Below, one piece after another: positions 1-64,000 of a stretch of DNA of 64,000 bases (position 1 is its first letter; each line of letters begins with the position of its first letter). The notes beneath the pieces are model-generated. The model did not search any database. It was not told where the DNA came from and worked only from the letters and a program-made list of their open reading frames with translations. Location: positions 1,404,001 to 1,468,000 of the forward strand of contig NZ_CP011032.1 of assembly GCF_002310815.1 (NCBI RefSeq). Direction: 5' to 3'. Source of the stretch: Pseudoalteromonas tunicata (GTDB lineage: Bacteria; Pseudomonadota; Gammaproteobacteria; Enterobacterales; Alteromonadaceae). A program made the position numbers and the translations under genes.

Positions 1-2109
1 GATCTAAAACAACAGATCCAGCAATGTAAAACCTTACTTGCCAACGAAAAAGCACAGCAACAACAATGTGAGTTGAGGTTAAAACATCAAACCGAACAAT
101 GGCAAGCTGCACAACAAAAGCAACAAGCGCTCAAAGAGCTGTTATTAAACGAACAAGCCCAGTTAGCTGCGTTAGGTGAGGTGTTAGCGCAAAATCAGGG
201 CGATTTAACGGATAGTTTATTTCAGCAGCTGGTGGTCAGTGATGGCTTTGAAACCAGAGTAGAGCAAGCTTTATTGCATTTTAGTGATGCTCAAGTGAGC
301 CAAGTAGCCAATTGGCAAACGCAAATCTCTTTAGTGTGGCCATCATCAGAGCCCGTTTTGGCTGGGTATCGAGCGAAAGCATTAAGTCATGTGATTAAAA
401 GCGGTATTTACCCTGATTTACTCGATCGCATACTGTTACTTGACGATGAAACTCAAACACCGGATTTAACGGATCACTACTGGTTGGCCGCCATTACGCC
501 TTCAGGCATGTTAGTGGGTCGCAATTGGTCTGTGAGTCCCTTTAAAGACGATGCTCAGTCGGTTTTAATTAAAATACGTAAAATAGAGCAACTGACGCAA
601 AGTGTGGCACATAATAGCGAGTTATTAGCGCAATCAAGCTTGCTTGTAGATGAGCTGCAAAAAAAGGTGACAGATCACACCGAGCTGCTTGAGCAAGTCA
701 AAGGGCGCATTCATCACTATGCACAACAAGATGCCAGCGCCCAAACTAAGCACGAAATGCTCACGGCACAACAACAAAATTGGCAATCGCAGTTTAATAG
801 AATAACCCTGCAGTGTGCTGATTTGAGCGAGCAACTTGCGACCATAAACGAAGCGTTAATGGTGCTACAAGCACAATCTGATGAGCATGCATTGCAAAGT
901 GATGAGTACAAACAAGACGCTATATTGGCAGAGCAAGTTTACCAAAATCATAAAATAACCATTAATCAGCAACAACTTGCATTGAGTAATGCGCGCAGTG
1001 TGCTGCACAAGCAGGCACTGACCCTTGAAAATTTAAAAAATGCTGAGCAGTTATTGCAGCAACAGCACGAGTCGATTTTGCAGCAACAGCAATCATTGAC
1101 CCAAGAGCTCAATCATGCCAAACAAGAGTTAGCCAATTTAAGTGAACCGCTTGAAATGTTGGTGATGTCAATCGAAGAGGTCTTGGCTGCTCAAATTGAG
1201 ATTTATGAGCAAAAAACGCAATTGCAGCAACAGCTTGTGACACAGCAGCAACTGTTGGCTGAAAAAGAGCAAAGTTTGCAACATTCGCAGAAACAGTTAC
1301 AGGCACTTGAAAAACAACTTAATGAACAAGAGCTGGCATTACAAGGAAGCCAACTGCGCGCCAATGCCGCACTTGAGCCATTGAGCGAGCTTAATGTTAA
1401 ACTTGTTGATGTATTAGCAGACTTACCAGCTCACAGTACCATCACCAAATGGCAGCAACTGCTTAATACTGTCATTGATAATATTACCGATTTAGGCGCA
1501 ATAAACTTAGCGGCGATTGAAGAGTTTGAACAAGCAAAACAACGAAAACAGTATTTAGATGAGCAATATCAAGATTTAGTCGATGCACTGAGCACGTTAG
1601 AAGGTGCAATCGGTAAAATAGATCGTGAAACAAAACAGCTATTTAAAGCGACATTTGAGCAAATTAACCGAGATTTAGGCGACTTGTTTCCTAAAGTGTT
1701 TGGCGGTGGTCAAGCGTATTTGGAACTGACCAGTGATGATATGCTCGAAAGTGGTGTAACCATTATGGCGCGCCCACCGGGCAAGAAAAACTCTACAATT
1801 CATTTGTTAAGTGGTGGAGAAAAAGCGCTGACCGCATTATCATTGGTATTCTCGATTTTTCGACTTAATCCGGCACCGTTTTGTATGCTCGATGAAGTTG
1901 ATGCACCGTTAGATGACGCCAACGTTGGGCGCTTTTGCCGCTTAGTGGAAGAAATGTCACAAACGGTGCAATTTATTTATATCAGCCATAATAAAGTGGC
2001 GATGGAAATGGCCGGTCGCCTCACTGGGGTGACAATGGCAGAGCCTGGCGTATCGCGAATGGTATCAGTTGATATCGAACAAGCGGTAGAAATGGCAAAA
2101 ACAATTTAA
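1..2109 (+). CDS. smc: SMC chromosome segregation ATPase, C-terminal part (5' end outside window)
   Basis: The reading frame is open from base 1, so the gene starts before the window; about 702 codons are visible. SMC proteins are long coiled-coil ATPases that organise and segregate the chromosome. The visible part holds the hinge region (roughly bases 170-540), a long Gln-rich coiled coil (about 570-1350) and the C-terminal ATPase half. That half has the ABC signature LSGGEKALTALSL near base 1808 and the Walker B/D-loop CMLDEVDAPLDD near 1884. This is the true SMC type, not MukB, which fits Alteromonadales rather than enterobacteria. zipA follows 59 bp downstream on the same strand, and ligA after that. 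Confidence 0.93.
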   Translation, partial: DLKQQIQQCKTLLANEKAQQQQCELRLKHQTEQWQAAQQKQQALKELLLNEQAQLAALGEVLAQNQGDLTDSLFQQLVVSDGFETRVEQALLHFSDAQVSQVANWQTQISLVWPSSEPVLAGYRAKALSHVIKSGIYPDLLDRILLLDDETQTPDLTDHYWLAAITPSGMLVGRNWSVSPFKDDAQSVLIKIRKIEQLTQSVAHNSELLAQSSLLVDELQKKVTDHTELLEQVKGRIHHYAQQDASAQTKHEMLTAQQQNWQSQFNRITLQCADLSEQLATINEALMVLQAQSDEHALQSDEYKQDAILAEQVYQNHKITINQQQLALSNARSVLHKQALTLENLKNAEQLLQQQHESILQQQQSLTQELNHAKQELANLSEPLEMLVMSIEEVLAAQIEIYEQKTQLQQQLVTQQQLLAEKEQSLQHSQKQLQALEKQLNEQELALQGSQLRANAALEPLSELNVKLVDVLADLPAHSTITKWQQLLNTVIDNITDLGAINLAAIEEFEQAKQRKQYLDEQYQDLVDALSTLEGAIGKIDRETKQLFKATFEQINRDLGDLFPKVFGGGQAYLELTSDDMLESGVTIMARPPGKKNSTIHLLSGGEKALTALSLVFSIFRLNPAPFCMLDEVDAPLDDANVGRFCRLVEEMSQTVQFIYISHNKVAMEMAGRLTGVTMAEPGVSRMVSVDIEQAVEMAKTI

Positions 2110-2168
2110 ACAAAGTATATTGTTTGATATTCATATATCATTGGAAATAAACAAATAAAGGTATTCGG

Positions 2169-2906
2169 ATGGCCGACGAGTTAAGATGGGTTTTAGTCAT
2201 AATCAGCGCACTAGTCATTGGTGGATTGCTGTTACATGGGTTGTGGTCTGTTCGCAAAAAAGATCAACAAGATATTCCTGAAACTGTGGATCGTGACCCT
2301 GATACGCAAGATGAACCTGCAATTGTGCTCAATGCCGTGCGTGATGAGCCACAAATGGGTGATTTAGGAATGAATATTAGTGCCAGAGCAAATGAACCGG
2401 CGCTTGATAAAATCGATTTAAATAATCTTGATCCTGATGATGATTATGACATTCCTGCTGAAGAAACGGTAAAAACCGAACCTGCGAAGGACTTACCGTC
2501 AGATTTCATTATTGTCCATCTTCAAATGCCTGAAGGGTTGACTATGCAAGGCGCGTCGTTGCTGCCATTGTTATTAACGCTTGGTTTTAAATACTCAGAA
2601 GAAGGCTTTTTTAATCGTCACGAAGATGCATCAGGCAATGGTGCTGTTTTATTTCGATTAGTTAATATGTACAACCCAGGTACGTTTGATATTGATAATA
2701 TGGAACAGTTAAGCACCGCAGGTGTGAGCCTGTTTATGACCTTACCTTGTGAAGGCGACAGCTTACCGGCGTTTAACATGTTGCACAGCGCAGCTAAAAA
2801 GTTAGCTGATGAATTTGGTGCACAAGTGCTTGATCATAATCGTGACCCTTTAAGTGTGACTATGGTGCGACAATACGTCGAAAAAATTAGAGAGTTTGAT
2901 GCGTAG
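2169..2906 (+). CDS. zipA: Cell division protein ZipA
   Basis: 245 residues. ZipA is a bitopic inner-membrane protein that tethers FtsZ to the membrane at the division site. The sequence begins with a short periplasmic stub and one transmembrane helix (WVLVIISALVIGGLLLHGLW, residues about 7-26). A charged, acidic Asp/Pro-rich linker follows (about 30-110), then a C-terminal globular FtsZ-binding domain (about 110-245, beginning FIIVHLQMPEGLTMQGASLL). The start is the ATG at 2169, with an AAAGG ribosome site 6 bp upstream. Its position between smc and ligA is the usual gammaproteobacterial arrangement. A strong terminator follows, separating it from ligA. Confidence 0.93.
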   Translation: MADELRWVLVIISALVIGGLLLHGLWSVRKKDQQDIPETVDRDPDTQDEPAIVLNAVRDEPQMGDLGMNISARANEPALDKIDLNNLDPDDDYDIPAEETVKTEPAKDLPSDFIIVHLQMPEGLTMQGASLLPLLLTLGFKYSEEGFFNRHEDASGNGAVLFRLVNMYNPGTFDIDNMEQLSTAGVSLFMTLPCEGDSLPAFNMLHSAAKKLADEFGAQVLDHNRDPLSVTMVRQYVEKIREFDA

Positions 2907-2930
2907 TCAAACCCTCGCAATTTAAATATT

Positions 2931-2961
2931 AGCCACCACTTGCTGGTGGCTTTTCGTTTTT
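2931..2961 (+). terminator. Rho-independent terminator after zipA
   Basis: The 8-bp stem AGCCACCA/TGGTGGCT with loop CTTGC is followed by TTTCGTTTTT. It lies 24 bp after the zipA stop. Confidence 0.85.
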
Positions 2962-3010
2962 AGTTTAGAAATAAAGTTGATAGCATCAACACAGCGATAG
3001 CGTAATCTAA

Positions 3011-5374
<2,364 letters not shown>

Positions 5375-5378
<4 letters not shown>

Positions 5379-5878
5379 CAGTATTTGGCCCAGAATATTG
5401 GGATAAACATGGCCTGTATAAAGCGCCAATTGGATTTGTTTTAACCCTTGCAGTATTAATGCGTGCGTATTTAATTTGGATCCTTGCGGCGGTATCTCGC
5501 CAGCCTGAGCTTGATATTATGGGCTTGTTTTATCGCGATAAAGATCAGTTTTTTGTCGCGCTTGCTATTGCTTCTATTTCATTGCCTACTGTCGTGCTTT
5601 ATTTTTTGCGCCGCCCTGATGCAAAACCACATTTAAGACGACCTTGGCGGTTTATGAAATGGCCATTAGTGTGCTGCGCCGTGGTTGATTTGGTGTGGCT
5701 AGTGCTTCAATCGGCTCATAACTATTTTGCGTTTTCGGAATTTATTGCAATACAAGCCATGTTGTTGATTTGGGTGTTGTTATATTTATTTAATAGCCGC
5801 TACTTACCGGTGTTTTTTAAAGATTGGCCAGAGCCTGTGAATGTGGAAAAACCCAATGCAAGCAAAGAAACGAGCTAG
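5375..5878 (+). CDS. DUF2919 (YfeZ-like) inner-membrane protein
   Basis: 167 residues, with a start overlapping the previous stop (ATGA), so the two are translationally coupled. About four transmembrane segments are visible (APIGFVLTLAVLMRAYLIWILA; FFVALAIASISLPTVVLYFL; KWPLVCCAVVDLVWLVL; FIAIQAMLLIWVLLYLF). The N-terminus with YWDKHGLYKAP and the overall layout resemble DUF2919/YfeZ proteins of gammaproteobacteria. Their function is not known. The gene ends in two hairpins that separate it from the convergent receiver/TPR gene. Confidence 0.78.
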
Positions 5879-5891
5879 AGCCTTTCATCAA

Positions 5892-5937
5892 AATAAACGC
5901 GCTGTTTATTAAGCCCTAAACGTTTACCGATAGGGCT
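5892..5937. terminator. Two adjacent hairpins between convergent genes
   Basis: AATAAAC/GTTTATT (5892-5910) and AGCCCTA/TAGGGCT (5912-5937) sit between the DUF2919 gene and the convergent minus-strand gene. They probably act as a bidirectional terminator. The T-tracts are short. Confidence 0.5.
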
Positions 5938-7558
5938 ATAAACCTATTTGTTGTAGTTGCTCTTTTATTTTGTCGTAACGTACACGTTGGTCGTTATCTA
6001 AGCGGCTATTTTCGATGGTTTTAGTGCATCGGCCGATTAATTCGCTATTAAAGGTTTGGCCGCTGCGACTCGCATTTAAAATACATTGCAGTAAATTAAG
6101 GGCGATGCTTTGATTACGTGGCATAACGCGAAACGCTTGGCTAAAAGTTTCAACCGCTTGTTGATATTTGCCTGATTGATATTGTTTTACCGCGGTATTA
6201 TTAAGCTCTCGTGGCCCGTGTTTAATGTCTTCTCGTTCTTGTTTTTCTTGACTGATATACGCAATAAAAGTGGAGTCTTTCACTGGATATTTAGCGCAGT
6301 GCTCAGCAATTTTTTCAAATAATTCAGAGGCACGTTGATGAAAGCCTAACTCATGCAGGGCTTTTGCTTTATCGAGCGTATCATCAACCGAGCGAATAGG
6401 GCCGTCATCTTCAACCAGTTGGTTGATTAAAGCGACCGCTTTGTCGCGTTCATCTTTTAAATAATGCAAGCGTGCCCTGACAATGTCGAGTTGCTCTTGG
6501 GTATCTGCATCAGGAAATTGTTGTTTTAGTTCACTCAGATATTCCATGGTTTGACGGGTCAAACGGGTAATTAATTCAGATTGCTCCGTTGTTAAGGCGT
6601 AATCAACGCCTGCGCGGGCGACATTGAGGTAAATATCGGGGCAATCATGGATAGAGTGTTTGGCAAACTTCAATATCGCACGATTGGTATCGTAATGCTG
6701 TTCATAATCATGATTTAACCTAGCAACATTCACTAAGGTATTTTGCCTTACAATATTTCGAGGCGACATATCTGTGGCCGAACTTAAATAAATTTGCGCC
6801 TCGTTGTAATTTTTTAAATGCAGTTCTAACTTTCCAAGTAAATCAAACGCGACTAATTTGGTTTCAGGGCGCTCAACCATGGACTCTAATAATGAGCGAG
6901 CGAGCTGATATTCATGATTTGCAATCAGGGATTCAACAAGGCCCACTTTGGCCCAGGTGAATTTTTGTAGATTTAATACTGATTTAAAAAATTCCTTTGC
7001 TTCGGCAAAGCGATTAAGTTTGATCAGTAACTCTCCTTTTAAGCGCAGCAAAATAGGCGAGTAGGACGTCATGGTTTGGCCGTTTAAATTGGCTTCGATG
7101 TACTTTAAGGCTTTGGAATAGTTTTCGACATCAATGAAGTCGTAGATTTTAGCGAGTGCCCGTTTACGTTTAAGTAAGCGCTCAATACGGGTGCTCAGTT
7201 CTCGCAAGACAAAGGGTTTAGCTAAAAAGTCATCGGGCTGCAGTTCAACCACACTGCGTACCAGGCTGGCATCAGTTTCGGCACTAATAAAAATAAAACC
7301 GGTGGATTGGCGAACAAGACGCTTCTTTTTGAGTTCTTCGTAGAGGTGGTAACCGTCTTTATCGCGGCCAAGATTGTAGGAGCAGAGAATTAAATCGAAC
7401 TTTTGTTTTTCACATAAGCGAATAGCAGAGTGGGCGTGTTCGGCGCAAGTCAGCTCTCTAAAACCAATGCTTTCAAGCGATTGCTTCATGTAAATTTGAG
7501 CAAGTGGTTGATCATCAACGATCAGAACTTTTGATTGAAAGAGAGTTTTACCAGCCAT
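5936..7558 (-). CDS. Receiver-domain/TPR protein with a non-canonical receiver (Asp to Ser)
   Basis: 540 residues. An N-terminal CheY-like receiver domain (about 8-130) is followed by a long TPR-type helical repeat region (about 140-540). The acidic pair DD at 15-16 and the lysine of FLAKPF are present. The residue expected to be the phosphorylated aspartate is Ser60 (in DLILCSYNL), so ordinary aspartyl phosphorylation is unlikely. In related response-regulator/TPR proteins of marine gammaproteobacteria the TPR part is thought to mediate protein contacts. There is no DNA-binding output domain and no neighbouring histidine kinase. It could be a pseudo-receiver scaffold. Start is ATG 7558. Confidence 0.85.
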   Translation of the reverse strand: MAGKTLFQSKVLIVDDQPLAQIYMKQSLESIGFRELTCAEHAHSAIRLCEKQKFDLILCSYNLGRDKDGYHLYEELKKKRLVRQSTGFIFISAETDASLVRSVVELQPDDFLAKPFVLRELSTRIERLLKRKRALAKIYDFIDVENYSKALKYIEANLNGQTMTSYSPILLRLKGELLIKLNRFAEAKEFFKSVLNLQKFTWAKVGLVESLIANHEYQLARSLLESMVERPETKLVAFDLLGKLELHLKNYNEAQIYLSSATDMSPRNIVRQNTLVNVARLNHDYEQHYDTNRAILKFAKHSIHDCPDIYLNVARAGVDYALTTEQSELITRLTRQTMEYLSELKQQFPDADTQEQLDIVRARLHYLKDERDKAVALINQLVEDDGPIRSVDDTLDKAKALHELGFHQRASELFEKIAEHCAKYPVKDSTFIAYISQEKQEREDIKHGPRELNNTAVKQYQSGKYQQAVETFSQAFRVMPRNQSIALNLLQCILNASRSGQTFNSELIGRCTKTIENSRLDNDQRVRYDKIKEQLQQIGL

Positions 7559-7710
7559 CGCAGCTATTGATTATGAACGCGTATTTATGAATATATAAAA
7601 CAGTTCTAAAAGTAGCAAGGTTTAATATAAGTGTAATAGTGAAATAGTTGAATTAAAACAGATGGTTACGGTAATTATATATTTAAACGAAGGAGTTTGA
7701 TGCCTTAATG

Positions 7711-7786
7711 TGGTGGGTGATACTGGACTTGAACCAGTGACCCTCGCCTTGTAAGGGCGATGCTCTCCCAACTGAGCTAATCACCC
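7711..7786 (-). tRNA. tRNA-Val (anticodon TAC), variant acceptor stem
   Basis: 76 nt with encoded CCA. The anticodon loop is CTTACAA. The acceptor stem is GGGTGAT/ATCACCC, whereas the other six copies have GGGTCGT/ACGACCC. The two changes are compensated, so the molecule still folds. It is the promoter-distal member of the seven-gene array. Confidence 0.97.
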
Positions 7787-7807
7787 ACATTAAGGTATTT
7801 GATTACA

Positions 7808-7883
7808 TGGTGGGTCGTACTGGACTTGAACCAGTGACCCTCGCCTTGTAAGGGCGATGCTCTCCCAACTGAGCTAACGACCC
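7808..7883 (-). tRNA. tRNA-Val (anticodon TAC)
   Basis: 76 nt, CCA encoded, anticodon loop CTTACAA. Identical to the next five copies. Confidence 0.97.
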
Positions 7884-7922
7884 CAAGTAATCAATTTTCT
7901 TTACGGAAACCATTTAAGTAAA

Positions 7923-7998
7923 TGGTGGGTCGTACTGGACTTGAACCAGTGACCCTCGCCTTGTAAGGGCGATGCTCTCCCAACTGAGCTAACGACCC
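7923..7998 (-). tRNA. tRNA-Val (anticodon TAC)
   Basis: 76 nt, CCA encoded. Same sequence as its neighbours, with a short AT-rich spacer. Confidence 0.97.
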
Positions 7999-8014
7999 GT
8001 AAAGAGTATCTAAA

Positions 8015-8090
8015 TGGTGGGTCGTACTGGACTTGAACCAGTGACCCTCGCCTTGTAAGGGCGATGCTCTCCCAACTGAGCTAACGACCC
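8015..8090 (-). tRNA. tRNA-Val (anticodon TAC)
   Basis: 76 nt, CCA encoded. Array member with a 16-bp spacer to the neighbour on its left. Confidence 0.97.
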
Positions 8091-8108
8091 ATTTAGATAA
8101 GTGTAATT

Positions 8109-8184
8109 TGGTGGGTCGTACTGGACTTGAACCAGTGACCCTCGCCTTGTAAGGGCGATGCTCTCCCAACTGAGCTAACGACCC
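8109..8184 (-). tRNA. tRNA-Val (anticodon TAC)
   Basis: 76 nt, CCA encoded. Array member, sequence identical to its neighbours. Confidence 0.97.
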
Positions 8185-8204
8185 AAATTACAGGGTGTTT
8201 CTTA

Positions 8205-8280
8205 TGGTGGGTCGTACTGGACTTGAACCAGTGACCCTCGCCTTGTAAGGGCGATGCTCTCCCAACTGAGCTAACGACCC
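8205..8280 (-). tRNA. tRNA-Val (anticodon TAC)
   Basis: 76 nt, CCA encoded. Array member, sequence identical to its neighbours. Confidence 0.97.
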
Positions 8281-8299
8281 ATAAGAAACTTAAATTAAG

Positions 8300-8375
8300 T
8301 GGTGGGTCGTACTGGACTTGAACCAGTGACCCTCGCCTTGTAAGGGCGATGCTCTCCCAACTGAGCTAACGACCC
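8300..8375 (-). tRNA. tRNA-Val (anticodon TAC), promoter-proximal copy
   Basis: 76 nt, CCA encoded. First gene of the array in transcription order, just downstream of a strong promoter. Confidence 0.97.
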
Positions 8376-8436
8376 GCTTAATTTAATCAGTGCATGAAAA
8401 AGGTTAAAACCTGATATCGCTGCTCTGTGGGGCGCT

Positions 8437-8464
8437 ATTATAGATAGACTTGTTTTAGAGTCAA
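8437..8464 (-). promoter_or_regulatory. Sigma-70 promoter of the tRNA-Val array
   Basis: On the minus strand, TTGACT (8459-8464) and TATAAT (8437-8442) are spaced by 16 bp and followed by the GC-rich discriminator AGCGCCCC. Such discriminators are typical of stable-RNA promoters under stringent control. The rest of 8376-8678 holds no recognisable gene. Confidence 0.85.
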
Positions 8465-8678
8465 TACTAGATTGTCAATTTTTAGTTTGAATGCGGATTA
8501 ATTGAGCAACTTAAAAATTTTTGCTGGTAGAATAATCAAACTGAGAATTTTTTCAACAATTTAGCTCAGCAATACAAGTGACTAAACAGTTATATAAGTG
8601 TGTTTGTTTTACTCTAATGCGCGGCATTTTTATATTCAGGTGGGTGATAGGCCCACCTAAATATAAATTAAAGCTGCT

Positions 8679-10394
8679 TTATTTGGCTGCGACTGAGGCT
8701 GTTTTAGTGCTAACAGTAAAGTCGGTGTTCATTATTGTATCAACAAAGTGCCAAGTACTTTTTGCTTGTTGGTGATTAAATTCCATCACCATAAAACCAC
8801 GCTGGGTAATATTAGCAAATCGTAAGTCTTCGACTAAAAAGGTCAGACCGCGCTCAAATTGTTTGGCGGTAGGCTGGTCTAAACCTAAATAATATTCAAG
8901 GCCAGGAGAGCTTACCGATGCGGTTGCAAATTCAAAACCGACATTATTGCCATGCATATCGGTGAGTTGGCCTGCCCATGCATTATGTGTATCGCCAGCA
9001 AGCACCACTAAATTTTTATTAAATTCACGGGCTATGGCGAGAATTTGCTCTCGTTCAATTGGATAACCGTCCCACGCATCTAAATTATAAGGGGCCACGG
9101 TATTGATCCTCGCAAGTTCTGTAGTGGTTAAACTTGGGTCGCGGCTAATTTGGCGAGTTTTAATGTCAGCTAATTGTTGAAACTGGGTCGCAATACTTGC
9201 ACTTGGGTTGGCGAGGCTTGCTAATAACTCGGCAGGGATATTCATTTTAGTCATCAGTATTTGCTGACCCAATACTTGCCAGGTTGCATCAGAGGTGGCC
9301 ATATGAGTTTGTAGCCAATTAAGCTGGCTCTGACCGAGTAAATCACGACTTGGGTTAGATAAATCTGCAATAAAACCCTGTTGGTCGAGCTGACCTGTCA
9401 TAGGGTCAATATAATCGGCATATTCAAGCGGCTTTACTCTGAACTCGTGTCGGGTATCGAGCATATATAAAGCAACAAGATCACCAAATTGAAAATGACG
9501 ATATAAAGATTCAGTAAAGTCCTTAACATAAGGGCGAATAGGCATCCATTCAAAGTAGGCTTGCAGCGCCGCGTTTTGACGTGTTTTATAGTCGCCTTCA
9601 TCGGCATTGTGATTTTCTGCACCCTCATTATATGCATCGTTTGCTACTTCGTGATCGTCCCAAATAGCAATAAAGGCTGCTTTAGCATGTAATGCTTGTA
9701 AATTAACATCGCCTCTATAAAGGGCGTATCGTTTACGGTAATCATCAAGCGTCAATAATTCATTGGCGTTATCGGCCGCTAAACTACGATTTAGCTCCTG
9801 AGCATGCTCGGTTGCGTAACCACCCATACCATATTCATAAATGTAATCACCAAGATGAACAACAGCATCAAGCTCAGTAAGTTCGAGTGCTGCTTTATAT
9901 ACATTAAAATGCCCAGCAGGGTAATTAGCACATGAAAAGACCGCCAGTTTAACATTTGATACATTATTAATAGGTAAGGTTTTGAATTGGCCTGTGGCTG
10001 TGCTCGCAAATTCAGTTGAGAAACGATAATAGTAATGAGTATTTGCATTTAAGCCCGATACATCAATTTTAATGGTGTAGTCTTTGCTGGCAAGCGCAGT
10101 TGTTGTTTCATTGAGTACTCGCTGCGTAAAGTTGGTATCGGTGGCCACTTCAACCAAGACTTGTACTGAGCTTGGTGTGCCTTGTGGTGTAACTCGAGTC
10201 CAAATAATCGCTTTGTCAGTAAGTGGGTCGCCACTGGCAATACCATGGTCAAATTGGGTTTTAAAGCCGTTATCAATTTTTTGTTGGTCGTCATCATCAT
10301 TTGATGAACAGCCACTAAGCGCGATAAGTGTTGTTACAGAGCCTACGCCCATTAAAGACGCTTTTAAGAAAGCGCGACGATTTATTGTTTTCAT
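8679..10394 (-). CDS. phoD: PhoD-family alkaline phosphatase, Tat-exported lipoprotein
   Basis: 571 residues from the ATG at 10394, chosen because it begins with a twin-arginine signal (NRRAFLKASLMG) and has AAAGAGATA upstream. A lipobox (LSGC) after the hydrophobic stretch suggests a Tat-secreted lipoprotein. PhoD enzymes are Ca/Fe-dependent phosphodiesterase/phosphomonoesterases that release phosphate outside the cytoplasm. The metal-site motifs HLGDYIYEYG, WDDHEVANDAY and LAGDTHNAW are all present in the expected order. The N-terminal Fn3-like PhoD_N domain (ASGDPLTDKAIIWTRVTP) is also seen. It stands alone between two tRNA arrays, and no Pho box was identified. Confidence 0.92.
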   Translation of the reverse strand: MKTINRRAFLKASLMGVGSVTTLIALSGCSSNDDDDQQKIDNGFKTQFDHGIASGDPLTDKAIIWTRVTPQGTPSSVQVLVEVATDTNFTQRVLNETTTALASKDYTIKIDVSGLNANTHYYYRFSTEFASTATGQFKTLPINNVSNVKLAVFSCANYPAGHFNVYKAALELTELDAVVHLGDYIYEYGMGGYATEHAQELNRSLAADNANELLTLDDYRKRYALYRGDVNLQALHAKAAFIAIWDDHEVANDAYNEGAENHNADEGDYKTRQNAALQAYFEWMPIRPYVKDFTESLYRHFQFGDLVALYMLDTRHEFRVKPLEYADYIDPMTGQLDQQGFIADLSNPSRDLLGQSQLNWLQTHMATSDATWQVLGQQILMTKMNIPAELLASLANPSASIATQFQQLADIKTRQISRDPSLTTTELARINTVAPYNLDAWDGYPIEREQILAIAREFNKNLVVLAGDTHNAWAGQLTDMHGNNVGFEFATASVSSPGLEYYLGLDQPTAKQFERGLTFLVEDLRFANITQRGFMVMEFNHQQAKSTWHFVDTIMNTDFTVSTKTASVAAK

Positions 10395-10825
10395 TATTAT
10401 CTCTTTGTTAATGACAGATATGTTCCTTAAAATACCATTCGAATATGACATATATTTTATCTGGTCGAACCTGATTGTCGTAAAAAGACAAATAATAGGG
10501 CGCTTAAAGCGAGCACGTTATAAAAGCGCATGGTTTAACGTTGGTTTATGGCTTTAATCTATAAAATAGCGTGGGGCGATTCTTAATAGCACGCTTAAAT
10601 TTGCAAGCTTGATTGAAGATAAATCGCCTAACATAGTGTTAAATGAGCGGTTTTTATTATCCCCGAAGGCACAGAATGCAACGCTTTGTATAACTTATCA
10701 CCATCTTGTTGAAAAATGACGCATTTAAACAATGTTGCATAAAAAATTGTTGACTTTAAATTGGCTGCTGCATAGAATGCGCCCCGCACTCAGCAATACA
10801 TTTAGATGTTTTGCAAGGTATATAT
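10395..10825. other. Intergenic region upstream of phoD and the Ala/Glu tRNA array
   Basis: No gene is supported here. The left part is the phoD leader and the right end holds the tRNA promoter listed separately. Confidence 0.6.
10750..10778 (+). promoter_or_regulatory. Sigma-70 promoter of the tRNA-Ala/Glu array
   Basis: TTGACT (10750-10755) and TAGAAT (10773-10778) with a 17-bp spacer, followed by the GC-rich discriminator GCGCCCC. Confidence 0.82.
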
Positions 10826-10901
10826 GGGGCTATAGCTCAGCTGGGAGAGCGCTTCGCTGGCAGTGAAGAGGTCTGCGGTTCGATCCCGCATAGCTCCACC
10901 A
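10826..10901 (+). tRNA. tRNA-Ala (anticodon GGC)
   Basis: 76 nt, CCA encoded, anticodon loop CTGGCAG. First of three identical Ala genes in the array. Confidence 0.97.
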
Positions 10902-10949
10902 ATATACCTGATTGTAATGTCCTAGTGATACACGCTTAATAAGCACTGT

Positions 10950-11025
10950 GTCCCCATCGTCTAGAGGCCTAGGACACCGCCCTTTCACGGCGGTAACAGG
11001 GGTTCGAATCCCCTTGGGGACGCCA
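10950..11025 (+). tRNA. tRNA-Glu (anticodon TTC)
   Basis: 76 nt, ends GCCA, anticodon loop CTTTCAC. Confidence 0.97.
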
Positions 11026-11112
11026 ATTTTAATTAGCCTCGAGTGTTAATTAGAGTTAAAAAGTCAACTCATATGGTACATGTCCTAGTGATACACGCTT
11101 AATAAGCACTGT

Positions 11113-11188
11113 GTCCCCATCGTCTAGAGGCCTAGGACACCGCCCTTTCACGGCGGTAACAGGGGTTCGAATCCCCTTGGGGACGCCA
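11113..11188 (+). tRNA. tRNA-Glu (anticodon TTC)
   Basis: 76 nt, identical to the preceding Glu copy. Preceded by the same leader sequence. Confidence 0.97.
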
Positions 11189-11219
11189 CTTAATTTATTA
11201 AGTGAGTTCAAATTTGCTT

Positions 11220-11295
11220 GGGGCTATAGCTCAGCTGGGAGAGCGCTTCGCTGGCAGTGAAGAGGTCTGCGGTTCGATCCCGCATAGCTCCACCA
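11220..11295 (+). tRNA. tRNA-Ala (anticodon GGC)
   Basis: 76 nt, CCA encoded, identical to the first Ala copy. Confidence 0.97.
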
Positions 11296-11343
11296 ATATA
11301 CCTGATTGTAATGTCCTAGTGATACACGCTTAATAAGCACTGT

Positions 11344-11419
11344 GTCCCCATCGTCTAGAGGCCTAGGACACCGCCCTTTCACGGCGGTAACAGGGGTTCG
11401 AATCCCCTTGGGGACGCCA
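11344..11419 (+). tRNA. tRNA-Glu (anticodon TTC)
   Basis: 76 nt, identical to the other Glu copies. Confidence 0.97.
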
Positions 11420-11524
11420 CTTTATTCACGAAAGTGAGTAGGGTAACGTTTACTCGTATGGTAAGAGTTTAAATAACCAGTCCTAGTGACACAGTTTTAT
11501 CGGTTTAATCACCAAGAATTCTGC

Positions 11525-11600
11525 GTCCCCATCGTCTAGAGGCCTAGGACACCGCCCTTTCACGGCGGTAACAGGGGTTCGAATCCCCTTGGGGACGCCA
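11525..11600 (+). tRNA. tRNA-Glu (anticodon TTC)
   Basis: 76 nt, identical to the other Glu copies. Its leader is more diverged. Confidence 0.97.
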
Positions 11601-11631
11601 CTTAATTTATTAAGTGAGTTCAAATTTGCTT

Positions 11632-11707
11632 GGGGCTATAGCTCAGCTGGGAGAGCGCTTCGCTGGCAGTGAAGAGGTCTGCGGTTCGATCCCGCATAGC
11701 TCCACCA
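11632..11707 (+). tRNA. tRNA-Ala (anticodon GGC)
   Basis: 76 nt, CCA encoded. Last gene of the array; its 31-bp leader repeats the one before the second Ala gene. Confidence 0.97.
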
Positions 11708-11853
11708 AGCAAATTTATTACCTACCAAATTTTCAAAATTCCTAAATTATGCATATAGTTAGCTCAGAGATTTACTGTGCTAATTTTCCGTTTTTATTTT
11801 TCATACTAAATTTCTAATTCACTCAGGTTTTTGTGCGAAGGAAGTTAGATTTT

Positions 11854-12504
11854 ATGAAAAACTCAATCCATCATACTTTAATTCAGTTAAAACCATCATC
11901 ACCAATAACAGTGGAAATTATCACAGCAACAGGACAGCGTCTTGGTGTTCGCAGTTTTTATATTGGTTACTTAGCCGACCAGTATATTTTTTTACATAAA
12001 CCAGATTGTCGAAAAAGCCCTGAAGTTGATCATTATTTGGTACCACAAACCGCGTGTACTATTCGTGCATTATCCGAAGAAGGGCGTGGAGCTGTGCTCG
12101 CTTTTGTAACAACCATTGTCAAAGTAATTGATATCCCGACTAAAATGTTAGTTTGCACTGTACCGAGTAATATTGCTTCCCAACCACTTAGAAAAGATAT
12201 TCGTATTCCAACCTCAATTCCCGCGCAAATTAAGTCAGCATCTGCAATGTGCGACGTGATGATTTTAGATTTATCCCAACATGGTTGCAGAGTTTTAATA
12301 GAAAAAGAGCATCCAGTTGATTTATCGATAAAAAAGATACAGCTCAGAACAATTGAAACGCAAGATCAAGCATCGTTAACATTAGAATGTGAAGTATGTT
12401 CAGTAAAGCGGCAGGGAAAATTTGAAATTGTGGGTCTTCAGTTTAACGATACGCTAAGTAAAGAGGTTGAATTATTGATTAAACAATTAATATTTAATCA
12501 ATAA
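11854..12504 (+). CDS. PilZ-domain protein (YcgR-like, c-di-GMP receptor)
   Basis: 216 residues from ATG 11854, preceded by GGAAG at 9 bp; an in-frame GTG at 11833 is less likely. The C-terminal half carries the PilZ c-di-GMP signature, RKDIR (RxxxR type) followed by LDLSQHGCRV (D/NxSxxG type). The N-terminal half (about 15-100) looks like the YcgR-type flagellar-brake N-terminal domain. PilZ proteins translate c-di-GMP levels into changes in motility or surface behaviour. No flagellar genes are nearby, so its target is unknown. A cluster of tRNA genes lies directly upstream. Confidence 0.85.
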   Translation: MKNSIHHTLIQLKPSSPITVEIITATGQRLGVRSFYIGYLADQYIFLHKPDCRKSPEVDHYLVPQTACTIRALSEEGRGAVLAFVTTIVKVIDIPTKMLVCTVPSNIASQPLRKDIRIPTSIPAQIKSASAMCDVMILDLSQHGCRVLIEKEHPVDLSIKKIQLRTIETQDQASLTLECEVCSVKRQGKFEIVGLQFNDTLSKEVELLIKQLIFNQ

Positions 12505-12520
12505 CTCATTAAATAGGGGA

Positions 12521-12922
12521 TTAAAAGTCGTCTAATTTTGTTTTAGTCTGAATAAGTTCAATCGCATAACCATCAGGATCTTTTACAAACGCAATTTCAG
12601 TGGTACCACCAAGCACTGGACCAGGCTCTCTGGTTACAATACCACCACGGGCTTTTATCTGCTCACAGGCACGGTAAATATCATCAAACTCAAGCGCAAT
12701 ATGGCCATACGCATTACCTAAATCGTAACTATCAGTATCCCAGTTATAGGTTAGTTCAATTACAGCTTGCTCTGATTCATCAGCGTAACCAACAAATGCA
12801 AGGGTATAGCGGTATTGTGGGTTCTCTGCACGGCGGATTTCTTTCATGCCAAGTACTTGAGTATAAAAAGCGATGGATTTCTCTAAATCAGTAACACGAA
12901 GCATGGTATGGAGTAAACGCAT
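12521..12922 (-). CDS. gloA: Lactoylglutathione lyase (glyoxalase I)
   Basis: 133 residues from ATG 12922 ([16 protein letters not shown]), the typical glyoxalase I N-terminus; the open frame upstream to 12967 is derived from an nth remnant. It converts the methylglyoxal-glutathione hemithioacetal to S-lactoylglutathione. The four metal ligands of the family are visible: His5, a Glu in VIELTYNWD, the His in GHIALEFDD and the Glu in YAIELIQ. Upstream, the nth-like 3' remnant suggests that gloA once followed nth directly on the same strand. The accessory region now separates them by about 19 kb. Confidence 0.95.
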
Positions 12923-12932
12923 GTTAAACAAC

Positions 12933-13174
12933 CTCTGTTTTATTTTTAAATTCACATAAATCTTCAATTAAGTAACTGCTGATCTTGGTCCTCGTTCACA
13001 AGGTACAGCATCCATTTCGGACGAACCTATAATGCAGATTCAGTTTAAACTTAATTAGCGCGCCTTATTTTAACGTGTTATCACAACCAACAACATCTTT
13101 TACCATGGCAAATTTAGAACGGTTAGAAACACAGAAAATATGCGTGTCGACAGCGATTGCCGGGCAGCCAAAAG
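12933..13174 (-). pseudogene. nth 3' fragment 1 (most decayed)
   Basis: The stretch 12933-12970 matches the last codons of nth (CEFKEKTE region), and 13086-13174 matches the segment around TIAVDTHIFRVSNRTKF. The middle (12971-13085) is unrelated or scrambled. Fragment 1 lies next to gloA and is probably the original chromosomal nth 3' end. It ends at the same break as the other fragments. Confidence 0.8.
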
Positions 13175-13188
13175 ATAATTATGCTAGA
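13171..13188 (+). repeat. Island left-end motif, copy 1
   Basis: AAAGATAATTATGCTAGA directly abuts nth fragment 1. Related 18-bp motifs occur at 15035, 18357, 20747 and 23069. Confidence 0.7.
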
Positions 13189-13289
13189 CAGATGCAAAGG
13201 CTGCATTCGTATTCATGTTAATGGGCTGTTGAAAATAATGTCGCTACATCGCATATTCTTTGAACTTAATCGTTTAAGGTGTTCCAAAA

Positions 13290-14681
13290 ATGAAAAAATT
13301 TACGCTCATATTACTGTTTTTAGGGTTGTGTGCCTGCACTAATATAAGTAAAAAAACTAAGACAACAAATATTTCCTCTAATTATGTTCCACAAGAATAT
13401 GTGAAGTTAACGCATCCTGAGTGGAGTAAGAACGCAAGTTTTTATCAAATTAATACACGACAGTTCACGCCTGAAGGAACATTTGCAGCCGCTGAGCATC
13501 AACTACCACGATTAAAAGAACTTGGCGTAGATATTCTTTGGTTAATGCCGATTCATCCGATTGGCGAAGAAAACAGAAAAGGATCCTTGGGTAGCCCATA
13601 TTCAGTAAAAGATTACTACGGTGTTAATCCGGAGTTTGGTACCTTAGATGACTTAAAAAGCTTTGTTAACGCTGCTCACGAATTAGGTTTGTACGTTATT
13701 TTAGATTGGGTAGCAAATCATAGTGCTTGGGATAATGAATTAAGACATAAGCACCAAAATTGGTATACAAAAAATTCGCAAGGTAACTTTCAACCTACGC
13801 CGTGGTGGGATTGGTCAGACATAATCGACTTTGATTATAACGTACCAGAAATGCGTGAATACATGACTGATGCAATGAAGTATTGGGTCAAAGAAGTAAA
13901 TATTGATGGTTATCGATGTGATGTAGCTGGTTTTGTTCCTCTCGATTTTTGGGAAAACGTAAGGGCGGAGCTAGACGCGATCAAGCCCGTTTTTATGTTA
14001 GCTGAATGGGAAATGCGTGATTTACATGCTAAAGCTTTTGATGCTACTTATGCATGGTCTTGGCAGGAAGCTATTCATGATATTTTAAGTGGTCACGCTG
14101 ATTTAAATAGATTGTTTGTATACTATTCATGGAATGAGGGAGCGTATCCGAAAAATAGCTATCGGATGACGTATGTTTCAAATCACGATGCTAATTCATG
14201 GGAAGGAACCGTGTTTGAGCGTTATGGTAGCGAAGAAAAAGTAGCGACAGCAATCGTATTGTCTATTGTCGGTGAAGGTATGCCATTAATTTATAATGGA
14301 CTTGAAGCAGGGAATAGTAAGCGGCTTGAGTTTTTTGAAAAAGATCCTATAGAATGGAAAGAGCATGACTTTAAGCCATTGATTCAGAAGCTCTTAGCTT
14401 TGCTGAAACAAAACAGTGCGTTGTGGCATGGTAAATATGGCGCGACAATGGAGCGTATTTATAATACTAATCCGACAGAGGTGTTTAGTTTTATCCGCGA
14501 AAATACCAAAGATAAAGTGTTTGTTGTGATTAATTTTTCTGATAAAGAGCAAGATATTCAATTTATGGGTCCACAAACAGCTGGAGTATATACAGAGCTA
14601 TTTAGCAAACAAAAGGCAACGCTTACTGAAGACGCAAGCCTTAAATTGGCGCCTTGGGAGTATAGAGTTTATGTTCGGTAA
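13290..14681 (+). CDS. GH13 alpha-amylase-family lipoprotein
   Basis: 463 residues with a lipoprotein signal (MKKFTLILLFLGLCAC, lipid Cys16), so probably periplasmic or outer-membrane attached. The TIM-barrel glycoside hydrolase 13 motifs are in order: VILDWVANH (region I), DGYRCDVAG with nucleophile Asp211 (II), LAEWE with acid/base Glu239 (III) and YVSNHD with Asp300 (IV). A C-terminal beta domain follows. It should hydrolyse alpha-1,4-glucan-type sugars; the exact substrate cannot be read from sequence. It is the only gene of its island module, lying between nth fragments 1 and 2. No maltose/starch transport genes are nearby. Confidence 0.92.
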   Translation: MKKFTLILLFLGLCACTNISKKTKTTNISSNYVPQEYVKLTHPEWSKNASFYQINTRQFTPEGTFAAAEHQLPRLKELGVDILWLMPIHPIGEENRKGSLGSPYSVKDYYGVNPEFGTLDDLKSFVNAAHELGLYVILDWVANHSAWDNELRHKHQNWYTKNSQGNFQPTPWWDWSDIIDFDYNVPEMREYMTDAMKYWVKEVNIDGYRCDVAGFVPLDFWENVRAELDAIKPVFMLAEWEMRDLHAKAFDATYAWSWQEAIHDILSGHADLNRLFVYYSWNEGAYPKNSYRMTYVSNHDANSWEGTVFERYGSEEKVATAIVLSIVGEGMPLIYNGLEAGNSKRLEFFEKDPIEWKEHDFKPLIQKLLALLKQNSALWHGKYGATMERIYNTNPTEVFSFIRENTKDKVFVVINFSDKEQDIQFMGPQTAGVYTELFSKQKATLTEDASLKLAPWEYRVYVR

Positions 14682-14790
14682 TGTTTAAAGGTTAAGCGTT
14701 TATTTGAGGTTTTCAAATTAAGATAATCATGCGGGTAGCACATATTTAAGTTATTCGCATGATCATTAATATATTTCAATTAAAAATTAG

Positions 14791-15038
14791 TTACTCTGTT
14801 TTCTCTTTAAACTCACATAAGTCTTCAATAATACATGAACCACAACGCGGTTTTCGGGCGGTACAGGTATAACGACCATGCAGGATTAACCAGTGGTGCA
14901 CGTCAACTTTAAATTCTTTTGGAACGACTTTTAGTAGTTTTTGTTCAACTTCTACAACATTTTTGCCGGGGGCAAATTTGGTACGGTTAGAAACACGGAA
15001 AATATGCGCGTCTACGGCAATCGTCGGCCAGCCGAAAG
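14791..15038 (-). pseudogene. nth 3' fragment 2 (frame still open)
   Basis: This fragment encodes the last ~82 residues of endonuclease III from FGWPTIAVDAHIFRVSNRT to CEFKEKTE without frameshift, including the four-Cys iron-sulfur motif. It has no start codon or catalytic HhH/Lys region. The sequence breaks at GGCTGGCC-coding bases, exactly as in the other fragments. Confidence 0.93.
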
Positions 15039-15052
15039 ATAATGATGGTAGA
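15035..15052 (+). repeat. Island left-end motif, copy 2
   Basis: AAAGATAATGATGGTAGA follows nth fragment 2. Confidence 0.75.
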
Positions 15053-15116
15053 TGAAATAAGCTGTAAAAGCGTAAACTAGCTTCACAACTATCTCTGCTT
15101 TCATTTAATCTTTACC

Positions 15117-16763
15117 TTATAAGCGCCGGATATCTTTAAGGTATTTGCGGCCGATAGGTATGAGGTGCTCTTCAACGATTAAGTCATAGTCTGCCGATGT
15201 TCTTCGTTTAAGTATAAAATGAGTGTCTACTTTAACCAAATATGATTTGTGGCAACGTATTATTTTTTCAGAACCTAGTGCTTTTTCTATGGTTTGCAGA
15301 TTTGTATCGACTAATTGCTCTTTAGTAGTTGTGCCATGTCGATAAACGATTTCTGAGTAGTTGCCTGCTGCTTTGACATATAGCACCTTATCAAGCAAAG
15401 CAACGATCTTTGCAATTTGAGGGCATAGGGAACGGCTGTTTTTATTGTTTTCTATTATCGTGCTACTTTCCGCTAATTCTTTCTGCGTTGAAATAATATT
15501 TGCTTGAACAATGCTATGTTGTTTATCTTTATCTTCTTGTGAAGTTAACGCTACCTTGTAACCATACATTAGCCCGCTAGCAAGTATGAGCACCTCTATA
15601 AAGGAACTTACTTTAATTAACGTCCAACCTACGAAATAATCGATTATATTTGCTACTGATAAGCCGGAAATAACACTACCGATAACAAAAACAATAAGTG
15701 CACATAGGTAAAAAACACCTTGCTTTCCTTTGCTAGACAAGGTGCGAACAGCAATAATAAATGTGATAGCAAGTACAATTAAACAGTTAAGTAATGCTAA
15801 ACCATAAGCGATTTGATACATGGTAGGGTCGGTACGCTCAAAGGAAACGCAATAACATAACCAAATGAAAATAAGCATTCTTTGATTATATTTCAGTAAG
15901 CTGCCAGCTTTTGTTTTTTTTTGTTTAAGTTTTAAATAATCATAACTAAAAAAAGCAAAGGTAATAAAAAACAATATCCCTAGCGAATTAGGCGTAAAAA
16001 AGGGTACCCCTTGAATTTGAGGAAAAGTGCTTTTTAACCAACCTTCTCCCGCAGCTACCCATAAAAAAATAGAGGTGAGTAAAGCACCGTATTTAAGAAA
16101 TATAGTTTGTCGAAAAAAAACATAGCTTAGAATGCTAAACAATAAGAATAAGCTAATGATGCCAAAATAGATCCCATCTATTAGCGATGATTTTTTAATG
16201 CGATCGGTAAATTCTTTAGGTGTGAGAACAAATAGCTCTCCACGTAAGTAGCGACCTGAAATAGATATGTAAACGGGATTTTTTATCGTTTCTTTAGTCA
16301 GTTTAATTGAGAGTAATTTGTTATCGGTGCTTGAGGGAGTAAGTAACTTTTCTTGGGTTACATTATCATGTTGATAAAGCAAAATGGCATCAGTAAAAAT
16401 ATTATTTCGTGCGATAACCAAAACTAATCCATCAGGAGACGGCAATACTGATTGATCTAATTGAATTCGAATCAATGAATAACGATGGTTGCCAAGGTTA
16501 AAATTTCCTTCTTTTATAGGTTGCCAATTAAACGCGTCATTTGCAGCATTAAGCGATATAGGGCTATCGCTTTTATGGATTGATACATCAGCAACATAAC
16601 CTTGTGTAACAGCAGAGCTTTTGCTTTGCGTTAGGAAGTAGGTAAAACATATTAGTATCGAGAGAAGGATTATACTCTGTTTACCATGTTTTATTGTTGG
16701 TAGCTTTATACTGTTTGTCAATTTTACAATATTCCATTTGTTATTATTGTTATTTATAATCAA
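15117..16763 (-). CDS. 7TM sensor with C-terminal LytTR DNA-binding domain
   Basis: 548 residues. One N-terminal hydrophobic helix (about 30-45) is followed by an extracytoplasmic domain (about 50-190) and seven or so transmembrane helices (about 195-405), like the 7TMR-DISM architecture. After a short coiled linker, a LytTR domain occupies about 445-548 (VLYVKAAGNYSEIVY...IIRCHKSYLV...IPIGRKYLKDIRRL). LytTR domains bind DNA, so this may be a one-component membrane-bound transcription regulator. The divergent neighbour encodes a serine hydrolase lipoprotein and is its most likely target. The start codon is uncertain. It is part of the island module between nth fragments 2 and 3. Confidence 0.85.
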   Translation of the reverse strand: MIINNNNNKWNIVKLTNSIKLPTIKHGKQSIILLSILICFTYFLTQSKSSAVTQGYVADVSIHKSDSPISLNAANDAFNWQPIKEGNFNLGNHRYSLIRIQLDQSVLPSPDGLVLVIARNNIFTDAILLYQHDNVTQEKLLTPSSTDNKLLSIKLTKETIKNPVYISISGRYLRGELFVLTPKEFTDRIKKSSLIDGIYFGIISLFLLFSILSYVFFRQTIFLKYGALLTSIFLWVAAGEGWLKSTFPQIQGVPFFTPNSLGILFFITFAFFSYDYLKLKQKKTKAGSLLKYNQRMLIFIWLCYCVSFERTDPTMYQIAYGLALLNCLIVLAITFIIAVRTLSSKGKQGVFYLCALIVFVIGSVISGLSVANIIDYFVGWTLIKVSSFIEVLILASGLMYGYKVALTSQEDKDKQHSIVQANIISTQKELAESSTIIENNKNSRSLCPQIAKIVALLDKVLYVKAAGNYSEIVYRHGTTTKEQLVDTNLQTIEKALGSEKIIRCHKSYLVKVDTHFILKRRTSADYDLIVEEHLIPIGRKYLKDIRRL

Positions 16764-16891
16764 TAGGTTAAAGGTATTATGCTCGAATTACTATACCGTT
16801 CATAAATCGTATTGTAGCAACTATTATTTATTATTAAACAAACTGTTAATCTAACTCAGTTCTAGAATAAAATTAAAGGAAAAGTACGTAA

Positions 16892-17992
16892 ATGATGGAT
16901 AAGAATTATTTTCAGAATCTGATGGTTATGGGCATCTTGCTATTTATTTCGGCGTGTAACAGTAATGGTAAAAAACATGAAACTATTAAAACTGGTGTTC
17001 AATCAACGCTAGCTGAAACACTTGATACGGTGTTGGAGGCAAACCTTAATGATGATAATGCGGGGCTAATCATTTCAGTCTGGCAAAATGATGTGAATTT
17101 ATATACTGGAATGAAAGGCATTGCCAAACCTTATTTACCAATAACGGAGAACACTCAGTTTCGTTTAGCGTCGGTTAGTAAAACCTTTACTGCAATTGCA
17201 ATACTCAAATTATACGAGCAAGGATTTGTTGATCTAGAAGATTCTATCTTGGATTATTTGCCAGAATTAGATCAATCTTGGCAGGACATTTCTCTACATC
17301 ACTTACTGGTTCACCAATCAGGTATTCCAGACATATTTAACGATCTGGAAACACATCAGATTATTGATAATGAAATTACCAATGACAAAATATTTCATTA
17401 TTTTATCGAAAATCCAATGCTTGAGTTCAATGCGGGTAGCAATGAAGATTACAGCAATACAGGATATGTTTTATTAGCGAAAATAGTGAATATAGTCACG
17501 GGGAATACGTTTGCTAGTTATATGGAAAGTGAAATCTTTAGTCCTCTAGGGATGAATCATAGTTATATTCTGGATGAACATGCTGAAATTACAGAGCAAA
17601 CAGCAATGAATCTCGCAACGGAACACAAAATATTTGGACGTGAATCTTTTAGCTATGGCTCTGCTGCTCAAGTTAGTTCAATGGTAGATATGCAGCGTTT
17701 CTTATCTGCTTTTATGACAGGAAAAATTTTACAACCCGAGACTAAAGCGTTAATGATGACAACGTATAGTCCCCCTGATGAATCACTATTTAATGGTACA
17801 GGGTATGGTATATTTTATTTTAGTGATGATGGAAAAACGGTTTATGGTCATACTGGCGGCCATGATGGCTTTAGAACTATATATGCAATAAATCGTGAAA
17901 AAAATGCATTTATCGTCATTTTAGGTAATGGAGGAGATTATATGCCAGATTACAGTTATATGGTTGAGTTAGCAGCAGAGTTTTTAGAATAG
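16892..17992 (+). CDS. Serine hydrolase of the beta-lactamase/PBP4* (AmpC-like) family, lipoprotein
   Basis: 366 residues with a lipoprotein signal ending FISAC (Cys22). The three active-site motifs of class C-like serine hydrolases are present: SVSK (Ser94-Lys97), YSN (187-189) and HTGG in the last third. Such proteins include esterases, D-aminopeptidases and peptidoglycan-active enzymes; true beta-lactamase activity cannot be claimed. It is transcribed divergently from the LytTR sensor, sharing a ~130-bp promoter region. AAGGAAAAG precedes the ATG at 16892; a second ATG follows at 16895. Confidence 0.88.
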   Translation: MMDKNYFQNLMVMGILLFISACNSNGKKHETIKTGVQSTLAETLDTVLEANLNDDNAGLIISVWQNDVNLYTGMKGIAKPYLPITENTQFRLASVSKTFTAIAILKLYEQGFVDLEDSILDYLPELDQSWQDISLHHLLVHQSGIPDIFNDLETHQIIDNEITNDKIFHYFIENPMLEFNAGSNEDYSNTGYVLLAKIVNIVTGNTFASYMESEIFSPLGMNHSYILDEHAEITEQTAMNLATEHKIFGRESFSYGSAAQVSSMVDMQRFLSAFMTGKILQPETKALMMTTYSPPDESLFNGTGYGIFYFSDDGKTVYGHTGGHDGFRTIYAINREKNAFIVILGNGGDYMPDYSYMVELAAEFLE

Positions 17993-18060
17993 GGCTATCA
18001 ACTTCAAGTCGGATTAATGAAGACCTCCTTTGTTAGGAAAAAATAAAAAAGGGAGGTTAT

Positions 18061-18360
18061 TTACTCAACTTTATCATTAAACTCACACAAATCTTCAATA
18101 ATACAAGCATCACATAGAGGCTTACGTGCAACACAGGTATAACGGCCGTGCAGTATTAGCCAGTGATGCACATCGACTTTAAATTCTGCAGGTACAACTT
18201 TTGTATAGGGACATACTTATGCCGGGAGGGCAGGATGGCGTACGAGCAGTGTTTAGTAACTTTTGTTCTACTTGATCAATGTTTTTACGCATGGCAAATT
18301 TGCTACGATTGGAAACGCGGAAAATATGCGTATCTACAGCGATTGTCGGCCAGCCAAAAG
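18061..18360 (-). pseudogene. nth 3' fragment 3, with a ~52-bp insertion
   Basis: This fragment matches the same part of nth as fragment 2. It is interrupted at about 18202-18253 by an unrelated GC-richer segment (GTATAGGGACATACTTATGC and onwards) that the other copies lack. It ends at the common break and is followed by the left-end motif. Confidence 0.9.
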
Positions 18361-18374
18361 ATAATGAAAGTAGA
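18357..18374 (+). repeat. Island left-end motif, copy 3
   Basis: AAAGATAATGAAAGTAGA follows nth fragment 3. Confidence 0.75.
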
Positions 18375-18503
18375 TGTAAAAGGTAATACCTATAAGCTGC
18401 TTTTTAACTCCCTGACAGTTACTTTCGACATAGCTCTATTTACTCTAATTAAACAGTTAACAGTCTCAATAGTTTTAGTTTTTTAGAACAATGCCTTGGT
18501 CTA

Positions 18504-19577
18504 CTAAGTGCATTTTTTAAAAATCCATTCTAAAGGTCCGTTTTTATAATACTTGAGCCAAAACACACTGAAAATTACGCTAATTATGCAAAAGACCAAT
18601 GCAGCAAATACTGACACGTCTATGGTTTTATTAACGAGTAAGCCAGTCGCTTCAAGAATTCCCATGCCAACAATGACATGTGCTACATACAGAGTTAACG
18701 TTAACTGCCCAGTTTTGCTTAGCCACTCAATTAACTGGTTGGTAGGAAATACACTTGCTAGTTTTAGAGAAACTAGCAAAACAAGAACGGCAGAGCTTGC
18801 AGCTGAAAACATATATTGTGGCAACGGCGGTATTATTGACGTGGTTAACAAAAACTCAATTTCATCTTTTGACATGCCAATAGACGGGTCATCTCCTGCC
18901 CACAATCTCAGCATATAGAAACTGGCTTCTACAATAAGTAAAATACTTAAAGACCATGTAAACAAAGACTTCCTTACATTAGTATTGGATAAATCTTGTT
19001 TACCCAACCATATGCCAAATAACAAGAAACCACACCAAGGTAAAATTGGGTGATAACCATTAAAGAAAAGGTGTCTAATCAATCCTTCAGTTGTCCAAAA
19101 ACCAGTATAACTAAGCTCGAGCCAATCCCATCCTTTTTCGTAATCAAAGAATAGCCACATTAATGGGAATGCAAAAACAAAACCGATAGATGCACCGAGC
19201 AGTTTCTTGCTGCTAAGAGTAAATAAAAATGCAGCTATCAAAAAATAGAATGCATAGAATTTCAAGATGTCTGCTTCCCAAATAGAAGTAAAAGCCAAGC
19301 CAATCAAAAGTAGTAAAACAGACCTTTTTATCAAAGAGGTTCTTACTTGCTTTATGTGTTCCATTGAGCCACTGGTTACACATTTTTTAGTTAAAAGCGC
19401 AATACCTATACCCGCTAATATGACAAACAAAGCCGAGGCCCGGCCTTCGAGTAGAGCCGCAAACTCTATTAATTGTGGTGTGCCAATATCGGCGTTCATG
19501 GCTAACTTAAAGTTTACAATAACCATGCCAAAGAGCGCTAGTGCTCTTGCAAAGTCAATACCGATTAGTCTATTCAC
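18504..19577 (-). CDS. DUF418/HGSNAT-like multi-pass membrane protein
   Basis: 357 residues with about 9-10 transmembrane segments. The N-terminus (LIGIDFARALALFGMVIVNF) and EGRASALFVILAGIG are typical of the DUF418/DUF1624 acyltransferase-like membrane family, and the C-terminus ends with the GPLEWIFKKCT pattern of DUF418. The substrate is unknown; related proteins are thought to transfer acyl groups across the membrane. A TetR-family gene is divergent, with an inverted repeat between them, so TetR control is likely. The pair makes up the module between nth fragments 3 and 4. Confidence 0.85.
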   Translation of the reverse strand: MNRLIGIDFARALALFGMVIVNFKLAMNADIGTPQLIEFAALLEGRASALFVILAGIGIALLTKKCVTSGSMEHIKQVRTSLIKRSVLLLLIGLAFTSIWEADILKFYAFYFLIAAFLFTLSSKKLLGASIGFVFAFPLMWLFFDYEKGWDWLELSYTGFWTTEGLIRHLFFNGYHPILPWCGFLLFGIWLGKQDLSNTNVRKSLFTWSLSILLIVEASFYMLRLWAGDDPSIGMSKDEIEFLLTTSIIPPLPQYMFSAASSAVLVLLVSLKLASVFPTNQLIEWLSKTGQLTLTLYVAHVIVGMGILEATGLLVNKTIDVSVFAALVFCIISVIFSVFWLKYYKNGPLEWIFKKCT

Positions 19578-19620
19578 TTTCTTACCCCACAGAATTCATT
19601 TTTAACTTTTGAGACGTTGG

Positions 19621-19651
19621 TGTATCATAATGGAATTAAATATATGATACA
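19621..19651. promoter_or_regulatory. Probable TetR operator
   Basis: TGTATCAT (19621-19628) and ATGATACA (19644-19651) form a perfect 8-bp inverted repeat with a 15-bp AT-rich spacer. It lies in the 89-bp gap between the divergent DUF418 and tetR genes, overlapping the place where both promoters must be. Confidence 0.65.
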
Positions 19652-19666
19652 AGGTTGTCTCATAAA

Positions 19667-20221
19667 ATGGATGCAAGAACAAATAATTCTAGAAAAAAAA
19701 TCATTCAATCGGGGTTAAAACTGTTTATTCAAAATGAGGATTCAACGCTAGTTGATGTAGCTAAAATGGCTGAAGTTGGCAGAGCAACGGTGTACCGCCA
19801 ATTTAAGCATAAGGAAGCGCTTCAAGAAGAGATTGCGTTATATTGTTTAGACCGCTTTGATGAAGTAAATGTGTCCATTGAAAATAACGCTAAAGACTCA
19901 TTGGATGCTATTAAGCTTGTCTTCGAAAATACTTTGCCGTTATACGAAGAATTTGCTTTTTTGCAAAGATTCGAGAAGATGTTTCAGAAAAGTGAAAAGC
20001 TTCAACTTCGTATGCAACAGCAAGATAACGAGATACGAGAATTGATAAAACTTGCCAAAGATGAGGGGTTATTGAATAAGCACTTCTGTGTTGATTGGGT
20101 TTTTTATTTTTTTGAAGGTTTATTGTACGCAGGTTACAAGATGAGTCATTTAGATAATTACAGTTCAGTTCAAGCAGCACATCTAGCTTTTTTATCGTTC
20201 AAGAAAGGCGTTGCTTCATAA
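19667..20221 (+). CDS. TetR/AcrR-family transcriptional regulator
   Basis: 184 residues from ATG 19667; an upstream TTG at 19655 has no room for a ribosome site. The N-terminal helix-turn-helix is visible (TLVDVAKMAEVGRATVYRQFKHKEAL, residues about 30-55), followed by an all-helical ligand/dimer domain. It very likely represses the divergent DUF418 membrane protein gene and itself through the inverted repeat at 19621-19651. The inducer is unknown. It is island cargo between nth fragments 3 and 4. Confidence 0.9.
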   Translation: MDARTNNSRKKIIQSGLKLFIQNEDSTLVDVAKMAEVGRATVYRQFKHKEALQEEIALYCLDRFDEVNVSIENNAKDSLDAIKLVFENTLPLYEEFAFLQRFEKMFQKSEKLQLRMQQQDNEIRELIKLAKDEGLLNKHFCVDWVFYFFEGLLYAGYKMSHLDNYSSVQAAHLAFLSFKKGVAS

Positions 20222-20503
20222 CCCCCCGCAAGAGTATAGATGCAACATTAATGTACTTAAGACAGTTACTATAGCAGCATAACTTTTGAGCCATTCAACG
20301 AGCACATTTAGCTGCTAAAAGAAGTGAGTGAATCGTTAAAAGTTAACTTGGCACATCTTGTTGTTAATTTATTTAAAAGATCAGTTTGCTACCTATCTGT
20401 TCTTTTTAGGGGGGGAATCGACATAGCTTAAGTCAGCTATGTCGCAACTTGGCGCTAGGTAAGCAAAAGCTAACATCCGCTTTGGTATCGTAACAGGCTG
20501 GAG
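20222..20503. other. Non-coding right part of island module 4
   Basis: No gene is seen. A hairpin GACATAGCT/AGCTATGTC lies at 20420-20443; its role is not evident. Confidence 0.5.
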
Positions 20504-20750
20504 TTATTCAGTCTTATCTTTAAACTCACACAAGTCTTCAATAATACAGCTGCCACACTTTGGCTTACGCGCCACACAGGTATAACGTCCATTAAAATGA
20601 GCCAGTGGTGTACATCCACTTTAAACTCTTTGGGGATCATTTTTTCGAGTTTTTGTTCAACCGCAACCACATCTTTACCCATGGCAAATTTGGTACGGTT
20701 GGAAACGCGGAAAATATGCGTGTCGACAGCGATTGTCGGCCAGCCGAAAG
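20504..20750 (-). pseudogene. nth 3' fragment 4 (frameshifted)
   Basis: This fragment runs from the FGWP break to CEFKDKTE. A one-base deletion after the HHWLIL codons (CCATTAAAATG against CCATGTAAAATG in intact nth) shifts the frame. Flanked by the left-end motif. Confidence 0.92.
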
Positions 20751-20764
20751 ATAATGAACGTAGA
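20747..20764 (+). repeat. Island left-end motif, copy 4
   Basis: AAAGATAATGAACGTAGA. Fourteen bases further on is GCTTTGAGCGAGAAGC (20778-20793). This resembles the start of the recombinase remnant at 23113 and recurs inverted at 31953-31967. Confidence 0.75.
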
Positions 20765-20833
20765 CTTTTGCCAGGCTGCTTTGAGCGAGAAGCAGCCGCT
20801 CAGCTAAAATCTGCGCCTATTACGTTATGAAAT

Positions 20834-21376
20834 TTAAAGCCTGAGTTCATAAAATAAATTACATTCCTGAGCCATTTTTGATTTGCTTATCTCAAATCCA
20901 CATTTCTCTAGCACTTTAATAGAAGCAATATTGTCAGTTTCAACGCCTGCAAGCAGGATGCTGGCTTTAGCTTGGTTTTTATAATAATTGACCAACGCAG
21001 TTAAAACCTCGCTTGCATAACCTTTCCCCCAATATTTTTCACCAATCAAATACCCTATATTAAAAGAGGCAGGACTTACATTTTCTTCCGTCTTATGGAT
21101 AAAAACAAACCCAATAATTTCATGTGATTGCTTTAACTTAATTGCAAGTAAATTGCTTTCATTAAACCTATCATTCAACCAATTAAGTGCTTGTTTAGGC
21201 GTTTCAATACCTTGCCAGCCAATAGGGAGTGCCTTCACTACTTGCGGTGTAAGCAGCTCTACTACTTTTTCGACCATAAAAGTTTGATTTTCTAAAAATA
21301 TCGAAGCACAGGAATAAACCGAAAGATGTTCACTCGTGAATAAACTGTTATCACTTGATATATCATTAGTTGTCAT
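20834..21376 (-). CDS. GNAT-family N-acetyltransferase (RimJ/RimL-like)
   Basis: 180 residues from ATG 21376, which has AGGA at 8 bp; another ATG at 21385 lies too close to its own AGG. The acetyl-CoA-binding pattern of GNAT proteins is visible (GYLIGEKYWGKGYASEVLTALVNYY, with GKGYA as the Q/RxxGxG/A loop). The VETDNIASIKVLEKCGFE motif is typical of the RimJ/L-type subgroup. Such enzymes acetylate protein N-termini, small amines or antibiotics; the substrate is unknown here. It is followed 11 bp upstream on the same strand by a membrane protein gene, probably one transcript. Confidence 0.87.
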   Translation of the reverse strand: MTTNDISSDNSLFTSEHLSVYSCASIFLENQTFMVEKVVELLTPQVVKALPIGWQGIETPKQALNWLNDRFNESNLLAIKLKQSHEIIGFVFIHKTEENVSPASFNIGYLIGEKYWGKGYASEVLTALVNYYKNQAKASILLAGVETDNIASIKVLEKCGFEISKSKMAQECNLFYELRL

Positions 21377-21396
21377 ATCTGCCATCCTATTTTCAA

Positions 21397-21795
21397 TTAA
21401 GCACTTTCATCTTCTAGCATTGCTTTTCGAAACTCTTGTGTCATTTGATGCCCCTTAATAGCTGGGACTGCGATTGCGCTAAAACATAAATTGCCAAACA
21501 TAATGAGTAATGCTGTCGCTAAAGCATCTAAAAACCAAGCTATTGGCACACCTAGCACACCAAGATATTGTGGCATAGAAGTTAAGCTCTCAAGCGTACT
21601 AATGCCAGTTATACCGTGCAATGCTAAGGCAATCCAAAAGCCAAAACAAAATGGACAACGCCATGCATCATATAGATAAGCTAAAGGTTTAGGCAATCGC
21701 TTCACTATCCAATTGAACCAGTTTCCCCAATCAGGAAGCTTTTCCCATATCAATGTATGTAGAGCTAATCCCAACAAAGCCAATGTTAAACTCAT
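21397..21795 (-). CDS. Small membrane protein with CPFC motif
   Basis: 132 residues with two or three hydrophobic segments (LTLALLGLALHTLIW, CFGFWIALALHGI, VPIAWFLDALATALLIMFGNLCF). The motif WRCPFCFGFW resembles those of DUF1360-type membrane proteins, but I do not firmly recognise the family. It lies in an apparent operon with the GNAT gene and divergent from the AraC regulator, which probably controls it. Island cargo between nth fragments 4 and 5. Confidence 0.75.
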   Translation of the reverse strand: MSLTLALLGLALHTLIWEKLPDWGNWFNWIVKRLPKPLAYLYDAWRCPFCFGFWIALALHGITGISTLESLTSMPQYLGVLGVPIAWFLDALATALLIMFGNLCFSAIAVPAIKGHQMTQEFRKAMLEDESA

Positions 21796-21946
21796 CTAAA
21801 AATCTCCAGTCATTAAATTGTAGGTATGCCAAATATCGGCTTTTTGTTTTGTTAGAATCTATTATCCATTCAATGTTCCAGTTTTTATATGGATACCTCT
21901 ACGCTATAATCGGCTTATTGTTCGTTTAGCTGAAAAAGGGGGGTAA

Positions 21947-22765
21947 ATGCATTCGGAACATACGATTAGTATTGGGCATGAATTTATTGACAACTTAAGT
22001 GGCGAAGAACACGGTTCTCAAACGGAATATATTGTTACCTTTATTAATAAAGGCACTCTAAAAATGCATCATAGAGGAGTAGTGGAATTAGACGCTAATA
22101 TGTTCACACTAATTCCAGCAGGTATGCCCCATAGTTTAATTGAAGGCGAAAACTTGGATGTGTGGTGGGTCAGTTTTTGCCCAAGTTGCCTTGGTCTCAA
22201 TGAAAATGATCCCTTAATGCGTCCATTTCGACAAGTTCGATTAGGTGCTCTACCTATTTTAAAGTTGGATGAAAAGCGTTTATCGAGCATAACATTTTTG
22301 TTTAATGAACTTCAGCAAGCATTAAAAAATGCACATACTAACTATTTGGAGGTTTATAGGAGTCTACTAATTTTGATTTTATATGAAATTGAGAAAGCCA
22401 CACAATTAGAAAAGTACGTTGTTACAGGCTCTAACAAAGTTGTCTCAGCGTTGGATTATATTCAGCGGCACTTTTTAGAGCCGATTTCACTGAAAGATGT
22501 AGCAAAGGCCATCCATTGCAGCCCATCACACTTAGCTACGTTAGTGAAAAAAGATACGGGATACTCTATTGGAGATTGGATTACTAGGAGTCGTTTAACA
22601 GAAGCTTGTTCAAGATTGTTACATACAAAAGCTCCCATAAATTTGATCGTTGAAGAGCTTGGTTGGAATGATACTACTCACTTCATCAGACAATTTAAAA
22701 AAGCATATGGCGATACCCCCGCAGCATGGAGAAAGCAACAGTGGGCAATACTAAATGAGGCATGA
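21947..22765 (+). CDS. AraC-family transcriptional regulator
   Basis: 272 residues. An N-terminal cupin-like AraC ligand domain (MFTLIPAGMPHSLIEGENLDVWWVSF) is followed by a C-terminal double HTH (about 165-265: ISLKDVAKAIHCSPSHLATLVKK and APINLIVEELGWNDTTHFIRQFKKAYGDTPAAWRK). It is divergent from the small membrane protein/GNAT genes and is likely their activator. AAAAGGGGGG precedes the ATG at 21947. It repeats the pattern of several island modules: an envelope or enzyme gene paired with its own regulator. Confidence 0.9.
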   Translation: MHSEHTISIGHEFIDNLSGEEHGSQTEYIVTFINKGTLKMHHRGVVELDANMFTLIPAGMPHSLIEGENLDVWWVSFCPSCLGLNENDPLMRPFRQVRLGALPILKLDEKRLSSITFLFNELQQALKNAHTNYLEVYRSLLILILYEIEKATQLEKYVVTGSNKVVSALDYIQRHFLEPISLKDVAKAIHCSPSHLATLVKKDTGYSIGDWITRSRLTEACSRLLHTKAPINLIVEELGWNDTTHFIRQFKKAYGDTPAAWRKQQWAILNEA

Positions 22766-22825
22766 AGTACTAATTTTGGCAGGGGATCTATTCAACATCC
22801 GTTCATGACACAAAGCAGGCTTTGA

Positions 22826-23070
22826 TTACTTTGTTTTCTCTTTAAATTCACATAAGTCTTCAATTATACAGCTGCCACACTTTGGTTTTCGAACAACACA
22901 GTATAACGTCCGTGCAGTATGAGCCAGTGGTGTACGTCAACCTTAAATTCGGCCGGCACTACTTTATCTAGCTTCATTTTGACCTCAACCACATCTTTAC
23001 CCATGGCAAATTTAGTGCGATTGGAAACACGAAATATGTGGGTGTCGACAGCGATTGTCGGCCAGCCAAA
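22826..23070 (-). pseudogene. nth 3' fragment 5 (frameshifted)
   Basis: It matches nth from the FGWP break to the stop. A one-base deletion in ACACAGTATAACG (intact ACACAGGTATAACG) breaks the frame. The ~40 bp beyond the stop (22788-22825, CCGTTCATGACACAAAGCAG and onwards) also match the flank of intact nth at 32018-32055, showing that modules 5 and 6 share right ends. Confidence 0.92.
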
Positions 23071-23086
23071 ATATAATGAACCTAGA
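23069..23086 (+). repeat. Island left-end motif, copy 5
   Basis: AAATATAATGAACCTAGA abuts nth fragment 5. It also supplies the ATG that opens the recombinase remnant. Confidence 0.75.
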
Positions 23087-23519
23087 GCGAAAATACTTAC
23101 TTTTGCAAGACTGCTTTGAGCGAGGAGCGGACGGTTGGGTAAACTCGTTTTTGGCTTATCGTGATTATGCCAAAGGTGCTTTTTTGTTTGGTGTGGGTAA
23201 TGGCCGTGCGTTTAGTGCCCAAGATGCGAGCCGTTTGATACGTGATTTAAGTGGGGGTGAGTGGTCGGCTCATGATTTACGTAAATTTGCGCGTTCTATG
23301 TGGCTTGATAGGGGGGGTGATTATTTTGTGTGTGAGCTTTTGTTGAACCATAAGCTAAAAAAGCTAGATAAAACATACATTCACGCGCATGCGGAAAAGC
23401 AGAAGGGTGCGGTTTTGAGTGATTATCATGGGTATGTGTTTGGGTTGGGTTTGAATGGCGTGCTGACCGAGATATTGCCGAGATATTATTTTTTGCAGCT
23501 GAAGTTGAAAGCGGCTTAG
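23076..23519 (+). pseudogene. Tyrosine recombinase (integrase), 5'-truncated remnant
   Basis: 147 codons are open from an ATG inside the island left-end motif. The C-terminal catalytic features of phage-type tyrosine recombinases are seen: SAHDLRKFARS (HxxR box), LLNHKLKKLDKTYIH (the position of the LGH box, and Tyr as candidate nucleophile). The N-terminal arm- and core-binding domains and the first catalytic Arg are absent, so it should not be active alone. It is the only recombinase trace in the accessory region. It may come from the enzyme that used nth as its attachment site, an inference from position only. Confidence 0.7.
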
Positions 23520-23543
23520 TGTGTGGGGTTGGGAGTGAATAAG

Positions 23544-23786
23544 ATGATCCACAATACAGAAGGAGCCAAACGCAAAAAAAGCGCGGGGGACGTGCTGCGT
23601 GAGTTGCGCTTGGCTCGCCAGTATTCTCAAGAGAAAGTTGCCTTGGTTTATGGGGTGACTGAGCGCACGTTGCGCAATTGGGAAAAGTGCAAAACGGCTG
23701 TAAGTGTGGATGATTTTTTAAGTTTGGTTGATTTTTACAAATTCGATGCGGGCACTGCTTGGGAGTTATTTAATAATGAACAATAG
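23544..23786 (+). CDS. XRE-type helix-turn-helix protein
   Basis: 80 residues from ATG 23544 (GGGAG at 9 bp). A HTH is visible (DVLRELRLARQYSQEKVALVYGVTERTLRNWEKCK), typical of small phage or island regulators. Its end overlaps the ATG of the next gene by 11 bp. It probably regulates island or prophage functions. The family cannot be given more precisely. Confidence 0.7.
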   Translation: MIHNTEGAKRKKSAGDVLRELRLARQYSQEKVALVYGVTERTLRNWEKCKTAVSVDDFLSLVDFYKFDAGTAWELFNNEQ

Positions 23787-24123
23787 AAAACTAGTGGTGA
23801 TGATGTTGAAGAAGTGGGGCCGTTACCAGGCAAGGCAGGAGTTGGGTAATGGTTATGCGAGTAAGTCGCCAACTGAAAAAATACGTGAGTTTTGTGAGCT
23901 GGGTGTGCATGGGTCGAGCTTTGCAGCTGAAGAACGCAACGTGCCTGAGTATTTAGAGTTGATTGATGGCCGCATTGCCCAGTTGCCACAAAATTATATG
24001 ACGGCGATTCGGGTTAGGTTTGTTTTGCAAGTTGAGCGCGGTGCGCTTTGTTCGTTTGGGTTTAGTAGCGTGACGGCGTTTGAGATTTGTTTAGAAAGGG
24101 CGATTAATGCGCTGTTGGGGTAG
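23776..24123 (+). CDS. Small phage-like protein, duplicated (copy 1)
   Basis: 115 residues from ATG 23776. The sequence (KKWGRYQARQELGNGYASKSP...LIDGRIAQLPQNYMTAIRVRFVLQ...FEICLEKAINALLG-like ending) looks helical, with a possible sigma-region-4 or antiterminator-like HTH near the C-terminus (AQLPQNYMTAIRVRF). I do not recognise it firmly; late-gene antitermination or a sigma-like phage regulator are guesses. A nearly identical copy lies at 26021-26344, with mostly silent differences, which suggests selection on the protein. Confidence 0.65.
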   Translation: MNNRKLVVMMLKKWGRYQARQELGNGYASKSPTEKIREFCELGVHGSSFAAEERNVPEYLELIDGRIAQLPQNYMTAIRVRFVLQVERGALCSFGFSSVTAFEICLERAINALLG

Positions 24124-24124
24124 A
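23792..24124 (+). repeat. 333-bp direct repeat, copy 1 (copy 2 at 26013-26345)
   Basis: The two copies lie 2221 bp apart and differ at only about ten bases. They flank two genes of unknown function (24350-25090 and 25471-25956). The similarity begins shortly before the coding start and ends at the stop codon. Confidence 0.93.
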
Positions 24125-24349
24125 TTTATGTAGTCAGACAGTAAGCAAGGTTTGCAATAGAATTTTTCAAATTGAAAGAGCCAAAAGAATACTATCAATA
24201 ATTACAACCTCTTTAATCCTATTCAATAGGAATTAGTTTTCAATAAAAGTTATAAATTAAAAAAAATCAGTTGATTACATTGATAAAACTCTTATGCTGT
24301 ATGTTTATAAATGGGTTTACTTAACGATTAACTTATACATGGAGGAAAT

Positions 24350-25090
24350 GTGAGTTTCATTGAACGAATTTTGGATAGTGTGGCTACAAAATTCCACTCA
24401 ATTCTGAATGCTCCTTTTGAACAAAAATATATAAAAGGGCTTTTTTCATTAGGTAGTGTGCTGATATTGTCTTCGAATATATATATGTTTTGCAAGAAAG
24501 CTGAGGCTAAATATAATTCTGACAATCTGAATGTGTCGATAGTTTTTGAGTTTGGTCCCGAAAACTGGATTGCAATTTTTGGTGTATTACTCGTTGCAAT
24601 TTCAATCATTCTGTTTCGGAATACAAGAAAAGACGTTAAGCCTGACCATACTTTATCAAGTTTTGAGAAAATGATTGTTAATGATGTCGATAGCATAAAT
24701 GATACCGAGCTTCATATAGCATTTAAGAATGAACATAAGGTTTCTTCACCATCTAATGAAATAAGGTTTCTTGCCAAAATGCAAGATCCTTTATTAAGGA
24801 TTATTGATTATAAAAAAGGGCGATCACATATTGAATTTGATAAAACGTTTAAAATTAAAAATAAACTCGCCTTAGATGTTAAATTTATTTTGAGCATCAT
24901 TTTATACTATTTATCTTCAATTTTATGTATTGGTTCAATTCAATTAGCAGCAATCTCATTCAAAATACAGAACCCTGAAATGATGAAAGTATTTTTAATA
25001 TCATCAGTCTGTTTGAGTTCTTTTGCATGGTTTAATTTGATAATTTACTCAGGCATTGCTTCTGCAAGGCGTCTTGTAGACTATTCCTAA
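24350..25090 (+). CDS. Unknown membrane protein, four predicted TM helices
   Basis: 246 residues from GTG 24350, preceded by GGAGG at 5 bp. Two hydrophobic segments lie in the N-terminal half (GLFSLGSVLILSSNIYMF; WIAIFGVLLVAISIILF) and two at the C-terminus (FILSIILYYLSSILCIGSIQLAA; VFLISSVCLSSFAWFNLIIY). A charged cytoplasmic stretch (about 85-180) lies between. I do not recognise a family. It sits between the two copies of the 333-bp repeat in low-GC sequence, typical of acquired cargo. A defence or phage-related role is possible but unproven. Confidence 0.7.
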   Translation: MSFIERILDSVATKFHSILNAPFEQKYIKGLFSLGSVLILSSNIYMFCKKAEAKYNSDNLNVSIVFEFGPENWIAIFGVLLVAISIILFRNTRKDVKPDHTLSSFEKMIVNDVDSINDTELHIAFKNEHKVSSPSNEIRFLAKMQDPLLRIIDYKKGRSHIEFDKTFKIKNKLALDVKFILSIILYYLSSILCIGSIQLAAISFKIQNPEMMKVFLISSVCLSSFAWFNLIIYSGIASARRLVDYS

Positions 25091-25470
25091 AAAGAGGTTT
25101 TGGGTCCATTGCAACCTTTAAGCTTTTGACCCTTCCTACATAACACAATCTCTGAGCATTGAATTTAAGAACAGAACCATTAAATGCTACTTTATTCGAT
25201 TTCCCAGCACCGAATCACGGATAGTTTGATTTGAAAACATGGTTTGATTGTATGCATTAAGCAGGGAACTCTTAATTAACCTTAATAATGACTTAATATC
25301 TCATAGAAACCGCAAGAAAACCTCCATTTAAAATATCGACTCAAAACAGATTAAACGATTGAATCAAAATAGGAGCTTAGGTATGTTTGAAGGTTAATGA
25401 AAACAAATTTAAAACGAGCTTACTTATTATAAAGGCTCGTTAAATTTCTCATTCTAACATTGGGGGCATT
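25091..25470. other. Non-coding stretch in island module 6
   Basis: AT-rich with no gene supported. A hairpin AACGAGC/GCTCGTT near 25416-25443 may be a terminator or part of the leader of the next gene. Confidence 0.5.
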
Positions 25471-25956
25471 TTGGATAATCCATACTCTACAAATAAAAAT
25501 AGGTTGGCTGATGTCATAGCTGCAATTCAAGTAATGGCAACTTATAAGTTTTATAAAGCAGATTTTTCAGCTTGGGCTAAAAGAATAGAAGGAAATGAAT
25601 CTAAAGGTGAGTATTGGAAAAAAATTTTTGAAGAGCACCCAGAATTTTTTCGTTTAGGTGGGGAGCGAAAGAAAGCATCTCTAGTTTGGCGAAGAAGCTA
25701 CCAAAAGCTATATGATGTGGAGCTTGAAGAAAAAATTTCAAGGGATAAATTTAAATCTTTAACTCAAGAAGAGAAAAAAAGAATTTCTCGAATTCCCTTA
25801 GAAGATTCTGATATTTCCACTTTGATCAATACAGCAATCAATCTTCATACTCGTGAGCTTGACCAGAAAAAGGACTCAAGGTGGTGGATTGCTGCTATAT
25901 CAGGTTTTTCGGGTATGCTAGGCGCAATTATTGGCACACTAATAAAACTTATCTAG
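25471..25956 (+). CDS. Unknown protein: winged-helix-like N-terminus and C-terminal TM anchor
   Basis: 161 residues from a TTG start (GGGGGC 5 bp upstream). The first ~85 residues (RLADVIAAIQVMATYKFYK...EEHPEFFRLGGERKKASLVWRR) look like a winged-helix fold. A charged helical part follows, and one C-terminal membrane helix (WWIAAISGFSGMLGAIIGTLI). The family is not named with certainty. The layout, a cytosolic DNA-binding-like domain with one C-terminal membrane helix, recurs in the cassette protein at 29833. It lies between the two copies of the 333-bp repeat. Confidence 0.65.
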   Translation: MDNPYSTNKNRLADVIAAIQVMATYKFYKADFSAWAKRIEGNESKGEYWKKIFEEHPEFFRLGGERKKASLVWRRSYQKLYDVELEEKISRDKFKSLTQEEKKRISRIPLEDSDISTLINTAINLHTRELDQKKDSRWWIAAISGFSGMLGAIIGTLIKLI

Positions 25957-26020
25957 ACCCCATTTAACAAGTATTTAAATGAGATTTGAGCTGTGTTTAA
26001 AACTAATAGAAATAGTGGTG

Positions 26021-26344
26021 ATGCTGTTGAAGAAGTGGGGCCGTTACCAGGCAAGGCAGGAGTTGGGTAATGGTTATGCGAGTAAGTCGCCAACTGAAAA
26101 AATACGTGAGTTTTGTGAGTTGGGTGTGCATGGGTCGAGCTTTGCCGCTGAAGAACGCAATGTGCCTGAGTATTTAGAGTTGATTGATGGCCGTATTGCC
26201 CAGTTGCCACAAAATTATATGACTGCGATTCGGGTTAGGTTTGTTTTGCAAGTTGAGCGCGGTGCGCTATGTTCGTTTGGGTTTAGTAGTGTTGCGGCCT
26301 TTGAGATTTGTTTAGAGAAGGCGATTAATGCGCTGTTGGGGTAG
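26021..26344 (+). CDS. Small phage-like protein, duplicated (copy 2)
   Basis: 107 residues from ATG 26021; the frame is open to an ATG at 25979, but the upstream residues differ from copy 1. From KKWGRYQARQ onward it is almost the same protein as that encoded at 23776. The stop marks the end of the direct repeat, after which the integron-cassette part begins. Whether it is expressed is unclear, because its upstream signals differ from copy 1. Confidence 0.6.
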   Translation: MLLKKWGRYQARQELGNGYASKSPTEKIREFCELGVHGSSFAAEERNVPEYLELIDGRIAQLPQNYMTAIRVRFVLQVERGALCSFGFSSVAAFEICLEKAINALLG

Positions 26345-26664
26345 GTTTGGCTGTGCTGGCATTAACGGTTGTGGCAAGGAATACATGATGCATTGCGGTA
26401 CTAACGTAATCTATTGTAATATCAATAAAATAAGTCGATTGATAGAATTGCGGGTTAAATAACTGTGAATATAAACAGTTGGTACTCGTTTCTCGTATAG
26501 TCATGAAAACGAGCAAGACACTCGATTTACTGCAGAGTGAAAGATACGCGTATTCCTTAGAAGTTCAAGCTGGTAAGGGATGCAAGAGCCGGCGATTAAA
26601 ATGGCTGGTAGGAAATCGAGCGTGGCCGCTGTCGCAAAACGACCCAATCGCTCGATACTGAATT
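26345..26664. other. Stretch between the repeat and the first integron cassette
   Basis: A 52-codon frame (26503-26661, beginning MKTSKTLDLLQSERYAYSLE) has no clear ribosome site and no recognised relatives. Inverted bases ATCGAGCG/CGCTCGAT lie just before the GTTAGGG at 26665-26671, where the cassettes begin. This may be a decayed attC or a recombination end. No integron integrase gene or attI site was recognised. Confidence 0.45.
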
Positions 26665-26677
26665 GTTAGGGGTACAA

Positions 26678-27220
26678 ATGGATTTCAGAGTAATCATCGT
26701 AGCATTGGTATTAGCCATTTCTGGTTGCCAATCTACTTCAAATAAGAAAATGGAAGATTTAGCAAAAGTTGCTGAGGGTGGTGATAACTATGCTCAATAC
26801 CTTTTGGGGTATAGCTACGAGCGAGGTGACGGCAACCCCAAAGATTTAAACAAAGCGAAGTATTGGTACTCAAAATCAATTGAACAAGGAAATGGTCGTT
26901 CTGCCTATAACCTTGCAATCCTAATTTTATCTGGCAGTTTTGGCACTCCCGATGTTAAAGAAGCTATTCCATTATTAACTATTGCAGCTCAACAAAAACA
27001 TGAGAGAGCACCATTTGATTTAGGTGTTCTTTATTACAAAATGGGTGGTCCTGAGAATGTAGATTTAGTTAAGGGATATGCTTGGTTACAAGTCACAGTC
27101 CATCGAAAGCTAGAAGATCAAGTAACCGCAAAGAGTATTCTTTCAGGTTTAAATTTATCAACTAAACAAATGCAGGATGCATCTAAGTATACTAAAGAGT
27201 TGATTCAAAAGTATGGGTAA
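26678..27220 (+). CDS. Sel1-repeat lipoprotein (integron cassette 1)
   Basis: 180 residues from ATG 26678. A lipoprotein signal ends with LAISGC (Cys about 17). Sel1-like tetratricopeptide repeats follow (DNYAQYLLGYSYERGDGNPKDLNKAKYWYSKSIEQGNGRSAYNLAI). Sel1 proteins are adaptor-like solenoids found at the envelope, and several limit or shape protein interactions there. The cassette starts at GTTAGGG just 7 bp upstream of the ATG. Expression therefore needs a promoter outside the cassette. The gene ends 6 bp before its attC. Confidence 0.85.
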   Translation: MDFRVIIVALVLAISGCQSTSNKKMEDLAKVAEGGDNYAQYLLGYSYERGDGNPKDLNKAKYWYSKSIEQGNGRSAYNLAILILSGSFGTPDVKEAIPLLTIAAQQKHERAPFDLGVLYYKMGGPENVDLVKGYAWLQVTVHRKLEDQVTAKSILSGLNLSTKQMQDASKYTKELIQKYG

Positions 27221-27226
27221 ATGTAC

Positions 27227-27327
27227 CCCTAACAAGCTGTTAAACAAGGACAAAATACAGTTGGCTTTTTGTCACTTCGTTCCTTATTTTAGCCAACTGC
27301 ATTTTGCCTGTTAACAGGGCGTTGAGG
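27227..27327 (+). other. attC site of cassette 1
   Basis: It runs from CCCTAAC to GTT at 27321, where the 147-bp element is inserted. The inner arms CAGTTGGCT/AGCCAACTG and CTGTTAAAC/CTGTTAACAG form the expected long imperfect hairpin. Confidence 0.88.
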
Positions 27328-27470
27328 CTGTAGAATTTCTCATTTGGTCAAGTTTTTAGGTGATTTAAGGGGTCTCAAATGCATTACTTAGTACGAGATT
27401 GTCGCTTAGAAAGCGATACAGGAGGTCAAAAAAATGGCCAAATTTATAAAAATAGAAATTCTACAGCCTC
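27324..27470 (+). mobile_element. 147-bp inverted-repeat element inserted in attC, copy 1
   Basis: The ends GAGGCTGTAGAATTTCT and AGAAATTCTACAGCCTC are perfect 17-bp inverted repeats. GTT flanks both sides (27321-27323 and 27471-27473). If the element is removed, the attC end becomes GTTAGCT, exactly complementary to the AGCTAAC that ends the next cassette. Inside are a short hairpin TCGCTT/AAGCGA, the strong Shine-Dalgarno AGGAGG and a 13-codon frame. It is not a normal cassette, since it lacks its own attC. Confidence 0.82.
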
Positions 27471-27475
27471 GTTAG
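27434..27475 (+). CDS. 13-codon ORF in the 147-bp element (tentative)
   Basis: MAKFIKIEILQPR, then a stop made by the element/attC junction GTTAG. It is preceded by a perfect AGGAGG with an 8-bp spacer. An overlapping 41-codon frame starts at 27379 (AAGGGG upstream). The second element copy encodes the same 13 residues at 28874-28915. Whether the peptide matters, or only the ribosome-loading signal, is unknown. Confidence 0.3.
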   Translation: MAKFIKIEILQPR

Positions 27476-27527
27476 CTGCCATAAGCTTTAGGCTTGGGCA
27501 TTAAATTTTTAAAAGGATGAAGCTAGA

Positions 27528-28547
27528 TTGGAAGATGTATCGAAGGACTATCAAAATTTCATATTGATAGCGGTAATAGTTGTTTGGGTACTTAGCTTTT
27601 TATTTGAAAGGTCTAGGTATTTACATAGGAAGCTGTTTAGAAAAGTATTATATGAAAACACAATAGTACGAACTATTAGAAATAGATTTCTACAAGTCTT
27701 CCTACCCGGATTAACAGGCGCTTACTTCATTACATTGGATGTCTGGGGTGATAAATGGGACATAATAAAGAACCACATAGAGAAGCATGAAATTGCCTTT
27801 TCGATACTAATATTTGTATCTTTAACTGCTTTGTTAATTCGAGGGATTGCGGATTGGTACGAGGAACAATCAGGTGATGCATACAAAAAGTTTTTGGAAG
27901 GCTTTGCCTTACTAACTACACGAGTGGTCCAGAAGAAGCTTGATCGTTTTAAAGATGAATCTGGAAAGTTGAAGCCAAATGGAAATACGTTTAAGCAAAT
28001 TACTCAGCCAAAAGAGCAAATAAATTTGATCTTAGGTGAAATAGAGGCGTTATTACTTAATAATTTTTCTTTAAAACGTAACCAAGTTTGTATAACAATC
28101 ATGCACAATGACCCGAAGAACAATAATTGGTATTACGAATACGAAACGAATCGAAGTTGGAAACATACGAAAGCTATTAAGCTCATAGAGGGTAAATCAA
28201 CTGCTGCTGAGTGCCTTAAAATCGGTGAACCAATTTTTCACGCTTGTAAAAGACAGGCTCATAAAAAGGGGAATTACTTTTTATCCGAGCGCGATAATAG
28301 AACTGGGGATGGAAGCGTATTTTGCTACCCAGCATTCACTGTCAATAATGACTATAGAGATAACTACATCATTTCGATAGTCACATATGGGCGCAGGCTA
28401 TGTGATCCGCTGGATGAACAGCAAGCAGACGCAATATCAGAAATTTTTTCAGATATTTGCCGGAGAATAGATTTAGAACTTACACTAAACTCAATTAAAA
28501 GATGGCAGTATGAGTTTCACACAAACAAATCTAGGAGTGTGGCATGA
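27528..28547 (+). CDS. Membrane-anchored protein with GAF-like C-terminal domain (cassette 2, gene 1)
   Basis: 339 residues from TTG 27528 (AAAGGATG upstream). Two or three N-terminal membrane helices (NFILIAVIVVWVLSFLF; AFSILIFVSLTALLIRG) are followed by a helical linker and a cytosolic domain of about 190 residues. The latter part (GKSTAAECLKIGEPIFHACK...GDGSVFCYPAF...YIISIVTYGRRLCDPLDEQQADAISEIF) resembles a GAF sensory domain by eye. The exact family is not recognised. It overlaps the next gene by ATGA, so they form a coupled pair within one cassette. A phage-defence or stress-sensing role is a guess, based on the habit of cassette arrays to carry such genes. Confidence 0.65.
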   Translation: MEDVSKDYQNFILIAVIVVWVLSFLFERSRYLHRKLFRKVLYENTIVRTIRNRFLQVFLPGLTGAYFITLDVWGDKWDIIKNHIEKHEIAFSILIFVSLTALLIRGIADWYEEQSGDAYKKFLEGFALLTTRVVQKKLDRFKDESGKLKPNGNTFKQITQPKEQINLILGEIEALLLNNFSLKRNQVCITIMHNDPKNNNWYYEYETNRSWKHTKAIKLIEGKSTAAECLKIGEPIFHACKRQAHKKGNYFLSERDNRTGDGSVFCYPAFTVNNDYRDNYIISIVTYGRRLCDPLDEQQADAISEIFSDICRRIDLELTLNSIKRWQYEFHTNKSRSVA

Positions 28548-28753
28548 ACCAAGTCATAAGTTTCTTTATAAAGGCTTTTAGTAATGAGTCCTTAAACAAG
28601 GAATTAGAGTTAAAAAATGATCGAGAATACGTCATTCACTTTGCAACTTCCTTAAAGAAAGCTCGTGAAGATATTCATGTAACTGATTATTCAGTTAGTA
28701 AAGAAGAGCAGCTAACAAGCAAATCCAGCGGACTAGCCAAAGCTAGCCGCTGA
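28544..28753 (+). CDS. Small partner protein (cassette 2, gene 2), C-terminus encoded by attC
   Basis: 69 residues; the start overlaps the upstream stop (ATGA). It is mostly charged and helical, with no membrane segment. The last ~14 residues (LTSKSSGLAKASR) are read from the attC site itself, with the TGA inside the attC hairpin at 28751-28753. The family is not recognised. Strict coupling to the membrane/GAF-like gene suggests that the two proteins work together. Confidence 0.6.
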   Translation: MNQVISFFIKAFSNESLNKELELKNDREYVIHFATSLKKAREDIHVTDYSVSKEEQLTSKSSGLAKASR

Positions 28754-28763
28754 TTTGGGCGTT
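28710..28763 (+). other. attC site of cassette 2 (continues as GTTAGCT at 28911)
   Basis: It starts at AGCTAAC. The arms are AAATCCAGCGG/CCGCTGATTT and CTAGC/GCTAG. Its GTT end is split from AGCT by the second 147-bp element. Confidence 0.88.
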
Positions 28764-28910
28764 GAGGTTGTAGAATTACTCATTTGGTCAAGTTTTTAGG
28801 TGCTTTAAGGGGTCTCAAATGCATTGCTTAGTACGAGATTGTCGCTTAGAAAGCGATACAGGAGGTCAAAAAAATGGCCAAATTTATAAAAATAGAAATT
28901 CTACAGCCTC
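28764..28910 (+). mobile_element. 147-bp inverted-repeat element inserted in attC, copy 2
   Basis: Same length and same insertion position (between GTT and AGCT of attC) as copy 1, with GTT at 28761-28763 and 28911-28913. It differs from copy 1 at four positions by eye, two of them in the left terminal repeat (GAGGTTGTAGAATTACT). The AGGAGG and 13-codon frame are intact (28874-28915). Confidence 0.82.
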
Positions 28911-28946
28911 GTTAGCTGATTATTGAAATTTTGAGTAGTACTCCAA

Positions 28947-29420
28947 ATGAAGAATTATGTGCCTCATCCAAGATATGGATCTCAACCAATTACTTCTGGT
29001 CACGTTTATTCTAAAGATGAAATTGAAAGTGCCCACTGGCGCTATGCTAGCTTGAAATATTTTCCTGAAACGGCAATACCTGCTGAAGCAGAAAAACAGA
29101 ATTATGCAGAATATTCTCGAAAACTGTACGTTGATATCGAAGAGTCTTGTAAAGGTTGCCAGAGAGAGTTTATATTTTTTGCGCTTGAGCAAAAGTACTG
29201 GTTTGAAGAACTAAAATTTTGGGTTGATTCACACTGTATCAAGTGCATCAATTGCCGAAAAAGAGACTTTGAAATAAAGCAAATGCAAGTTAAATATTCA
29301 AACCTTGTATCAAAAATGGATAGAACAGCAGAGGAAACGCAGATAGTAAAAGCTATCGGGCAAGAGCTTTTTGAGTTGGGTTACATTAAAAATATAAATA
29401 AATTAAATAAAATCAGCTAA
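28947..29420 (+). CDS. Zinc-ribbon protein (cassette 3)
   Basis: 157 residues. The central part CKGCQREFIFFALEQKYW...HCIKCINCRKR has two CxxC pairs and the EFxFxxxEQ pattern of the small zinc-ribbon family PF13451 (zf_Tbcl, from memory). The rest is charged and helical, and no enzymatic motif is seen. The TAA stop is made by the AGCTAAC that begins the cassette's attC. The start at ATG 28947 has no clear Shine-Dalgarno; the AGGAGG of the nearby element lies about 80 bp upstream and is too far to serve directly. Confidence 0.7.
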   Translation: MKNYVPHPRYGSQPITSGHVYSKDEIESAHWRYASLKYFPETAIPAEAEKQNYAEYSRKLYVDIEESCKGCQREFIFFALEQKYWFEELKFWVDSHCIKCINCRKRDFEIKQMQVKYSNLVSKMDRTAEETQIVKAIGQELFELGYIKNINKLNKIS

Positions 29421-29492
29421 CAAACCCCAGCACAATGCGCCTTCGGCGCTCGACTCGCAACAAGTTGCTCGCGTGTGTGGCGGGCGTTAGCA
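29415..29492 (+). other. attC site of cassette 3
   Basis: AGCTAAC at 29415-29421 and GTTAGCA at 29486-29492, with the palindrome GCGCCTTCGGCGC and ACAAACCCC-type arms between. Confidence 0.85.
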
Positions 29493-29755
29493 GGTTTTCG
29501 GGTTTGAACGGTTTTAGTCAGTAGTTTTGTTCGGGCATTGCGCGTGTTTGGCTTTCCTAGCGGCACTGGCAAATAGTCAAAGCTCGCCAGTTTGTAGGTT
29601 TGCTGCAAGCGATTGTGGCGGTAGCGTTGCTCTTCTTGGCTTCGCTTAACAGTGTTGGCTCGCCGTGTCGCAGTTAACAGGTTTAATTTTAATATCAGCA
29701 GTCTGCCTTTGTTTGGGTTTGCCAGTGCGGCAAGCCGCGAAAGTCCGGTTCAGGC
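29493..29755 (+). other. Apparently non-coding cassette 4
   Basis: About 330 bp between two attC crossover points. Short frames on both strands are Arg/Ser/Ala-rich and cross attC sites; none has a convincing start or ribosome site. It could carry a small RNA, a promoter or a decayed gene. Confidence 0.55.
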
Positions 29756-29814
29756 TGCTAACAAGGCCAGTCAAGCGACGCCAAACAACGTCACGCCTGC
29801 TGGCAGCGTTATAC
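29756..29814 (+). other. attC site of cassette 4
   Basis: 59 bp from TGCTAAC to GTTATAC. The 5' arm CAAGGCCAGTCAAGCG and 3' arm GCCTGCTGGC fold imperfectly. Confidence 0.82.
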
Positions 29815-29832
29815 CCTTGAAAGGAGTTGGTA

Positions 29833-30225
29833 TTGAAATCGTATGTGGTTAGTGAAAAAGTCCTGAAAAAAGTGATGCTTACCCTCTATCATCGTATCGT
29901 TGAACAAGAGAATGATGGGGTACTTGATCTAAACAGATATAAGTTTCATGCCTTTGATCGTGACATGGAAGTTCAAGTGCCTGAAGTAGTTGATAGGCAA
30001 AAATCTATACCAAAAGTTAACTATGCAGCTTATGTTATGAGGATGGATGAACTGGGCTACATCAAGAGAGATGGTATGAGTTTTGTGTTTACTGATTCAG
30101 GGTTTTTAGCGGCTAGCAAGTTGGCTTATCCAGTTAGGGTATGGTTTAAGACTCATTGGCTTGGGCTATCAGGCTTAGTTGTAGGTATTGCAGCCTTAGT
30201 CGTTGCGATCAAGCAGTTACCTTGA
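29833..30225 (+). CDS. Winged-helix-like protein with C-terminal TM helix (cassette 5)
   Basis: 130 residues from TTG 29833, with AGGAG at 6 bp. The body (VLKKVMLTLYHRIVEQENDG...YVMRMDELGYIKRDGMSFVFTDSGFLAASK) looks like a winged helix. The last ~25 residues form one membrane helix (HWLGLSGLVVGIAALVVAI). The family is not recognised. The layout matches the protein encoded at 25471. Possible roles are a membrane-tethered sensor or an effector/regulator of a defence pair. Confidence 0.65.
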   Translation: MKSYVVSEKVLKKVMLTLYHRIVEQENDGVLDLNRYKFHAFDRDMEVQVPEVVDRQKSIPKVNYAAYVMRMDELGYIKRDGMSFVFTDSGFLAASKLAYPVRVWFKTHWLGLSGLVVGIAALVVAIKQLP

Positions 30226-30231
30226 GCACGG

Positions 30232-30308
30232 GTATAACAATGCGCTCAAATCGTTCGCTTCGCTCACTGGGACCGGCTAAAGCCGGCCCCTTAGCTTAAT
30301 CGTTATAC
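30232..30308 (+). other. attC site of cassette 5
   Basis: 77 bp from GTATAAC to GTTATAC, with the inner hairpin CCGGCTAAAGCCGG. Confidence 0.82.
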
Positions 30309-30325
30309 ACATCAGGGAAGTTAGT

Positions 30326-31165
30326 ATGAAAAAGTTGGTATCAGCGTTCTCAATTTTGTTGTTTACCTTGCCAGTATTAGCGGAAGACTCGATTTTATTA
30401 GGCACATCCACATCGTTAGAATCAAAGATAATGGGTGAGAATAGACCTTATATGGTTTATTTACCCCCGTCTTACGAAAAAAGCGAAAATACTTACCCTG
30501 TCATTTATCTTCTTGACGGTGATACCCATAGATTTAAAGGATTTGTCGGGGTGCTTGAATCCTTGAGTACAGAAACGTTAGAAAAGCAGGTTCAAGAGTC
30601 AATCGTCATTTCCATTCCGAATACAAATAGATCACGAGACCTCACACCTTCATATCTGAGAGAGTGGAAATTTAAAGGCCGAGTTTTGGACACATTTGAA
30701 CAAACAGGAAATGCGCAACAGTTCGCCGAGTTCCTTCAAAAGGAGCTAATACCAGCCATTGATACTAAATACAGAACTTCTAAAAAGCGGTTATTGGTTG
30801 GTGAATCGTTTGGAGGTTTGTTTGCTGCAACCACTCTTCTAAAGTCACCATCTGTTTTTACAGACTACCTAATCATTGATCCAACATCTCTATGGGATAA
30901 CGACTATTTAAATCGAGAATTTAGTGCTACAAATGGAGAAGTAAAGATTCGTTCTCGAGCTTACTTTGCTTTTGCAGACAATTCTCACCTGGGAGAAATC
31001 GGATTAACTAATTACAAATGGGGTACTACTTTTGCCTCATCTGTAATAGATGCGACAAACGGTATATCTCAACAGCAATACTTCGAAAATGAAACTCATG
31101 GCACCGTTGCTTTTCTAGCTTGGTACAATGGGCTAAAAGTCCTTTTACCAGCCACCGAGAAGTGA
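30326..31165 (+). CDS. Secreted alpha/beta-hydrolase, esterase D/Fes-like (cassette 6)
   Basis: 279 residues with a cleavable signal peptide (MKKLVSAFSILLFTLPVLAE). The esterase family features are PVIYLLDGD, the nucleophile elbow GESFGG, IIDPTSLWDN for the acid region and a late His (ETHGTVAF). Relatives include IroE/Fes-type siderophore esterases and putative tributyrin esterases; the substrate is unknown. GGGAAG lies before ATG 30326. This is an unusual cassette, as it encodes an exported enzyme. Confidence 0.85.
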   Translation: MKKLVSAFSILLFTLPVLAEDSILLGTSTSLESKIMGENRPYMVYLPPSYEKSENTYPVIYLLDGDTHRFKGFVGVLESLSTETLEKQVQESIVISIPNTNRSRDLTPSYLREWKFKGRVLDTFEQTGNAQQFAEFLQKELIPAIDTKYRTSKKRLLVGESFGGLFAATTLLKSPSVFTDYLIIDPTSLWDNDYLNREFSATNGEVKIRSRAYFAFADNSHLGEIGLTNYKWGTTFASSVIDATNGISQQQYFENETHGTVAFLAWYNGLKVLLPATEK

Positions 31166-31168
31166 TGT

Positions 31169-31267
31169 GTATAACAAACAAAGTAAGCGGGACAATAACA
31201 TATGGGCCCCGTCACTTCGTTCCGTATTTTAGCCCACATGTTACTGCCCCTTCTTTGGGCGTTAGCT
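31169..31267 (+). other. attC site of cassette 6
   Basis: 99 bp from GTATAAC to GTTAGCT. The arms are AACATATGGGC/GCCCACATGTT, with a central region like that of cassette 1 (GTCACTTCGTTCC). Confidence 0.9.
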
Positions 31268-31283
31268 GTCATCTGGAGTCACA

Positions 31284-31946
31284 ATGAATAAACAAAGTTT
31301 CCATTATACCGCGGATGCCGCTAGGGTTATTTCCGATGACTATATAGGCTTGATGGATCGTGACGAATATAATTCTGCGATTATGCATGTAAAAGAATTA
31401 ATTAATGCTGCAAATGTTTTATTTATGGCTAAGAGTTATGCGCCTTCTGTTTTTTTAAGTATCACAATATTTGAAGAAATAGCAAAAATAAAATCTGGTC
31501 ATATGCGTTCATGGGGGCAAGAAATAAAACAGGTAAGACGAAGTAAAGATCCATTATTCCAACATGTTAAAAAACATAAGATTGCTCTTGATAATATGTA
31601 CCTTATTGGTGATAGACTTGAAAATAGTATGGGAAAGGATCGAGCTGAAGAGTTTTTTAGGAAATATCAAACTGGTGAATATTCAAATTTCCGAGAAGAA
31701 TCTTTGTATTTCGCAAGATGCAAAAATAAATTACACATACCATCGCAACAATTTGATATAAAGCTATCTGCGGAGCATTTACTCGTTGCAATCGAGATGT
31801 TTAGCGATGAATTTTGGGGAGTTACCGCTGAAGCATCAACCATTTGTGATACTACTGATGCAATTTACATCGAAGTTGAAAAACAGCTAACAAGCGCTTT
31901 AAGTCAACGAGGGTCAAATCTTGACTTCAGACATCAAAACTTTTGA
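31284..31946 (+). CDS. AbiV-like abortive-infection protein (cassette 7)
   Basis: 220 residues. The central part (HVKELINAANVLFMAKSYAPSVFLSITIFEEIAKIKSGHM...LFQHVKKHKIALDN) matches the helical pattern of AbiV proteins. In these, repeated Ala/Leu helices are followed by an EE(I/L)(A/G)K segment and an H..K motif. AbiV is a phage-resistance protein described in lactococci, where it blocks phage translation; transfer of that function here is inference. The C-terminus from QLTSAL onward is read from attC sequence. CATCTGGAG lies just before ATG 31284. Confidence 0.7.
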   Translation: MNKQSFHYTADAARVISDDYIGLMDRDEYNSAIMHVKELINAANVLFMAKSYAPSVFLSITIFEEIAKIKSGHMRSWGQEIKQVRRSKDPLFQHVKKHKIALDNMYLIGDRLENSMGKDRAEEFFRKYQTGEYSNFREESLYFARCKNKLHIPSQQFDIKLSAEHLLVAIEMFSDEFWGVTAEASTICDTTDAIYIEVEKQLTSALSQRGSNLDFRHQNF

Positions 31947-31967
31947 TTGACTGCTTCTCGCTCAAAG
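31885..31967 (+). other. Truncated attC and right end of the cassette array
   Basis: AGCTAAC at 31885-31891 starts an attC whose 3' half is missing. Sixty-one bases later is GCTTCTCGCTCAAAG (31953-31967), the inverted copy of a sequence near the left ends of modules 5 and 6 (20779, 23114). The array was therefore cut where the island's right end begins. Confidence 0.7.
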
Positions 31968-32055
31968 TCGACCTATAGAGTATTTACGTTAACTCATAAT
32001 GGGGCAGAAACGAGTTACGCCTCAAGGTCCGTTCATGGCACAAAGCAGGCTTTGA

Positions 32056-32688
32056 TTACTCTGTTTTCTCTTTAAATTCACACAGGTCTTCAATTATACA
32101 GCTGCCACACTTTGGCTTACGCGCTACACAGGTATAACGTCCATGTAAAATGAGCCAGTGGTGTACGTCAACCTTAAATTCGGCCGGCACCACTTTATCT
32201 AGCTTCTTTTCGACCTCAACCACATCTTTACCCATAGCAAATTTGGTACGGTTAGAAACACGGAAAATATGCGTGTCTACGGCAATCGTCGGCCAGCCAA
32301 AGGCGGTATTAAGCACTACATTAGCAGTTTTACGGCCAACACCGGGTAAAGCTTCGAGCGCTTCGCGGTTTTCTGGCACTTCGCCGTTATGTTTGTCAAC
32401 CAATATTTGGCACATTTTATAAACGTTGGCGGCTTTTGAGTTAAATAAACCGATGGTTTTAATGTAATCACGTAACGTGTCGTGGCCAATAGCTAAAATC
32501 GCTTGTGGTGTATTGGCAACAGGGAAGAGCTTGCGGGTCGCTTTATTGACGCCGACATCCGTTGCTTGTGCTGAGAGTGTGACCGCGACTAGCAACTCAA
32601 ACGGCGAGCTGTATTCAAGTTCGGTTTCGGGATGTGGGTTGTTTTCGCGCAAGCGTACTAAAATTTCATGGCGTTTTTCTTTATTCAT
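32056..32688 (-). CDS. nth: Endonuclease III (nth), intact; attachment site of the islands
   Basis: 210 residues, full length. It removes oxidised pyrimidines from DNA and nicks the abasic site. The helix-hairpin-helix LPGVGRKTANVV carries the catalytic Lys, VDTHIFRVSNR carries the catalytic Asp, and the C-terminal CVARKPKCGSCIIEDLC is the 4Fe-4S motif. It overlaps rsxE's end by one base, as the last gene of the rsx operon. The segment from FGWP to the stop (32056-32303) is the part present as fragments to the left. By the island model this 3' end arrived with the most recent insertion. Confidence 0.97.
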   Translation of the reverse strand: MNKEKRHEILVRLRENNPHPETELEYSSPFELLVAVTLSAQATDVGVNKATRKLFPVANTPQAILAIGHDTLRDYIKTIGLFNSKAANVYKMCQILVDKHNGEVPENREALEALPGVGRKTANVVLNTAFGWPTIAVDTHIFRVSNRTKFAMGKDVVEVEKKLDKVVPAEFKVDVHHWLILHGRYTCVARKPKCGSCIIEDLCEFKEKTE

Positions 32689-33389
32689 TAATTTAAGCTC
32701 GTTACACGGGCGCGAGGCGCTTTTTCTGTGGTAGCTATAGGGGCTTGTTTAGCTTTAAGTTGCTGATCAATGATATTTTTTGCCGCAATTAAAAATCCCA
32801 TACCGATAAAAGCACCAGGTGGTAAAATGGCAAGTAAAAACTGGCTATCAAACTGAAATACTTCAATGCGTAATACTGTAGCCCATTGGCCAAACAATAA
32901 GTGTGCGCCATCAAATAGGGTGCCTTGGCCTAATAACTCACGCATAGCACCAAGTACTATCAATACTAAGGTAAAACCTAAGCCCATCATAAAACCATCC
33001 CAAGCCGATAAAATTACCGTGTTTTTTGAAGCAAAGGCTTCGGCACGGCCGATAATGGCGCAGTTGGTAACTATGAGTGGAATAAAAATCCCCAGCGATT
33101 GATAAAGCGAAAAGGTGTAGGCATTCATCAGCAGTTCGATAATGGTAACAAAGGCGGCAATGATCATGACAAATACCGGAATGCGAATTTCTTTTGGCAC
33201 AAAGTTACGGACCATTGAGACGGTAATGTTAGAGCCCATTAGTACCAATAAGGTTGCAAACCCTAAGCCCATGGCGTTAGTAATGGTGGCGGTTACAGCC
33301 AATAAAGGGCATAAGCCTAGCAGTTGCACGAGCGCAGGGTTATTTTTCCAAAGACCTTGTTCGGTAACATTTTGAAATTCAGTGTTCAT
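32688..33389 (-). CDS. rsxE: Electron transport complex subunit RsxE (RnfE)
   Basis: 233 residues with six membrane helices. The N-terminal [32 protein letters not shown] motif is typical of RsxE/NqrD. It is part of the Rnf/Rsx membrane complex, which moves electrons between NADH and ferredoxin and in enterobacteria keeps SoxR reduced. It overlaps rsxG and nth by one base on each side. Confidence 0.96.
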
Positions 33390-34024
33390 TATTGCACTCC
33401 AGCACAGTCATTTTTAGCATCAAACAGCGCATCAAAATGAGTTTGAGCATACACATTAGCCGATTTAACACTTTTCACCACGGCTCTAGGTGTTATGGTT
33501 GCACCAGTAAACTGATCGATCACACCGCCATCTTTTTTTACTCTAAAGCGAGGGTCGTTAAGTGACTCAACTTGCTGGCCGATAAATGAATGGATCCAAT
33601 CTGATTTTTCAGGCTCTACTTTATCGCCAAGCCCTGGGGTTTCTTTGTGCTTTAATACGCGCACACCTGCTAACGTCCCATCACGATAAGTCGCTGAAAT
33701 AATTTCAATTTTACCGCTATAGCCATCGGGAGCGGTGCTTTGCACTAACAAAGCAACGTTTTGGCCATTTTTACGAGCGCGATACAAGGTATGTGCTTGA
33801 TTTTCTCCTAGTTCAGCTGCGGTGATCTGGGTGCAATCAAGGTAAAGTTCGTTGTCGTACGCGTCATTGGGAATAATTTGTGAGAGGGTGTTCATCAGTT
33901 TTTTTTGTTCTTGCAGCGCAATTTGCTCAGCTGTTGCAAGTTGAACCAAGGTCACAGCGCCCGTAGTGGCTATGGCAAATAAAGTCAGAATGAGTCCATT
34001 TTTACGCATCGAAGATAAAATCAT
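33389..34024 (-). CDS. rsxG: Electron transport complex subunit RsxG (RnfG)
   Basis: 211 residues. One N-terminal membrane helix is followed by a periplasmic FMN-binding domain. The flavinylation motif is [11 protein letters not shown], in which a Thr carries FMN by a phosphodiester bond in this family. [11 protein letters not shown] is also conserved. It overlaps rsxD by 4 bp. Confidence 0.95.
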
Positions 34025-35079
34025 GATGATTTCCTATGGCCATAAGTACGTGGCTGAGTGTAATGGTCTATCAACGGCACTGACATATTGAGCAGCAAAA
34101 CTGCAAATGCAACGGCATCGGGATAACCACCCACAGTACGAATTAAATAAATCAGCAGGCCAATTAAGGCGCCATAAATTAAACGGCCTTTATTTGTCGT
34201 AGCAGCACTAACCGGATCGGTGGCAATAAAAAATGCGGCAAACATGGTGGCGCCACTCAGTAAATGAAACACGGGGCCTGCCGCTTGGTCTGGCGAAAGA
34301 ATATAGCCAATTGAAGCACATACTGTGATGCTCGCTAAAATCGAGATTGGAATATGCCAATTAATTACCCGAGCTTTTATTAAATATAAGCCACCGATAA
34401 AAAAGCCAATATTAACCCATTGCCAGCCCAATCCTGCGTATTGACCAAAAACATTATGTTTCATGGATTCCGAAACGGTTAAACCTTTGCCTAAATCAGT
34501 TTTGAGCGTATCAAGCGGGGTCGCCATAGTAATACCATCAATATCCATTTTAAGCTGTGTGAGGCTAAAGCCACTTTGGCTATATCCGGTAAAAATGACA
34601 TTGAGTTGGTCGGCAAAGTTAATTGGATGAAGTTGCAAGCTTTCGACGGGTAACCATGATGTCATTTGTAGAGGAAACGACACCAGTAATAATACATAAG
34701 CGGCCATCGCAGGGTTAAACAAGTTAAAGCCAAGCCCGCCGTAAAGCTGTTTCACAATTACGATAGCAAAAAAAGTACCAATTACAATAATCCACCACGG
34801 TGCTAAAGAGGGAATACTTAACGCTAATAAAACGGCAGTTAAGATCCCACTAAAGTCGGTGATAACAGGCAGTGCCGCGCGTTTTCGTAGCATCATTACC
34901 GCACTTTCACACACAACAGCGGTGATCACCGCAAGTAGTAATTGAATTAAAACAGCAGTCCCAAAAAAATAACACTGTGCAATCAGCCCCGGAATACAGG
35001 CAAAAATAACGCTCAACATTAAGGTTGATAGCGACTTTTGACTATGGCTGTGGGGAGAACTTAACATGTTGAGTTTCAT
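34021..35079 (-). CDS. rsxD: Electron transport complex subunit RsxD (RnfD)
   Basis: 352 residues and about nine membrane helices, in the NqrB/RnfD family. The covalent FMN site SGATMFAAFFIATDPVSA is present. NPAMAAYVLLLVSFPLQMTSW is typical of the family. The start overlaps rsxC's stop by 4 bp. Confidence 0.95.
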   Translation of the reverse strand: MKLNMLSSPHSHSQKSLSTLMLSVIFACIPGLIAQCYFFGTAVLIQLLLAVITAVVCESAVMMLRKRAALPVITDFSGILTAVLLALSIPSLAPWWIIVIGTFFAIVIVKQLYGGLGFNLFNPAMAAYVLLLVSFPLQMTSWLPVESLQLHPINFADQLNVIFTGYSQSGFSLTQLKMDIDGITMATPLDTLKTDLGKGLTVSESMKHNVFGQYAGLGWQWVNIGFFIGGLYLIKARVINWHIPISILASITVCASIGYILSPDQAAGPVFHLLSGATMFAAFFIATDPVSAATTNKGRLIYGALIGLLIYLIRTVGGYPDAVAFAVLLLNMSVPLIDHYTQPRTYGHRKSS

Positions 35080-37694
35080 GATTGAGTATCGTCCTCTGTG
35101 GTGCTGTGATTAGGTGAAGCTGCTTGTTGTGCAGCAGCGAGTTTTTTGGCTTTAGCGCGGGCGATGGCAGCAGCAACTTTTGCTTTTTTATCGTCAGCGT
35201 CAGATAATACTGTTTGCTCGTTTTGCGGCGTTGCTGTATCGCTTGAGCGAGTTGAATTATCGCGAACTTCTGTGTCAGTTATTGTACTCGCAGGTGCATT
35301 ATCTTGAGCTTGCGCAGCCAGTTTTTTGGCTTTAGCACGGGCGATGGCAGCAGCAACTTTTGCTTTTTTATCGTCAGCGTCAGATAACACTGTTTGCTCA
35401 TTTTGCGGCGTTGCTGTATCGCTTGAGCGAGTTGAATTATCGCTAACTTCTGTGTCAGTTATTATACTCGCAGGTGCATTGTCTTGAGCTTGCGCGGCCA
35501 GTTTTTTGGCTTTAGCACGGGCGATGGCAGCAGCAACTTTTGCTTTTTTATCGTCAGCGTCAGATAACTCATTTTGCGGTGTTGCTGCATCGCTTGAGCG
35601 AGTTAGACTATCGCTAACTTCTGTGTCAGTTGTTGTACTCGCAGGTGCATTATCTTGAGCTTGCGCGGCCAGTTTTTTGGCTTTAGCGCGGGCGATGGCA
35701 GCAGCCACCGCGGCTTTTTTGTCGTTCGCACTGGTGTCTGGTAAGGCCTCAGCTTCATTATTTGGTTGTTCAGCGGCAAGTTTTTTTGCTTTTGCTCGGG
35801 CAATTGCTGCGGCAACCGCTGCTTTTTTATCGTTTGCGGCAGAATCTGCTATTTCATCATCACTTAATAATTCAGCTTCGAGCTTTTTGGCTTTGGCGCG
35901 GGCAATGGCGGCAGCAACAGCTGCTTTTTTATCTTTGTTGCCTGTATCTGGTGTAGGCTCAGCTTCATCACTTGGCTGCTCAGCTGCGAGCTTTTTGGCT
36001 TTAGCACGAGCAATGGCGGCTGCAACGGCCGATTTTTTATCTTCAGCCGGTATTGCGCTGCTTTCTATATTGCTCGGAGTATCTTGATGCTCGGCGGCTT
36101 TTTGCTCTTTATAAAGACGCGCCGCTTCTTTGCGCTGCGCTCTTATTGCGGCCATATCTTGCGTGCTATCGTCAGAGGTCGAAGCCGTATTTTGAGTGCG
36201 AGCAAGCGCTGCTTGAATGGCATCAGCAGCTTGTTCTGATACTTTAGCTGCAGGGCGTTTACCGCGGTTTTGTCGTTCAGCGAGTTCTTTTTCTAAGCGA
36301 CGATTTCGTATTTCAAAACGTTCTTTTGCACGTTCGGCTTTTGCTTTTTCTGCTTTTTGCTCTTTTATTTGCACTTTGGCAACACGGTAATATTGCACCA
36401 GTGGAATTTCGCTTGGGCAGACAAAGGCACATGCGCCACATTCAATACAATCAAATAAATTGTGCTGTTCGAGTTTGTCGAACTCTTGGCTTTTTGCAAA
36501 CCACTGCAATTGTTGCGGTAATAATGAGGCAGGGCAAGCATCGGCGCAGGCACTGCAGCGAATACACGCTTTTTCATCGCCAGCAAAAGGTTGCTCTACT
36601 TGGCTTGGCGCTAAAATACAGTTGGTGGTTTTAATTACAGGCACACGAACGGTTGGCAGGGTAAAACCCATCATTGGGCCACCCATAATGACTCGTTGTT
36701 CAGCTTCAGGCTCAAATCCACGTTGCAATAGCAGTTCGCGTACTTGTGTCCCAAGCAGCACCCAAGCATTACCAGGTGATTTTATTGTGTGGCCTGTAAT
36801 GGTCACAACACGTTCAATTAATGGTTTACCATGCACAACCGCTTGTTCGATAGCAAAAAGGGTTGCAACATTTTGCACCACAATGCCGATATCGGCAGGA
36901 ATTTTACCATTGGGAACTTCTTGACCGGTTAACAACTGAATCAGCTGCTTTTCGCCGCCCGATGGGTATTTAGTTGGCACAACTCGAATTAGAATATGTG
37001 GATAAGGCTTAGCAGCGGCTTGCATCGCTGCAATAGCTTCGGGCTTGTTATCTTCTATGCCAATTAAAATACGTTCAGGTTTTAGTACGTGCGCTAAAAT
37101 TAGGCTGCCTTCGATGATGGTTGTGGCGTGTTCTTGCATTAATCGGTCATCGGAGGTGATGTAAGGCTCACATTCGACACCATTAACAATTAAGTAGTCG
37201 ATTTTTTGTAACGGTTGCGCTTTTACATAAGTTGCAAAACCAGCGCCACCCATGCCACTGATACCAGCGCTACGAATTTTATTGATGATTTCGCTGGCAC
37301 AAAGCTCAAGGTAATTATCACAAGGTGTGAGTTCGCACCAGGTATCGTTGTTATCAGCAGTTAATACAATACTGAGTTCAGGTAACGCCGATGGGTGCGC
37401 CGAAGGCAGGCTTGCAATGTTGCTGATTATGCCCGATGTTGGAGCGTGAACAGGCAACGCCCAGTGACCTTTTGGCTCGGTTAAAGCTTGGCCTTTTAGT
37501 ACTCTATCACCAATATTGACTAATAACGTGCCCTGGGTACCAATATGTTGCTTTAATGGAATAACAAATTCATTTGGCAGTGCTAAACGTTCGATAGGGG
37601 TTTGGGATGACTGCTCTTTGTGCCCAACAGGATGAATACCACCTGGAATTGGCCAAATAGTCCCATTATCGATTTGAGTAAGTAAACTATCCAC
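35076..37694 (-). CDS. rsxC: Electron transport complex subunit RsxC (RnfC) with long repeat tail
   Basis: 872 residues. The N-terminal ~450 residues are a normal RnfC: the NADH/FMN-binding domain (GISGMGGAGFATYVK...NGVECEPYITSDDRLM), then two 4Fe-4S motifs (CIRCSACADACP, CIECGACAFVCP). After a charged coiled segment, the C-terminus carries seven repeats of a helix like DKKAAVAAAIARAKAKKLAA. Variable acidic linkers separate them (residues about 560-870). Such tails are known in gammaproteobacterial RsxC but vary widely in copy number; their role is unclear. It lies 9 bp after rsxB. Confidence 0.95.
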   Translation of the reverse strand: MDSLLTQIDNGTIWPIPGGIHPVGHKEQSSQTPIERLALPNEFVIPLKQHIGTQGTLLVNIGDRVLKGQALTEPKGHWALPVHAPTSGIISNIASLPSAHPSALPELSIVLTADNNDTWCELTPCDNYLELCASEIINKIRSAGISGMGGAGFATYVKAQPLQKIDYLIVNGVECEPYITSDDRLMQEHATTIIEGSLILAHVLKPERILIGIEDNKPEAIAAMQAAAKPYPHILIRVVPTKYPSGGEKQLIQLLTGQEVPNGKIPADIGIVVQNVATLFAIEQAVVHGKPLIERVVTITGHTIKSPGNAWVLLGTQVRELLLQRGFEPEAEQRVIMGGPMMGFTLPTVRVPVIKTTNCILAPSQVEQPFAGDEKACIRCSACADACPASLLPQQLQWFAKSQEFDKLEQHNLFDCIECGACAFVCPSEIPLVQYYRVAKVQIKEQKAEKAKAERAKERFEIRNRRLEKELAERQNRGKRPAAKVSEQAADAIQAALARTQNTASTSDDSTQDMAAIRAQRKEAARLYKEQKAAEHQDTPSNIESSAIPAEDKKSAVAAAIARAKAKKLAAEQPSDEAEPTPDTGNKDKKAAVAAAIARAKAKKLEAELLSDDEIADSAANDKKAAVAAAIARAKAKKLAAEQPNNEAEALPDTSANDKKAAVAAAIARAKAKKLAAQAQDNAPASTTTDTEVSDSLTRSSDAATPQNELSDADDKKAKVAAAIARAKAKKLAAQAQDNAPASIITDTEVSDNSTRSSDTATPQNEQTVLSDADDKKAKVAAAIARAKAKKLAAQAQDNAPASTITDTEVRDNSTRSSDTATPQNEQTVLSDADDKKAKVAAAIARAKAKKLAAAQQAASPNHSTTEDDTQS
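35138..36032 (-). repeat. Tandem coding repeats in rsxC
   Basis: Seven units encode the AIARAKAKKL helix. The last three inter-unit segments (35151, 35331, 35511, then 35672) are nearly identical DNA with a 180-bp period and then 161 bp, showing recent expansion. Confidence 0.93.
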
Positions 37695-37703
37695 TAAAAC
37701 CTC

Positions 37704-38258
37704 TTAATCAAGCTGGGTAACAGGAATGGCATTAAGCTGCCATTTCCAGTTTTGGCTGGTTTCTTGAACCGGTAACATATCAATGCAATCAACAGGACAT
37801 GGTTCAACACATAAATCGCAACCTGTGCATTCATCAATAAGTACTGTATGCATTTGACGAGTGGCGCCTATGATGGCATCAACAGGGCAGGCTTGAATGC
37901 ATTTAGTACAACCAATACACTCGTCTTCACGAATATAGGCCACTTTTTTAATCGGTTCTTTTGCTTCACCACCTGCCAGTGGTTTGGCTTCAACACCCAT
38001 AAGTTCGGCTAATTCTTTAACGGTTGATTCGCCGCCTGGTGGGCATTTATTCACTTCATCCCCATTGGCAATTGCTTCGGCATAAGGACGACAACCAGGG
38101 TAGCCACATTGCCCACATTGAGTTTGCGGTAAAATAGCGTCGATTTGATCGACAATCGGATCGCCTTCAACTTTAAAACGAATCGCAGAGTAGCCGAGAA
38201 CTAAACCAAAAATCAGCGCAAGAATGCCAAGCGCGGCGAGGGCGTACAATAATATCAT
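37704..38258 (-). CDS. rsxB: Electron transport complex subunit RsxB (RnfB)
   Basis: 184 residues. One N-terminal membrane helix is followed by a 4Fe-4S domain ([16 protein letters not shown]) and two ferredoxin-type clusters ([32 protein letters not shown]). It passes electrons within the Rsx complex. Its start overlaps rsxA's stop by one base. Confidence 0.97.
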
Positions 38259-38839
38259 TAAAACTTAACCAAACCAGTAAAGCCCATAAAGGCCATAGAC
38301 ATTAATCCTGCGGTGATCATCGCAATCGATGCACCTTTAAAAGGAGAGGGTACATCGGCAGCTGTTAAGCGTTCGCGCAGCGCCGCAAATAAAACCAGCA
38401 CCAATGAAAAACCAACAGCCGCACCAAAACCATAAATCGCAGACTCAATAAAATTATGGTTTTTGTTGACGTTGAGCAATGCAACCCCTAAAACGGCACA
38501 GTTCGTGGTTATTAGAGGTAAAAAGATACCCAATAAACGATAGAGAGTAGGGCTGGTTTTTTTAACCACCATTTCGGTGAACTGAACTACCACAGCAATC
38601 ACCAAGATAAAGCTCATTGTGCGAAGAAACGCTAAATCAAGCGGAATTAAAATATAATGGCTGACAAGATAACTGCAAACTGACGCTAAGGTTAATACAA
38701 ATGTGGTCGCCAAAGACATACCAATGGCCGTTTCCAATTTACCCGACACCCCCATAAAAGGGCAAAGTCCAAGAAATTGCACTAACACAAAATTATTAAC
38801 CAGCACTGTTGCTATTAAAAGTAACAGGTATTCAGACAT
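38258..38839 (-). CDS. rsxA: Electron transport complex subunit RsxA (RnfA)
   Basis: 193 residues from ATG 38839 ([20 protein letters not shown]), the usual N-terminus and length; an upstream ATG at 38857 is ignored. Six membrane helices with the [11 protein letters not shown] motif. First gene of rsxABCDGE-nth. Confidence 0.96.
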
Positions 38840-38951
38840 GGTTGAGTTCCAGCACATTAAAAAACTGGCTTATTATCCAGTTTTCTTAGCAAATTAACAA
38901 CTTCCAAGACGGTTTGAGCGGTAATTAATTGAATAACTATCATTTGTAATT

Positions 38952-38984
38952 ATCACGAACCGAAAAAAGTATTCGATTCGTGAT
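38952..38984. terminator. Hairpin after the GGDEF/EAL gene
   Basis: ATCACGAA/TTCGTGAT inverted repeat, 10 bp beyond the stop of the minus-strand GGDEF/EAL gene. No long T-tract. Confidence 0.5.
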
Positions 38985-38993
38985 AGGGAAGGA

Positions 38994-40919
38994 TTAAATT
39001 TCGCGCGGTCGTTCGATGTAATAACCTTGAGCACCATCGAGGCAAAGTTGCTCAATTATGTATTTTTCTTCTTGGCTTTCAACACCTTCAGCAAGTACTG
39101 TCACCCCAATACGGTGAGCAAGGTCGACAATTAAGCGCATAAAGTATTGATTGTTTTTATCTTCTTCTAATCCGCGAGTGTAACTTGCATCCATTTTAAT
39201 GAAGTCTGGTTTTAAGTCGCGGAAAAACTTAAATGAGGTTAAACCGACACCAAAACGCTCAACTGTGATACGGGCACCCACGCGGTGGATCATATCAATA
39301 AAGCGTTTACTGGCTTTGATGTTTTGTTGTAAACCAAATTCACTAATCTCAAAAATGAGTTTTGTTGAGATATTACTGTCTTTTAAGAGGCGTCTTTCAA
39401 GCCAAATCATAAACTGTTCATCGTGTGCGCTACGAGCTGTGATGTTAATACCAAAAAATTGACCACCTAAATTCATGGTTTTAATTGAGGTCAGAGCAGC
39501 TTCAACGATCATTTTATCAACGTGATAAATTTGCTCTAACTTTTCAGCCATGGCTAAAAACGACGCAGTTGGCAAAATTTGATCTTCGGCAGTTTTAAAG
39601 CGCGCCAAAATTTCTGAGTACACTTTAGCACTGCGATTGGTCGGCATAATGGTTTGGATTAATAACTGTACGCGGGAATTATTAAGTACATCATCAATCA
39701 CTTCACGCCAGTTTTGATTACCAAAATTAGCACTGACATTATCCATTAAATCACTGTCTTTTAGCACATGCCATGCGTTTGTTTGCTTACTTTGCGCAAG
39801 GCTCAGCGCAGTATCAACTTGTGATAATAATTCACCAAGCGGTTTTGCTGATGAATAAGAAACAATACCAGAGTTGCCCACCGAAGAGAGTTCAGCACTG
39901 CGTTGATATTCAGTAAATTTTGATTGTAAATCTTGACCAAAACGCTCTGCTTCTTTTAACGGAATATTTGGTAGCAAAACAGCAAAGTCAGAACTATTAA
40001 GGCGGTAACAAGTCGCGCCTGCATAAGTGCCTGTTGATTTTAATAATAGCTGCGCGACTTCTTTAATGTATTCATCACCATGATAATAACCACGAGTTTG
40101 GTTAATCAATTGCAGCTCAGAGCAACGCACCATAATTAAGCTACCAAATTGATTTTCGGCACTTTCAACATGATCTTCATAATATTCTACAAATAAATTT
40201 CGATTACCGAGTGCTGTGACGGAATCTTTAAAGGCTTTTTGTTTAATCGAAAGGGCAGATTGTTCAATTTCTTGCTGCTTTTTACGTAAATACGCATTTA
40301 GGCGCACAATGCTTGGAAAAATAGATGACACGCTCGTGGCCGCGATTGAGCTATCAAGTTGAATGTTTTTATCATTTTTTTCGATAAAGTTATCAACCAT
40401 CAATGACATATTATTGCCGATATTTTCTTGAGCGCGTTTGATAATGCTTTTGACACTTAAAAGCGGCAAGAAAGATAAAATAAAGATAATAATCAACAAA
40501 ATAATAAACTGAGTATGAATAGAGCTGGCTTCTTCTTCGAGTTTAATCGTGAATTCAAGTTTTAGGTTAGATTCGGTATTAACAACAAATTGTGGACGAA
40601 TAAAAGGGGAGCTGTTTTGAATTAGTTTTGCAAATAACGGTAGGTAATCAAAATCACCTTGGATAGACTCTTGGATTTTTCCCTCATTATCACGAACAAT
40701 CAGGCTATTTAAATTAAACGTAATCGCAACTTTACGCCCAAGTGGGGTATCGTCGGTTGGGTTATAACTTTTTATGTAATAGTCGATTGATTTTTGTGCC
40801 ACAAGCTGTTGCTGTGACGCAAGGCTCTGTAACTGCGAGATAAAGGTATAACTAGCAATACTTAAAGTAGTAATGAAAAAGAAAATTTGAATCAATAAAA
40901 ATCGTGTAAGTCCAGCCAT
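38994..40919 (-). CDS. Degenerate GGDEF-EAL membrane protein (CsrD/LapD-like)
   Basis: 641 residues. An N-terminal membrane helix, a periplasmic segment (about 28-135) and a second helix (about 138-158) are followed by a coiled linker, a GGDEF domain and an EAL domain. The GGDEF site reads LNSSDFAVLLP, so cyclase activity is not expected. In the EAL domain the first motif is EIL, and the metal-binding DDFG position reads ERFG, so phosphodiesterase activity is also doubtful. It probably senses c-di-GMP or binds a partner, as LapD and CsrD do. The N-terminus resembles LapD/MoxY sensor regions; the end is GYYIERPREI. Confidence 0.88.
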   Translation of the reverse strand: MAGLTRFLLIQIFFFITTLSIASYTFISQLQSLASQQQLVAQKSIDYYIKSYNPTDDTPLGRKVAITFNLNSLIVRDNEGKIQESIQGDFDYLPLFAKLIQNSSPFIRPQFVVNTESNLKLEFTIKLEEEASSIHTQFIILLIIIFILSFLPLLSVKSIIKRAQENIGNNMSLMVDNFIEKNDKNIQLDSSIAATSVSSIFPSIVRLNAYLRKKQQEIEQSALSIKQKAFKDSVTALGNRNLFVEYYEDHVESAENQFGSLIMVRCSELQLINQTRGYYHGDEYIKEVAQLLLKSTGTYAGATCYRLNSSDFAVLLPNIPLKEAERFGQDLQSKFTEYQRSAELSSVGNSGIVSYSSAKPLGELLSQVDTALSLAQSKQTNAWHVLKDSDLMDNVSANFGNQNWREVIDDVLNNSRVQLLIQTIMPTNRSAKVYSEILARFKTAEDQILPTASFLAMAEKLEQIYHVDKMIVEAALTSIKTMNLGGQFFGINITARSAHDEQFMIWLERRLLKDSNISTKLIFEISEFGLQQNIKASKRFIDMIHRVGARITVERFGVGLTSFKFFRDLKPDFIKMDASYTRGLEEDKNNQYFMRLIVDLAHRIGVTVLAEGVESQEEKYIIEQLCLDGAQGYYIERPREI

Positions 40920-41055
40920 GGTCCGTTTCTTATTATCTAGTTATGAACATTAAACCAAATTTAGTTTATAGAGAGTTAAATATCTATTTTTTATGGTTTT
41001 AAATCTAAAGTAGGAGAGTAAAGTATTAAGAAAGGATTGTCTAACAAAAATTATT

Positions 41056-41132
41056 TGGCTCCCCCTCCCCGACTCGAACGGGGGACCTGCGGATTAACAG
41101 TCCGTCGCTCTAACCAACTGAGCTAAGGGGGA
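41056..41132 (-). tRNA. tRNA-Asn (anticodon GTT)
   Basis: 77 nt, CCA encoded, anticodon loop CTGTTAA. Four copies identical by eye. Confidence 0.97.
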
Positions 41133-41158
41133 ACAATAATGGGGCAGTGTACTTAATT

Positions 41159-41235
41159 TGGCTCCCCCTCCCCGACTCGAACGGGGGACCTGCGGATTAA
41201 CAGTCCGTCGCTCTAACCAACTGAGCTAAGGGGGA
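41159..41235 (-). tRNA. tRNA-Asn (anticodon GTT)
   Basis: 77 nt, CCA encoded; array copy. Confidence 0.97.
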
Positions 41236-41254
41236 ACGAATTAAGTTATGTAGT

Positions 41255-41331
41255 TGGCTCCCCCTCCCCGACTCGAACGGGGGACCTGCGGATTAACAGT
41301 CCGTCGCTCTAACCAACTGAGCTAAGGGGGA
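41255..41331 (-). tRNA. tRNA-Asn (anticodon GTT)
   Basis: 77 nt, CCA encoded; array copy. Confidence 0.97.
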
Positions 41332-41352
41332 ACTACATTGTGTTTAGAAACT

Positions 41353-41429
41353 TGGCTCCCCCTCCCCGACTCGAACGGGGGACCTGCGGATTAACAGTCC
41401 GTCGCTCTAACCAACTGAGCTAAGGGGGA
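41353..41429 (-). tRNA. tRNA-Asn (anticodon GTT), promoter-proximal
   Basis: 77 nt, CCA encoded; first in transcription order. Confidence 0.97.
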
Positions 41430-41454
41430 AGCGTGTCTCTCTCAACGGGGCGAA

Positions 41455-41483
41455 ATATTAATGACAGTGCCCCTAAGTGTCAA
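41455..41483 (-). promoter_or_regulatory. Sigma-70 promoter of the tRNA-Asn array
   Basis: On the minus strand, TTGACA (41478-41483) and TAATAT (41455-41460) with a 17-bp spacer, followed by the GC-rich TTCGCCCC discriminator. Confidence 0.85.
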
Positions 41484-42124
41484 CAACTAATCTTGTAATA
41501 ATTCAATAATTGCGTTCGTTCGCTGTTTTTATACGCAATCAGTTTGAAAAGTGACTGTTTTAATTCAGGTTTGAACAAATTTTAAACGTACTTAATCTTA
41601 CCAAAAAAGGCATTTTGCAAAGTTTTGCAGTTAAGTTAGGTGCAATTTTGGGGTTTGGTCCGCCCAAGGTTGATGTTAGGTAGGTGCAAGCCTGTTTCAG
41701 AAGGCGAGCAAAGCTCAGTCGTTTTTTATGGTCGGGCTTTAGCCTGGTGCTTATTAAATTGTGATTCTTTAACTCAGAGTGCTTTTTCAGCACCTTTTTA
41801 CCACAGACTACACCAAGGCTTCGCACACCGAGAAAAGCAAACTAATTAACCTGAGCTCTGGATAATAAATTTATCTCCAGCGGCTACTTTCAACGCTAAC
41901 GGCGTTGAATTTACTTGCAATAGGCCAGCTATTGACGCGTAAATTCGCCTTGTTATCCTTAAAAGTTTCCGGCTGCAGACTTGAAAAAAAATTTACCAAT
42001 TCAATATCAATACGTTAGTCAATCTCTTAACCAAAGCTCAGGTTAATTAATCTTTTCTCTGTGTTGCTCTTAATTGCTATCTACTCACTTCAAAAAATGT
42101 TTTGAAGTGAGTAGACGATTATGT
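41484..42124. other. Gene-poor stretch between tRNA-Asn and the M48 protease gene
   Basis: Short frames (such as 41640-41849) have no ribosome site or recognisable product. It contains the inverted-repeat element listed separately. Confidence 0.5.
41843..42049. mobile_element. Possible MITE with 15-bp terminal inverted repeats
   Basis: TAATTAACCTGAGCT (41843-41857) and AGCTCAGGTTAATTA (42035-42049) are perfect inverted repeats bounding ~207 bp without a gene. A transposon-derived origin is inferred from structure only. Confidence 0.45.
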
Positions 42125-42898
42125 TTATGCCGCTTGGCGAGTTGCAATCGATGTCGATGCGTTATTATGGTATTTAGCAGCTTCTGCGATGCGTCTTGTC
42201 ATACGTGGATGGGATGAATAGATCTCATTAATAAATCCTGCCACAGAAGGCACAGCAGTTTCTTGTGCTAAAAATTCATCGGTACTCAACTTTTTACTTA
42301 ATGCCGAGCTGCCACAAGCAAGTTGTAATAGTGCATTTGAAACTGCATCTCCAACAAAATAAACCGCAACTCTATCTGCGGTATATTCACAGGCACGGCT
42401 ATACGCAGCACCTAAAAATGGAATAAACATGGCTGGTTTCATGGCAAGGTTAAGCCAAAAATCAGTGTGGCCGGCTGCGTGGTGGGCTAACTCATGCGCT
42501 AAAATCGCTTTTAATTGTTGTTTATCTTCGGTATCGAGTAAATCAATTAGGCTGCTAAACAATAAAATATATTTAGTGCTTAAAAATTTAACTGCCAACG
42601 CATTCATAGCACCTTCAGCATTAAAAATGAAAAATTCGGGATCATTTTTAATGTTCATTTGATTTGATAAATCTACTTTTATTTTATGTAGTTCTTTAAA
42701 TTGGTTATCAGAAACTTTTACCGCGTTGCCATATAACGACGCTTTAAAAAACATACTTGCGACCCATAAAAAAAGCGCGACAAATGGAATAAACCATATG
42801 GCGACAAATATTAATGGCACCCAAAGGATTAGGCCAAAAACTAAACAGAGGGTGCGATATAACACTTCTTTTGGGTGGCGAAGTTGATTGATATTCAT
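42125..42898 (-). CDS. M48-family membrane metalloprotease (HtpX-like)
   Basis: 257 residues. Hydrophobic helices lie in the first 55 residues. The zinc motif HELAH (135-139), followed by HHAAGH, and the third ligand in CEYTADR are typical of M48 peptidases. The SSHPRMTRRIAEAAKY motif near the end is also seen in HtpX/Oma1-like enzymes. It probably degrades damaged membrane proteins in the inner membrane. It is not the housekeeping HtpX by sequence and length, and its regulation is not visible. It stands alone in a gene-poor region. Confidence 0.85.
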   Translation of the reverse strand: MNINQLRHPKEVLYRTLCLVFGLILWVPLIFVAIWFIPFVALFLWVASMFFKASLYGNAVKVSDNQFKELHKIKVDLSNQMNIKNDPEFFIFNAEGAMNALAVKFLSTKYILLFSSLIDLLDTEDKQQLKAILAHELAHHAAGHTDFWLNLAMKPAMFIPFLGAAYSRACEYTADRVAVYFVGDAVSNALLQLACGSSALSKKLSTDEFLAQETAVPSVAGFINEIYSSHPRMTRRIAEAAKYHNNASTSIATRQAA

Positions 42899-43385
42899 GT
42901 AATCATCCTTAATTTTTTTAAATTAATACCGTTATTTTTATCAAAGGTACTAGTGAGTGAATTTAAATGTGGCAACTAAGAAATGAGGAGGGTGGGTAAC
43001 TGCTATCCTTAGCATGCATCACATTATCTATATAAAATTGCAATAAAATCAAGACTATTAATTTTTCATTCAGTTCACTTAGTTGTAGAGTGCAGCATAA
43101 TTGGTTGGCTTTATTTCAAAGTGTTGCAATTGAACCCTTTGATAGATTCTTAGCGCTTAAATACTTACTCCCTCGGGTCGCGACGCGTCACGGTGCCCTT
43201 TGTGGTAAAAATGTCGTTGGCATAACTGGGCAGTTTGCTCAATCCAACCGCCTTGCACATTCTAAGCTATTAAGCACACAAAAAAATCAATGAGCGAAGC
43301 GCCTTGATAGCCTTGGTGGTGAATATGTTGAGATTTTATTACCCCAGAAACCACTCAAAACTTTACTTTATCGTCTATTGGTGCT

Positions 43386-43417
43386 GCTTTAAGCAGGGTT
43401 TAAACCCTGCTTAAAGC
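43386..43417. repeat. Perfect 32-bp palindrome
   Basis: GCTTTAAGCAGGGTTT followed at once by its exact reverse complement. It could be a terminator-like cruciform or a binding site. Confidence 0.9.
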
Positions 43418-43517
43418 TATATAAAATTAAATCTCAGAGACGTTAGCGCTTAGCCTAATAAATTCAAGGTAATTAAGTAGGAAACAGTTTAAAACTGATT
43501 TTACGTTGTTTAGCGTG

Positions 43518-43598
43518 TTTTTATCATTTTACCCCGCGCCCTTAATTGATAATTGTGCTTTTTATCATTTTACCCCGTGGCGTTTATCATTTTTGGTC
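43518..43598 (+). repeat. Iteron-like repeats
   Basis: TTTTTATCATTTTACCCCG occurs at 43518-43536 and 43559-43577 (41 bp apart). A weaker third version, GTTTATCATTTTTGGTCG, follows at about 43582. Confidence 0.7.
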
Positions 43599-43712
43599 GT
43601 CGGTTACAGCACTCAAAAAAAGTTAAAATTTTTTACTTTAGGGGATCTGTAAGGTGGTCTGATTAGCGCAAGCCTTGTTTGGAAAGGATTTGATTTAGTT
43701 ACCCACAGTTTC

Positions 43713-43721
43713 TGTGGATAA
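43713..43721 (-). promoter_or_regulatory. Consensus DnaA box
   Basis: TGTGGATAA, the reverse complement of TTATCCACA, lies 115 bp after the iteron-like repeats. Confidence 0.55.
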
Positions 43722-44132
43722 CTCTGTTTATGAAACTTTGAAAAGGTATTTCAAGCCTTTAAAATAGAGCCCTACAGCCAGATCAAGATTTATTTCATTT
43801 TTATTTTTTCCTTTATTATCAGTTGGTTGTATAAGTCAAATTATTTAATTTAAAAAAAATGTAAAATTACACTGGACAGAGATTAAACAAATCAAGTTGT
43901 GCAAAAATAAAACATCTCCAGCGAGAGTTGTTACTAACATGTAAATTAATTTGATCTGTTTTGTTTGTTTTTACCATTTTTGATTTTATTTTTTTCTGTT
44001 GCTTTAGCTATTTATTTTCTGTTATTCACAATTCATTTCTGTTTACAGTTTATTTCAAGTGTTTTACGACATTTAGATAGAAGCAGGCTGAGGGATGTTT
44101 TAGAATGGACGCCCCTGAAAATAGGCGTCAGT

Positions 44133-45509
44133 ATGCAAAATAATTCATCTAAAAAAATCGATTTACTCGCAGATCCGATCCCTGCAACACTCAAAAAAAT
44201 GACAGTTCCTATGTTAATCGGCATGATCACGCTCATGCTGTTTAATTTAGTTGATACCTTTTTTGTTAGTTTACTCGGCACCGATCCCTTAGCTGCCATT
44301 AGTTTTACCTTTCCGGTGACGTTTACCGTTATTAGTCTCGCCATTGGCTTGAGCATTGGTACCTCTGCTGTTATTGCAAAAGCATTGGGGTCGGGTGATT
44401 TAGCCCAAGCACGATTTGATGGGGTGGTGGCGCTGATCGTATCAGCTTGTTTTGTGGCAGTATTGGCTTTTATCGGTTATCTCAGCATTGATTATATTTT
44501 TGCGTTACTTGGCGCAAGCCAAACTTTAATGCCGTACATTCATGATTATATGGCGGTGTGGTTTATTGGTAGTGTGATTTTAATTACGCCCATGATAGGC
44601 AATGCGGTGCTACGCGCCAGTGGTGATACTAAAACACCAAGCATTATTATGGGCTTTGCTGGCATAGTGAATGCGATTTTAGATCCGATGCTGATTTTTG
44701 GTTTTGGCCCAATTCCGGCAATGGGTATCAAAGGGGCCGCCGTTGCGAGCGTGATAGCTTGGAGTTCGGCTGTGGTGCTTATTTTGTATATTTTAATTAG
44801 TCAAAAAAAGTTATTGAGTTTAGATGCTGGCCAGCAAACCTTTATGCGTGCCGCGAGAAAAATCCTTAAAATTGGCGTGCCTGCAGCGAGTGCAAATATG
44901 CTTACACCAATAGCCATGGCTGTCATGACGGCAATGGTGGCTAAACATGGTGATACCGCGGTGGCAGCATTTGGTGTTGGTAGCCGAATTGAATCGATTG
45001 CGTGTTTGGTGGTGCTTGCATTGTCTATGACATTACCGCCGTTTGTGAGCCAAAATTTTGGGGCGGGGAAAATCGAACGGGTTGAAGAAGCGTATAAAAC
45101 CGCATTAAAATTTATTTTGGGCTGGCAGTTAGGTATTTATTTGGTGCTAGTAGCGAGCTCTTACTGGTTAAGCCGTGCGTTTGCGTCAGACCCACATGTT
45201 ATTGAAGTGATTCAGCTTTTTATGTGGATCTTGCCACTTGGGTACGGCATTCAAGGAATTATTATTTTATCAAACTCCTCGTTTAATGCCTTACACTTAC
45301 CGATGAATGCTTTGCTGTTGAGCATAGTTCGACTCTTTATTTTCTATTTACCTTTTGCGTATTTAGGTAATGTAATTGCTGGCTTAGAAGGGTTGTTTAT
45401 TGGTGCGGTAATCGGCAATGTGTTTACCGCAGCGATTGCGTATTATTGGTTTACTCATTCGTTAGTGAATGTAAGTAAACAAAATAAAAAACAAGAGTGT
45501 ACAGTATGA
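44133..45509 (+). CDS. MATE-family multidrug efflux transporter
   Basis: 458 residues from ATG 44133; the open frame extends upstream to 43965, but [23 protein letters not shown] is the natural N-terminus. Twelve membrane helices in two MatE halves. [27 protein letters not shown] and [29 protein letters not shown] are typical. It exports cationic compounds in exchange for Na+ or H+; the substrates are unknown. Its stop overlaps the uvrB start (ATGA), so the two are co-translated. Confidence 0.92.
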
Positions 45510-47500
45510 GTGATGTCTTTCGTTTGCAGTCTGATTTTCAGCCAAGTGGCGATCAACCCACTGCAATCAAACAGCTTTGTGAGGGGTTAGACGCGGGGCT
45601 TGCCCATCAAACCTTACTGGGTGCCACAGGTACGGGTAAAACATTCACCATGGCCAATATTATTCATAATTTGAATCGGCCCACCATTATTATGGCGCAC
45701 AACAAAACCTTAGCGGCGCAGCTTTATGGTGAAATGAAGGAATTTTTTCCTGACAACTGTGTTGAATATTTTGTTTCTTATTATGACTATTATCAGCCAG
45801 AAGCCTATGTTGTCGCGAGCGATACCTTTATTGAAAAAGATGCTTCGATAAACGAGCACATTGAGCAAATGCGTTTGTCGGCCACCAAAGCCTTGCTTGA
45901 GCGCAGAGACGTTATTATTGTGGCATCGGTGTCGGCCATTTATGGTTTGGGTGACCCTGATTCATATATGAAAATGATGCTGTTGCTCAAAGTGGGCGAA
46001 AAGGTTGATCAGCGCGATATGCTGCGGCGTTTATCTGAATTGCAATATACCCGTAATGATATCGATTTTCAGCGTGCGACTTATCGAGTACGCGGTGAAG
46101 TGGTCGATATTTTTCCGGCTGAATCTGAAACCTATGCGATTCGGGTAGAGATGTTTGATGATGAAATTGAGCGACTGAGCATTTTTGACCCTCTGACTGG
46201 TGCGGTTGAAAAGCATATAGTTCGGGCGACTATTTATCCTAAATCTCATTACGTTACCCCGCGAGAAACTATTTTAAAAGCGACTGAAGAAATTAAAGCA
46301 GAGCTGAAACAACACCGTGAATTTTTACTCAAACACAATAAATTAGTGGAAGAACAACGGGTAGCGCAGCGCACTCAATATGATATTGAGATGATGGTGG
46401 AGCTTGGTTATTGCTCTGGGGTTGAAAACTACAGCCGTTATTTATCGGGTCGAGCTCCTGGCGAGCCACCGCCAACCTTGTTAGATTATTTGCCTGACGA
46501 TAGTTTAATGATTATCGATGAATCTCATGTCACTGTATCGCAAATTGGTGCCATGTATAAAGGCGATCGCAGTCGTAAAGAAAACTTAGTTGAATATGGT
46601 TTTCGGATGCCATCAGCGATGGATAATCGCCCACTTAAATTTGATGAATTTGAAGCCATTGCGCCGCAAACCATTTATGTATCGGCCACCCCTGGCGAAT
46701 ATGAGATTACGCGTTCGTGCGGTGAAGTCGCCGAGCAAGTTATTCGACCAACTGGCTTACTTGATCCTGAAATTGAAGTGCGACCGGTTGCGACCCAAGT
46801 CGATGATTTACTTTCTGAAATTTATAAACGGGTTGAATTAAAAGAGCGGGTTTTAGTGACGACGCTAACAAAACGAATGTCAGAAGATTTAACTGATTAT
46901 TTGGCAGATCATGGCGTTAAAGTGCGTTATTTGCACTCAGATATCGATACCGTTGAGCGCATTGAGATTATTCGTGATTTACGATTGGGCGTATTTGATG
47001 TTTTAGTTGGTATTAACTTGCTGCGCGAAGGCCTTGATATGCCTGAAGTATCATTAGTCGCTATATTGGACGCTGATAAAGAAGGTTTTTTACGCTCAAC
47101 TCGCTCGTTAATTCAAACCATTGGCCGTGCTGCGCGCCATCTAAGCGGTCGGGCAATTTTGTACGGCGATAAAATCACAAAATCAATGGCTGCTGCGATT
47201 GAGGAAACCGAGCGACGACGTGAAATTCAGCATGCTTATAATATAAAACATGGCAAAGTGCCCATGGCGTTACAGAAAAAAGTAACGGATATTATGGACG
47301 TGGGCACAACGGTTACTTCGGAGCAAATGACGGCGGTTAATGATGCAAGTTATGCTGTCTTGTCAGCAGGCCAAATCGCTGAAAAAATTAAGAAATTAGA
47401 AAGCAAAATGATGCAACATGCTCGTGAGTTAGAGTTTGAAAAAGCCGCTCAAGTACGAGATCAAATCCAACACTTACAACATAGTTTAATTAATGCCTAA
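45506..47500 (+). CDS. uvrB: UvrABC excinuclease subunit B
   Basis: 664 residues from ATG 45506 ([20 protein letters not shown]). It is the damage-verifying helicase-like subunit of nucleotide excision repair. Walker [10 protein letters not shown], the beta-hairpin [11 protein letters not shown], the DESH box and helicase motif VI (QTIGRAARH) are visible, as is the C-terminal UVR domain that binds UvrC (about 625-660). Overlaps with the MATE gene (4 bp) and with the downstream methyltransferase gene (8 bp) indicate one transcript. No SOS box was identified before the MATE gene. Confidence 0.98.
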
Positions 47501-48422
47501 TTTAGATTTTACCCCACTCATTACTGCTCTTAAAGCAGCGCCAATTGCAAACAAAGAGCTTGCTCGTGTCTTTCATGGCCGAGGCCACTCGTTTGCAACC
47601 CTTGAACACTTAAACTTAGATTTTTATCCCCCTTATTTGTTTTTAGTGGGTTATGAACCGTTAGCTGAGCAAGATTTAGAAGCTTTAACCAGCCAAATTA
47701 CCAAGGTGATTGCCAGTGATTGGCCAAGTGAAATTGATGGGCTTATTTATCAAGACCGTTCAGTTCAGCCAGTGCAGTCACAGGTATTAATTGGCACTGA
47801 TCCGGGCTCATTTGTGATCCAAGAGCTGGGTATTCAGTACCACGTTGAATTAACACGCAGCCAAAATACCGGGATTTTTCCTGATATGAGAGTGGGGCGT
47901 GAGTTTGTAATGCGCCATGCTCGTGATGCCAAAGTATTAAATTTGTTTTCATATACCTGTGGATTTTCGCTTGCTGCCATGCAAGGAGGTGCTTACACCG
48001 TTGTTAATATGGATATGAATAAAGGCGTATTAAAAGTCGGGCAAAATAACCACCGTTTAAATCAGTTTGATAAAAACGTCAGTTACTTTCCGCACGATAT
48101 TTTAAAATCGTTTGGTAAGTTAAAAAAACTCGCGCCATTTGATTTGCTTATTATAGATCCACCTAGTTTTCAAAAAGGCAGCTTTGTTTTAACCAAAGAT
48201 TATCAAAAGATTATTCGTCGCTTGCCTGAGTTGATGGCCCCGGACAGTGTTGTATTACTGTGTGCTAATAGCCCAGAATTAAGTGAACCTGCGTTTAAAG
48301 CCTTAATTGCAGCGCACTGTGATAATCAACTCATTTTTATTGAGCGCTTAGCTGCTGCCCCTGGGTTTATTGAAGTAGATAGCGACCGTAGTTTAAAAGC
48401 GTTGGTATATAAAAAAGTGTAA
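47493..48422 (+). CDS. Class I SAM-dependent methyltransferase, RlmI/RlmK-like
   Basis: 309 residues. An N-terminal ~110-residue domain is followed by a Rossmann methyltransferase fold with motif [21 protein letters not shown], the acidic loop [10 protein letters not shown] and the catalytic-type motif [12 protein letters not shown]. This matches the Methyltrans_SAM family, which contains 23S rRNA methyltransferases such as RlmI. The exact rRNA target cannot be assigned, and it lacks the full PUA domain of RlmI. It begins inside the end of uvrB. Confidence 0.85.
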
Positions 48423-48424
48423 AA

Positions 48425-48450
48425 AATCGTCTGTAATATTACAGACGATT
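48425..48450. terminator. Bidirectional terminator-like palindrome
   Basis: AATCGTCTGTAAT and its exact complement form a 26-bp perfect palindrome between convergent genes, just beyond the methyltransferase stop. Confidence 0.75.
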
Positions 48451-48681
48451 AATTTCATCTTTTAATGAGTAGTTTTTATCTGTCACTATGGTCTCAAGTG
48501 CTGCAACGCGGCGTTTGAGATCGGTGATTGTTTGTTGTAATTCTTGCGCTTGTGCGTCACTCGACAGGTTATGTTTAAGCGTTTTTTCTTTAAATTCAAG
48601 GTGCTTTTTATACATATCGTACATCACACCAAATCCTACCGAAATAAATACAATTAATACCACCATGGTTGTACCTGTCAT
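48439..48681 (-). CDS. Small membrane protein, PspB-like layout
   Basis: 80 residues from ATG 48681 (GGAG at 8 bp). One N-terminal membrane helix (MVVLIVFISVGFGVMYDMY) is followed by a charged coiled coil (AQELQQTITDLKRRVAALETIV). The layout and length resemble phage-shock protein PspB. No pspA or pspC is nearby, so the assignment is only structural. Confidence 0.7.
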   Translation of the reverse strand: MTGTTMVVLIVFISVGFGVMYDMYKKHLEFKEKTLKHNLSSDAQAQELQQTITDLKRRVAALETIVTDKNYSLKDEINRL

Positions 48682-48781
48682 GTTTGTTCTCCGTTCATTT
48701 TTATGATTATCTGAGTATGGGTTAATCTGCATTATCTGTAATAATTAGGGCCTCGCCAAGTGACAAACGTCATCGATTTAA

Positions 48782-49567
48782 TTATGCGGTACACGCAGGA
48801 TATGCTGCTAAGGTACTTTGTGCAATGTCAGCTAGTTGCTGCTGTGTTATCTCATCAATTGCCACTGTTGTTAACGGTTCGAGCGTAACTTGCTGATCTG
48901 CGCTAATAATGTAATAAAACACCAAAGCAGTTAAGAAGCTGCCTAATAACTGCGCATGGTTGCCATCGGGTCGATAGAGTTGTAGCTGAGGATATTGGCT
49001 CAGTGCTTCATTCCATGCCAAACCGATAGGAGCGATGCAGCTTGAATTCTGCTGGGTGATCCGCTGATGCAACTGGTGTACGCGGGTGCCTTCTTCAGGG
49101 TTGCCTTGTTGGGCATGCTCTGGAAATAAAATTGGCGTAGCACTGATGTTTTTAACTTGTTCAATCCAATGTAAAGCACCATCTATGGGGTAGTCCACTG
49201 TACCTGATACGGAATATTTTTGTGCTTGTAAGATGACATGAGTCCAAGGCTGTTGCTGTATTAACTGATTACTTTCTGGGTCGGTGACTCTTTCATCTAA
49301 GAAAAGAGCCTTACTTGCACGAGTGTAACTAACCGTTTTTTGAGGGTAATTGGTCGTGATCAACGCGCTAATGAGGCCGCCTAAATCATTTGAGGCAACA
49401 TGACTATTACCAAATAGCAAAATAAAATAATTGTTTTCGCTGCTGTTATCTGTGATGGGCGTATTGGAAACGGGCGGTACATTAATAATAGGGGGAGCAG
49501 TTGCTTTATCTTGGTTATTGCAGCCCATGAGCAATAAGCTTATGAGCATAAAAGTATGCTTAATCAT
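48782..49567 (-). CDS. Lipoprotein with SGNH-hydrolase-like domain
   Basis: 261 residues with a lipoprotein signal ending LLMGC. After a Pro/Ser linker, FGNSHVASNDLG takes the place of the first SGNH block, and RPDGNHAQLLGSFLTALVFY carries the DxxH-like last block. An esterase or acyl-modifying enzyme at the cell envelope is likely, but the catalytic serine context (GNSH) differs from the common GDSL. Confidence 0.75.
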   Translation of the reverse strand: MIKHTFMLISLLLMGCNNQDKATAPPIINVPPVSNTPITDNSSENNYFILLFGNSHVASNDLGGLISALITTNYPQKTVSYTRASKALFLDERVTDPESNQLIQQQPWTHVILQAQKYSVSGTVDYPIDGALHWIEQVKNISATPILFPEHAQQGNPEEGTRVHQLHQRITQQNSSCIAPIGLAWNEALSQYPQLQLYRPDGNHAQLLGSFLTALVFYYIISADQQVTLEPLTTVAIDEITQQQLADIAQSTLAAYPACTA

Positions 49568-49610
49568 GTGGTTTCTCCGTCTTTGAGCAGATCACCATAC
49601 TTAATTTGGT

Positions 49611-49640
49611 ACAAAAAAGAAACCCTGCAAAAGCAGGGCT
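49611..49640 (-). terminator. Terminator after queC
   Basis: On the minus strand, AGCCCTGC/GCAGGGTT stem with loop TTTT, followed by TCTTTTTTGT. Confidence 0.8.
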
Positions 49641-49655
49641 GATTTTAGCGTTTGA

Positions 49656-50315
49656 TTAAGCTTCGTATGGCAGAGGGTCAACCACATCATTAAGGCGAAA
49701 TGCTTCTAAACGCTCTTGGCAGGCTCCACATTTTCCACAGGCTTTTTCACGGCCGTTATAACAGGTCCATGTATGGCTGTAATCTAATCCCATTTTTAAA
49801 CCATCGGTTAAAATATCAATTTTAGTATTATTTAAATATGGGCTGACGATTTCAACGGCATCGTAGTTAGCAATTTTGCACACGTCACTCATTTTTTGCA
49901 CAAATTCTGGGCGACAATCTGGATAAATTGCGTGATCACCTGAATGGGCACCATAATAGACTTGGCTTGCTTTTAAAGAAACAGCGTAACCGACCGCTAA
50001 CGATAATAAAATCATGTTTCGGTTAGGCACTATGGTACTTTTCATGCTTTCTTCTTGATAATGTCCTTCTGGCACATCAATATCATCAGTAAGCGAAGAG
50101 CCACCAATTAATTGATTAATAGCAGAAATATCAACAATTTTATGAGGAACATTCAGAGCCTGACAGACCTGCGCCGCAACTTTTAATTCTTTAACATGAC
50201 GCTGGCCATAATCAAATGATAGCGCATAGACCTCATGGCCTTCGGAAATGGCTTTGTTAAGCACGGTGAAAGAATCCATTCCTCCGGAATAAATTACAAC
50301 AACTTTTTGCGGCAT
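49656..50315 (-). CDS. queC: 7-cyano-7-deazaguanine synthase QueC
   Basis: 219 residues from ATG 50315 ([19 protein letters not shown]). It converts 7-carboxy-7-deazaguanine to preQ0 with ATP and ammonia, on the queuosine pathway. The PP-loop SGGMDS and the C-terminal zinc Cys set ([15 protein letters not shown]) are present. It is divergent from queE, which makes its substrate. No clear preQ1 riboswitch is seen in the 152-bp gap. Confidence 0.96.
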
Positions 50316-50467
50316 ATTTGTCTCGCTCTCAGTATAATAGAGGTTTTTGTCAGGGCGCGATATACTACACGTTAGCTGACAAAATAACAATTTTAGTGCT
50401 TTATTTTGTTTTATTGACGCAGGATTGTTATCTGCTCCATAGCGTTTAAATTAATAGGAAATCTTTT

Positions 50468-51133
50468 TTGTATAAAATTAATGAGATATTTGAAACCATC
50501 CAAGGTGAAGCCAGCTTTACTGGGATGCCGTCTATTTTTGTGCGTTTACAAGGCTGTCCAGTCGGTTGTGCTTGGTGCGATACCAAGCAAACTTGGGAAA
50601 CCTCAGATACTTATAAAGTTGATTTACAAAAAACGGTAGAGAAAAAGGCCGACTCAGAGCTGTGGGCTGATGTTACTGTAGCGCAACTGTTGGCTTTATT
50701 TGTTGAAAAAGGATATCAGGCGAAGCATATCGTGATCACCGGTGGTGAGCCTTGTATGTATGATTTAGTGCCTTTATGTGAAGGTTTACATGCAGCAGGT
50801 TATGGCACTCAGGTTGAAACCAGTGGCACATTTGAAATTAAAGTGCCTGCTGAAACCTGGGTGACGGTGTCGCCAAAAATTAATATGCGTGGTGGTTATG
50901 CGGTATTAAAAAGCGCAATGCAACGCGCAAATGAAATTAAACATCCAATTGCAATGCAGCGCCATGTAGATGAGCTTGAGCAATTAATGGCTGAATGTGG
51001 TGTCACACCAAAATTGATTTATCTGCAACCAATTAGCCAAAAAGCGAAAGCAACACAATTGGCGATTGAAGTCTGTAAAGCTAAAAACTGGCGGTTATCG
51101 GTACAGGTGCATAAGTATTTAGGTATTAATTAA
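50468..51133 (+). CDS. queE: 7-carboxy-7-deazaguanine synthase QueE
   Basis: 221 residues. It starts at TTG 50468 (AGGAAA 9-10 bp upstream), because the conserved N-terminus YKINEIFETIQGEASFTGMP begins right there and no ATG is available. It is a radical-SAM enzyme that converts carboxy-tetrahydropterin to CDG. The cluster motif is CPVGCAWC, followed by DTKQTWE. TGGEPCMYDLVPL is the GGE motif. The family is known for a variable insert, and here the length is ordinary. Confidence 0.95.
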   Translation: MYKINEIFETIQGEASFTGMPSIFVRLQGCPVGCAWCDTKQTWETSDTYKVDLQKTVEKKADSELWADVTVAQLLALFVEKGYQAKHIVITGGEPCMYDLVPLCEGLHAAGYGTQVETSGTFEIKVPAETWVTVSPKINMRGGYAVLKSAMQRANEIKHPIAMQRHVDELEQLMAECGVTPKLIYLQPISQKAKATQLAIEVCKAKNWRLSVQVHKYLGIN

Positions 51134-51156
51134 CTTGTTTATGTGTGCTTAAAAAT

Positions 51157-51184
51157 AAAAAAACGCTCATTTGAGCGTTTTTTA
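51157..51184 (+). terminator. Terminator after queE
   Basis: AAAACGCTCA/TGAGCGTTTTTT stem-loop, 24 bp beyond the queE stop. It can also serve the convergent gene. Confidence 0.88.
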
Positions 51185-51207
51185 TTATTGAATAAAACCG
51201 TATGCAG

Positions 51208-51639
51208 CTATTTGGAGTCGTGACTGTGCGCTTCTTTTTCTTCGGCTAGCTCATCTTTTAACTTTCTGATTTTTAACCCTAACTCTTGACCGCGATGGCG
51301 TGAATAGTAGGTGCAACCAACAAACATAGCGCTGGCAAAAAGCAGTTCGAGCAATACGAATAACCGTTCTTCTGGGCTGACCCATAGCAGGGTAAAACCG
51401 TGAATAAAATAAATCATTACAATGAAATTAGCCCACGCATAGGTATAGGTTTTATCTTCAATAATGCCTTTGAGTGGCAGCAATAAAGGCAAAATATAGA
51501 CTAGGAAAATAAAGCCATTGCTGTGAGCGTCCCGAGGTGAAAACATGAACATCCATAACGGCATTAAAATCAACAGGCCAATGTAACCAAAGAGGGCAAG
51601 GCGCTGAAATTTTTTGGTAATACTTTTCTTTTCTATCAT
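51208..51639 (-). CDS. DUF2069 membrane protein
   Basis: 143 residues with four membrane helices (YIGLLILMPLWMFMF; FLVYILPLLLPLKGII; WANFIVMIYFIHGF; FVLLELLFASAMFVGCTYYS) and a charged C-terminal tail. The length and GYIGLLILMPLW/KGI pattern match DUF2069. It follows wrbA by 3 bp, the usual partner of DUF2069 in gammaproteobacteria. The function is unknown. Confidence 0.87.
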   Translation of the reverse strand: MIEKKSITKKFQRLALFGYIGLLILMPLWMFMFSPRDAHSNGFIFLVYILPLLLPLKGIIEDKTYTYAWANFIVMIYFIHGFTLLWVSPEERLFVLLELLFASAMFVGCTYYSRHRGQELGLKIRKLKDELAEEKEAHSHDSK

Positions 51640-51642
51640 GAT

Positions 51643-52194
51643 TTAGAGTAACTTTTTAGTGAGTGTGGCTAAACGTTTACCAACAGCGTGGCAAATTTTA
51701 ATTTCGTGTTGGCTCAGTGTATTACTGTTATTAAGCCCTGCAACGTGAGTAGCTCCATACGGTGTGCCACCACTTTGTGTGCTGGCAAGCTCTGGGACAT
51801 CGTAAGGGACGCCCAGTAACATCATGCCATGATGTAATAAAGGCAGCGCAAGGCCTAATAGGGTTGTTTCATTACCGCCATGCATGCTTGAGCTGGCACT
51901 AAATACACAAGCTGGTTTATCAATCAATAGACCTTTGAGCCAAATATCACTGGTAGTTTCCCAAAACAGTTTTGCTTGTGCTGCCATCATGCCAAAACGG
52001 GTGGGTGTACCAAACGCTAAAGCGCTGCAATGAATTAAATCATCTTTTGTCACCACAATATCTTGCGGTTGCTGCGCACTAAAGGTCCGTAATTTAACTT
52101 CCATCCCATGTTGTTCAATTGCATCCGCAATTTCATAGGCTAGATTTCTTACAGAACCATTGCTTGAATGATAAAGTACTAAAATATAAGCCAT
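51643..52194 (-). CDS. wrbA: NAD(P)H:quinone oxidoreductase WrbA-like flavoprotein
   Basis: 183 residues with a flavodoxin fold. The FMN loop is YHSSNGSVRNLA, followed by AFGTPTRFGMMAAQAKLFWE and the FSASSSMHGGNETTLL motif of WrbA. It reduces quinones by two electrons, avoiding semiquinones. It overlaps arsC by one base. Confidence 0.92.
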   Translation of the reverse strand: MAYILVLYHSSNGSVRNLAYEIADAIEQHGMEVKLRTFSAQQPQDIVVTKDDLIHCSALAFGTPTRFGMMAAQAKLFWETTSDIWLKGLLIDKPACVFSASSSMHGGNETTLLGLALPLLHHGMMLLGVPYDVPELASTQSGGTPYGATHVAGLNNSNTLSQHEIKICHAVGKRLATLTKKLL

Positions 52195-52541
52195 TAAAAT
52201 AACACTAATACACTTTCGGGTGGGCGTCCAACAGCAGCTTTCTCACCGTGGACAACAATAGGGCGCTCAATTAATTTAGGGTATTGATGCATTGCTGCAA
52301 TGAGTGCCTCTTCATTGCTTTCATCTTTAAGACCAAGCTCTTTATAAAGATCTTCTTTGGTGCGCATTAGTTGGCGGGCAGAATCATACCCGAGTTGCGC
52401 GATGATTGTTTTTAAGGTCTCGATACTTGGCGGGGTGGCTAAATACTCGATGATTTCAGCCTGAATTTGGTGTTCACCTAATAACGATAATGTTTCTCTT
52501 GATTTTGAACAACGAGGATTATGATAAATTTTAATCGACAT
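52194..52541 (-). CDS. arsC: Arsenate reductase (glutaredoxin-dependent), ArsC family
   Basis: 115 residues with a thioredoxin fold. Catalytic Cys in NPRCSKSRETL (Cys11), with the triad Arg pattern RTKEDLYKELGL and RPIVVHGEKAAVGRPPE further on. It reduces arsenate to arsenite, but chromosomal copies near wrbA often have unproven roles. No arsenic efflux genes are nearby. Confidence 0.92.
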   Translation of the reverse strand: MSIKIYHNPRCSKSRETLSLLGEHQIQAEIIEYLATPPSIETLKTIIAQLGYDSARQLMRTKEDLYKELGLKDESNEEALIAAMHQYPKLIERPIVVHGEKAAVGRPPESVLVLF

Positions 52542-52592
52542 ATTGGCACCCTTTTAACAATTTTGGCTATTGTAGGCAAAGCCGAGCAAGAC

Positions 52593-54041
52593 TTAAAGCC
52601 TTGCTAGGTCTTTTTGCATTTGGCGATATTGTTTTAACAATGCTTTTAAGCGCTGTTGTTTAATATCTTCGTTCGATTCAACAAAATTGAGCGCTTTTTG
52701 AATTTCGTCAGACGCTTGTTGATAGCCACCATTACTGGCCATGATGCTGGCAAGTGTTTCGTGATACGCCGCTTTTTTCTCTTGGCGTTTGTAACAATCA
52801 GCCAATAATTGTTTTGCTAAGCTGTGGTTCGGTTTTTCTAGCAGAAAGTTTTTTAGCAATGACTCTGCTTCGTCGAGTTGTTTTGCGCTCATTGCAGCAT
52901 TGGCCAAATTAAGAGTAATGACCTGATTATTTGGTTTTACTTCGTGATGCGGGATCAGCATTTTAACTGCTTCAGCGGCTTTATCTTGCGCTAATAACAA
53001 ATCGGTTTTGGTATCAAGATAAAAAGGGTTATTGCTATCGTCGGCTAATAGGTCGCTTAATAAGGTTTGAGCTTCTTCAAATTGTTTTAAGTCGACTAAT
53101 GCCAGCGCTAAACCGTATTGTAGAGCGCGTTTATCTATTGAGATTGATTTTTTTAACTCGCTGCGAAAAAAAAGTTCGGCATTTTCTGTTTTGTCGGCAA
53201 AGCGGGCGATAACACGGCTTTTAGCCAATAAAAAATCTAGGCTCGAAGGGACATGTTTGACTGGGAATTGCTCTGCGCGCAGCCGTACATCTGAAACACG
53301 GCTATCAGGTAACGGATGGGTAAGTAAAAATACCGGTGGTTTTTGTTTAAAACGTAACTGTGCTGAGAGTTTGCCTAAAAACTCACTCGATGAGCGCGGG
53401 TCAAATCCTGCGTTATTCATAATTGTCATGCCAATACGATCGGCTTCTTGCTCTGCACCACGGCTATGGCTCATTTGACTTAAAGCAGATTGGGTTTGGT
53501 TAGCTGAAATAATGGCCATGCCAGCATCGGGTGCCACTATGGTTGCTAAAATACCCGCTATCATACCTGCAATACTGAGGGGAGCATTTTCTTGTTGTGC
53601 TTGAATTCGACGCGCAAGGTGGCGCTGTGTGACGTGGGCAATTTCGTGGCCAAGTACAGATGCAAACTGATTTTCGTCATCAGCATTTAAAATCAGACCT
53701 GTGTGAACACCTACATGACCGCCGTAAAATGCAAACGCATTAATATCTGAATTACGAAGCCAAAAAAATTTAAATGGAAAACGGACATCATTGGCATTAG
53801 CAACCAGTTTGTTACCTATGTTGGTGAGGTATTCATCTAAAACAGGGTCATCAAATACTGGTGAGGCACTTTTTACCTTCATCATCATCAATTCTCCCAC
53901 AGCTTGCTCTTTATCAATTGAAAGTGCACTGACTGCGGATGTGCCTAAGTCTGGTAAATTAAACGACGTTTGTGCCGTAACATAAGGTGAGAATGCGAGA
54001 TAACTACTTAAAACAACTGCGAGTCTTGTCTTTTTGTTCAT
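52593..54041 (-). CDS. bepA: Periplasmic M48 metalloprotease/chaperone BepA
   Basis: 482 residues with a cleavable signal peptide (about 1-23). The M48 zinc motif HEIAH is at 132-136 and the third ligand lies in RGAEQEADRIG. The C-terminal half (about 280-482) is TPR, as in BepA (YfgC). It degrades or helps fold stalled outer-membrane proteins such as LptD at the Bam complex. Its stop and start positions leave 51 bp to arsC and 1 bp to the upstream gene. Confidence 0.93.
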   Translation of the reverse strand: MNKKTRLAVVLSSYLAFSPYVTAQTSFNLPDLGTSAVSALSIDKEQAVGELMMMKVKSASPVFDDPVLDEYLTNIGNKLVANANDVRFPFKFFWLRNSDINAFAFYGGHVGVHTGLILNADDENQFASVLGHEIAHVTQRHLARRIQAQQENAPLSIAGMIAGILATIVAPDAGMAIISANQTQSALSQMSHSRGAEQEADRIGMTIMNNAGFDPRSSSEFLGKLSAQLRFKQKPPVFLLTHPLPDSRVSDVRLRAEQFPVKHVPSSLDFLLAKSRVIARFADKTENAELFFRSELKKSISIDKRALQYGLALALVDLKQFEEAQTLLSDLLADDSNNPFYLDTKTDLLLAQDKAAEAVKMLIPHHEVKPNNQVITLNLANAAMSAKQLDEAESLLKNFLLEKPNHSLAKQLLADCYKRQEKKAAYHETLASIMASNGGYQQASDEIQKALNFVESNEDIKQQRLKALLKQYRQMQKDLARL

Positions 54042-54042
54042 T

Positions 54043-54708
54043 TTATTCCTTGTCAGCAGGACCTGAGCTTATTAAGCGGGCTAATGCCAATTCGTCTTGG
54101 TCAACAGTACGCTCTTTTTCACATAAATCGTAAAAATCTTTTATTGAGACGCCTTTAACCTTCACTATGTTCAATTCTTGTTTTAAAAATTCAATTATTT
54201 TGTACACAATTTTGTGCGAATAAATCAGTAGGGCTTTATCGGCATCGTCACCCCGTTGAAAATAAAATTGAATGTATTTATGTAACTGATTAATTCTTAA
54301 TACTAATTTCATAGAATACGGGTCCCAGACTCGAAATTCCATATGTTTATTGTTACTAATGTATTGGTCTATTTCTTTATCTTTGGCATATGGGTAAGCA
54401 TGGAGCTCAAAACCGCGTTCGGTAAAGGTTTGGTACAGAGCGATACGAGGTTTAGTATCAGACTCAATCATGCCAGCTAAATTGATGGAGCCACCTAATA
54501 GTTCTATATTCCAGTTACGTTTATCGATTAGGCGTTTAACGGCGTTATCAAACCCGTGGGTTAAAATTCCTTCAGATTCTGCAAGCGATGATGCCACTAA
54601 ATGATAAAACGGCGGGAGTTCGCCCCAGTTAAGCTGTTTTTTATACCAATTAATCTCTTTTAAGGTTGGATTTGCGGGTAACTGCGCTTTATTGTTTTGA
54701 CTTGACAT
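54043..54708 (-). CDS. Conserved protein of unknown function upstream of bepA
   Basis: 221 residues from ATG 54708 (AGGTAG at 7 bp); the frame is open upstream to 54795 without signals. Soluble, mixed alpha/beta, with no signal peptide or membrane segment. No family recognised. Conserved-looking stretches are GILTHGFDNAVKRLIDKRNWNI-like and FRVWDPYSMKLVLRINQLHKY. It lies 1 bp from the bepA start and must be co-transcribed with it. Confidence 0.75.
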   Translation of the reverse strand: MSSQNNKAQLPANPTLKEINWYKKQLNWGELPPFYHLVASSLAESEGILTHGFDNAVKRLIDKRNWNIELLGGSINLAGMIESDTKPRIALYQTFTERGFELHAYPYAKDKEIDQYISNNKHMEFRVWDPYSMKLVLRINQLHKYIQFYFQRGDDADKALLIYSHKIVYKIIEFLKQELNIVKVKGVSIKDFYDLCEKERTVDQDELALARLISSGPADKE

Positions 54709-54894
54709 AAAATCTACCTGCACAAAGAAGGTTTTAGCATAATTCATTGTTACTATGAGGTATACGCCCTTAGTTTTAAAAATAGCAAAATTCACCTTGT
54801 TTGAATGCTATTTAGGCAAATAATTTCATTTCAGTTTACCAGTTAGGCCGAGCAGGCGTATGATATGACAACGTTATAATTTGATTAAGTAAAT

Positions 54895-55125
54895 ATGTTA
54901 ACGTGTGATTTAAGGGCGTTTGTTTGTCCGCAATTATTTGTTTTGTTTAAATACCAGTTAAAGCAGGTTGATTTTACCAAGCAAAGTATTGAATTTACTC
55001 TTTTAGCACAAAGTGATAGCGCCGATATAGAACGTTATTTAACCGCTAATCACTTTGTTTACCAAATTACGCTTACCAATAAACTAAAAACTATTTTTGT
55101 TATGGAGCAAGGCCGCCGTGTTTGA
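54895..55125 (+). CDS. TusA/SirA-like small protein lacking the second motif proline
   Basis: 76 residues. The N-terminus CDLRAFVCPQLFVLF fits the TusA fold (DLRxxxCP). The second proline of the CPxP motif is replaced (CPQL), and the C-terminal part is shortened or diverged. TusA proteins relay sulfur as a persulfide on that Cys. The overlap with perM (8 bp) suggests co-expression. A TusA-like gene beside a PerM-type permease is a common gammaproteobacterial pair. Confidence 0.8.
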   Translation: MLTCDLRAFVCPQLFVLFKYQLKQVDFTKQSIEFTLLAQSDSADIERYLTANHFVYQITLTNKLKTIFVMEQGRRV

Positions 55126-56185
55126 ATTTGTAAAGTTATGGTACGAAAGGAAATTTTCTGATCCTCATTCAGTAACGTTGTTTTTTGTGAGCATTGCGAT
55201 TGTGGCTTTGCTGTATTTTGTCGGCTCGCTGATTATTCCTGTGCTGGTGGCCGTTGTCATCGCATTCTTGCTTGAATGGCCGGTGCAAAAAATGACTCAA
55301 ATTGGCAGCTCGCGATTAACCGCTTCTGCTTTAGTTATGTTGTGTTTTAGCAGTTTAGCGATTGCATCGTTTATTGGCATTGTGCCGGTGCTTTGGCAGC
55401 AGTTAGCTAATTTTCTGCAAGAAGCCCCTCATATGCTCGAAAAAGGAAAAGCATATTTATTACAGTTACCGGCTCAATACCCAGAGCTGATTACTTCGAT
55501 GCAAATTCAAACTTTAGTCGGCGCAGTTGAAAATAAGTTTATTGAATTTGGCCAAATTATTTTATCGAGCTCGCTCACATCACTTAAAGATATTGTAGCG
55601 TTATTGATTTATTTGATTTTGGTGCCTTTATTGGTCTTTTTTATGCTCAAAGATAAAAAAGAATTAGTAGGAGGTGTAAGCAGATTACTGCCAGAGCAAC
55701 GGCGCTTATTGAGCCAGGTGTGGCGTGAAATGCATCAGCAAATTATGAATTATATTCGTGGCAAAGTGATTGAAATTTTAATTGTGGGTGGCGTTTCGTT
55801 TATTACTTTTGCGCTATTTGATTTACGTTATGCAGCACTACTTGGCGCGCTGGTTGGTTTTTCAGTATTAATTCCATTTGTTGGCGCTGCGTTAGTGACC
55901 ATTCCTGTTGCTGCTGTAGCTTTATTTCAGTTTGGCTTAGCACCTGAGTTTTGGTACATCATTATTGCTTACGGCATTATTCAAGCGTTAGACGGTAATG
56001 TATTAGTCCCCGTGCTTTTTTCTGAAGCAGTCGATTTAAACCCTGTTTATATAATAGTGGCGGTGTTATTTTTTGGTGGTTTGTGGGGTTTTTGGGGCGT
56101 GTTTTTCGCAATACCTTTGGCATCACTGGTGCGTGCATTAATCAATGCTTGGTCGAGTGAACAAGAAAAAGTCGCAGTGGAATAA
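55118..56185 (+). CDS. perM: AI-2E/PerM-family membrane transporter
   Basis: 355 residues from GTG 55118 (AAGG at 5-6 bp, inside the end of the TusA-like gene). About seven or eight membrane helices. Motifs of the AI-2E/PerM family are present: LVPLLVFFMLKDK, EMHQQIMNYIRGKVIEILIVG, ALLGALVGFSVLIPFVGAALV and GFWGVFFAIPLASLVRALI. The substrates of PerM are unsettled. A terminator follows 30 bp downstream. Confidence 0.92.
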   Translation: MFEFVKLWYERKFSDPHSVTLFFVSIAIVALLYFVGSLIIPVLVAVVIAFLLEWPVQKMTQIGSSRLTASALVMLCFSSLAIASFIGIVPVLWQQLANFLQEAPHMLEKGKAYLLQLPAQYPELITSMQIQTLVGAVENKFIEFGQIILSSSLTSLKDIVALLIYLILVPLLVFFMLKDKKELVGGVSRLLPEQRRLLSQVWREMHQQIMNYIRGKVIEILIVGGVSFITFALFDLRYAALLGALVGFSVLIPFVGAALVTIPVAAVALFQFGLAPEFWYIIIAYGIIQALDGNVLVPVLFSEAVDLNPVYIIVAVLFFGGLWGFWGVFFAIPLASLVRALINAWSSEQEKVAVE

Positions 56186-56215
56186 CGCTGTGTCATAAAC
56201 AGTATCAGGAAAAGC

Positions 56216-56240
56216 AAAAAGGCACCGAGGTGCCTTTTTT
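56216..56240 (+). terminator. Terminator after perM
   Basis: AAAAAGGCACC/GGTGCCTTTTTT hairpin. The A-tract on the other side lets it work for the convergent bcp as well. Confidence 0.9.
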
Positions 56241-56289
56241 AATGGATTTTTTAGCGTTTTAAAAGCTAGTTAACCAAAACTGAGATTAA

Positions 56290-56760
56290 TTATTGTTGGC
56301 TCAATACTGCTAATACCACTTGATGATGGTCTTTAGTTTTAAACTTATCAAACACATGCTTAATCGTGCCATCTTGGCCTACTAAGAAGCTTAAACGGTG
56401 AATGCCGTCGTATTCTTTACCCATAAATTTTTTATAGCCCCATACACCAAATGCATCGGCAACAGCATGGTCTTCATCAGATAATAAAGTAAAATTAAGC
56501 TCTTTTTTATCGGTGAAATTGGTTAGGCGTTTTACTGGGTCGGGGCTGATTCCAACAATTACAGTATTGTGGGCATCAAAATCCGCTTTATGATCACGTA
56601 AGCCTTCAGCTTGAATAGTACAGCCAGGAGTTGAGGCTTTTGGATAAAAATAAACTAATACTTGATGCTGTTTTAATAGCTCAGCCAATGCAACCGAGTT
56701 GCCTTGTTGATCTAATAAAGTAAAAGAAGGGGCTGTTTGGCCTGCTGTTAATGTATTCAT
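56290..56760 (-). CDS. bcp: Peroxiredoxin Bcp, one-Cys type
   Basis: 156 residues in the thioredoxin-fold peroxiredoxin Q/BCP family. The peroxidatic Cys lies in PKASTPGCTIQAEGLRD. The resolving Cys five residues later (as in E. coli TPGCTVQAC) is Glu here, so it must be a one-Cys enzyme needing an external thiol. It reduces hydroperoxides. It lies 9 bp after gcvR, an arrangement known from many gammaproteobacteria. Confidence 0.95.
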   Translation of the reverse strand: MNTLTAGQTAPSFTLLDQQGNSVALAELLKQHQVLVYFYPKASTPGCTIQAEGLRDHKADFDAHNTVIVGISPDPVKRLTNFTDKKELNFTLLSDEDHAVADAFGVWGYKKFMGKEYDGIHRLSFLVGQDGTIKHVFDKFKTKDHHQVVLAVLSQQ

Positions 56761-56769
56761 AATTATTCC

Positions 56770-57303
56770 TCAGCGGATGCGTCTTAAAATGTGTTCAAGT
56801 TGAAACTCATTACACAAGTTTTCGAATTTAAGTTTAAATTCGTCAAACTCAACATCAAAAGGTAAATTAATCTCAAGTTCAGAGCGCATATGCAATGCCC
56901 CCTCACAATCGAAGGTATCCGATTTTAGTGAACTGATACTAAGATGATATTGCGCTAATAATTTAGTTACACGACTTAACGTACCGGGCGCATCTACACC
57001 TGAATATTCAATGGTATAACCTGCGCTGTATTCACTACTTTGATGACTTGATGTGCGTTTCATCATTGTTAGCAAACCCAGCTCAACGCTTTTAGTTGGT
57101 AAGGTATGTTCAATTCGGCTAATGGCAGACATATCGCCAGCAAGTAACATGATAAAGGAAAATTCGTTACCTAATATGGCAATGCGGCTATCGATGATAT
57201 TGCAATTACAGTCGCTAACTAATTGCGTTAATGCACCAACAATACCTGGGCGATCTTCGCCGATGGCAGTCACAACCAGTTGTTGATTGGAAAATCCAGA
57301 CAT
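56770..57303 (-). CDS. gcvR: Glycine cleavage system transcriptional repressor GcvR
   Basis: 177 residues with two ACT domains (about 8-75: QLVVTAIGEDRPGIVGALTQLV; about 92-170: YTIEYSGVDAPGTLSRVTKLL). GcvR senses glycine and inhibits the activator GcvA in enterobacteria. Start is ATG 57303. In many relatives dapA and bamC are divergent from gcvR; here bamC follows without dapA. Confidence 0.92.
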   Translation of the reverse strand: MSGFSNQQLVVTAIGEDRPGIVGALTQLVSDCNCNIIDSRIAILGNEFSFIMLLAGDMSAISRIEHTLPTKSVELGLLTMMKRTSSHQSSEYSAGYTIEYSGVDAPGTLSRVTKLLAQYHLSISSLKSDTFDCEGALHMRSELEINLPFDVEFDEFKLKFENLCNEFQLEHILRRIR

Positions 57304-57555
57304 TTATTCCCCCCGATGTTCATTATGGCGGCGAAGCTTAACACAAAGGCCAACAAAATATTAGCCATTCTTGTTTTTGCGCACAGGTAAACGTAACATA
57401 GGCGCGTTTTAGCTATCGGGTTATGCACAAATTAGTGTAATCTTACTAACAATAACAATAGGGTCTTAACAAGATCTTAAAAATACACTGAACCATTTAG
57501 GCATCGCCGACTCAAAGCTAGGTATTTTTTCACGGCATGCAAAGGAGAATTATTA

Positions 57556-58617
57556 GTGCAGTATTGGATTCGTAACACTTTGGTGTTGAGTGTCATCGCA
57601 GGGCTTTCAGGTTGTAGCGTATTTACAAATGATGCCCATCACGAAAAAAATTATCGTGTTTCAGAGCCGCTAAAAGTTCCAGCGAATCTAACAAAACCAT
57701 ACCAAGATCCTGAATATGCAATGGAGCCTAAGCAGTATCAAAAGGTTTCGGCCCGCGACAGCTTAAAACCACCTGCACAAGCGCTTAATATTGCAAGTGG
57801 CAGTTGGGTTGAAGAGGGTGATAAAATTGCGAGGATCTTTTTTGATAAGCCTGATGGTGTTATCGATCTCAAAGCATTTTTATGGCAATCACTACAAGAT
57901 TTAATTACTGAGTATCAAGCAGCACCTACAGCATCAAATGAAGCAGCAGGTACCCTTGAAACCGATTGGTATGCGTTAACAAAACCAGAAGATGTGTGGT
58001 TTTGGCAAACTCAAGATGAAGTCAGCAAACAACGTTTTGCCTTTAATATTGAGCAAAAAGAACATCAGCGTACAGCATCTATGACTGTCACGCTTCTCGA
58101 TTATCAAAGCAAAAATGAACCCTTAACGGGCGTATTAAAACAACAGCTTGAAGTGGCTGCATTGAATTCGTTTGTGACTCAATACGATTTTAATTATCGC
58201 CAGTTTGCGATTAAGCAGCAGCAAGAGCGCGGTTTAATTTCGCTTAATATGGGTTTTGATAATAAAGGTAATGCATCGCTAGTCACAGAACAAGAATACT
58301 TATTAGTATTTGAGCGTTTTACCGGTTTGCTTGAAAGTTTGAACTTTGCAATTACTGAGCTTGATGATAAAACTGGGTTAATTGCGGCCACCTACGATAA
58401 ACCAGACGCCAGCGTTTGGGATTCGATTTGGGGCGATGATTTATCAGAGTTACCGCTTGAAAGTGGCAAATATCAAATCTTAATTGAGAAGTTACAAACA
58501 GGTGGTACTAGCTTGACGTGGATGGATGGTGAAGGTGAAACATTAGAGCCAGGAACCATGAACGATTTACAGCAAGCCCTTGTTAAAGTATTACGTAAAA
58601 AAGGCGTTGATATTTAA
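57556..58617 (+). CDS. bamC: Outer membrane protein assembly lipoprotein BamC
   Basis: 353 residues from GTG 57556, with AAAGGAG 8 bp upstream. The lipoprotein signal ends AGLSGC. A region of low complexity (about 25-80) is the unstructured BamD-binding segment, and two helix-grip domains follow. BamC is an accessory subunit of the Bam complex. The usual upstream partner dapA is absent here, and a 252-bp gap separates the gene from gcvR. Confidence 0.92.
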   Translation: MQYWIRNTLVLSVIAGLSGCSVFTNDAHHEKNYRVSEPLKVPANLTKPYQDPEYAMEPKQYQKVSARDSLKPPAQALNIASGSWVEEGDKIARIFFDKPDGVIDLKAFLWQSLQDLITEYQAAPTASNEAAGTLETDWYALTKPEDVWFWQTQDEVSKQRFAFNIEQKEHQRTASMTVTLLDYQSKNEPLTGVLKQQLEVAALNSFVTQYDFNYRQFAIKQQQERGLISLNMGFDNKGNASLVTEQEYLLVFERFTGLLESLNFAITELDDKTGLIAATYDKPDASVWDSIWGDDLSELPLESGKYQILIEKLQTGGTSLTWMDGEGETLEPGTMNDLQQALVKVLRKKGVDI

Positions 58618-58671
58618 TCGTTATTTGAAATAACTCAGCCTCATTTATCCTTTGAATGAGGCATGATAGCC

Positions 58672-58704
58672 AAAAGAAAAGAGCACGTGCGGCTCTTTTC
58701 TTTT
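58672..58704 (+). terminator. Terminator after bamC
   Basis: AAAAGAAAAGAGC/GCTCTTTTCTTTT stem with loop ACGTGCG. A smaller hairpin GCCTCATT/AATGAGGC precedes it at about 58638. Confidence 0.87.
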
Positions 58705-58769
58705 GTCTGTTTTAAAGCAGTCATTAATGTGCTCGCTCACCTTAATGTAACAATAAAAAAGGCAAAAAC

Positions 58770-60143
58770 ATGCAACAAGAACACGTTGAAGAACATAACC
58801 TCTATCACTGGCGCACTTTATTTGCGTTTATTGTCCCATCTTTAATTGGTATTTTTCTATTTATGACGCCCATCCCTTTAGGAGAGGTGTTTACCATTCC
58901 AATTGCGGTGCTTGCTAAACAAGTCCAATTATTGGTTGCAAACCACATCACTGCAATTGTCACTGGTGTAATTTGTTTCACTGCAATCAGTGGCTTGCTG
59001 GTTAAAATTTTTAAACCTGTATTTATTACTCGCATTGGTTTTTTAAATCACCTTTTTGCGGTGAGTTACGTTTGGGTTGTAACGCGCTTAGTTGGTATGG
59101 TATTTGTGGTGATGACCTTTTTTAAAATAGGCCCAGCAGCCGTGTACTCAGACAGTACAGGCCATTTGGTATTGCATGATTTGATGCCTGTTTTGTTTTC
59201 TGTCTTTATTTTGGCGGGATTATTATTACCACTGTTACTTAACTTTGGTCTACTTGAACTGGTGGGTACCTTATTAACTAAAGTCATGCGCCCGTTGTTT
59301 GGCGTGCCTGGTCGTAGTGCGGTCAATTGTGTAGCATCTTGGCTTGGTGATGGCAGTGTCGGTATTTTGATGACGGCAAAACAGTATGAAGAAAAATTCT
59401 TTACCGCCAAAGAAGCGGCTATTATTGGAACTACGTTTTCTGCGGTTTCAATCACGTTCAGTTTAGTTGTAATAGGGCAAGTAAAGTTAGAGCATCTATT
59501 TGCCCCATTTTATTTAACTGTGTGTTTAGCGGGTATCGTTGCTGCGCTGATTGTGCCGCGTTTACCACCTCTTAGTTGGAAAAAACATCAGTACATTGAT
59601 GGCACGGTTCCTGATGGTGATAACGAAGCTTTACCAGAAGGTAAAACCCTTTTTAAGCATGGTTTACATGTTGCATTAACTAAGGCCTATAACGCAAAAG
59701 GTTTTAAAGGCACTTTAGATGAAGGCTTGAAAAATGCGTTTGATATGGTGTTTGCGGTATTGCCGGTTGTAATGGCTGTAGGGACATTTGCGTTATTAGT
59801 TGCTGAATATACACCAGTTTTCCAGATACTTGGCACACCATTTATCCCATTCCTTGAGTTGTTACAAATACCTGAAGCTGAAAAAGCCGCGCAAACAATC
59901 GTGGTGGGTTTTGCCGATATGTTCATTCCATCAATTTTGGCTGCCAACTCGATTGAAAGTGATGTAACACGTTTTATTATTGCTGCGATGAGTGTCACTC
60001 AATTGATTTACATGTCAGAAGTAGGGGCGTTATTGCTTGGTAGTAAAATTCCGGTCAATATCCTTGAGTTGTTTGTAATCTTTTTGCTGCGCACGTTGAT
60101 CACTTTGCCGGTTATTGCATTAATGGCTCATTGGTTGGTATAA
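58770..60143 (+). CDS. YjiH-family (nucleoside-recognition/Gate domain) membrane protein
   Basis: 457 residues and about ten membrane helices. The N-terminus (LYHWRTLFAFIVPSLIGIFLFMTPI) and VPGRSAVNCVASWLGDGSVGILMTAKQYEEKFF are typical of YjiH and related Gate-domain proteins. The family is thought to transport nucleosides or similar solutes, without firm evidence. ATG 58770 is preceded by AAAAAAGGC. A terminator shared with the convergent gene follows. Confidence 0.9.
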   Translation: MQQEHVEEHNLYHWRTLFAFIVPSLIGIFLFMTPIPLGEVFTIPIAVLAKQVQLLVANHITAIVTGVICFTAISGLLVKIFKPVFITRIGFLNHLFAVSYVWVVTRLVGMVFVVMTFFKIGPAAVYSDSTGHLVLHDLMPVLFSVFILAGLLLPLLLNFGLLELVGTLLTKVMRPLFGVPGRSAVNCVASWLGDGSVGILMTAKQYEEKFFTAKEAAIIGTTFSAVSITFSLVVIGQVKLEHLFAPFYLTVCLAGIVAALIVPRLPPLSWKKHQYIDGTVPDGDNEALPEGKTLFKHGLHVALTKAYNAKGFKGTLDEGLKNAFDMVFAVLPVVMAVGTFALLVAEYTPVFQILGTPFIPFLELLQIPEAEKAAQTIVVGFADMFIPSILAANSIESDVTRFIIAAMSVTQLIYMSEVGALLLGSKIPVNILELFVIFLLRTLITLPVIALMAHWLV

Positions 60144-60155
60144 GGTTATAGAATG

Positions 60156-60190
60156 AAAAAAACGAACACGTTTTAGTGTTCGTTTTTTTT
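60156..60190. terminator. Bidirectional terminator
   Basis: AAAAAACGAACAC, loop GTTTTA, GTGTTCGTTTTTTTTT. It lies between the YjiH gene and the convergent DUF2897 gene and overlaps the latter's last codons. Confidence 0.92.
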
Positions 60191-60376
60191 TGCCGTTTTT
60201 TCTGCATTTTGCCGTTTTTCTTGTTCCGCTAACGACGCTTTTGCTTTTTCGATTGGGTCTTGATTAAATTTAGTGAGGTCAAATTTTGCGCTATAACGCA
60301 ACAATGCTAAATTCCCCCAAATAAATCCAACCACAATCACGATGATGCCGATAATTTGCCACGTTTGCATGGTCAT
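60173..60376 (-). CDS. DUF2897 small membrane protein
   Basis: 67 residues; the start is ATG 60376 or, six bases in, ATG 60370. One membrane helix (WQIIGIIVIVVGFIWGNLALL) followed by YSAKF and a Lys/Glu-rich tail, the layout of DUF2897. The function is unknown. Confidence 0.82.
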   Translation of the reverse strand: MTMQTWQIIGIIVIVVGFIWGNLALLRYSAKFDLTKFNQDPIEKAKASLAEQEKRQNAEKTAKKNEH

Positions 60377-60532
60377 TTTCTCATTTATTTACAGCTTATT
60401 AAGTGTGCGTTAATTCTGAGCAAAAGTCATTATTAAAAAGCGCTGAGTGCAGTGATTAACGCTTTTTGCGCTGGGATTTTCCTGTTACCATTACGGCCGA
60501 AGTTGACTGTGTTTTATGTGTGGAGAGATGTT

Positions 60533-61867
60533 TTGTCTAATGAAAATGTGCTGATTTGGCCCAAGCAATATCCTTTGTTAATAAAGGGCTTGTTAGAGCA
60601 AAATGGCGCGCATATTTTAGATGCTTTAGAGCAATGGCCCGTTTGTCAGGAAAGAATTGACGATAAAGGGATTGCACTAACGGTACTTCCACCTTTATTT
60701 TATTTGTTGTGGCAAAAGCCTGCAGAGCCGTTTCAAGGTTGCTGCTTTCAACATATTTATGAGTATGATGATGATGAGCAGCGCTATATAGAACAAGTGC
60801 TTGCCCATTTAAAAAGCCAATCTATGTCAAATGAGCAGGTAACATTTTTATTGCTCGAACGGTTGCTCAATTATTTGCCGATAAAAAGCCAGTTTATTCA
60901 GTACAGTCAATTAAGCTTGGCACGTTTGTGTCATCAGCTTCATGCGTATCAAATTTTGCAATATTCATTGGCCCAAGGATTAGTATTATCACAAGACGAT
61001 GTAATGTCTCTTTGGCGTGATGAAGAGTTGCATGCTTTACTCGCTCCTTATTTAAAAACAGCGGTTGAGCAAACCCCACAATTGGTGCAAATTTTAACTG
61101 AGCGTTTATTGCAAGGTGAAGATTATTTTGGCTTGCTGGTGGCATTACAAGAAGATGACACTGATTTAAATTTACTCGAACAAGCGCTATTGGCTCATAT
61201 TAAAGATAAATCAGCAAAACAAAGCTTGTGTAAGCGTTTTTTAACCCAAGGTGCGACGGGTTGTGTTGCTGATGAGCAAGGTTGTACAGCCATGATGTGG
61301 GCGGCTGAACGCGGCTTTGTTGATATATTAGTGAATAATTTATCTCCAACAACGCTTAAATCTGTTGATAAAGCGGGCAATACTTTGTTGCATTATGCAG
61401 TACTTGGGCAAAGTGAATCATGCATAGCGTTACTGTTAAAAAATGGCGTTGATTACACTAAAAAGAATAAAGCTGGGCAAACAGCCTATCAAACTGCTGT
61501 AGATCAGGGTTTTAGGTTAGTATTGCGTCAGTTTGAAAAAGATTTTGGTATTAAGGAGCTCAGTGCAAAGCAACAAATTAAACGTATCGATATTGTACAT
61601 TTACTGCATGCATTGGTTTGTTGGTTGTTACCATTACAATTGTTTTTCTTTTTTAAACCCGATTTTGATTATAAAGTTGAAAGTTCATTCTTTATTGTGA
61701 TCAGCACATTATTAATGCTGTTTTATGCTGTTAGTCTTAAGCGATGTAATTTATACCCATATATCAAGCATCCTTGGAGCCTATTTTTATTAAGAGTGAT
61801 GTCATCTATTAGTTTACTCGGTCAAATGTTACTTCTTTTTGTGGTTGTTATCACAATTTTGACTTAG
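60533..61867 (+). CDS. Ankyrin-repeat protein with C-terminal membrane helices
   Basis: 444 residues from TTG 60533 (GGAGAG at 5 bp); the open frame goes up to 60452 but lacks signals. The N-terminal 240 residues are helical and unassigned. Three ankyrin repeats (about 255-350: GCTAMMWAAERGFVDILV, GNTLLHYAVLGQSESCIALLL, GQTAYQTAVDQGF) are followed by three membrane helices. A membrane-anchored interaction protein is likely; the partner is unknown. Confidence 0.8.
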   Translation: MSNENVLIWPKQYPLLIKGLLEQNGAHILDALEQWPVCQERIDDKGIALTVLPPLFYLLWQKPAEPFQGCCFQHIYEYDDDEQRYIEQVLAHLKSQSMSNEQVTFLLLERLLNYLPIKSQFIQYSQLSLARLCHQLHAYQILQYSLAQGLVLSQDDVMSLWRDEELHALLAPYLKTAVEQTPQLVQILTERLLQGEDYFGLLVALQEDDTDLNLLEQALLAHIKDKSAKQSLCKRFLTQGATGCVADEQGCTAMMWAAERGFVDILVNNLSPTTLKSVDKAGNTLLHYAVLGQSESCIALLLKNGVDYTKKNKAGQTAYQTAVDQGFRLVLRQFEKDFGIKELSAKQQIKRIDIVHLLHALVCWLLPLQLFFFFKPDFDYKVESSFFIVISTLLMLFYAVSLKRCNLYPYIKHPWSLFLLRVMSSISLLGQMLLLFVVVITILT

Positions 61868-61890
61868 TTTTAGTGCTGTAAATCATTCAC

Positions 61891-61922
61891 AAAAGGTCTG
61901 CCGAAATGCAGACCTTTTTTTG
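61891..61922 (+). terminator. Terminator after the ankyrin gene
   Basis: AAAAGGTCTGC/GCAGACCTTTTTTT with loop CGAAAT. Confidence 0.92.
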
Positions 61923-62049
61923 TTTGTAGTTAAAACGGTGTGTTAAAGCATAAAAATGAGCAAGATCACTTAAATTGGTTATTAGCGATTTTTCGAAATT
62001 TGTGTAACATAGGTTATAAGATATAACTTAAAGTGATATAGAGTTGACC

Positions 62050-64000
62050 ATGCCAAACAATATTCAATTGCAACTAGATAATAACCAAATTTATTTAGAT
62101 GCAAATGCGACAACTGCCGTATTACCTCAAATTGCAGAAGTCGTGTCTCATGCGATGAAAGTATGTTTTGGTAATCCTTCTAGTTCACATATTACCGGTA
62201 TTAAAGCCAAGCATTTGATGGAGCAAACACGGCTATTGGCTAAGACGGTAATAGGTGCAAAAACAGGGCAAGTGCTGTTCACATCGGGTGCAACCGAAGG
62301 GATCCAAACCGCGATAGTCTCTGCTTTGTTGAGTCAGAAAAATCATAGCATTAAAAAACCAGTATTACTGTATGGTGCAACAGAGCATAAAGCTGTGCCT
62401 AATACGTTAAAGCATTGGAATGCAGTGCTTGAAATTAATGCAGAGATTTTGGCCATTCCTGTTAACCCTGACGGTTTGTTGGATTTAACTTTTATTGCAG
62501 AGCATGTGCCAAACGCATTAATGATTTGCACTATGGCTGTGAATAATGAAACTGGGGTTTTTCAAGATTTAGAAAAATTAGAACATGCCATTCGAAATAA
62601 TAATTCAACAGTTGCTTGGATGGTTGACTGTGTTCAAGCGCTCGGTAAAACCTCATTAAAACTAAGTGATACCAGTATTGATTATGCCCCTTTTTCTGGC
62701 CATAAGTTATATGCTCCAAAAGGGATTGGCTTTTTATATATCAGAGAAAACAGCGCTTACACGCCTTTTATTGCCGGGGGTGGGCAAGAAAGTGGTATGC
62801 GTTCAGGGACCGAAAACTTACCTGGGATCGCGGGGCTTAATTGTTTATTTAATTTATTACTTGATGAACAACAAACTGTGTTTAAATCTTATTCGCAATT
62901 GCTTGCTTATCGAGAGCAATTAAGTCAAGTCCTACAGTTTGTTTTTCCTGAAATTGTATTTAATCATGATTTTAATAAGTCAGTACCCACAACAATAAAC
63001 TTTGCAGTGAAGAATGTATCTAGCAAAGAGATTATGGACTTATTTGATGCCGCAGGCATCAGGGTCAGTGCGGGTTCGGCCTGCAGTTCTGGAGCTTCTC
63101 GCAGTTATGTGCTTGATGCCATGAGCGTGCCAAACTGGCAATCAGAAAATGCAATTCGTTTGTCTTTTGGTCCTGCTGCAACCCAAATAGAAATTGATTT
63201 GGCATGTAAGCGTATTTCGCAGCTTAAGTCGGTTTTAGCATCGGCTTGTTTGATTGTTTCTGACCGTGAGCCTCTGGGTGATAAAGAAGTTTGTTCACTT
63301 GGTCTTAGCCAATTTAGGCATCAAGGCGCGTGTAGCTGGCTGTTTGTAACCGATGAAAAACAAGCCGTGGTTATTGACCCTGTTTTGGAGCTGATGCCTC
63401 GTTTAATTAATGTAATTCAAGGCCAAAAGTTAGAACTAGTTGCTGTGCTGGCCTCTCATCAGCACCCTGAACAAGAATCAATGATAGAGCTGTTTTACCA
63501 AATGGCGCAGCTTGAGCCTTTAGCTGCAATGAATCATTTAGGTTGGCCAGTGGGTGTGCAATCATTGAGATTAGGGCAGTACGAATTAAGTGCGATAGCA
63601 ACACCAGGTCACATATCAGATAGTGTGAGCTATCTACTAAAAAATAATGGGGTTACTGAGTTATGTTTTTGTGGCGATTTAATTTTAACGGGTGGGCTTG
63701 GTCGAACTAACTTAGAACAAGGCGATGCTGGAATTATGTATCAATCGATACAAGCATTATCAGAGCAAGTAACAGCGAACACGCTAATGTGCTCATCACA
63801 TGACTATTCGCAAAGTTTTGCAACTGATTGGCAAACTCAAATACGAACAAATCATCTTTTAGAGCAAGTTGTTAATGGTATCATTACGCAAAATGACTTT
63901 ATTACGCAAAAAGTAAAAATTGATGAAACCCTAGCGCAGCAAAACGAGTATTTTTGTGGGGCGGTATTGAACGTGGCAACCGATCCTTTGATAGAGCAAT
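62050..64000 (+). CDS. Cysteine desulfurase fused to a metallo-beta-lactamase-like domain (3' end outside window)
   Basis: 650 codons are open to the window edge from ATG 62050. Residues 1-400 are an aminotransferase-V cysteine desulfurase (NifS/IscS type). The PLP lysine lies in FSGHKLYAPKG, followed by GGGQESGMRSGTENL and the active-site Cys loop in VSAGSACSSGASRSY. Residues about 410-610 resemble an ETHE1-like persulfide dioxygenase. GDLILTGGLGRTNLEQGD and SSHDYS are kept, but the first metal motif (THxHxDH) reads SHQHPEQ. The fusion suggests desulfuration coupled to persulfide handling. A further domain may follow beyond the window. Confidence 0.88.
   Translation, partial: MPNNIQLQLDNNQIYLDANATTAVLPQIAEVVSHAMKVCFGNPSSSHITGIKAKHLMEQTRLLAKTVIGAKTGQVLFTSGATEGIQTAIVSALLSQKNHSIKKPVLLYGATEHKAVPNTLKHWNAVLEINAEILAIPVNPDGLLDLTFIAEHVPNALMICTMAVNNETGVFQDLEKLEHAIRNNNSTVAWMVDCVQALGKTSLKLSDTSIDYAPFSGHKLYAPKGIGFLYIRENSAYTPFIAGGGQESGMRSGTENLPGIAGLNCLFNLLLDEQQTVFKSYSQLLAYREQLSQVLQFVFPEIVFNHDFNKSVPTTINFAVKNVSSKEIMDLFDAAGIRVSAGSACSSGASRSYVLDAMSVPNWQSENAIRLSFGPAATQIEIDLACKRISQLKSVLASACLIVSDREPLGDKEVCSLGLSQFRHQGACSWLFVTDEKQAVVIDPVLELMPRLINVIQGQKLELVAVLASHQHPEQESMIELFYQMAQLEPLAAMNHLGWPVGVQSLRLGQYELSAIATPGHISDSVSYLLKNNGVTELCFCGDLILTGGLGRTNLEQGDAGIMYQSIQALSEQVTANTLMCSSHDYSQSFATDWQTQIRTNHLLEQVVNGIITQNDFITQKVKIDETLAQQNEYFCGAVLNVATDPLIEQ

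Follow-up and report, generated by a model that had tools for sequence, protein, structure and literature searches.

Introduction

The cassette chromosome elements SCC, SCCmec, ACME and ECC occupy one site in a conserved gene, rlmH (orfX), and share with the nth elements described here a serine recombinase, a likeness at the level of the recombinase class. SCC and ECC also form composite islands, as the present array does, in which several modules, among them recombinase-less units, lie between repeated att sites. ACME is mobilised by the ccrAB of SCCmec (available part of PMC7029739), and the att sites of ECCs are 50 bp long, more than one attR being present in 16 of 32 ECCs (available part of PMC6222049).

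Here we describe an array of modules at nth, located in a 64,000-nucleotide stretch of Pseudoalteromonas tunicata DNA (the window). By analogy, SCC/ECC cassettes appear to be the closest known kind, of which the nth array would be a variant. It differs from them in that its target is nth rather than rlmH and that this gene is cut in its middle, which duplicates a tail of ~240 bp each time. Moreover, the nth elements show one recombinase gene each, occur in marine Gammaproteobacteria, and bring a foreign tail with an in-frame attP half.

The integrases of dusA islands are of the tyrosine type. These islands, like the nth array, take the place of one end of a conserved gene, whose original end stays behind as a remnant (PMC4482086, available part), but they use an integrase family of their own and affect dusA at its 5′ end. 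The main text of that report does not contain the word 'tandem'. Large serine recombinase elements provide a further parallel, in that different recombinases share one target inside a conserved gene (Durrant et al. 2022, PMC10083194, available part). The main text of that study names neither nth nor Pseudoalteromonas, and its available part, unlike the locus studied here, contains no recombinase-less arrays. Among the literature matches listed (titles and abstract starts, with subscription papers and preprints outside the scope), none described islands at nth.

Results

The intact nth gene (32056..32688, minus strand) encodes an endonuclease III of 210 aa with HhH-GPD, HHH and EndIII_4Fe-2S domains. 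Between it and gloA (12521..12967, minus strand; named from the first reading of the sequence) lie five extra nth 3′ ends, all on the minus strand, which were located by a repeat search and a protein search of the organism's own genome and then aligned. Homology to nth starts at the same codons in all six copies, with a shared core TTyGGC-TG-(G)CC, and each copy begins at the same TG of the Trp132 codon, although fragment f1 reads TG-CCC. The core TG lies at 13165, 15029, 18351, 20741 and 23063 in the fragments and at 32294 (32294-32295, minus strand) in intact nth. A pattern of the five junctions, with at most three mismatches, matched only those five places in the 64 kb (0.01 in shuffles). 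The first-pass annotation had described five copies with one orientation and one breakpoint at the FGWP codons, and these searches confirm it.

Identity to the 3′ end of intact nth was 89% for f5, the decayed fragment nearest nth (22826..23064), 86% for the frameshifted f4 (20504..20742), 76% for f3, which has a ~52 bp insertion and stops (18061..18352), 80% for f2 (14791..15030) and 67% for f1, which adjoins gloA (12924..13166). The nth frame is open to its stop only in f2, whereas frameshifts or stops interrupt f1, f3, f4 and f5. By these identities f1 is the most decayed fragment, and we take it to be the oldest tail. It had been suggested that aligning the fragments would order the insertions; f2 and f3 break the order of decay by distance.

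Each interval between copies holds different cargo. The module nearest gloA encodes an alpha-amylase family protein of 463 aa (13290..14681, plus strand), and the same module sits at nth in G019. The following modules encode a 7TM/LytTR regulator (minus) and a serine beta-lactamase-family hydrolase (plus; 15117..17992); a DUF418 membrane protein (minus) and a TetR regulator (plus; 18504..20221), a module also present in G020 and G119; and a GNAT acetyltransferase and a 132-aa protein without a Pfam family (both minus) with an AraC regulator (plus; 20834..22765). The 9.2-kb module adjoining nth (cargo 23523..31946) encodes an HTH protein, family-less proteins, a Sel1 protein, a zf_Tbcl protein, an esterase and the abortive-infection protein AbiV (31284-31946). 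A motif scan found no intact recombinase in the window's modules, in agreement with their earlier description as integrase-less. That description needs amending for the largest module, which starts with the C-terminal remnant of a phage-type tyrosine integrase (23055..23519, plus strand), its N-terminal part missing at the junction.

A 24-bp half-site, approximately TATCTACnTTnATTATCTTTyGGC, precedes each of the five extra nth copies. In the window it lies on the minus strand at 13167..13190 (module f1-f2), 15031..15054 (f2-f3), 18353..18376 (f3-f4), 20743..20766 (f4-f5) and 23065..23088 (f5-nth). Across 36 Pseudoalteromonas genomes it was present at 53 of 77 candidate nth fragments (score at least 22 of 29), while the sequence upstream of it was near-random (at most 0.26 bit per position). 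The half-site appears not to decay along with its nth fragment: mean scores were 16.85/19 in 26 open and 17.00/19 in 27 decayed fragments, a comparison that scored only fragments above the cut and so favours a no-decay result.

The half-site is also specific to this locus. Together with the core, all seven stretches found in genome contigs were at nth, as were all 22 sites at order level (15 of 394 genomes; reversed control 0). Since this pattern contains nth bases, the half-site was also searched alone and exactly, giving 11 sites in 9 of 108 genomes, seven of them before nth fragments and four inverted within intact nth. In this exact search of 108 genomes none lay away from nth, and the control likewise gave none. 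One viral contig bearing the half-site had no nth match and no full core behind it, and was taken as a chance match.

Elements of 9.9-72 kb in relatives carry an inverted half-site at their other end, in frame, where it forms nine extra nth codons. This arrangement was found in eight genomes of the genus and in G048, a Paraglaciecola record and G470. The two halves make up a 50-bp palindrome with 24-bp arms around the TG, which resembles the attP of a large serine recombinase; these sizes agree with the half-site of ~25 bp and attP of 50 bp given for serine integrases (PMC3783163, available part). Reverse complements of 48 module half-sites matched the inverted half-site at 15-22 of 24 positions (mean 18.6). 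The window's five matched at 18-21 (19, 20, 21, 19 and 18, from gloA to nth) and those of the genus's five recombinase elements at 15-19, compared with a mean of 6.4 and a highest value of 15 for 20,000 random 24-mers. The matching place in intact nth scored a mean of 9.0/24 (highest 12), against the 18.6 of the 48 module sites. A distal-motif shift between attP and the nth attB, judged by eye, gave a partial match at 4 bp on one side only, where the available part of PMC3783163 has 5 bp.

The serine recombinase carried by these relatives is tied to nth. Homologues of at least 52% identity were found in 5 of 108 genus genomes and 2 of 394 order genomes, and all seven sit 54-74 bp from an nth fragment. 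There were 18 more distant matches, and nth lay beside none of the 16 inspected with ~1.5 kb on each side. All 18 matching plasmid records were below 60% identity, solved structures gave no sequence match, and the window's own genome had none at E <= 1e-20. The protein has an N-terminal resolvase catalytic domain (PF00239; 1.2e-15 and 1.4e-18), and residues Ser14, Arg12, Arg91 and Arg94 of recombinase P0001, presumably catalytic, are invariant across 23 aligned homologues, as are five Cys columns of the alignment. The zinc ribbon PF13408 was above cut-off in the G068 recombinase and just below it in that of G470. Neither of these two matched the Pfam Recombinase domain PF07508, which is annotated for 1 of the 55 closest homologues and is common in more distant ones. 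In G470 the whole 9.9-kb element is present, with a Mob_Pre relaxase, a RepL-like protein and restriction-modification genes; it alone combines an integrase of its own with a relaxase, as expected of an integrative mobilizable element.

In three genomes (G086, G084 and G051, out of 25 fetched loci with gloA visible) nth lies directly before gloA, which is the empty site that had been predicted. Modules of the window recur in distant species, where they adjoin other neighbours, and in three pairs with this genome the cargo was 94-96% identical compared with 73-75% for the flanking chromosome. Judged from these comparisons, integrase-less modules move between species. Cargo found away from nth had been named as evidence against this architecture; for the alpha-amylase, the one cargo gene tested, copies above 90% identity were found only at nth (2 of 108 genomes), and relatives at 55-65% sit away from nth in 10 other genomes. 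Right-hand module ends coincided precisely with the core in 3 of the 9 pairs profiled, representing three module families, while the other six pairs, several of them close species, displayed no identity drop there.

Across the core, the 5′ and 3′ halves of nth correlated with r = 0.13, a break that comes largely from nine genomes with a longer, foreign-tailed nth. When these were left out, the correlation between the halves was 0.58, with 0.74 inside the 5′ half and 0.34 inside the 3′ half, and no more than 5 of 27 pairwise change-points lay near the core, which weakens the mosaic break at the core as a general proof. Of 17 pairs sharing a module, 16 had an nth tail less alike than the cargo, so there is independent exchange of tails. 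The idea that the tail travels with its module fails for the amylase module (own tail 75%, cargo 96%) and fared better with the DUF418/TetR module (tail 84-91%, cargo 94-99%). The displaced fragment was closer than the current tail to a sister species' nth in 10 of 18 testable genomes, with the reverse in 8. Homologous recombination within nth 3′ ends is evident, and it too reshuffles the tails.

Discussion

Taken together, these results make it probable that the array is a pile of islands that entered one nth site by conservative site-specific recombination, most likely catalysed by the nth-specific large serine recombinase of relatives. In this model, the recombinase recognises the 50-bp palindromic attP and nth around the same TG, a position flanked by the codons of the catalytic Lys loop (GVGRKTA) on one side and of the catalytic Asp (VDTH) on the other. 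Insertion would sever the second half of nth, and the element must therefore bring a replacement tail. Recombinase-bearing elements would supply an in-frame attP half and a foreign C-terminus, small modules would supply an ordinary nth tail, and the displaced tail would persist downstream as a fragment behind a P half-site. Each insertion would be received by intact nth; a module with an ordinary tail would recreate the target, and therefore later modules would enter at nth while older ones are pushed toward gloA. The small modules would be moved in trans, aided by homologous recombination between nth tails. The action of this recombinase on these sites, its action in trans on modules that lack it, and the succession of the insertions are inferred.

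Several observations stand against this explanation. Besides the weakened mosaic break, tails that are less alike than the cargo and profiled pairs without an identity drop at the right-hand core count against it. A close recombinase occurs in just 5 of 108 genus genomes and is missing from the window's genome at the threshold given above, and the second half-site is missing from the window's modules, so that their ends are attR-like (P-B′). Serine integrases pair attP with attB, and attL with attR only with a further factor, and the available part of PMC3783163 allows no other pairings; by these rules, a P-B′ module implies either a relaxed enzyme or the loss of P′ after entry. The first-pass annotation's proposal of repeated site-specific integration restoring nth is supported by the single site, the half-site, the attP with its neighbouring recombinase, the empty sites and the modules found in other species, but not as regards the supply of a tail by each small module.

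It is conceivable, although on balance unlikely, that a serine recombinase only founded the system and that homology spread it. Complete P-P′ islands would have entered nth long ago, repair with a normal nth would have erased P′ and trapped the element, and modules would now move only as fragments recombining via nth tails. The unreactivity of P-B′ sites under known serine-integrase rules (PMC3783163, available part) favours this account, as do the low identity of tails relative to cargo, the scattered change-points and the native-looking tails in 8 of 18 genomes. In the pairs G069/G075 and G041/G116, identity rises inside the tail and not at the core. It explains less well the right-hand ends placed at the core in three module families, the half-site without decay, and the genomes G061 and G019, where a functional foreign tail is paired with a displaced native one (as it is in G120, judged by a more distant sister). 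In addition, donor and recipient tails are often just ~75-85% alike, which makes them poor substrates for homologous recombination.

We consider it very improbable that the array was made by the phage-type tyrosine integrase whose remnant lies at 23055-23519. This remnant abuts the junction, the start of its arm is common to other junctions (f4, G020, G116 and G120), and it matches phage integrases, largely from Vibrio phages (147 of 164 records). However, it occurs in only one of the five window modules, and no intact copy turned up at nth when the fetched genus loci were scanned for motifs, a method that can miss some. By contrast, all seven elements found to carry the serine recombinase have it beside an nth fragment, and a palindrome made of 24-bp arms about a 2-bp centre is unlike a tyrosine-type core site. 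An SSV-like splitting of the integrase by insertion, suggested by the start of the remnant at a junction, was set aside by eye only, as the antisense frame of the nth tail was unlike the missing integrase part. Finally, a history in which nth was duplicated in tandem and unrelated genes then inserted by chance has nothing besides the repeated fragments in its favour and is refuted by the half-site and the empty sites, every copy starting at the TG, with a conserved half-site, unrelated cargo and the same site in several genera.

Returning to the model of serine recombinase insertion, we tentatively extend it, at somewhat short of an even chance, to the nth locus of Alteromonadales as a whole. 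Small recombinase-less modules, each bearing a P half-site and an nth tail of its own, would circulate through mobilisation in trans by rare mobilizable elements specific for nth, and would recreate the target so that arrays can go on growing; each insertion would swap the half of endonuclease III that holds the catalytic Asp and the iron-sulphur cluster, and the enzyme would be rebuilt as a chimera time after time. If true, marine Gammaproteobacteria would have an SCC-like cassette system with a site recognisable by a short pattern, a new recombinase/att pair for genome engineering, and a natural experiment in which half of a DNA-repair enzyme is swapped. It would also allow a test of whether P-B′ sites, forbidden by the present rules, can be used by serine recombinases. 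The cargo spans metabolism to phage defence, with AbiV in the window and restriction-modification genes in a relative.

A functional analogy may also be drawn with integron cassette arrays, which likewise hold recombinase-less cassettes at one site. In integron arrays the newest cassette lies nearest the fixed end. Unlike integrons, the nth array contains no IntI by motif scan, which found only the phage-type remnant in the window, and its repeats consist of nth tails, each preceded by a P half-site. As a separate observation, a split integron integrase lies beside nth in one relative, G058.

An array of nth 3′ ends between gloA and nth

Repeat and protein comparison of the window identified five additional copies of the nth 3′ end (f1-f5, with f1 nearest gloA), all on the minus strand, as the first-pass annotation had described. 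They are bounded on one side by gloA (12521-12967) and on the other by intact nth (32056-32688), itself on the minus strand. Its claim of one identical breakpoint was borne out as well: homology to nth begins at TTyGGC-TG-GCC in every copy, with the variant TG-CCC in f1. The TG of this core, which forms bases 1-2 of codon Trp132, lies at 13165 (f1), 15029 (f2), 18351 (f3), 20741 (f4), 23063 (f5) and 32294 (nth). From nth towards gloA, the core-to-core modules measure 9231, 2322, 2390, 3322 and 1864 bp. The reading frame of f2 is open up to its stop, and those of f1, f3, f4 and f5 are decayed. Alignment with the current nth 3′ end, suggested earlier as a means of ordering the insertions, did so in part: identity was highest for f5 (89%) and f4 (86%) and lowest for f1 (67%), but f3 (76%) fell below f2 (80%). 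On the whole, this gradient in sequence identity fits entry at nth, with older tails displaced towards gloA.

The window's genome comprises two contigs (4.96 Mb); its nth neighbourhood was retrieved together with those of 107 other genomes of the genus. Intact nth was recognised at 107 loci in 106 genomes, leaving out G015, where a contig end cuts the gene, and G048, where it is broken. At the 25 loci where gloA was visible it stood apart from nth in 22 and followed it immediately (~130 bp or less) in three (G086, G084 and G051), which provides the empty site that had been predicted.

Other features were seen near these genes. Just beyond gloA, the window holds a cluster of seven tRNAs (10826-11707; three Ala(ggc) and four Glu(ttc)) with near-identical repeats. 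A large gene near rnfE (35076-37694), by eye a putative rnfC, encodes a protein whose C-terminal tail consists of several almost identical Lys/Ala-rich repeats. In G071 a second nth-like gene (L130:4118-4711), 40% identical, lies ~140 bp downstream of nth.

A conserved half-site at nth fragments

Directly upstream of the core, all five fragments carry a conserved 24-bp stretch (~TATCTACnTTnATTATCTTTyGGC), hereafter the half-site, which is absent from the matching place of intact nth; the sequence ahead of it holds at most 0.26 bit per position. A pattern derived from the five junctions (up to 3 mismatches) found 5 sites in the window versus 0.01 in shuffles. Across the genus loci, 53 of 77 candidate nth fragments, in 36 genomes, matched the half-site at 22 or more of 29 positions; the other 24 did not, and these include badly decayed fragments and also second nth genes. 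The 53 fragments yielded 45 core-to-core modules of 1.1-10.3 kb in 29 genomes.

Exact matches to half-site plus core in genome_contigs comprised 7 stretches with 8 sites, all at nth fragments (Paraglaciecola, Psychrosphaera, Thalassotalea, Aestuariibacter and Pseudoalteromonas). Among 394 genomes of the order, allowing 2 mismatches, 22 sites were found in 15 genomes of 9 genera (reversed control, 0); an nth 3′ end follows in 22/22, and one genome (G341) has six nth fragments in succession. Because this pattern contains nth core bases, the half-site was also searched alone. It occurred exactly at 11 sites in 9 of the 108 genus genomes (control, none), of which 7 precede an nth fragment and 4 are the inverted half within intact nth. 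In G116, nth is followed 12 kb downstream by a further half-site with nth fragment (L222, G116:C1:2129068-2129086); this array exceeds the stretch analysed, and other arrays may also be longer.

Foreign nth tails and a serine recombinase

Nine genus genomes encode an nth of 219-220 codons. In eight, GCTAAAAGATAATGAAGGTAGATAC or a near copy continues the frame after the core, giving nine added residues, and leads into a foreign C-terminus; the ninth (G111) has no readable FGW and is outside the eight. The insert GCTAAAAGATAATGAAGGTAGATAC is the half-site in inverted form. Against its 24 positions, 48 reverse-complemented module half-sites matched at 15-22 (mean 18.6), the window's five at 18, 19, 19, 20 and 21, and those of recombinase-bearing elements at 19 (G095, G052, G094), 16 (G068) and 15 (G046), compared with a mean of 6.4 and maximum of 15 for 20,000 random 24-mers and a mean of 9.0 and maximum of 12 for the matching place in 106 intact nth genes. 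Both halves around TG form a 50-bp palindrome, the predicted attP, a size given for a serine integrase attP in PMC3783163. A Paraglaciecola record and G470, a genome of the order set, likewise combine the inverted half-site with a foreign tail. In G048 (L072:2816-3864), a premature stop right after the inverted half-site truncates nth, and the next gene is a complete second endonuclease III (38% identical, TIGR01083), which gives the impression that the island took over the entire function of nth.

G068 encodes a 553-aa serine recombinase with a Resolvase domain and a zinc ribbon, and its gene begins beside an nth fragment. Homologues of at least 76% identity are present in 5/108 genus genomes, G068 included, and two of the 394 order genomes have homologues of 60% and 53%. 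In all seven cases the distance to an nth fragment is 54-74 bp and a half-site is present (23-26/29), while 16 loci examined from 18 distant matches (27-35%) had no nth inside ~1.5 kb per side. Foreign-tail nth was found in all six recombinase-bearing genomes with readable nth, on a different contig from the recombinase in G046 and G052; in the seventh (G388), nth lies beyond the fetched stretch. The protein database gave 533 matches; among the 120 listed, the best 55 had at least 49% identity and the next at most 36-38%, with source names that include Pseudoalteromonas, Shewanella, Brumicola, Paraglaciecola, Thalassotalea, Lacimicrobium and one Vibrio cholerae. The window's genome gave no match to this recombinase at E ≤ 1e-20. 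A motif scan of the genus nth loci, which divergent enzymes can escape, found other recombinases in three cases only: a remnant in the window, a 216-residue tyrosine recombinase open frame in an island of G020, and an integron integrase in G058. The last lies directly downstream of nth (L126:16991-18093) and is split between two frames, the larger piece scoring above the TIGR02249 cut-off.

Both ends of one element fall within 9.9 kb in G470, in the order nth with inverted half-site and foreign tail, type III-like restriction subunit, DNA methylase, Mob_Pre relaxase, RepL-like protein, recombinase, half-site, nth fragment and gloA; L215 10903-17754 covers part of this complete nth-targeted mobilizable element with restriction-modification genes. 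Larger recombinase elements were located in G068 (~72 kb), G095 (40 kb) and G094 (37 kb). Gene-by-gene reading covered the two ends of the G068 element and a similar recombinase-less island in G020, which carry metal-efflux genes (named from translations alone).

Movement of small modules and exchange of nth tails

A DUF418/TetR module extends from core to core in the window, G020 and G119 alike, amid unrelated neighbours. Its cargo in the window shows 94% identity to that of either genome, versus 74.5% for the chromosome just upstream (rnfE, nth 5′). The amylase module shared with G019 is 96.2% identical versus 73.5% for flanking chromosome. Likewise, modules of G009/G069/G075 reach 87.6-89.5% against 70-72%, and that of G041/G116 94.4% against 82.5%; other pairs come from closer species (89-96%) and are less informative. 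Because cargo identity exceeds that of the flanking chromosome, modules that carry no recombinase have moved between species. The amylase gene occurs at >90% identity in 2/108 genomes, both at nth, and relatives of 55-65% identity lie elsewhere in 10 other genomes.

We favour a model, judged probable as a whole, in which a serine recombinase directed at nth would insert islands at the core TG, small modules would be mobilised in trans, and nth tails would then be exchanged further via homologous recombination. That recombinase-carrying islands enter at TG by their own recombinase is very likely. In endonuclease III the catalytic residues, Lys in the motif GVGRKTA and Asp in VDTH, flank the core on opposite sides, so an insertion that brings no new tail would be expected to inactivate the enzyme.

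For recombinase-less modules, the alternative is spread by homology after a founding event. Several findings set limits to the recombinase model. In the window and other small modules, nth lacks the inverted half-site, making the module site P-B′, and known serine integrases do not use P-B′ sites according to PMC3783163. The module's own nth tail was less conserved than its cargo in 16/17 pairs. Of 9 profiled pairs, 3 (G000/G119, G041/G116, G069/G075) showed a fall in identity located precisely at the right-hand core, and the other 6 did not. We lean slightly towards mobilisation in trans by the serine recombinase.

Across 106 genomes, the 5′ and 3′ parts of nth gave pairwise distances that correlated at 0.22; for adjacent segments of 120 nt (15-nt steps) the correlation was lowest, 0.13, at the core. 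Without the nine foreign-tail genomes, the 5′/3′ correlation was 0.58; internally, the 5′ part correlated at 0.74 and the 3′ part more loosely, at 0.34. A change-point near the core was found in only 5/27 informative pairs. Judged by these correlations and change-points, foreign tails are clearly exchanged at the core, and ordinary tails are additionally mixed through homologous recombination. The 27 genomes examined that lack a foreign tail include 9 with no sufficiently close sister for comparison; in the remaining 18, the more native tail was the displaced one in 10 and the current one in 8.

SCC and ECC cassettes work in a similar way but target rlmH; the nth system differs in target and is not classed as a member. 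dusA islands likewise replace one end of a gene, and integrons are alike in outcome only. Among the literature matches listed, none describes islands at nth.

Cargo of the window's modules

From gloA, module 1 encodes an alpha-amylase family protein, module 2 a 7TM/LytTR regulator and a beta-lactamase-family serine hydrolase, module 3 a DUF418 protein and a TetR regulator, and module 4 a GNAT acetyltransferase, a family-less protein and an AraC regulator. Module 5, the largest, adjoins nth. Of a phage-type tyrosine integrase it retains the C-terminal part, and it further encodes one protein each of the HTH, Sel1 and zf_Tbcl types, an esterase, the abortive-infection protein AbiV and several family-less proteins. 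The description of the modules as integrase-less thus needs qualification: a motif scan found no intact recombinase in them, but module 5 retains the integrase remnant.

Module 5 also contains two 162-bp copies (27317-27478 and 28757-28918) that are 98% identical and have inverted arms of 31 nt, 81% complementary; they look like a small non-autonomous mobile repeat. A 300-bp direct repeat (23789-24088 and 26010-26309, 96% identical) flanks two genes annotated without function and codes for a small protein of the uncharacterised phage family phrog_27007.
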